IMG/VR virus record: IMGVR_UViG_3300027749_000557
Span: 1 to 20,186 of that record
Strand: one strand, 5' to 3'
Source of the DNA: a virus
DNA length: 20,186 nt
A program made the translations under genes and the position numbers. The notes beneath the pieces are model-generated. The model was not told where the DNA came from. It did no database searches and saw only the letters and a list, made by a program, of their open reading frames with translations. Positions 1 through 20,186 of the stretch are shown here, in pieces. How positions within the stretch are numbered: position 1 is the first letter of the stretch; every line of letters starts with the position of its first letter.

Positions 1-171
1 CACAAACTATTGCGACGGATTGAGCGACTTATCTTGCGCCCTATATTATATAGCGAGACTTTCGCACTTGACATTGGGGTGTCTATGGTGTATAGTTATC
101 CTTGTAAGTCAGAGAAGCAGCAATTAAATATGGCAGATATTCTGCTATATAATATAGTGAAAGGTAAGTGA
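1..171 (+). CDS. 3' end of a small unknown protein (cut by window start)
   Basis: Frame 1 is open from the first base to a TGA at 169-171, giving the last 56 residues of a protein whose start lies outside the window. The stop is one base before the ATG of the next gene, the spacing seen throughout this block. No family is recognised. The tail ends in Lys-Gly-Lys. The frame also contains a good promoter (68-96) and two copies of the 13-bp palindrome (41-53 and 145-157), which it reads as Ile-Leu-Tyr and Leu-Tyr-Asn-Ile. An internal ATG at 88 could instead start a 28-residue peptide. The reading is supported only by openness and spacing, so it may be a chance frame over a control region. Confidence 0.45.
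   Translation, partial: HKLLRRIERLILRPILYSETFALDIGVSMVYSYPCKSEKQQLNMADILLYNIVKGK
41..53 (-). repeat. 13-bp palindrome copy 1 (CTATATTATATAG, reverse orientation)
   Basis: Two 6-bp arms (CTATAT/ATATAG) surround one central base, here T on the plus strand. This is the exact reverse complement of the form at 145, 899, 1519, 2760 and 5006. It lies inside the open frame 1-171, upstream of the promoter at 68-96. Confidence 0.75.
68..96 (+). promoter_or_regulatory. sigma70-type promoter, TTGACA-N17-TATAGT
   Basis: A consensus -35 TTGACA (68-73) is followed by 17 bp and a TATAGT -10 (91-96). It points at the genes starting at 173. It shares a longer layout with the site at 1463-1491: ACTTGACA, ten bases, then TATGGTGTA. 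A copy of the 13-bp palindrome lies about 49 bp downstream, in what would be the 5' leader. Confidence 0.6.
145..157 (+). repeat. 13-bp palindrome copy 2 (CTATATAATATAG)
   Basis: Exact copy, centre base A, 15 bp before the ATG at 173 and downstream of the promoter at 68-96. The next bases (GAAAGG) form the ribosome binding site of that gene. Confidence 0.8.
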
Positions 172-172
172 A

Positions 173-319
173 ATGGACACAGCAACCCAAGCGATTCTTT
201 CTAGGCTTATCGTGAAAGCGGAAGTGTTAAAGAATCTTGAAGCAGAGGCAGCGTATGACGCTAACCTCTACGCGCTAGGTATTAAGCGCATGGCAGAGCA
301 GAGAGCGGTGTACGAATGA
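173..319 (+). CDS. small unknown early protein, 48 aa
   Basis: This short frame begins at ATG 173, with an AAAGG ribosome binding site about 8 bp upstream. It ends with TGA at 317-319, which overlaps the next ATG as ATGA. The product is helical in appearance, rich in Ala, Leu, Glu and Arg, with no Cys and no membrane segment. No family is recognised. Its coupling to the genes on both sides and its good ribosome site make it a likely real gene. It is the first complete gene downstream of the promoter at 68-96. Small proteins of this kind are common in early blocks of actinophages, where many act on host enzymes, but no such role can be read from this sequence. Confidence 0.65.
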   Translation: MDTATQAILSRLIVKAEVLKNLEAEAAYDANLYALGIKRMAEQRAVYE

Positions 320-558
320 TAATTACTATCACGTTCCCATTTCTTAAGAGGTGGAAGGATTCTCGTAAGATTAAACTTACTAGAACCCAAGCGCAGATAA
401 TTACTGCTATGCTGGAAAATCACCGCAAAGATTTATCCAATGAGCCATATGAGCAGAAGGAAGTGGCTAAAATGGAAGATGTATTAGATGCTCAACTATT
501 TGGACAAGTTCGCCGTAATGGTGAGTGGGTAAAATCTAGTAATTGGAAGGTATCATAA
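316..558 (+). CDS. small basic unknown protein, 80 aa
   Basis: The start ATG (316-318) overlaps the previous stop, so translation is probably coupled. The N-terminus (ITITFPFLKRWKDSRKIKL) is basic and part hydrophobic. It is followed by a helical stretch with many Gln, Glu and Lys and a Trp-containing C-terminus. No enzyme motif, Cys pair or clear membrane helix is present. The product is unknown. It ends at TAA 556-558, which overlaps the ATG of the next gene (TAATG). The gene belongs to a three-gene coupled run, 173-740, that ends just before the folded non-coding segment at 742. Confidence 0.75.
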   Translation: MIITITFPFLKRWKDSRKIKLTRTQAQIITAMLENHRKDLSNEPYEQKEVAKMEDVLDAQLFGQVRRNGEWVKSSNWKVS

Positions 559-740
559 TGCCTGACGAATTCGTAGAAGGTCAAGATTTCCCAACGCCTT
601 CTGAATTCGTAGATTTCTTGACCGATTCGGAAGTAGATGAGATACTGGCAATAGAAGAAGAATTTGGCGTAGATATATCCCTAGACGACATATTCACCGA
701 GATTGACGAAGACGATAGCAATTCAGATTGGGCTGAATAA
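558..740 (+). CDS. small acidic unknown protein, 60 aa
   Basis: I chose ATG 558 because it overlaps the previous stop (TAATG) and has GGAAGG at 545-550 about 7 bp upstream. An in-frame TTG at 543 is possible but lies before that ribosome site. The protein is very acidic: its second half is dominated by Asp and Glu, ending DEDDSNSDWAE. There are no Cys and no membrane segment. Strongly acidic small phage proteins are sometimes DNA mimics that inhibit host DNA-binding proteins; that is a possibility from analogy only. Its stop is one base before the structured segment 742-889. Confidence 0.75.
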   Translation: MPDEFVEGQDFPTPSEFVDFLTDSEVDEILAIEEEFGVDISLDDIFTEIDEDDSNSDWAE

Positions 741-741
741 T

Positions 742-889
742 CTATCGGGTGGCTCACGATAGGCATTTACGCGGGTGCGAGTCCTGCGGTGAGCGCTAGT
801 GTATCGGTATGCGTAGTCAATCAGCAGGGAAACCTGAAATGATGTTACGAAGGTCGCCACTTGCCATACCATAGTGGATACCGATACAC
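742..889 (+). ncRNA. candidate structured non-coding RNA
   Basis: About 150 bases between two genes fold strongly on paper. The first domain has CTATCG (742-747) pairing with CGATAG (757-762). Its loop base-pairs GCTCA (752-756) with TGAGC (790-794), which would be an H-type pseudoknot. A 6-bp hairpin with a 7-base loop, TGCGAGT, sits between (770-788). The second domain is closed by a perfect 12-bp helix, 799-810 with 878-889. It encloses a branched arm (812-815/846-849, 820-823/840-843, then CAGG-GAAA-CCTG at 825-836, a GNRA tetraloop) and a second hairpin (857-861/873-877) stacked directly on the closing helix. The 770-788 hairpin resembles a tRNA T-arm, but no full tRNA can be drawn. No known RNA class is recognised. 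Strand is assumed from the neighbouring genes. Confidence 0.5.
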
Positions 890-898
890 CCAAAGTTA

Positions 899-911
899 CT
901 ATATAATATAG
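899..911 (+). repeat. 13-bp palindrome copy 3 (CTATATAATATAG)
   Basis: Exact copy in the intergenic gap between the folded segment 742-889 and the ATG at 936. The palindrome extends outward by two further paired bases (TA/TA), then a T-G and a G-C pair, reaching 895-915. Confidence 0.8.
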
Positions 912-935
912 TAGCACTATCGAAAGGAATAAATC

Positions 936-1091
936 ATGAACCTAATCAACCTAGATGTGAGCGAGTATGGTATCAACCTAACTTCTTACTTTGGTGACGT
1001 ATATGTGGCATGGCGTACAATTATCCTAATTATCGGTATTGTCATGGTATTGCGTGTGGCTAAGTATATTCGCAAGCAGGTAAAGTCATGA
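936..1091 (+). CDS. small single-pass membrane protein, 51 aa
   Basis: ATG 936 follows a GAAAGGA ribosome site at 921-927. The first 24 residues are polar. A membrane helix follows at about residues 25-42 (AWRTIILIIGIVMVLRVA), and the C-terminus is basic (KYIRKQVKS), the charge pattern of a cytoplasmic tail. No family is recognised. The stop overlaps the next ATG (ATGA at 1088-1091), so it is coupled to the two genes that follow. Position in the early block suggests a host-membrane function such as superinfection exclusion, but this is speculation from location only. Confidence 0.75.
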   Translation: MNLINLDVSEYGINLTSYFGDVYVAWRTIILIIGIVMVLRVAKYIRKQVKS

Positions 1092-1297
1092 AAGATATGT
1101 ACGATTGTGCCACCTATGAGGAAATAGACTTCGAGTGGGAACAGGGCAAAAAGCGATTCAAAGAGTTGCTAAATAACATGAGAGACCGCCAATTAGACGG
1201 AGATTTTCGTATGGGCTATTCGGGCTTACGCGAAATGATTGATGCCCTAGAACTCAACGAGTTCATCATCAACAATACCGAAAATAGAGGTGCATGA
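1088..1297 (+). CDS. small unknown protein, 69 aa
   Basis: The start ATG overlaps the stop of the membrane-protein gene. The product is charged and helical in composition, with Glu-Trp-Glu and Lys-Lys-Arg-Phe clusters near residues 17-24 and an Asn-rich end. It has a single Cys (residue 7) and no membrane helix. No family or motif is recognised. It is the middle gene of the coupled trio 936-1488 and its stop overlaps the following ATG at 1294. Confidence 0.7.
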   Translation: MKDMYDCATYEEIDFEWEQGKKRFKELLNNMRDRQLDGDFRMGYSGLREMIDALELNEFIINNTENRGA

Positions 1298-1488
1298 TAA
1301 TGGTATCCGCCGACACAAACTTATTGCTCGACCTCACCCCGCGTGAAGTAGAGATAATTCGTATGGCTTTGCGCCTACAAGAGGAGAACCATAAACGCAA
1401 TGGATTTAGTATCCTTGTGATAGAAACCTCAGTTTTACGCAGTAAAATTAATGATTCTGTACTTGACAATGCCCGACATATGGTGTAA
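1294..1488 (+). CDS. small unknown protein, 64 aa
   Basis: The ORF starts at ATG 1294 (ATGA overlap with the previous stop); a second in-frame ATG at 1300 is equally possible. The region TPREVEIIRMALRLQEEN (about residues 15-32) is a likely amphipathic helix. The phrase LTPREVEIIRMAL resembles the first helix of regulator-type helix-turn-helix domains, but the protein is too short to carry the whole domain and I do not call it. A TTGACA box (1463-1468) lies inside its end and belongs to the promoter for the next gene block. Confidence 0.65.
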   Translation: MIMVSADTNLLLDLTPREVEIIRMALRLQEENHKRNGFSILVIETSVLRSKINDSVLDNARHMV

Positions 1489-1491
1489 GGT
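1463..1491 (+). promoter_or_regulatory. candidate promoter, same layout as 68-96
   Basis: TTGACA (1463-1468) is followed by 17 bp and a weak -10, TAAGGT. On its own the -10 is poor, but the block ACTTGACA, ten bases, TATGGTGTA matches the promoter at 68-96 with identical spacing. It is placed to drive the amidoligase and amidotransferase genes. A 13-bp palindrome follows at 1519. Confidence 0.45.
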
Positions 1492-1518
1492 TCTACCTAT
1501 AACTGAATAACCAACCCG

Positions 1519-1531
1519 CTATATAATATAG
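1519..1531 (+). repeat. 13-bp palindrome copy 4 (CTATATAATATAG)
   Basis: Exact copy in the 64-bp gap before the amidoligase-like gene, 21 bp upstream of its ATG. The pairing extends by one G-C pair on each side (1518-1532). Confidence 0.8.
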
Positions 1532-1552
1532 CAACTAACGAAAGGCAAGGAT

Positions 1553-2767
1553 ATGGACGAAGACGAAGTAATGCTCTCCTGTAGTAATTGTACTTCTGAG
1601 GTGAGCACGGAAGACGCAATCTATGACAGTAATTTGAGTGATACGCTTTACTGTAATGATTGCTATAGAATCTGCGAAAAGTGTGATGATATCGGTTGCA
1701 CCGATGAATTGTGGAATTTCGTAGATGACAGCGAATACTGGTGCGAAAGTTGCGCAGAACGTTGGGCTTCATGGTGTGATTACTGTGAGACATACAACAC
1801 ATTAAATGGCATATATGTATCAGATAGAAGTGCAAACTATTGTGAAAATTGCATGGAGAATGCTACATATTGCGACGTATGTGATGAATATAATCAAGAT
1901 GGCTGCGAATGTGAGAATGATTCTAATATGATTCATGATTACTCATACCGACCTGACCCTGTATTTCACTCAACCACTAACGATGACAGACTATACTTCG
2001 GTATCGAAATCGAAGTAGAGAATGGTCGCAATGGCTATGATAACAAGATACAGGCAGCAGCCTACGCACAAGAAACCCTAGAACCAATCGAACTAGCATA
2101 TCTCAAGAGTGACGGCTCATTATCCGATGGCTTTGAGATAGTTACCCACCCTATGACACATGACTTCTATCAAAATCAAGCAACCGAACTATGGGATACG
2201 CTTGAGCGCCTACGTACGGGATACAATATGAAATCGTGGTCTACTTCTACGTGTGGATTACATATTCATATCTCACGCACAGGGTTCAAAGGTGGTGCGC
2301 ACATGCACCGATTCCTCAACCTTGTCTACAATAATGAAGAGTTCTACAGCCTCATGGCTGGGCGTTCTTCTGATAGGTGGGCTAAGTTTGATGATGTAGA
2401 TATGAGTGAGGTGAGAGAGAGAGAAGATGGCTCATACTATCGCACACCTACGTATCGCTCCTTCAAGCAGAAGATAAATGATGGGCGACATACAGACAGA
2501 TATTCTGCCGTCAATACGCAGAACCTACACACCTTAGAGATGAGAATCTTCAAAGGTACACTCAAGTCATCAAGGGTCAAGGCTCTGATATCCTTAGCGC
2601 ATGCCAGCGTTGAGTATACCCGTACCCTTACTGTCCAAGATGTAGTAGCAGGTGCGCTTAACAGCGAGAGCCTCATGACATACATAGATGAGAACGCGTC
2701 TATGTACCCTGACCTAGTTGCATTGCTCAATGTGCTAGTAACCGAACGTAACCTAGTTACTATATAA
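1553..2767 (+). CDS. amidoligase-like protein with Cys-rich zinc-binding N-terminus
   Basis: 404 aa. ATG 1553 follows GAAAGGCAAGGAT. The C-terminal two thirds match the COOH-NH2 ligase (amidoligase, glutamate-cysteine-ligase-like) fold. Signs are FGIEIEVE at residues 149-156, the KSDGSL and GFEIVTHP block near 185-200 and CGLHIHIS at 234-241. Such enzymes activate a carboxylate with ATP and join it to an amine. The first 120 residues carry eight Cys pairs (10/13, 34/37, 41/44, 64/67, 75/78, 97/100, 107/110, 118/120), probably several treble-clef or LIM-like zinc modules for binding a partner or substrate. The next gene encodes a class II glutamine amidotransferase that also has a Cys-rich tail, so the two probably act together. 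The substrate is unknown: cell wall peptides and proteins are both possible. The stop codon lies inside a 13-bp palindrome. Confidence 0.8.
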   Translation: MDEDEVMLSCSNCTSEVSTEDAIYDSNLSDTLYCNDCYRICEKCDDIGCTDELWNFVDDSEYWCESCAERWASWCDYCETYNTLNGIYVSDRSANYCENCMENATYCDVCDEYNQDGCECENDSNMIHDYSYRPDPVFHSTTNDDRLYFGIEIEVENGRNGYDNKIQAAAYAQETLEPIELAYLKSDGSLSDGFEIVTHPMTHDFYQNQATELWDTLERLRTGYNMKSWSTSTCGLHIHISRTGFKGGAHMHRFLNLVYNNEEFYSLMAGRSSDRWAKFDDVDMSEVREREDGSYYRTPTYRSFKQKINDGRHTDRYSAVNTQNLHTLEMRIFKGTLKSSRVKALISLAHASVEYTRTLTVQDVVAGALNSESLMTYIDENASMYPDLVALLNVLVTERNLVTI

Positions 2768-2772
2768 TATAG
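2760..2772 (+). repeat. 13-bp palindrome copy 5 (CTATATAATATAG)
   Basis: Exact copy that includes the TAA stop of the amidoligase gene (2765-2767) and ends 16 bp before the amidotransferase ATG. Two more paired bases (TA/TA) extend it. Confidence 0.8.
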
Positions 2773-2788
2773 TAGAGATGAGAATATA

Positions 2789-3667
2789 ATGTGTTTATTA
2801 GTTGTCTGCTCGCCAGACTCAACGCCTAAGAAGAAAGACTTAGAGTGCGCTTCATGTAACAACCCGCATGGCTTTGGCTACGCAGTCATTACGCCTAAGG
2901 GTATTGTTACTGGTCGCTCAATGTCAGCCAAGAAACTAATCAAGGAATTCCTTGCAGTACGTAAAGAATTCCCTGCTAGTTACGCTATGTTTCATGCTCG
3001 CTATGCTACGCATGGTGTCAAGAATGAGGAGAACTGTCACCCATTCAAAGTACCTAGCAACCCTGATACCTACCTTGCACACAACGGTATCTTAGATATC
3101 AAGATTAGTGCAGGAGATAGACGTAGCGATACGCGTATCTTTGCAGAAGATACCTTGCCATCTATGGGTGGTGTGGTTGCACTAGACGATGACCACGTAT
3201 GGACTATGGTCAGCAAGTGGGCTATGGGTAGCAAGATTGCTATTCTCACGCTTGACCCTGCTGCTAAAGACCAGTGCTATATTGTCAATGAAGACGCAGG
3301 GCATTGGGATAATGACGGCATGTGGTGGTCTAATCACACCTATTGTGCTACCACCTATGCCTCTACATCATACTCAGCAGCGACAAGCAATAGCAATACA
3401 TGGTCATCATTCATTGACTATGAGAAGGATACCAAGAAGCCCGTAGATGGGCATGAGGTATACGAATGTCCAACCTGTCAAGCAGTAGCCTATGAGGATG
3501 CCAATCCTTACTATTGCGAGATGTGTTATACATGCTGGGATTGCGATGGGGTATATGGAGACTCATGTCTATGCTATACACCCGAAGCACAAAGATACGA
3601 TTATGCCAAGAAGAGTTCACAAGGAAAGGGCTGGTACTATGATAAGTACTTCGATTTCGGGAAATAG
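2789..3667 (+). CDS. class II glutamine amidotransferase with Cys-rich C-terminus
   Basis: 292 aa. Removing Met exposes Cys2, the Ntn-hydrolase nucleophile. Other hallmarks are HGFGYA (27-32), HARYATHG (69-76, with the Arg that holds glutamine), the CHPF segment (83-86) and LAHNG (96-100, oxyanion Asn-Gly). The enzyme class releases ammonia from glutamine for a partner synthetase or transferase domain, but no such domain is fused here. After about residue 195 comes a Ser/Thr/Tyr-rich linker, then five CxxC-type pairs in the last 70 residues (for example CPTC and CEMCYTCWDC), likely zinc modules resembling those of the upstream amidoligase-like protein. The natural inference is that ammonia or glutamine chemistry is delivered to that partner. 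The 3' end overlaps the next gene by 29 bp. Confidence 0.85.
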   Translation: MCLLVVCSPDSTPKKKDLECASCNNPHGFGYAVITPKGIVTGRSMSAKKLIKEFLAVRKEFPASYAMFHARYATHGVKNEENCHPFKVPSNPDTYLAHNGILDIKISAGDRRSDTRIFAEDTLPSMGGVVALDDDHVWTMVSKWAMGSKIAILTLDPAAKDQCYIVNEDAGHWDNDGMWWSNHTYCATTYASTSYSAATSNSNTWSSFIDYEKDTKKPVDGHEVYECPTCQAVAYEDANPYYCEMCYTCWDCDGVYGDSCLCYTPEAQRYDYAKKSSQGKGWYYDKYFDFGK

Positions 3668-3803
3668 AAATACCAAAGAGGAACTACGTGAAGTCTTGAT
3701 TGACTACATATGCGACCTTGCTATATTATATAGTAACCGCGATGAAGAAACGTACAACAAGAAGGTTGCACGTGTACGCTTACTACTACAGGAGGTTGGG
3801 TAA
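3639..3803 (+). CDS. small unknown protein, 54 aa
   Basis: I chose ATG 3639 because AAGGAAAGGG at 3621-3630 is an excellent ribosome site 8 bp upstream. A longer frame from 3492 is only a shadow of the amidotransferase. The protein is helical and charged (KEELREVLIDYICDLAILYS, about residues 13-32, then a Lys/Arg-rich helix). No family is recognised. The gene contains a reversed copy of the 13-bp palindrome at 3721-3733, read as Ala-Ile-Leu-Tyr-Ser. It overlaps the gene before it by 29 bp and the next by one base (TAATG). Confidence 0.7.
   Translation: MISTSISGNRNTKEELREVLIDYICDLAILYSNRDEETYNKKVARVRLLLQEVG
3721..3733 (-). repeat. 13-bp palindrome copy 6 (CTATATTATATAG, reverse orientation)
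   Basis: Exact copy in reverse orientation, wholly inside the coding frame 3639-3803 and about 70 bp before the next gene start. Confidence 0.75.
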
Positions 3804-3991
3804 TGTCCAACACAAACGATTTATGGTACGGCGGGTCGCCCATTGAAGGATGGGGTACAGTAGGAATCTATGATGGAGGCATTACCGTTTACGGTGGCTT
3901 CGAGACTAAAGAGGAAGCAGAAGCATGGCTCTCTCAACTAAAAGCAGGTGCAGTAATTCCAATCTACAAAAAAGCATATACGAGAGGATAA
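3803..3991 (+). CDS. small unknown protein, 62 aa
   Basis: The start overlaps the previous stop (TAATG) and follows AGGAGG at 3790-3795, a strong ribosome site. The N-terminus is rich in Gly and aromatic residues with a beta-strand look (IEGWGTVGIYDGGITVYGGF). A short helical segment follows (TKEEAEAWLSQLKAG), resembling the strand-helix pattern of small phage proteins that carry an SPOR-like or YCII-like half domain. That likeness is too weak to call. No Cys, no membrane helix. Coupled to its upstream neighbour; the next start lies one base after the stop. Confidence 0.75.
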   Translation: MSNTNDLWYGGSPIEGWGTVGIYDGGITVYGGFETKEEAEAWLSQLKAGAVIPIYKKAYTRG

Positions 3992-3992
3992 T

Positions 3993-4253
3993 ATGAACGG
4001 CTCAGATGAAGTAACAATGGCAGAGATGAAAGATACTTACTCTGTAATTAAATATGACAGGGCAGAAAGTTCTTGGGTTAAGCACATTACTATGGTCAAT
4101 AAGGGTAGCGGTACGGTTTACACAGGTAGACTATACTGGGACTCTCATGACGGATATGACACAGCATGGGATGATGCTATCCCACCACAGGGCATGCGCC
4201 CTGAGTTTGAATATATACTAGACTCAATGACGGAGGACATGAAGAATGAGTAG
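3993..4253 (+). CDS. unknown protein, 86 aa
   Basis: ATG 3993 has GAGAGGA at 3982-3988 upstream. The first half reads as alternating beta strands (TYSVIKYDRAESSWVKHITM and a second strand after a KGSGT turn). The end is acidic with Met and Glu (MTEDMKNE). Asp and Tyr are frequent; there are no Cys. No family is recognised. Its final codons overlap the next gene by 8 bp, so translation is probably coupled. Confidence 0.75.
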   Translation: MNGSDEVTMAEMKDTYSVIKYDRAESSWVKHITMVNKGSGTVYTGRLYWDSHDGYDTAWDDAIPPQGMRPEFEYILDSMTEDMKNE

Positions 4254-4497
4254 ACCAATACCATCAGATGATGCAGCACAGTACGAGGTAGAAGTAACGG
4301 TTAAGTTCTGCTTTACAATTGAGGCAGACGATGACATGCAGGCAGAAGAAATTGCTTCCTATGATTGGGAAGACTACAAGTTCCTCAGCGAGATTCAGGA
4401 GATTCGCGTAGATATGATAGAAGGAGACGAAGAAGAATATGACTTCGGTGTTCCCGATGTTGGTGATGCTACTGATGCTGGGATTGCTGGTGAGTAA
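4246..4497 (+). CDS. acidic unknown protein, 83 aa
   Basis: ATG 4246 has GGAGG at 4232-4236 upstream and overlaps the preceding gene. After a short polar N-terminus the product forms a predicted strand (YEVEVTVKFCFTIEADDDMQAEEIA), then a long acidic tail. The pattern, a strand followed by an Asp/Glu-rich helix with AEEIA, recalls small single-domain phage proteins of unknown function. Net charge is strongly negative, as in the protein at 558-740. No family is recognised. Confidence 0.75.
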   Translation: MSRPIPSDDAAQYEVEVTVKFCFTIEADDDMQAEEIASYDWEDYKFLSEIQEIRVDMIEGDEEEYDFGVPDVGDATDAGIAGE

Positions 4498-4630
4498 GTA
4501 TGTAGTAATCTGCCAAGTAGATGAGTGCGAAGCAGATAACGAAGACTATGAAGATGACGGTGCAACGTATTGGTTTACGTGTAGCACATGCGGTTATGAT
4601 AACGAAGTTGTACACTCGGGCTGGAAATAG
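4490..4630 (+). CDS. small zinc-ribbon-like protein, 46 aa
   Basis: The proposed start is GTG 4490, which overlaps the previous stop (GTGAGTAA). A longer in-frame ATG at 4439 would add a hydrophobic stretch that is a shadow of the preceding acidic gene, so I did not use it. No strong ribosome site is visible, so coupling by overlap is assumed. The product has two Cys groups, CQVDEC near the start and CSTCG later, separated by an acidic loop: a likely zinc ribbon. The C-terminus reads EVVHSGWK. Function unknown; several other zinc-binding mini-proteins lie in this block. Confidence 0.55.
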   Translation: MSKYVVICQVDECEADNEDYEDDGATYWFTCSTCGYDNEVVHSGWK

Positions 4631-4643
4631 AGAAAGGCGACGA

Positions 4644-4712
4644 ATGTGGACTCTAATATCTTACACATTATTCTATATGATTATATATTTGGTTATGACA
4701 CATGATAGGTAA
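4644..4712 (+). CDS. 22-residue hydrophobic membrane peptide
   Basis: ATG 4644 follows AGAAAGGCGACGA, a good ribosome site. The peptide is almost wholly a membrane helix rich in Tyr, Ile and Leu (about residues 2-18) ending THDR. Its stop overlaps the WhiB start region (4702-4712), so it is translated just ahead of WhiB. This is too short to assign by family. Tiny membrane peptides can modulate host membrane enzymes or holins, but nothing in the sequence points to a specific role. Confidence 0.45.
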   Translation: MWTLISYTLFYMIIYLVMTHDR

Positions 4713-5013
4713 TTGTAGTAAGTACGACCCTGATTTATGGTTTCAAGAGATGCCAGTCGGGTTTGCTTCACAGCGTAAGATGCAGGAATTGTCAAACAAT
4801 ATCAAGATGGCAATTAAGATATGCGATACATGTCCAATCAAAGCACAATGCTTAAAAGATGGCATGAAAGAAGAGAACATCTCATATGGTATATGGGGTG
4901 GACTCATGGCTGGAGAGAGACTTATGTCTACTGGCAAATCTAAAGATGACTATACTAGAAACACAGAAGAATGGAAAGCCTTTCATTTACTGGAGCGTTT
5001 AGTCACTATATAA
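4702..5013 (+). CDS. whiB: WhiB-family Fe-S transcription regulator
   Basis: 103 aa with the WhiB signature. Four Cys are at residues 5, 41, 44 and 50 in the usual C, CxxC, x5, C pattern, which bind a 4Fe-4S cluster. GIWGG follows at 63-67, the turn that contacts the host sigma factor region 4. The basic C-terminal tail after the turn (GERLMSTGKSKDDYTRN) is short compared with host WhiB proteins. The family is confined to actinobacteria and their phages, which fixes the host group. Phage WhiB proteins can alter host transcription and cell division or superinfection. The stop codon lies inside a 13-bp palindrome (5006-5018), giving the same Val-Thr-Ile end as the amidoligase-like protein. Confidence 0.93.
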   Translation: MIGNCSKYDPDLWFQEMPVGFASQRKMQELSNNIKMAIKICDTCPIKAQCLKDGMKEENISYGIWGGLMAGERLMSTGKSKDDYTRNTEEWKAFHLLERLVTI

Positions 5014-5018
5014 TATAG
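5006..5018 (+). repeat. 13-bp palindrome copy 7 (CTATATAATATAG)
   Basis: Exact copy containing the TAA stop of the WhiB gene (5011-5013). It ends 13 bp before ATG 5032, and the AAGGTGG ribosome site follows at once. Confidence 0.8.
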
Positions 5019-5031
5019 TAAGGTGGTAAAC

Positions 5032-5412
5032 ATGAAAAGATTTATCTTATTGCTTATTGCTATCTTTGCACTTACTGGCATCTTCAACGTACACCATACA
5101 AGAGATACACCAGTACGCACATGGACTACAGCAGATAGCAAGGCTTATGCGAAAGATAAGTTACTGGCATGGGAAGAGAATCAGTATCGTTGCCTTGATA
5201 AGTTGTGGAGCAAAGAATCCAATTGGAGACCTGATGCATACAACAAACACAAGGTAATGGGACGTAATGCTGGCGGTATTCCACAATTACTCGGTATGTC
5301 TACCAAGACAATGCCGACAGAACAGATTGATAGAGGCATAGCGTACATTATCTACAGATATTCTACGCCATGTGCAGCACTTAAATTCCACAAGAGAAAG
5401 GGATGGTACTAA
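5032..5412 (+). CDS. exported lysozyme/transglycosylase-like protein
   Basis: 126 aa. ATG 5032 is preferred because AAGGTGG (5020-5026) is correctly spaced; an in-frame GTG at 5023 lies inside that site. Residues 1-18 are a signal peptide or anchor (MKRFILLLIAIFALTGIF). The domain reads WSKESNWRPDAYN (59-71), in which E62 is the likely catalytic acid. GGIPQLLGMS follows, and the C-terminus is AALKFHKRKGWY. This matches the SLT/lysozyme-like fold of small actinobacterial and phage muralytic proteins, including the usual Trp-Tyr end. It would cut glycan strands outside the membrane. The lysis genes are far away at 12742-13630, so this enzyme in the early block more likely edits the wall during infection or blocks superinfection (inference). 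Confidence 0.75.
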   Translation: MKRFILLLIAIFALTGIFNVHHTRDTPVRTWTTADSKAYAKDKLLAWEENQYRCLDKLWSKESNWRPDAYNKHKVMGRNAGGIPQLLGMSTKTMPTEQIDRGIAYIIYRYSTPCAALKFHKRKGWY

Positions 5413-5630
5413 TGAGACAGTTCAGCGAAACAGCCTACAAAGAGCCACCTCGAGTTGACAAAATAAAGACCACTCTGCTATACTACGGGTATAACAGATT
5501 AGAGGCTAGGAAGTTGGCGTATGAAATCATCAGAAACCTAGATAACTATATAGCAATACAGGAACGTACTCGCGCACAATATAATATAGTGCGTCCAACA
5601 CAAACTCGAGTGCAGATTCGGGAGACGTAA
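5412..5630 (+). CDS. unknown protein, 72 aa
   Basis: ATG 5412 overlaps the previous stop (TAATG). GAGAAAGGG at 5393-5401 provides the ribosome site; an ATG at 5403 would sit only one base after it. The product is helical with Arg, Tyr and Leu (TTLLYYGYNRLEARKLAYEI, about residues 21-40), resembling a small DNA-binding or scaffold helix pair. No family is recognised. The gene contains a good promoter (5455-5484) and the imperfect 13-bp palindrome at 5577-5589. The stop overlaps the next ATG. Confidence 0.7.
   Translation: MRQFSETAYKEPPRVDKIKTTLLYYGYNRLEARKLAYEIIRNLDNYIAIQERTRAQYNIVRPTQTRVQIRET
5455..5484 (+). promoter_or_regulatory. internal sigma70-type promoter, TTGACA-N18-TATACT
   Basis: The -35 is consensus (5455-5460), the -10 is TATACT (5479-5484) and the spacer is 18 bp. 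It lies inside the gene 5412-5630 and could transcribe the FmdB-like gene and the nuclease. It is supported only by the match. Confidence 0.4.
5577..5589 (+). repeat. 13-bp palindrome copy 8, one mismatch (CAATATAATATAG)
   Basis: Twelve of 13 bases match. The flanks extend the symmetry by GCA/TGC, so the arms pair over 5574-5592 apart from the mismatch. It lies inside the gene 5412-5630. Confidence 0.65.
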
Positions 5631-5806
5631 TGCCAAACTATGAATACAGATGTGATGACTGTGACACGCAAGAAGAACATTGGCGTGACATAGAAGAACG
5701 GGACGAATGTCCAACCTGTCAACATTGTTTACGAATCATGCGTAGGATTATATTGCCTACAGCAGTGAAGTTCAATGGCTCAGGATTCTACTCAACTGGA
5801 GGCTAA
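5630..5806 (+). CDS. FmdB-like zinc ribbon protein, 58 aa
   Basis: The start overlaps the previous stop (TAATG), with GGGAGACGT upstream. The sequence MPNYEYRCDDC begins with the FmdB signature: Tyr-Glu-Tyr-x-Cys-xx-Cys, then CPTC (27-30) 16 residues later. This is the CxxC...CxxC zinc ribbon of the FmdB/CxxC_CxxC_SSSS family, and the C-terminal FNGSGFYSTGG is also typical. The family occurs in many bacteria and phages, often as a small regulator or adaptor, and its biochemical role is unclear. An extra Cys-Gln-His-Cys after the second pair adds a possible ligand. One base separates it from the next gene's ATG at 5807, in the same operon. Confidence 0.85.
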   Translation: MPNYEYRCDDCDTQEEHWRDIEERDECPTCQHCLRIMRRIILPTAVKFNGSGFYSTGG

Positions 5807-5938
5807 ATGGAATACTCAGAAGAAGAACAGAAGTACCGAGATAAGTTAATTAAAGAAATTGAAGAAATGCGTTTCAAAGTAGTCGAAAATCCAATTAAAC
5901 TACCCGAGTTAAAGGTGATACAAGGTGAAAGACAGTAA
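5807..5938 (+). CDS. small charged protein, 43 aa
   Basis: ATG 5807 follows the previous stop directly (TAAATGG). The reading frame uses AACTGGAGG just upstream as ribosome site. The first 20 residues are a very charged helix (Glu and Lys), followed by Val, Pro and Leu and an end of IQGERQ. Composition suggests a short coiled-coil or linker protein, and no family is recognised. It overlaps the nuclease gene by 14 bp. Confidence 0.6.
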   Translation: MEYSEEEQKYRDKLIKEIEEMRFKVVENPIKLPELKVIQGERQ

Positions 5939-6368
5939 TTGGGATATAGACCTTCGTGCAGGATTGACAGGGGAGAGCAGGGTCGCAGACCTGCTTTCTC
6001 TTGATACTGTCGAAGTAAAAACAGATAGACGATGGCATGAAACTGGTAACTTATTTATTGAGACTTCATGCTACTACAAGGCTACAGACAGTTGGCAAGT
6101 ATCAGGTATGGTTGTCAGCAAAGCAACGCATTGGGCTTTCCTCATGGAGGATACGCTACTTATTATTCCTTTGGATTATCTGCGAGCAGCAGTATACAAA
6201 CATGGGAAATCAATCACTTGCAACATTCCACCTAATCCATCAAGAGGTTATCTAATCACCCCAGCAACCTTACTAGAGTTCGTAAGGCTTGCTAGGTTAG
6301 AGGCGATAGCAGCACACGATGCTTATGAATCGTGGTCTGACCCAGCAGAGTGGGTCGACCCAGTATAA
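5925..6368 (+). CDS. PD-(D/E)XK nuclease-fold protein
   Basis: 147 aa. GTG 5925 has AAAGGTG (5911-5917) upstream. The fold signature is visible: Glu17 in the first helix, Val-Glu-Val-Lys at residues 29-32 (the E-x-K core on a strand) and TGNLFIE at 40-46. This is the layout of small phage nucleases that cut or trim DNA, including branched-DNA endonucleases. The acidic residue expected just before VEVK is Asp27. The C-terminus is acidic with Trp and Pro. Substrate is unknown. It ends inside the oppositely oriented sigma-like gene (46-bp overlap), so no terminator lies between the two convergent units. Confidence 0.65.
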   Translation: MKDSNWDIDLRAGLTGESRVADLLSLDTVEVKTDRRWHETGNLFIETSCYYKATDSWQVSGMVVSKATHWAFLMEDTLLIIPLDYLRAAVYKHGKSITCNIPPNPSRGYLITPATLLEFVRLARLEAIAAHDAYESWSDPAEWVDPV

Positions 6369-7000
6369 TCATCTTCTTTAGGAGTTGAATCAACATCATT
6401 GAATGGTCTAAAGCCACCAATACGTGTAATCAATTTCTTGATAGCGCGGTTGTGACGCATACGAGCAGCGTCTTCACTGCCAATATTCATCTCATTGGCA
6501 ATACCCGCGTAGTCCAGGGACTCTGCATACTTGTAGAAAAGTACCGTTTTATCTTCTGTACTTAACTTACCGTATGCATTGTTAACCTCAGCCATCATCG
6601 CCATCAGGTTTCCACCTTCTGATGGTGCTGGTGGCTTTCCTGGCATACCGAGATTAAGTTTAGGCATATCAGTAGTTTCATTACGAATGATTGCAGGAAG
6701 CAACGCTTCAACTACTTCAACATCATAGTAGAACAAGTCGGATACTTCGTATCCCATTGACTTAGCCTTCCACCTTTGACAATAATCTAGTGCTTGATTT
6801 CTAAGTGAACGATAAATTAAGTTCTTTGCATCCTTCTTGCCAATTGATTCCCAATCATCCAGTTTATTTGGATGCTCTAAGAACCACTGGTAAAGTGATT
6901 GCTTAATATCTTCCAACTCAACCATGCCATACTTCCTATGGTATTCTGCTGCCACAGATACGACAACGTAATCCCAGGGTTCTATACGTTCCCAGCCCAT
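6323..7000 (-). CDS. RNA polymerase sigma factor-like protein
   Basis: 225 aa. ATG 7000 is chosen because it overlaps the previous stop (TAATG); a GTG six bases upstream is possible. Residues 27-50 (VELEDIKQSLYQWFLEHP and following) look like sigma region 2 helices. Residues 146-193 form a region 4-like helix-turn-helix, beginning LSTEDKTVLFYKYAESLDYA and containing GIANEMNIGSEDAARMRHNRA. Between them is a Pro/Gly-rich linker. This is the two-domain architecture of actinophage sigma-like factors, which recruit host RNA polymerase to phage promoters. It is the last gene of the replication operon, fitting a role in switching on later genes. The acidic tail overlaps the convergent nuclease gene. 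Confidence 0.75.
   Translation of the reverse strand: MGWERIEPWDYVVVSVAAEYHRKYGMVELEDIKQSLYQWFLEHPNKLDDWESIGKKDAKNLIYRSLRNQALDYCQRWKAKSMGYEVSDLFYYDVEVVEALLPAIIRNETTDMPKLNLGMPGKPPAPSEGGNLMAMMAEVNNAYGKLSTEDKTVLFYKYAESLDYAGIANEMNIGSEDAARMRHNRAIKKLITRIGGFRPFNDVDSTPKEDDYTGSTHSAGSDHDS
6339..6362. repeat. nested inverted repeats GACCCA / TGGGTC
   Basis: GACCCA (6339-6344), six bases, TGGGTC (6351-6356), then GACCCA again (6357-6362), so two alternative hairpins or one perfect 12-bp palindrome can form. It sits inside the overlap of two convergent genes. The half-site matches the GACCC/GGGTC operators near 11585-12137. No T-run follows, so a terminator is not supported. Confidence 0.4.
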
Positions 7001-7740
7001 TACCACTTCCAGGTTTTACCTTCTACGGTGAATGAATTGTTGATGATTGGTACGATTTGTGGTACAACTGTGTTGCCGTCAACGTGGAGGATACCGAAGC
7101 CTTGCTGCCATGTGAATAGACCAGCCTTGATATACTTAGCGTTCTTGTAGTCCATGAGGTTGCCTAGTTCCAAGCCCCATACGGTTCTAGGCTTACCGCC
7201 ACGATAGGTCTGTGTGTGGTGTGTAAGCCCCATACGGTGCGTGTGACCACAGGCTACGGACATTCCGCTACGCTTGGCTAGACCAAGGGCTGTAGCCCCT
7301 GCTGTGGGCTGTACGTTGCCTTCATCGCCGTGCATAAGTAGCCATCCTGGGGCTAGTTCATACGGGTCAGCGTGGTACTCAATCTCTAGTTCTTTGAGAC
7401 CGAGGAAGTTCTCAAGTTGCAACTCTGGTAGCCCAAGTAATCCTGGGGCTCTCATCGCAACGGTATTAAACAATCTGTCTGTGTGGTTACTTCGTACCAT
7501 ATGCTCGATAGTTAAATCGTATAGCACTTGACGTGTCATATCCCTATCACGACCAATGGTGCGTTCGTACTCTAGTTCTGTACCCTTGCTCCACTTGCTA
7601 ATGGTCTGCATATCCATCTCATCCCCGCAAGATACGACTGTATCTGGCTGGTATGCCTTAATGAACTTGGCTATAGCATTTACTGCTTGCACGTCATGAT
7701 AGGGCACTTGAAGGTCTGAAATGATTACGATTTTTTTCAT
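7000..7740 (-). CDS. calcineurin-like metallophosphoesterase
   Basis: 246 aa. ATG 7740 follows GAGGGAAGAAAAAGTAAC. The metal-binding motifs run in order: SDLQVPYHD (8-16), SCGDEMD near 37-43, SNHTDR near 84-89, LMHGDEG near 132-138 and CGHTHRMG near 164-171. They place two metals for cleaving phosphodiesters or phosphomonoesters. The usual D-x-H at the first site reads D-L-Q here, with a His four residues later. Enzymes of this group are frequent in actinophage replication blocks and may act on DNA ends or nucleotides; the substrate cannot be read. It sits between the HNH-like gene and the sigma gene, with a TAATG overlap with the latter. Confidence 0.85.
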   Translation of the reverse strand: MKKIVIISDLQVPYHDVQAVNAIAKFIKAYQPDTVVSCGDEMDMQTISKWSKGTELEYERTIGRDRDMTRQVLYDLTIEHMVRSNHTDRLFNTVAMRAPGLLGLPELQLENFLGLKELEIEYHADPYELAPGWLLMHGDEGNVQPTAGATALGLAKRSGMSVACGHTHRMGLTHHTQTYRGGKPRTVWGLELGNLMDYKNAKYIKAGLFTWQQGFGILHVDGNTVVPQIVPIINNSFTVEGKTWKW

Positions 7741-7741
7741 G

Positions 7742-8035
7742 TTACTTTTTCTTCCCTCTTACCTTATTCTCTTTGGCAACATTTTTACCGTGAGATAATG
7801 CATCTAGGTTTGACATCTTATCGTTCTTTTTGCCACCGACACGACCCTTGTTATTCTTGTGGTCTACATCTACATTCTTTCCCAACTTCTTTCCAGTTGC
7901 CTTCTCAAAAAGTGCTCGAGCAGCATTGGTAGAAGTAGTAACTATCTTGCCATTAACTTTTTTCTTGATAACAATGATGGGTCTACCACCATTAGCCTTT
8001 GAGCCCTTGTATGGGCCATATTCTTTAGTTGCCAT
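7742..8035 (-). CDS. HNH-like small nuclease, Lys-rich
   Basis: 97 aa, very basic. Residues 56-60 (VDHKN) carry the Asp-His of an HNH site. The later segment SNLDALSHGKNVAKENK carries the Asn-Leu and the third Asn expected of the beta-beta-alpha-metal fold. It lacks the zinc Cys pairs of the larger HNH at 12088. It starts within the previous gene (11-bp overlap). The N-terminus (GPYKGSKANGGRPIIVIKKK) is also DNA-binding-like. A structural basic protein is a possible alternative, because the HNH match is short. Confidence 0.5.
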   Translation of the reverse strand: MATKEYGPYKGSKANGGRPIIVIKKKVNGKIVTTSTNAARALFEKATGKKLGKNVDVDHKNNKGRVGGKKNDKMSNLDALSHGKNVAKENKVRGKKK

Positions 8036-8357
8036 TATCCCACTGCCCTCTTAGTACTAATAAACCGATGATGGCGTAGTTCGCCATATCTTTGAATGAA
8101 TCTTCCAATGGTTCGTATTGTGGTTCTTCAAACTTTGCTTCATGTAAATTATTTATACGAGCCAACTTGTCATGCATACGCACACGCAACCCGTTGAGCG
8201 GACCGCCAGGAGCGTCTGTGATATTCTTTGGACCGTAATCTCTATGCTTGCTTACCAGTAGGTCTGTAAGTTCTTTGATGACAGCATTGACATGTGTCTC
8301 AAGATGAACTTCACGAACCAAGTACTGCTCTATGTTTCTGTCAATCATTGTTGCCAT
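8025..8357 (-). CDS. DUF1599-like nucleotide-modification-associated protein
   Basis: 110 aa. The central pattern is KHRDYGPKNIT, then NGLRVRMHDKLARINNL, then EPLEDSFKDMANYAIIGLL. It matches a widespread phage all-helical domain (DUF1599/MazG-like) that has the Asp and Glu ligands for a metal and a nucleotide. These proteins are linked to nucleotide pools or base modification; activity is not shown. The ATG at 8357 follows GGGAAGGACAAGA, and an alternative ATG at 8348 exists. It overlaps the gene upstream by 17 bp and the next by 11 bp. Confidence 0.65.
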   Translation of the reverse strand: MATMIDRNIEQYLVREVHLETHVNAVIKELTDLLVSKHRDYGPKNITDAPGGPLNGLRVRMHDKLARINNLHEAKFEEPQYEPLEDSFKDMANYAIIGLLVLRGQWDNGN

Positions 8358-8694
8358 TCTTGTCCTTCCCTAGTAGGTCTTTAATCTCTCCATCAATATC
8401 AAGCATGTGTTCTGCTATCACCATATCTTCTATAATAGCCTTCATAGCCCCTGGGTCTGTCTCTGCTGCGTATAAGGTAGCGTAGGTAGACTGGGTAATC
8501 TCTTCAATCTGTTTAGGATTGTCAGCGTAGCCATACAGGCAACGAAGTAATGACCCAACCAGAAGTGTATAACCGTTAGGCAAGATTAACCTAGGGTCAA
8601 ACTCTGATTCATTCTCCTCAAGGAGATGGTCAGTAGCCTCAAATATATTATCAAACCTCTCCCCACATATGGGGCATGGTGGAATCTTATTCAT
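8341..8694 (-). CDS. small zinc-finger protein, 117 aa
   Basis: The N-terminus is a C2H2-like finger: CPICG (residues 7-11), then Phe-Asp, and His at about 28 in EATDHLLEE. The remainder is helical and acidic, with no second finger and no enzyme motif. Small proteins of this form occur in actinophage replication blocks and are thought to bind nucleic acids or the primase, but no specific partner is shown. It overlaps the primase TOPRIM frame by 8 bp, so translation is coupled. Confidence 0.7.
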   Translation of the reverse strand: MNKIPPCPICGERFDNIFEATDHLLEENESEFDPRLILPNGYTLLVGSLLRCLYGYADNPKQIEEITQSTYATLYAAETDPGAMKAIIEDMVIAEHMLDIDGEIKDLLGKDKNGNND

Positions 8695-9364
8695 TAGAAG
8701 TTAATCCCATTCTTTCTTTAATGTAGTCAGCACCGTGCTTGACGTAAACAGAATTGACATCTTCCCCGTCTGGCATGGAGACGATAGTAACTGGAAGTTC
8801 TCTGGCAAGACCGCTTGCAAATTCTTTTCCAGGTTGGTCGCCATCAGCAAATACAAATATTCTTTCAAAGTCTGCGAGTAATCGTGTGTAGTGTTTCTTC
8901 CATGAATTCGCACCTGGAACTCCAACGCAAGGGATACCGACGCATCCACTGAGTGTAATGGTATCAAGTTCACCTTCGCATACTCCAATCCAATCACCCG
9001 CCCTTTCTATATCAGTTACGTTATACATCTTTGTTTCAACGCCAATCATTCCCATGTACTTCGGTTCCACCGCTGGATTAAGAGAGCGAAAACGTAGGTC
9101 AACAACACCAGTTTTAGTAATGTACGGAATAGAGAGCCTACCGACAAACGCTTCATGCCCAGGTTCCGCATCAACGACGACGCCGTATCGAGCCACTCGC
9201 GCTACTTCCCGCGTTATTCCCCGACTTGCTAGGTAATCTTCCGCCTGATAAATGTTTCCCGCGTACTTGAGCGCTGCTCTGCCCAGTAATTCCTTCTGCG
9301 ATAGACTTTGCTTCACGTATGTCACACCCTTCTTGCTTTGCAATAATTTGTAAACTGTTGCCAC
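8687..9364 (-). CDS. primase C-terminal part: TOPRIM domain
   Basis: The frame encodes the catalytic TOPRIM half of a DnaG-like primase. GVCEGELD (127-134) supplies the conserved Glu, and FADGDQPGKEF (172-182) supplies the DxD pair. The Gly-rich GVPGANSW at 148-155 is the typical linker loop. Homology to phage primases starts around residue 31 (ALKYAG). The first 30 residues are a different-frame reading of the zinc domain gene upstream. The only candidate start before that is a GTG at 9364 with no ribosome site. The zinc-domain frame upstream stays open to 9171, so a +1 frameshift near 9275-9300 probably makes one primase. An assembly error is the alternative. Confidence 0.8.
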   Translation of the reverse strand: MATVYKLLQSKKGVTYVKQSLSQKELLGRAALKYAGNIYQAEDYLASRGITREVARVARYGVVVDAEPGHEAFVGRLSIPYITKTGVVDLRFRSLNPAVEPKYMGMIGVETKMYNVTDIERAGDWIGVCEGELDTITLSGCVGIPCVGVPGANSWKKHYTRLLADFERIFVFADGDQPGKEFASGLARELPVTIVSMPDGEDVNSVYVKHGADYIKERMGLTSNE

Positions 9365-9539
9365 TCATACCACATGCGAAGCAATTAAAGATGTTATCTC
9401 TTGTATTAAAACTTGCACTTGCATGCGAGTCATTATGGAATGGACACTTGACATTTACCTGACCGCTTGTGCGGTTTGTGTTGGCTCCGTAGTGTTGAAG
9501 TACGGATACAATATCAGGTAGGTCATCCACCAAAGACAT
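9171..9539 (-). CDS. primase N-terminal part: CHC2 zinc domain
   Basis: 122 aa in this frame. Residues 31-60 are the CHC2 zinc finger, with Cys32, His35, Cys53 and Cys56 as ligands (KCPFH ... FNCFACG). The following QEGCDIREAKSIAEG (69-83) is also typical of primases. After about residue 86 the frame turns to Ser/Gly/Arg-rich, low-complexity sequence. That tail is the out-of-frame reading of the TOPRIM gene. The start ATG 9539 overlaps the nuclease gene by 17 bp and has GAGG about 7 bp upstream. Together with 8687-9364 this forms one primase in two frames. Confidence 0.8.
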   Translation of the reverse strand: MSLVDDLPDIVSVLQHYGANTNRTSGQVNVKCPFHNDSHASASFNTRDNIFNCFACGMSGNSLQIIAKQEGCDIREAKSIAEGITGQSSAQVRGKHLSGGRLPSKSGNNAGSSASGSIRRRR

Positions 9540-9891
9540 CGCCCAACCTCATCACTAGATAGGCATCGTCGATAGACTTGCCTCTTGCTTTAATAATAAC
9601 TGCTGGCATTATTTCTTCGCGCTTCTTGCCTCTTGCTTGCGCATAATGCGTTGCTTCAACTTGAGATTCTTTTTGCCAACCGCTGAGGTCAATAGCGTTA
9701 CCCGCCCCAGGGGCTTTACATTCGATGATGCCGATGCTGCCCAGAAAGTCATTCTTAACAACCACGTCGCCTTCATCCAGCGCACCAACGCGAGCAAGAC
9801 GCTCAGCATCGTAACCACGACTGCGGAACCAATCCCTAATATCCGTTTCAAATGTTGCTCCTCTAGCCTTATGAGACTTTCTAGTCGTCAT
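9523..9891 (-). CDS. Holliday junction resolvase-like PD-(D/E)XK nuclease
   Basis: 122 aa. Catalytic layout: Glu15 in GATFETD, Asp42 in DEGDVVV and Glu57-x-Lys59 in IIECKAPG. The gene context and the size match Hjc-like resolvases of phages, which cut four-way junctions to resolve recombination intermediates. The start ATG 9891 overlaps the stop of the ATPase (ATGA). A VRR-NUC or generic restriction-like endonuclease is an alternative reading, since the fold is shared. Confidence 0.75.
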   Translation of the reverse strand: MTTRKSHKARGATFETDIRDWFRSRGYDAERLARVGALDEGDVVVKNDFLGSIGIIECKAPGAGNAIDLSGWQKESQVEATHYAQARGKKREEIMPAVIIKARGKSIDDAYLVMRLGDVFGG

Positions 9892-10670
9892 GCGTTCTCT
9901 GGAATATCTTCGATGTACATGTACTCAGGATTAAACGCTAGCCATGTCATGAGCGTTCCTCCCGCGTCTGCTCTTCCATAGCGATTCTTGACTGATGCAA
10001 CGCCCATCGATGTGCCAACCGTACCAAGCGTACATATGAGCGCAGGGAGTTGAGAGACCTTACCCTGGATAGCGGAGCGCGGCTGGCAAGGATTCCCAGG
10101 AACTGCTTCCGAAGTGTGGTGTAGTACGACAATCGCTGCATTGGTTGCTCTAGCAAGGTACTTCAACTCCTTCATAATGGCTCGCATGGATGCGAACTCT
10201 TCGCCACCGTCTGTGGCTACGTCCATTAGGTTATCTAAAATAATAAGTGTAGGGGCGCAGCCCCATAGTTCTTCAAATGCTTGTACTTCTTCGTCAATAT
10301 CTTGCAAGGTTGGTGATGATTCGAACGACCAAACTATGTGGCTTCCTTTTTGGAGGACTGCTTTAGTCCAACCAACATCAGTATTAAGTTTATGCTCTAC
10401 CTCTGACTGACTCTTCCCCGAAATCATAGAGGCTAAACGCATAGCCATTGTGTGTGCATTTGTATCTGCTGATATATACAAAGTTGGCACATTGGTCTTG
10501 AGTGCAAGTGCCAGGGCAAGCGTTGATTTACCTGCTCCTGGAGCACCTGCAAACATAGAAACTTCTGAACGCCGTATTACGATTTGGTTCTGTTCAAAGG
10601 CTTTGAAACAACTAGGGAGGGGTTCCCCGCCAATTGAGGCTCTACCGACTGAACGTACTAGAGTTCTCAT
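9888..10670 (-). CDS. RecA-fold ATPase, replicative helicase or recombinase-like
   Basis: 260 aa. Walker A is GAPGAGKST (42-50) and Walker B is TLIILDN (141-147), with HHTSE at 184-188. The remaining strands follow the RecA/DnaB-like helicase core. It is shorter than DnaB and lacks an N-terminal primase-binding domain, so a RepA-like helicase or loader ATPase is likely. ATG 10670 has GGAAAGGGAGA upstream. The resolvase gene follows with a four-base overlap, and the zinc-ribbon protein gene is upstream. The 56-bp gap before it holds no clear promoter. Confidence 0.85.
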   Translation of the reverse strand: MRTLVRSVGRASIGGEPLPSCFKAFEQNQIVIRRSEVSMFAGAPGAGKSTLALALALKTNVPTLYISADTNAHTMAMRLASMISGKSQSEVEHKLNTDVGWTKAVLQKGSHIVWSFESSPTLQDIDEEVQAFEELWGCAPTLIILDNLMDVATDGGEEFASMRAIMKELKYLARATNAAIVVLHHTSEAVPGNPCQPRSAIQGKVSQLPALICTLGTVGTSMGVASVKNRYGRADAGGTLMTWLAFNPEYMYIEDIPENA

Positions 10671-10726
10671 TTGTCTCCCTTTCCTAGTTGTTTCAAATTT
10701 TATTTAGAACGGAAATTGCTGGTCTA

Positions 10727-11122
10727 TTAGTTTACTGGCTTGCACTGGTCCGCGCCCTGAGGCATCGGACAGACCCACATTGCGTAAGGATTTCCCGTCT
10801 TGGACGAGACCCCCGCCTTGTACTTCCGTGCTCCGTGTACGCATGTCGGACCAGACCCTGGTGCTGCCGTAGTAGGCGCTGTCACTGCCTGGGTTGGAGG
10901 CGAGGTTGGCGCTGGCATTGTGCTTGCTGTGAAATCTGGCGTCGATAAAGGGGCGACCACACTTGCACCAGTTACCAACTTCTGCACTGCTGCAATCTGC
11001 GTTGAGTAATCCCCAATACCTTCAAGCAACACGCTTAGTTCATCTGCGCTGTTGGCGCGGACGTTAATCATTGCATCCCCAGGAATCTTATAGGATACTT
11101 GTAGTTTCCATTCGTCGGACAT
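10727..11122 (-). CDS. unknown protein with C-terminal zinc ribbon, 131 aa
   Basis: ATG 11122 has AAGGAGATATA upstream. Residues 1-52 form a compact alpha/beta domain (WKLQVSYKIPGDAMINVRAN). They are followed by a Pro/Thr/Ala-rich linker (about 53-92) and a tail, with CVHGARKYKAGVSSKTG and later Cys-Pro and Cys-Lys-Pro, that looks like a zinc ribbon. Proteins of this shape lie next to Cas4-like nucleases in actinophages and may bind single-stranded DNA; that role is not proven. The linker is rich in G+C compared with the rest of the window. Confidence 0.65.
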   Translation of the reverse strand: MSDEWKLQVSYKIPGDAMINVRANSADELSVLLEGIGDYSTQIAAVQKLVTGASVVAPLSTPDFTASTMPAPTSPPTQAVTAPTTAAPGSGPTCVHGARKYKAGVSSKTGNPYAMWVCPMPQGADQCKPVN

Positions 11123-11740
11123 TTATATCTCCTTTTTAGTACTGAACTGGCAATGGGCTGTGAGACCACAGCGATACTGACAGTTGTTAGTGTTAGGTAA
11201 GAATACACCAGCCTTACGTGCGGTGTCAAATTGTTTCACCAAGTACTCCATCTTGTCGGTAGAATACTGACGTAAATCAATCATCTCGACGGTATTAGAA
11301 CCGCGAGACATGTAGTAGTTGCCCCAGTTGACTTCGACCCCGAAAATCTGCTCTATGCCCATCTTGTAGAAGCCTAGTTGTAGGCTACTGGTGGGTGTCT
11401 GCTGGCTTGTTTTAAGGTCTACGATGACCAGTTGACCGTCAACTTCAAACACACGGTCAATAAACATCTTGATAGGAACACCAGCCACGATAGGGGTAAG
11501 CCCTAGTTCGATAGCAGGGTTGCCGTCTGGTGCTGTCCAGATTTTCCAGTTAGGGTTAGCCTTGCGCCAACTGATATAGTTCTCGACCCACTTGGGTCCA
11601 GTAGTATGCCAGAAGGTTTCGTCTTCCTTATTTGGATTTGCTTTAGTGGCTCTGCCACCGACTCTTGCTCCAGTTAGGTCAATGTCTCCTTTAGACACAT
11701 TCCATGATTCTGTCCATAGATTCTGAACATCGTTTATCAT
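11123..11740 (-). CDS. Cas4/RecB-like nuclease, C-terminal part
   Basis: 205 aa. This half holds the catalytic core: Asp in FIDRVFEV (about 94-101), then IVDLKTSQQ (106-114) with the D-x-K motif, and a Gln-containing helix after it. The C-terminus CQYRCGLTAHC has three Cys that normally bind a 4Fe-4S cluster, with the fourth in the partner. It starts at ATG 11740, overlapping the stop of the N-terminal half (ATGA), with AAGGAG six bases upstream. The family (PD-(D/E)XK, RecB/Cas4-like) processes DNA ends during recombination. One complete nuclease would need both halves. Confidence 0.8.
   Translation of the reverse strand: MINDVQNLWTESWNVSKGDIDLTGARVGGRATKANPNKEDETFWHTTGPKWVENYISWRKANPNWKIWTAPDGNPAIELGLTPIVAGVPIKMFIDRVFEVDGQLVIVDLKTSQQTPTSSLQLGFYKMGIEQIFGVEVNWGNYYMSRGSNTVEMIDLRQYSTDKMEYLVKQFDTARKAGVFLPNTNNCQYRCGLTAHCQFSTKKEI
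11585..11598. promoter_or_regulatory. operator-like palindrome GACCC-N4-GGGTC (A)
   Basis: GACCC (11585-11589), four bases, GGGTC (11594-11598); the arms extend inward by A/T to six pairs. It lies inside the nuclease gene, about 360 bp from the copy in the leftward promoter. Confidence 0.4.
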
Positions 11741-11928
11741 AGGTTCTCCTTGTCATAGGTTTCGCATGCAAGGTGGAAGGCTGAGCCTCCAACGGACCAC
11801 ACTGAGGGTTCCTCCTGCTTGTTGAGGAGTCTTCCTAGGTAGTATTGATATCCGCAGTCGACGTAAGTCGTAAATGCGGAATAGGATATATGTTCTGGTA
11901 GTATATATTCTTCTAATTGTATTGACAT
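11737..11928 (-). CDS. Cas4/RecB-like nuclease, N-terminal part
   Basis: 63 aa. Residues 14-23 (ISYSAFTTYV) and Cys25 begin the RecB-type fold, with Cys25 a likely cluster ligand. WSVGGSAFHLACE (44-56) is motif I with its His. The frame ends at TGA 11737-11739, exactly where the second half begins, with a strong ribosome site for it. A leaderless start fits: the -10 (11935-11940) ends 6 bases before ATG 11928, and no ribosome site is visible. It is the first gene of the operon running to 6323. Confidence 0.75.
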   Translation of the reverse strand: MSIQLEEYILPEHISYSAFTTYVDCGYQYYLGRLLNKQEEPSVWSVGGSAFHLACETYDKENL

Positions 11929-11934
11929 ATTCTG

Positions 11935-11963
11935 AGTATACAGACCCGATAGGGTCTTGTCAA
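11935..11963 (-). promoter_or_regulatory. leftward promoter of the replication operon, TTGACA-N17-TATACT
   Basis: On the minus strand the -35 TTGACA (11963-11958), a 17-bp spacer and TATACT (11940-11935) form a near-perfect promoter. Transcription would start at or next to ATG 11928, so the first mRNA would be leaderless. The spacer is a palindrome (see 11942-11957). Confidence 0.75.
11942..11957. promoter_or_regulatory. operator-like palindrome AGACCC-GATA-GGGTCT (B)
   Basis: Six-base arms around GATA fill the spacer of the leftward promoter almost exactly, a position where a bound protein would block RNA polymerase. Core geometry GACCC-N4-GGGTC is the same as at 11585-11598. Confidence 0.55.
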
Positions 11964-11976
11964 CTAATAGTAAAAC

Positions 11977-12005
11977 TTGACAGAACCTAATTGGGTGTGT
12001 AAACT
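11977..12005 (+). promoter_or_regulatory. rightward promoter, TTGACA-N17-TAAACT
   Basis: Consensus -35 (11977-11982), 17-bp spacer and a moderate -10 (12000-12005). It points towards the HNH gene at 12088. Its -35 lies 13 bp from the -35 of the leftward promoter, so the two are back to back. Confidence 0.5.
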
Positions 12006-12025
12006 TACATATTGTAAGAACAAAT

Positions 12026-12043
12026 AAAGGCTTTCAGCCTTTT
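12026..12043 (+). terminator. hairpin with short T-run in the HNH leader
   Basis: AAAGGCT (12026-12032), loop TTC and AGCCTTT (12036-12042) form 7 base pairs, running into TTTT then AT-rich DNA. It sits between the rightward promoter and the HNH gene, so it may act as an attenuator. The three-base loop and short T-run make it weak. Confidence 0.4.
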
Positions 12044-12054
12044 ATATAATATAT
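12042..12054 (+). repeat. palindrome core copy 9 (TATATAATATA) in AT-rich segment
   Basis: The 11-bp core at 12043-12053 is exact, with the flanking C/G replaced by T/T. The surrounding 12041-12075 is almost pure A+T (a possible DNA-unwinding site). It precedes the rightward HNH gene, consistent with the other copies. Confidence 0.5.
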
Positions 12055-12087
12055 ATTAATAATAGATTATACTATCGAGGAGTAACT

Positions 12088-12498
12088 TTGTCCAGTATTA
12101 TAGTACCAACTAGGCGTCCAGGTAGACCCAAGGGGTCAACTAACCCTGCCAAGTGCGGGACGCTTTCTGGTTACTCTATGCATAAAAACAAAGGAGAACT
12201 GGCTGACCCTGAATGTCTTGAAGCCAAGCAAAAGTATGAACGCAATAGAACAAGACCTAATAGAGAGTATATAATCAAATATAAACTTGAAAAGGGTTGT
12301 ATGGATTGTGGGTATAATGCTCATTCAGATGCATTAGACTTTGACCATCTTGGAGATAAAAAATTTAATATAGGCGAGGGCGCATATTCAAAGAGCCTAG
12401 ATGCCATCAAAGAAGAAATAGAAAAATGTGACGTTGTGTGCGCCAACTGTCACAGAGTAAGAACTGCAAATCGCAGGCAAAGTGAACAAGGGGAGTAA
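12088..12498 (+). CDS. AT-hook and HNH endonuclease
   Basis: 136 aa from a TTG start at 12088, with GAGGAG 5-6 bp upstream. Residues 10-17 (RPGRPKGS) are an AT-hook, a minor-groove binder. Next is CGTLSGYSMHKNKGELADPEC, a Cys/Gly/Tyr/His module common in actinobacterial proteins. The HNH part follows: CMDCGYN, ALDFDHLG (Asp-His core) and CDVVCANCHRVRTANR. The Cys pairs bind a structural zinc and the His and Asn cut DNA. A free-standing homing-type endonuclease is the usual role. The gene lies between divergent promoters on the side opposite the replication operon. An operator-like copy (12125-12137) lies in its beginning. Confidence 0.85.
   Translation: MSSIIVPTRRPGRPKGSTNPAKCGTLSGYSMHKNKGELADPECLEAKQKYERNRTRPNREYIIKYKLEKGCMDCGYNAHSDALDFDHLGDKKFNIGEGAYSKSLDAIKEEIEKCDVVCANCHRVRTANRRQSEQGE
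12125..12137. promoter_or_regulatory. operator-like palindrome GACCC-N3-GGGTC (C)
   Basis: GACCC (12125-12129), AAG, GGGTC (12133-12137), inside the HNH gene just after its start. The spacer is one base shorter than in copies A and B. Confidence 0.35.
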
Positions 12499-12500
12499 CT

Positions 12501-12665
12501 ATGTCAAGTTTTTGGGCTGTATTCTTGGGTGCATCGTTGGGTATGTTTACCGTCAATCTGGCAACTGCGTTGGTTGACGAATGGAAACATCGACAGCATC
12601 ACAAACATCTAGACCAACTAGGGCAATTCTTAGAGGACTACGAGTTTGAAATTGACGAAGATTAA
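12501..12665 (+). CDS. small membrane-anchored protein, 54 aa
   Basis: ATG 12501 follows AAGGGGAGTAACT, two bases after the HNH stop. Residues 4-25 (FWAVFLGASLGMFTVNLATAL) form one membrane helix. The rest is a cytoplasmic-looking, His-rich then acidic tail (KHRQHHKHLDQL, ending FEIDED). No family is recognised. It is transcribed with the HNH gene and ends just before the bidirectional terminator. Confidence 0.75.
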   Translation: MSSFWAVFLGASLGMFTVNLATALVDEWKHRQHHKHLDQLGQFLEDYEFEIDED

Positions 12666-12685
12666 CCTTTAGAAACGACAAAATT

Positions 12686-12734
12686 CCCCCCTTACCATAG
12701 TAGTGATTACTAGGTCGAGGAGGGTTTCTTGTTG
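12686..12734. terminator. bidirectional terminator between convergent units
   Basis: C-run and CT (12686-12692) pair with AGGAGGG (12718-12724) with one mismatch. Inside, ACC-TAGTA (12694-12702, one bulged A) pairs with TACTA-GGT (12708-12715) around a five-base loop. A T-rich stretch follows on the plus strand (TTTCTTGTT), and AATTTTG follows on the minus strand. It lies exactly between the rightward gene ending 12665 and the leftward gene ending 12742. Confidence 0.65.
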
Positions 12735-12741
12735 GCGAAAG

Positions 12742-12930
12742 TTACTTAACTAGACCAAAATCCTTTGCAGACTTGTCTAGTGCCTTGAGTGCGGGAGCGG
12801 CAACTGCTGCTGCTGCTGCCATTGCTAAAGCCTTTGGGTCAGCATTACCTGTTACGAATAGTGTTAGCGATGCTGCAAATGCAGCACGGAAGTATGATAG
12901 TGCAACTGCCTTAACTTTGTTCTTGTTCAT
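12742..12930 (-). CDS. holin-like small membrane protein, 62 aa
   Basis: ATG 12930 overlaps the endolysin stop (TAATG), with GGAG about 7 bp upstream; a longer start at 12942 lies inside the endolysin frame. The basic N-terminus (NKNKVKAV) is followed by two hydrophobic segments. One is AAFAASLTLFVTG (about 15-27). The other is a long Ala-rich segment, KALAMAAAAAVAAPALKAL. They are separated by a short Asn-Ala-Asp-Pro turn. This matches small two-helix phage holins that time lysis by making holes for the lysin. Its place next to the endolysin supports the call; direct evidence of pore activity is absent. Confidence 0.65.
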   Translation of the reverse strand: MNKNKVKAVALSYFRAAFAASLTLFVTGNADPKALAMAAAAAVAAPALKALDKSAKDFGLVK

Positions 12931-13427
12931 TATTTGCTCCATTTTGGTGTGCCGAAACCCACTACGAAAACAGTGAGTTTGTGTTGGTTATTATTTTTGT
13001 ATGCGCGGATGCGCTGTGCTACTTCTCCACCATTGGCTTGTGAGCCTGCGGCTTTATGTTCTGGGGAAGTATTTCCTTCAATGGTAGTTACGGTGCCATC
13101 ACCGTTATCCTTTAATACTATACCGACGTGCTCAACTGCTGCCCCACCTTTAACAAAGTCAAAGAACACTATGTCTCCAGGCTTAGGATTAGATGTATCC
13201 TTATCAGCCCATCTCTTTAATGATTTGAATCCAGTGACTCCCGCTGGAGTATAGACTACATTGGGAATCTTAACCTTGACTTCATTGGCACACCACATAA
13301 CAAATGAACCGCACCAAGGCTGTCCATCGCTACCTGTGAACTTGCCATACTTAGTATGGTTATCGCCAGTCTCAACTGTCCCAATTTCTTTTGTTGCTAC
13401 TTGTACAAAGTCGTCCGCCTGTGTCAT
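12930..13427 (-). CDS. endolysin, CHAP-type peptidoglycan hydrolase
   Basis: 165 aa. The active-site Cys39 lies in PWCGSFVMWC, His100 in EHVGIV, and IEGNTS at 116-121 provides the polar third residue. The usual PGDIVFF precedes the His. The CHAP fold cuts amide bonds in peptidoglycan. The whole protein is one domain with no wall-binding repeat and no signal peptide, so it would need the adjacent holin for release. A weak ribosome site precedes ATG 13427, which lies two bases after the stop of the upstream small membrane gene. Confidence 0.88.
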   Translation of the reverse strand: MTQADDFVQVATKEIGTVETGDNHTKYGKFTGSDGQPWCGSFVMWCANEVKVKIPNVVYTPAGVTGFKSLKRWADKDTSNPKPGDIVFFDFVKGGAAVEHVGIVLKDNGDGTVTTIEGNTSPEHKAAGSQANGGEVAQRIRAYKNNNQHKLTVFVVGFGTPKWSK

Positions 13428-13429
13428 TG

Positions 13430-13630
13430 CTATCCAATCAATTTCATTACTAATTCGTGTAATACTTCTACTTTTTCTTCTAACCTTGCTATCGAGTCTT
13501 TCATGCTACTGCCACCGTTGGGTTTTAGTTCATAAAGATAATGCTTAACCATCCACCTAATTGCGCCAGCAAAAGCGGTTATGATGGCGATGATAGATAC
13601 GATTAAGCCAGCCCAATTTGCGGGTGTCAT
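13430..13630 (-). CDS. membrane protein with coiled coil, lysis-linked, 66 aa
   Basis: ATG 13630 is preferred, with GGAG five bases upstream; a GTG six bases earlier overlaps that site. Residues 6-27 (WAGLIVSIIAIITAFAGAIRWM) form a single membrane helix. The C-terminal part (IARLEEKVEVLHELVMKL) is a coiled coil. Such proteins near endolysins act as a second holin, antiholin or membrane anchor. The sequence does not separate these. Located between the large tail protein and the endolysin. Confidence 0.65.
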   Translation of the reverse strand: MTPANWAGLIVSIIAIITAFAGAIRWMVKHYLYELKPNGGSSMKDSIARLEEKVEVLHELVMKLIG

Positions 13631-13644
13631 TTGCACTCCTAGAG

Positions 13645-15579
13645 TTATACGGTACGGATAGTTATGTTTACTACGCCACCAAAGCCGCTGAATCGCTTAT
13701 CTGGTGGGGTCATGCGTGTGAATGTTATTTCTTCAATAACTGCTTGACGTGTTTCGCCAGTAGTTAAATCTTGCCAAGTGAGGATATCTCCACCTTGTTC
13801 AACTTCTTCAAGTGCCGTTAACTTGTCAAAGGCTTTGCCGTCGTAGCCAATCATTGAATTGTATCTATCTGTTTCTAGGTCGTAGCAATAAACAGGAAAT
13901 TGAATAATGCGCTGGCGGGGTGTAGCAATAGTAGCCTTGGCTTGATAGCCCTTAAAGATTGGCCCCTGGGTATTATCTGTTGCATCACGATAGAGGATGA
14001 ACTTGTAGGCTACGTACTCTTGTGCTGTTGCAGGAGAAGATGTAGCAACCTCAATAGATGGAACTGTCACATCGTATGAGATGTGGTCATACTCAACGCC
14101 GTTCTTATCCACTGTTTCAAGAGTCATAGAACCATAGGTAAAGTCTCCACGACCAAGAAGGCGCTTGAAGTTCTTGGGCTCTAGCGTTCCATAGCGGATG
14201 TTACCGCTGGTTAGGTATCCGCTAGGGGCTAAGATTGTTGTAGACTGTACGGCAATGCCATTGCTACCTGATGTTGTAAATGCGATTTGGTTTGTGTTGC
14301 CGATAAAATCAACGCTTGTGGCATAGCCAGTAACACCATCGAGGAATGTATCTGTTGCGTAAGCAAACCTAGTATCAGCAACCTCATTAGCCAAATCAAG
14401 TCTGTATAGACCAGCAAAGCCACCAATGCTTCCAGCAATCCAAACGTATGTATCTCTAAATGCAAAATCAGCACCAGTATTATCTGCTTCAATAATCAAT
14501 GGGCCATACGTTAAGTCGCCAGTTACATCTGAGATTTTTGCAACTCGAATACCCTTGTTAGTACCAATCATTAGGTAGCCCAAATAAGATTCAATTTTCT
14601 TGATGTACTCACCAATAGGCATTTGCAGAGCAATTACACCTGATGTTAGTACTGGCATAGAACCATTAGATGTTAAAGTAAACTTATAAATTGCAGATGT
14701 TGTTCCTGCATAACCAGCAGCATAGATGGCCGAGCCACCTTCTGTGATAGATGTCCAAGTCCAAGAGGAATTAGGGTGTGTATACACTGGGGTTGGAAGT
14801 GCAGCGTATACACCAGCAGCAGAAGTAAGTTCATAAATAGAGTTAGTAATACCAGCAACTAAACGTTGCTTGACCCAAGCAAGTGTAGTGCGACCACCTG
14901 TTGGGTAGTACTCAGACCAACCAGTAGATGCAGCATTAAGTGGGCCTTGATAGATGTGGTCGGAGTCTGCTGCAAACAAACGTGTTCCATCAGTAACTAC
15001 GCTGCCATCAAGGATATTGCCTAGACCTGTTGGTGCGTAAGTGGTAACTACTGTACCATCAGCCTGAAAAGATTTCATTGTTGTAGTTCCAGGGATATAA
15101 CCCACCACTACATCAGTGCTTGTAGACACTCCAGATATCAACTTATATACGCCAGTTGTTACACCAGCCATGTTATCTGTATTCTTTAAAAGAGTTACTT
15201 GTCCTTCTGTTGCAAATACATCTACGTTTCTGCTGTCTGCAAAACGAGTATACTTTGAATCTGCAGCAGCAAAAGAACGGAAGGTTTCATAAAACTTAAT
15301 GCCTGTGCCAGAATGGAATGATGACTGTGAGCGAACCCACCAACCAGTGAGTGATTGTTCACCAGGTTCTGATGAGTTATCAAACTGGTCTTTTTTAAAT
15401 GGTGCAGTTTGTCGCGTATATGGTCGTGCATCATTGATAGCATAGAAGAATGGGAGTCCACCTATGGCTACGTCGTAAGACATATCAGTGTTCTGCCAGA
15501 TTGCTGTAGATGAAACTACACCAACGTCAACTGCGATAGAGCGATTGGCTCTACCTTCGGTTATGTCGCGACCAGCCAC
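13645..15579 (-). CDS. large minor tail protein, beta-rich
   Basis: 644 aa. GTG 15579 has AAGGAG six bases upstream. The protein is beta-rich, with repeated strands rich in Ser, Thr, Gly and aromatic residues. Examples are GTRLFAADSDHIYQG, LVAGITNSIYELTSAAGVYA and YLMIGTNKGIRVAKISDV. Each looks like a blade of a propeller-type domain. The last 130 residues include YKFILYRDATDNTQG and GEMFTF-like strands leading to a basic Arg-Thr-Val end. It lies between the tail fibre genes and the lysis cassette, so it is a likely receptor-binding or tail-tip component. No catalytic motif. Confidence 0.65.
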   Translation of the reverse strand: MAGRDITEGRANRSIAVDVGVVSSTAIWQNTDMSYDVAIGGLPFFYAINDARPYTRQTAPFKKDQFDNSSEPGEQSLTGWWVRSQSSFHSGTGIKFYETFRSFAAADSKYTRFADSRNVDVFATEGQVTLLKNTDNMAGVTTGVYKLISGVSTSTDVVVGYIPGTTTMKSFQADGTVVTTYAPTGLGNILDGSVVTDGTRLFAADSDHIYQGPLNAASTGWSEYYPTGGRTTLAWVKQRLVAGITNSIYELTSAAGVYAALPTPVYTHPNSSWTWTSITEGGSAIYAAGYAGTTSAIYKFTLTSNGSMPVLTSGVIALQMPIGEYIKKIESYLGYLMIGTNKGIRVAKISDVTGDLTYGPLIIEADNTGADFAFRDTYVWIAGSIGGFAGLYRLDLANEVADTRFAYATDTFLDGVTGYATSVDFIGNTNQIAFTTSGSNGIAVQSTTILAPSGYLTSGNIRYGTLEPKNFKRLLGRGDFTYGSMTLETVDKNGVEYDHISYDVTVPSIEVATSSPATAQEYVAYKFILYRDATDNTQGPIFKGYQAKATIATPRQRIIQFPVYCYDLETDRYNSMIGYDGKAFDKLTALEEVEQGGDILTWQDLTTGETRQAVIEEITFTRMTPPDKRFSGFGGVVNITIRTV

Positions 15580-15604
15580 GTTACTCCTTAGATAGAAAGA
15601 TTAA

Positions 15605-15841
15605 TTAGTTTGTAATTGCAGCGATTTCATCGCCAGTCAAACCTAGTGCTTGCAACTTAGCCTGTGCTGCTAACTTATTATCAGCCTTAGCAGCATCTGC
15701 TGCTTCACGCTCTGCACGCTCAATTGCTGCAGCCTGTGCATCTACTGCACGCTGTTCAATCTCTTCTGCAGTAAGGTCTACATATGTCTGTGTGCCAGTA
15801 GCAAGGTTAACTACTAACTTTTTAGGTGTCTCTTCTGTCAT
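15605..15841 (-). CDS. small phage protein, 78 aa
   Basis: ATG 15841 follows AGGAGAATAAA. The N-terminus carries NLATGTQTYVDLTAEE, followed by a long Ala/Glu-rich helix (IEQRAVDAQAAAIERAERE) and a C-terminal KLQALGLTGDEIAAI. This arrangement (LTAEE ... LGLT.DEI) is typical of small proteins near tail fibre genes in many phages, often called tail accessory proteins. A chaperone or assembly role is possible, not shown. Confidence 0.65.
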   Translation of the reverse strand: MTEETPKKLVVNLATGTQTYVDLTAEEIEQRAVDAQAAAIERAEREAADAAKADNKLAAQAKLQALGLTGDEIAAITN

Positions 15842-15842
15842 T

Positions 15843-16151
15843 TTATTCTCCTATGATAATTACGTGTGAAGCATCTGGACAAGACCAAGTGCAGGTTTCT
15901 TCATCAAAGTTAACTGCAAGTGGGTGACAATCAGGGCGTGGTGCAATAAACGCATCACGTGCTGAGTCATATGTATATCCAATACCTGCATAGTTCTTGC
16001 GGATATTTCCGTTGTAACTTGTCTGTACCCAAGTACCACCGAGTCCTAACTCGTTAGCCAAGAAGTCCTGACCGCGATGTTCTTGTTCATCAGGTACTAC
16101 AAGTACGCGTGTAACAATGTTGTTTTCGTCAATCTCTGCAAAGTGTGCCAT
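15843..16151 (-). CDS. small conserved phage protein, 102 aa
   Basis: ATG 16151 has AAGGAG 7 bp upstream. The sequence MAHFAEIDENNIVTRVLVV, then WVQTSYNGNIRKNYAGIGYT and YDSARDAFIAPRPDC, is a recurring pattern in tail regions of aquatic phages. Function is not established; small structural or capsid-decorating protein is likely. Two Cys near the end (CTWSC) are unusual for a virion protein. It sits directly downstream of the glycine-rich tail protein. Confidence 0.7.
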   Translation of the reverse strand: MAHFAEIDENNIVTRVLVVPDEQEHRGQDFLANELGLGGTWVQTSYNGNIRKNYAGIGYTYDSARDAFIAPRPDCHPLAVNFDEETCTWSCPDASHVIIIGE

Positions 16152-16161
16152 TTATTTCTCC

Positions 16162-17505
16162 TTATGCAATCGTGTATCTAATAATAACAATGCCTGAACC
16201 ACCAGCACCACCACTATATCCAGTGCCAGCGTTCCATCCACCACCACCTCCACCTGAGCCAGTGTTAATAGTTGCTGCTCCACCATTTGCATTGGTCGCA
16301 CCACCAGCGCCTGCACCGCCTGCTCCTGCACCGCCAGCGGATTCTGCTGGAGATGCACTGGCACCACCACCGCCACCACCAGCGTAATAATTACTTACAC
16401 CAGTATTGGTTGCTGTTGCCCAAGATGAATATGTATTTAATCCCGCTCCACCAGTTCCGCTTGCGCTACCTGAACCAGTTCCTCCTACAGCGCCAGAGCC
16501 TCCTCCACCACCACCAAAACCTGACCCAGAAGATGAGCCTCCTGCAAAACCTTGCCCTGATGTTGCAGTACCGCCTGCACTTCCTGAAGAACCTCCACCA
16601 CCTGAACCACCATTAGACCCAAGGGTTGAACCATAACCACCACCACCGCCACCACCAACTGCTGCAGTTAATGAACCAATTTGTGAATTTGTTCCATTTG
16701 AACCAAGTGATGTAACTCCAGATGAGTTAATTCCTCCTGCACCACCAGCGCCTACTGTGATTGTATAAGAAGATGTTATTAAAGAATTAGATGTTGAGTA
16801 ATAAAGTCCACCTGCACCACCACCACCTGTATAAGCATAACCACCACCACCGCCACCACCAGCAATGACAAGAGCATCACAAGCCAAAGTTGTTGCAGGT
16901 GTAAATGTTCCTGAAGTAAGGAACGTGTGATACCAGTAAGTACCATCAGTAGTGATGTTTCCACCGCTAGCCTTTGGAGCGATAGCAGGTGTAGTGCCTA
17001 CTGCTGCTAGGGCGTAGAGTGAGAAGGTGCTGTACTGGGCTAGGCTTGCTGATGCAGAATAATCTTGAAATGTAATAGAAGTGATTGCCGCACTTGATGA
17101 CCACAATCCAGCCTCTAACATAGCATAAGCGGTTGTTGCGTTGTTCTCCATAACATTATCTATCGAAACAGATTTGTTGTTAGAAGATGTGTAATTTGGA
17201 ACATATAGTTCAAAATTGCTAAATGTATTTGCTGTGGCATTTGCCGCATCTGTATCACCATAAATTGTTGTGTCGGTAAATGATGATGCCGATGCTCCGT
17301 TGCCTTGAATAAATCGTGCAGATTGATTAGTACCTACACCGTTAAATCTAACAGCCAAACCTGTAGATGTTGAGGCATTTGTGAATCTTGCCGATGCAAC
17401 AACCTTCAAATCGGTATAGCCCGATTGTGGGATGTTGCTGAATGTGACAGATGCCGCTGATGCGTTAAGTTCGATGCGTTCTAAGAGTACATAATTCTGT
17501 GCCAT
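16162..17505 (-). CDS. glycine-rich tail protein A, 447 aa
   Basis: Residues 1-170 form a beta-sandwich-like domain shared with the proteins at 17510 and 18897: ASVTFSNIPQSGYTDLKVV near the start and AITSITFQDYSASASLAQYS near the end. YWYHTFLTSGTFTP then leads into a large glycine-rich half (GGGGGGGYAYTGGGGAGG and many repeats). It ends GGSGIVIIRYTIA. This C-terminal module occurs in tail fibres of aquatic phages and probably forms a polyglycine-II sheath that binds receptors. ATG 17505 follows AGGGGTAATTAA. The opposite strand shows Pro-rich shadow frames. Confidence 0.75.
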   Translation of the reverse strand: MAQNYVLLERIELNASAASVTFSNIPQSGYTDLKVVASARFTNASTSTGLAVRFNGVGTNQSARFIQGNGASASSFTDTTIYGDTDAANATANTFSNFELYVPNYTSSNNKSVSIDNVMENNATTAYAMLEAGLWSSSAAITSITFQDYSASASLAQYSTFSLYALAAVGTTPAIAPKASGGNITTDGTYWYHTFLTSGTFTPATTLACDALVIAGGGGGGGYAYTGGGGAGGLYYSTSNSLITSSYTITVGAGGAGGINSSGVTSLGSNGTNSQIGSLTAAVGGGGGGGYGSTLGSNGGSGGGGSSGSAGGTATSGQGFAGGSSSGSGFGGGGGGSGAVGGTGSGSASGTGGAGLNTYSSWATATNTGVSNYYAGGGGGGASASPAESAGGAGAGGAGAGGATNANGGAATINTGSGGGGGGWNAGTGYSGGAGGSGIVIIRYTIA

Positions 17506-17509
17506 TTAA

Positions 17510-18895
17510 TTACCCCTGATATCTAATGATAACAATACCTGAACCACCATTACCGCCAGCCTTGTTGTCTGTTCCTGAAGTTGCTGGACCACCACCGCCT
17601 CCGCCTCCGCCTGTGTTGGCAGTTGCGTTGTTACCTGCAGTTGACACTGTTCCTGATGCAGCAGTTGAGCCTGCTCCACCACCAGCAGATGCTGTTCCAC
17701 CTGTTGCTCCGCTTCGCAGACCACCACCACCACCGCCAGCAATCTTGCCGCTTACGCCAGAACTTGTAGTAGATAACCAACCGCTAAAGTCAATAGAGTT
17801 ATATGTGCTTGCACCAGCACCACCATTACCACCAGTAGTGTCTGTTCCATCTGTGGCTGCGCCTCCAGCGCCACCACCACCACCGCCTGCAACTCTGTTA
17901 GCACCACCTAAGAATCCTGCACTACCCGCGTAACCTTCAACTGGTGAGTAAGAGCCAGCATTACCAGCACCGCCTGCAGAGCCTGCTCCACCACCAGAAC
18001 CTGAACCACCTGATGCGCCAGCATTGAATCCACTGGTATATCCGCCACCAGTAACGCTTGTAGAATTAAAACTTGAATTTACCCCAGCAGTTCCTGCGCT
18101 TCCAGAAGAAGTCATTGCAGAACCACCTGCGCCCACAGTTGCTGTAAGAGCAGAAGAAATAGTTTGATTTGTGAATGCTCTAAGTCCACCCGCACCACCA
18201 CCTGTGCCAGCATAGTTTTGTGCTAGACCTGCTCCACCGCCACCGCCACCTGCAACTATTAGATAGTCACAAGTTACTGGGACAGATGGAGTAAATGTTC
18301 CCGTTGATGTAAAGGTATGGTAAACATAACCAAAAGCATCGTAACTAATAGTTCCACCAGTTGCCTTGGCTGTTCCAGGTACTGTCTGTGCCGTGATGCC
18401 ATACAACGAAAATGTGGAGCCTGCAATATAATTATAAGATGGACAAGTTAAAGTAATAGAAGTAATTGCTTGGGTGGCTGAACCAGTTGAGCCACGCCAT
18501 AATCCTACTGTTGCTTGTGCAAAATAATCTGCGGCATTTGAGCGTGAAATTATAGTTTTATATGTTGTTGTATTTGCATAATTTTGAACTTGTATAATTG
18601 AATTTGTGGTATTTCCGCTTGTTGCGGTTGCAGAAGAACCATTGTAAATACGATTATCTGAAGAACCTCTACTGCTAGACGCAGCAGTTCCATTACCTAA
18701 AAGATAAGTCCAAGAATAATCAGAACCCGTATCACCATTAAAAGTTATATTTGTAGATTGATTTCCAGTAGCCGTATTAAAATTAGCAACAATAATTAAA
18801 TCAGTATAAGTAGAAGGAATACTACTAAAAGTAATTGACGGCGTAGCAGTCCCAACGGTTACTTTATCTAGCGCAACATAAGTATTAGTAGCCAT
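17510..18895 (-). CDS. glycine-rich tail protein B, 461 aa
   Basis: Paralogue of the gene at 16162. The N-terminal 180 residues hold the shared domain (TPSITFSSIPSTYTDLIIVA, AITSITLTCPSYNYIAGSTF). VYHTFTSTGTFTPSVPV follows, then a glycine-rich half ending GGSGIVIIRYQG. The two proteins match at both domain boundaries and end identically except for the last few residues, so they arose by duplication. They differ throughout the middle, as expected for receptor-binding tips. ATG 18895 follows GGGGTGAAATAAT. Confidence 0.75.
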   Translation of the reverse strand: MATNTYVALDKVTVGTATPSITFSSIPSTYTDLIIVANFNTATGNQSTNITFNGDTGSDYSWTYLLGNGTAASSSRGSSDNRIYNGSSATATSGNTTNSIIQVQNYANTTTYKTIISRSNAADYFAQATVGLWRGSTGSATQAITSITLTCPSYNYIAGSTFSLYGITAQTVPGTAKATGGTISYDAFGYVYHTFTSTGTFTPSVPVTCDYLIVAGGGGGGAGLAQNYAGTGGGAGGLRAFTNQTISSALTATVGAGGSAMTSSGSAGTAGVNSSFNSTSVTGGGYTSGFNAGASGGSGSGGGAGSAGGAGNAGSYSPVEGYAGSAGFLGGANRVAGGGGGGAGGAATDGTDTTGGNGGAGASTYNSIDFSGWLSTTSSGVSGKIAGGGGGGLRSGATGGTASAGGGAGSTAASGTVSTAGNNATANTGGGGGGGGPATSGTDNKAGGNGGSGIVIIRYQG

Positions 18896-18896
18896 A

Positions 18897-19445
18897 TTAT
18901 TTCACCCCGTATAGTGCAAAAGAAGTATAAGTATTAAAATTAGTGCTTCCTGTATTTGTAAATTCAATAGATGTAATTGCACTGGTATTAAGCCATAACC
19001 CTGATGTTAAACTTGAATAACCAGAACCATTTTGGTCAATGCCAAATGCTGAACGTACAGTTTTGTATTTATTAGTACTTGCATAATCTAAAATATCCAT
19101 AACGAATACCCCTGGGTTTGCGGTTCCACCAGTATAGGCAATATTATTGCCAGTAATTCCTGTTGCTTGTTCTGCATAAGCAGAAGTTCCTCCACCTTCT
19201 AGCAAATGGCGGGTATAATTTGCACCAGAATCTCCATTATAACGAACTCGAATTGCGTTAATTGCAGTTGGTGTTAATGTAAAACCACGAATCTGTAAAT
19301 GTTTATATCCACTAGGAATACCAGCAAAAGTAATTGTTGATGTTGCAGAAGATAGCGTTACAGCAGCCAAAGAATCATAAGCACCAAAAGGTCCATCATA
19401 GAGATGCCCACTTATCTGTGAAGCCATAATTCCTAAGTTTGTCAT
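18897..19445 (-). CDS. short tail protein with shared domain only, 182 aa
   Basis: The start is ATG 19445, which overlaps the previous stop (TAATG); a longer start at 19472 is inside the upstream gene. The body carries the same domain as the two glycine-rich proteins: STITFAGIPSGYKHLQIRG near residue 47 and AITSIEFTNTGSTNFNTYTSF, LYGVK at the end. The glycine-rich half is missing. It begins with an extra GHLYDGPFGAYDSL segment. It could be the base to which the other two attach, or a simpler member of the set. Confidence 0.7.
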   Translation of the reverse strand: MTNLGIMASQISGHLYDGPFGAYDSLAAVTLSSATSTITFAGIPSGYKHLQIRGFTLTPTAINAIRVRYNGDSGANYTRHLLEGGGTSAYAEQATGITGNNIAYTGGTANPGVFVMDILDYASTNKYKTVRSAFGIDQNGSGYSSLTSGLWLNTSAITSIEFTNTGSTNFNTYTSFALYGVK

Positions 19446-20186
19446 TAAGCAAGGTCTCCAAAAATAATCCAAGAGTTGGCTGCAATTTTCTTACAGGTTG
19501 CACCAGAGTTGGCTACACGCAACTTAGGAGTTGCGCTGGTAGCACCAGTCGAAATAACGGTTGTAGTTCCAGGAGTTACTGCACCAATGGTTGGTTGACC
19601 AGCACCAGTAATCCAGAAGACTGTAAACTCTGTACCAATTGCAAAGTTAAATGTAGCATCAGTAGGGATGTTGAACTGTACGCTTGCAGCGTTATTCATT
19701 GAGAACATATTGCCTTCATCACCAGATGCAAATGTGTATGCAGCGGTTTTGGCTGTGTATGTACAACCAATCTTAGGTGCTGTAATAACTGCACCTGTTG
19801 GGATTGTGACTGTACCTGTAAATGTAGGTGAGGCTAGTGGAGCCTTAGTTGCATCACTTGGCACAGCAGTAGCGTTAGTTAAGTTAATAGCAGACGGTGT
19901 GCCAAGGTTAGGTGTCACCAGCGTAGGGCTAGTAGCAAAGACTAATGAACCTGAGCCAGTCTCATCAGAGATTACGCCAGCAAGTTCTGCAGATGTTGTA
20001 GCAGCAAGAGTAGATAACTTATCTGTTGTTACTACTAAAGTTTTAGTTGACGGAATAGATGTTCCATTGATAGATGTAGCAGTAGCCACACCAAGCACAG
20101 GGGTAACAAGGGTTGGGCTTGTATCTACTACAAACTTAGTTCCAGTACCTGTCTGAGAGGCTATAGTGGTTGCTGAGCCAACAGAT
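19445..20186 (-). CDS. tail fibre with repeats (start outside window)
   Basis: The frame is open to the right edge of the window, so the N-terminus is missing. Two repeat units are visible: GTGTKFVVDTSPTLVTPVLG and TGSGSLVFATSPTLVTPNLG. These are found in tail fibres of marine and freshwater phages. PLASPTFTGTVTIPTGA follows, also typical of fibres. The C-terminal 80 residues form a beta-rich end domain with SWIIFGDLA as the final strand. A GTG at 20098 is an internal codon, not the start. Host attachment is the expected role. Confidence 0.75.
   Translation of the reverse strand, partial: SVGSATTIASQTGTGTKFVVDTSPTLVTPVLGVATATSINGTSIPSTKTLVVTTDKLSTLAATTSAELAGVISDETGSGSLVFATSPTLVTPNLGTPSAINLTNATAVPSDATKAPLASPTFTGTVTIPTGAVITAPKIGCTYTAKTAAYTFASGDEGNMFSMNNAASVQFNIPTDATFNFAIGTEFTVFWITGAGQPTIGAVTPGTTTVISTGATSATPKLRVANSGATCKKIAANSWIIFGDLA

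Follow-up and report, generated by a model that had tools for sequence, protein, structure and literature searches.

Dispersed palindromes in the early genes of freshwater actinophages are likely type-switching operators of a phage-encoded candidate repressor

What is the role of a 13-bp palindrome that recurs in front of early genes in a fragment of phage DNA? The window analysed here (20,186 nucleotides, the whole of the stretch examined from IMG/VR record IMGVR_UViG_3300027749_000557) is a fragment of a freshwater actinophage related to phages of 'Ca. Planktophila', and a megablast search of it against cultured phages gave no match. The initial annotation described seven exact copies of the palindrome, one copy with a single mismatch and one 11-bp core, confined to rightward gene regions, and proposed that they are either operators of a dimeric regulator or promoters for a phage sigma-like factor. 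We find that the palindromes are most likely docking sites for a previously undescribed phage-encoded DNA-binding switch protein that controls the early genes, and that closely related lake-water phages each use their own version of protein and palindrome.

The observation itself holds, apart from its weakest site. Seven exact copies of CTATATNATATAG (+) were recovered, those at 41 and 3721 with T and the others with A in the centre, together with one copy at 5577 carrying one mismatch (CAATATAATATAG), all of them in the rightward early block. The observed counts at 0, 1, 2 and 3 mismatches are 7, 1, 1 and 13, whereas first-order simulations give 0.0, 0.13, 1.55 and 13.2 and the Markov expectation for exact copies is 0.003, so that the exact copies and the site at 5577 are far beyond chance. 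The proposed 11-bp core at 12043 is a two-mismatch site at the chance level in an AT-rich gap and is not supported. No exact or one-mismatch copy lies in the leftward regions. Sites lie 13-24 bp before five ATG codons, and the two that had been said to supply a stop codon do so, both genes ending in ...LVTI*. As also described initially, no -35 element accompanies the sites as -10 elements. A consensus promoter was instead identified between the first two sites. No tRNA was found in the window that could explain the non-coding stretch 741-898. The features of the early block are collected in Table 1.

Table 1. Operators, predicted promoter and genes of the early block (coordinates in the window; operators are candidate sites, REP binding being inferred).
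Position	Strand	Feature	Basis
41..53		Operator O2, upstream site of the pair bracketing the early promoter (centre about -56)	Exact palindrome; paired layout conserved in 66/66 loci
68..96	+	Predicted main early promoter P_E: TTGACA (68-73), 17 bp, TATAGT (91-96)	Sequence; 11 of 12 consensus positions
145..157		Operator O3, downstream site of the pair (centre about +48), 15 bp before ATG 173	Exact palindrome; 104 bp from O2
173..319	+	First early ORF after P_E (48 aa)	ORF list
899..911		Operator, 24 bp before ATG 936	Exact palindrome
936..1091	+	Small early gene (F46 family, putative membrane protein)	ORF list; site-to-gene comparison with relatives
1519..1531		Operator, 21 bp before the amidoligase-like gene	Exact palindrome; junction carries a site in relatives (see text)
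1553..2767	+	Amidoligase-like early gene	Pfam Amidoligase_2, E 1.3e-8
2760..2772		Operator, supplies the stop codon of the amidoligase-like gene, 16 bp before ATG 2789	Exact palindrome
2789..3667	+	Class II glutamine amidotransferase-like early gene	Weak GATase matches below the Pfam cut-off; phrog_25883
3721..3733		Operator after the GATase-like gene, 69 bp before ATG 3803	Exact palindrome
4702..5013	+	WhiB-like gene (not the covarying regulator)	Pfam Whib, E 2.8e-12
5006..5018		Operator, supplies the stop codon of the WhiB gene, 13 bp before ATG 5032	Exact palindrome
5577..5589		One-mismatch operator, 40 bp before ATG 5630	One mismatch; the relative G001 has its own palindrome 19 bp before the same gene
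6323..7006	-	Sigma-like gene that closes the block on the right	phrog_354 sigma-K factor, E 3e-18

The initial annotation had stated in advance that random placement at similar density throughout the genome, or lack of conservation in related phages, would speak against a function, and both points were examined in relatives. In seven genomes of 38-41 kb all 62 sites lie in the block, and the junction before the amidoligase gene carries a site 9-25 bp before the ATG in 12 of 13 genomes examined, comprising nine motif types. What is conserved is the position rather than the sequence. Only 2 of 27 relative records (3 of 80 loci) carry CTATATNATATAG, although their replication genes are nearly identical, and a de novo search found a different palindrome family in most others, with 5-11 copies in the same ~6-kb block and at the same gene junctions. 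At least 13 such types were found, and the palindromes change even between phages whose terminases are >99% and amidoligases 95% identical. Mixed cases exist, as the locus L197, which has a new REP (the protein described below), keeps one operator of the other, older type.

These comparisons bear directly on the suggestion that the palindromes are -10 elements read by the phage sigma-like factor. CTATATAATATAG does contain TATAAT and a sigma-like gene ends the block, but orthologous junctions in relatives carry TTCGGTTAACCGAA, GTCGGCNNGCCGAC and others, GC-rich palindromes among them, without TATAAT, while sigma-like proteins of different-type phages reach 95% identity and the sites flank a separate consensus promoter. 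The TATAAT core is thus not conserved across relatives and is incidental to this version; the promoter reading is not supported, and we regard it as highly unlikely.

All but one of the palindrome types pair with a ~200-aa helical protein, here called REP, which is encoded first in the block; 79 REP loci pair with at least 12 types. The identity of REP predicts the palindrome type almost perfectly over 71 genomes/loci (AUC = 0.994), as compared with the best other gene (AUC = 0.913), the sigma-like gene (AUC = 0.885) and WhiB (AUC = 0.749). The sigma-like and WhiB proteins, both of which had been named beforehand as candidate binders to be tested, were rejected on this covariation. Relatives without REP (G015, G016 and the cultured phages E7 and F5) lack palindromes. 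REP is not encoded in the window itself, which is why the regulator could not be noticed from the window alone: in loci of the same type (e.g. L128:803-1456, L139, L136 and L140) its gene lies immediately left of the equivalent position, and it most likely lies just off the left end of this fragment.

REP is unknown to Pfam, PHROGs and PDB. AF2 models of REP (pLDDT about 85) are all-helical, with an HTH-like pair at residues 54-65 and 76-91 in L128. Residues of the second, predicted recognition helix change with the half-site, in the even clade H->T and Q->C/G at -2, and in the odd clade E->C, Q->A and P/A->T at -5. However, REP matches no known DNA-binding family by sequence or fold, and fold searches of two REP models gave no significant match, so that the HTH assignment rests on a prediction. 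The best target-normalised TM-score among the listed PDB matches is that of the KorB DNA-binding domain (1r71, KorB-DNA; 0.47, but E = 5.6), while no ParB/KorB appears among the listed Pfam matches of 67 members, and together these observations do not settle whether REP has a ParB/KorB-type domain. A role of the palindromes as centromere, partition or genome-organising sites for extrachromosomal maintenance, with gene regulation as a side effect, would agree with the fact that KorB also uses 13-bp palindromes with a central base (O_B oligo in PMC11790492). We consider it very unlikely, as no ParA-type ATPase was found in 19 records and the sites are placed at the promoter and at start codons.

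All 66 of 66 loci have a pair of sites 90-119 bp apart, and in 54 of them the enclosed sigma70-like promoter scores at least 9/12, against 9% of random windows. Strict helical phasing of the pair is not claimed, because the spacings spread over this whole range. The upstream site is centred at a median of -59 (range -85 to -47.5), near the class I activator position, which would also fit REP as an activator or dual regulator that recruits RNA polymerase to P_E from this site and modulates it from about +45, ordering early expression in a lytic cycle. That no integrase was found, and hence no need for a lysogeny repressor, would agree with this. It appears unlikely, as P_E is already near consensus in most types, and a site at +26 to +56 and many sites inside the transcribed block fit blocking better than activation. 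The location of many sites 9-25 bp before start codons could also suggest RNA-level elements, that is, start-associated sequences or signals for processing or translational control. This is highly unlikely, since the upstream member of the pair lies before the promoter it brackets and is not contained in that transcript, spacers of 0-2 nt are poor hairpin loops, and the sequence tracks an HTH-like protein.

The explanation we consider likely is that the palindromes are operators of REP, a probably dimeric helix-turn-helix regulator that most likely represses early transcription. In this view, REP bound at O2 and O3 can exclude or loop the promoter, further operators just before the ribosome-binding sites of the early genes would block initiation or elongation in a stoperator-like manner, and an operator upstream of the REP gene suggests autoregulation. 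REP and operators would diversify together, giving mutually exclusive specificity types as in phage immunity groups. The sites and their placement, the covariation and co-absence with REP, the promoter layout and the helix fold prediction were established by the analysis, whereas direct binding, dimerisation, repression rather than activation, looping and the superinfection-immunity role are inferences; there are no binding, footprinting or expression data, and binding and repression remain untested. The interpretation offered initially is therefore partly supported: the operators of a dimeric regulator and the stoperator analogy are, the sigma-factor promoters are not.

Classical lysogeny is unproven in these phages. 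No tyrosine integrase (PF00589, 0/23), serine integrase (PF00239, 0/19) or ParA (PF13614, 0/19) was detected, although records may be fragments and other modes of maintenance are not excluded, and neither DnaB nor the even-clade REP was found in GTDB contigs, so there is no prophage evidence from host genomes. Cognate repressor-operator specificity groups, as expected of temperate phage immunity, are nevertheless indicated by the covariation. One possible, though tentative, reading is a repressor-based superinfection-immunity system in phages that do not integrate, in which the first phage in a cell makes REP early and silences later phages of the same operator type, driving diversification into many orthogonal REP-operator pairs that are swapped as cassettes, with operators then retuned junction by junction. 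The set provides a natural dictionary of at least 12 repressor-operator pairs within otherwise very similar phages, probably of the abundant freshwater Nanopelagicales. Since intermediates such as L197 exist, it makes the long-standing question of how multi-site immunity specificity can switch directly testable, and it also offers orthogonal repressor parts and suggests repressor control in phages without recognisable lysogeny genes.

Comparison with known systems shows partial resemblances. The start-associated sequences of cluster K phages, to which the sites had also been likened, are short repeats just before start codons, but are asymmetric and near the ribosome-binding site, while the present sites are palindromic and covary with a candidate DNA-binding protein. 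KorB of plasmid RK2 (PMC11790492) is a global repressor with 13-bp palindromic sites that have a central base. MrpR (YopR) of SPbeta is a master phage regulator binding a 15-bp element, SPBRE, dispersed in intergenic/promoter regions (PMC10516654), but it has a tyrosine-recombinase fold in a temperate Bacillus phage, whereas REP is predicted to be a small all-helical protein without a match to that fold, in phages without detected recombinase. The bipartite operator of GalR (PMC4693257) brackets its promoters at -60.5 and +53.5, 113 bp apart, resembling the layout found here (medians -59 and +45.5), though the protein family is unrelated, looping is only inferred here and there are additional downstream operators. 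The repressor/stoperator immunity of cluster A mycobacteriophages (L5, Bxb1, TipsytheTRex; PMC6550527, PMC9283540) shares many dispersed sites in short intergenic spaces plus operators at the early promoter, and cognate repressor and sites that diverge together into specificity groups; the DnaB-like helicase is also distantly related (about 40% identical to actinophage homologues, most records being mycobacteriophages). However, stoperators are asymmetric, oriented and bound by a two-domain monomer with an HTH and a stoperator domain, while the present sites are perfect palindromes, with A or T as the centre base in both directions, and are confined to the early block. REP has no PDB sequence match and no significant fold match to the L5 gp71/TipsytheTRex repressor, and no match in 50,697 phage records, which include cluster A phages. 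The proposed system would thus work like cluster A stoperator immunity but with a different protein family and symmetric sites, and its types differ completely rather than by a few positions.

Seven exact copies of CTATATNATATAG and one copy with a single mismatch are present in the window, and the observation made in the initial annotation holds in this respect, as simulations give only 0.0 exact and 0.13 one-mismatch copies per window and these copies are therefore not due to chance. The additional site at 12043, which had been counted as an 11-bp core of the same family, is a two-mismatch match at the chance level. The claimed confinement of the sites to the rightward gene region holds in the window, where this block spans positions 1-6368. 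The interpretation offered with the observation, operators of a dimeric regulator or promoters for a phage sigma-like factor, is partly supported, in that the former reading agrees with the mechanism that we consider most likely.

The window is an IMG/VR fragment that encodes a WhiB-like protein, a sigma-like protein, a split primase, a DnaB-like helicase and a Cas4-like exonuclease. Its DnaB is 81% identical to that of E7 and F5, the two cultured phages of 'Ca. Planktophila' LanE-43 (PMC10202952), from which we infer that the host is probably a freshwater Nanopelagicales bacterium. The coordinates of the features discussed here, including several observed in the remainder of the window and in related loci, are collected in the table below.

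Coordinates of features in the window and in related phage loci (prefix L)
Sequence	Position	Strand	Feature
Window	41 and 145		Sites bracketing TTGACA-17-TATAGT, with centers at -56 and +48
Window	1553-3667	+	Amidoligase-like protein with a cysteine-rich N-terminus next to a class II glutamine amidotransferase (GATase)-like protein, conserved in the early block of most relatives; function unknown
Window	8687-9539	-	DNA primase split into two overlapping ORFs, an N-terminal part (9171-9539) and a TOPRIM part (8687-9364)
Window	12088-12665	+	Isolated rightward pair (HNH-like protein and a small putative membrane protein) inside the leftward block, preceded by an AT-rich gap
Window	16162-18895	-	Glycine-rich tail-fibre-like proteins with repetitive sequence
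L103	1144-1190		Intrinsic-terminator-like hairpin with T-run directly after the REP gene and its operator, making REP a separate transcription unit
L172	7828-7972		Second operator pair just before the REP gene
L175	4083-4218		Second operator pair just before the REP gene
L186	3948-4091		Second operator pair just before the REP gene
L197	5200-5240		Operator of the other type (TTCGGTTAAACGAA) retained before the amidoligase gene in a phage with GTCGGC-type REP and operators

Conservation of the palindrome in related phages had been proposed in advance as a test, and of 80 relatives found through DnaB (87-97% identical) only three carry this palindrome. A de novo search for repeated perfect palindromes showed, however, that most of the others with the block carry a different one, namely TGCCGTATnATACGGCA, GTCATATnATATGAC, GTTCGGTTAACCGAAC, TGTATGATnATCATACA, ATCCGTTTAAACGGAT, GGTCGGCnnGCCGACC, GTAAGATnATCTTAC, TGTATTAAnTTAATACA and more. 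The distribution of the sites over longer phage sequences, likewise named beforehand as a criterion, was examined in seven records of 38-41 kb, in which all 62 sites (up to one mismatch) lie between the terminase gene and the sigma-like gene, although about 0.6-1.1 kb in the middle of two of the records, G008 and G009, was not included. Two of the shorter same-type records, G007 and G026, each have one single-mismatch match outside the block. As for the anticipated placement near start codons, sites recur at the same junctions, being found 9-25 bp before the amidoligase ATG in 12 of 13 genomes and 9 types, and also near the GATase-like gene and the first early ORF.

The first gene of the block, just after the first palindrome, encodes a protein of ~200 amino acids, here referred to as REP, which occurs in two sequence families that are linked by profile comparison (A2-A3 probability 96%, A2-A4 86%, E 5e-6; A3-A4 weak). 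REP has no convincing Pfam or PHROG match, no PDB sequence match and no match in 50,697 phage records. Three scans found 79 REP loci, and pairing each with the palindrome in its own DNA gives at least 12 REP-palindrome types. Over 71 genomes/loci, REP identity separates same-type from different-type pairs with an AUC of 0.994. The loci were collected partly through REP, and same-type phages are partly related, so that the contrast with other genes matters more than the value itself; the next best gene family reaches 0.913, while the sigma-like and WhiB genes reach 0.885 and 0.749, respectively.

Two AlphaFold2 models of REP (pLDDT 84.7 and 84.9) are all-helical with an HTH-like pair of helices, the second of which holds the motif [SGAT][HQ]xx. 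The residues of this predicted recognition helix appear to follow the half-site, which is an inference from few types. In the even-center clade, His goes with T and Gln with C or G at position -2 (three types each), while in the odd-center clade Glu goes with C, Gln with A and Pro/Ala with T at position -5.

In 66 of 66 loci with a scorable pair (65 after a REP gene, plus the window), two sites 90-119 bp apart bracket a sigma70-like promoter, which in 54 of them scores at least 9 of 12 consensus positions, against 9% of random windows. The site centers have medians of -59 and +45.5 relative to the predicted start. For comparison, GalR uses sites at -60.5 and +53.5, 113 bp apart (PMC4693257). 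We also noticed that in several TTCGG-type phages (L172, L175 and L186) a second operator pair, 103-135 bp apart, lies just before the REP gene itself, consistent with autoregulation.

A close examination of two loci, L174 and L197, revealed that they are 97% identical over 3.1 kb up to the first operator and 91% identical from the third-last operator of L174 onwards, but that REP and most operators are of different types. At the GATase junction the operator differs symmetrically, whereas the amidoligase junction of L197 still carries the L174-type operator. This looks like a cassette swap caught midway, unless the metagenome contig is chimeric. REP and the palindromes are also absent together: the relatives G015 and G016 have terminase, amidoligase and GATase genes but no REP and no palindrome family, and E7 and F5 also lack both.

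While the sites, their placement and their correspondence with REP are seen in the sequences, the mechanism is inferred. Most likely a REP dimer binds the palindromes, represses the early promoter from the bracketing pair and acts as a roadblock at dispersed sites, with autoregulation. Activation, partition and RNA-level readings are retained as rival explanations. No integrase, resolvase or ParA was found in the records searched, so the immunity may act without classical lysogeny, a point that we leave undecided. In this view, the system works like cluster A stoperator immunity (PMC6550527, PMC9283540) and resembles MrpR/SPBRE (PMC10516654) in using dispersed sites, but it fails their defining features, that is, an asymmetric site, a homologous repressor and a recombinase fold. 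We regard it as dispersed-operator phage control that is new in departing from these two systems in those features.
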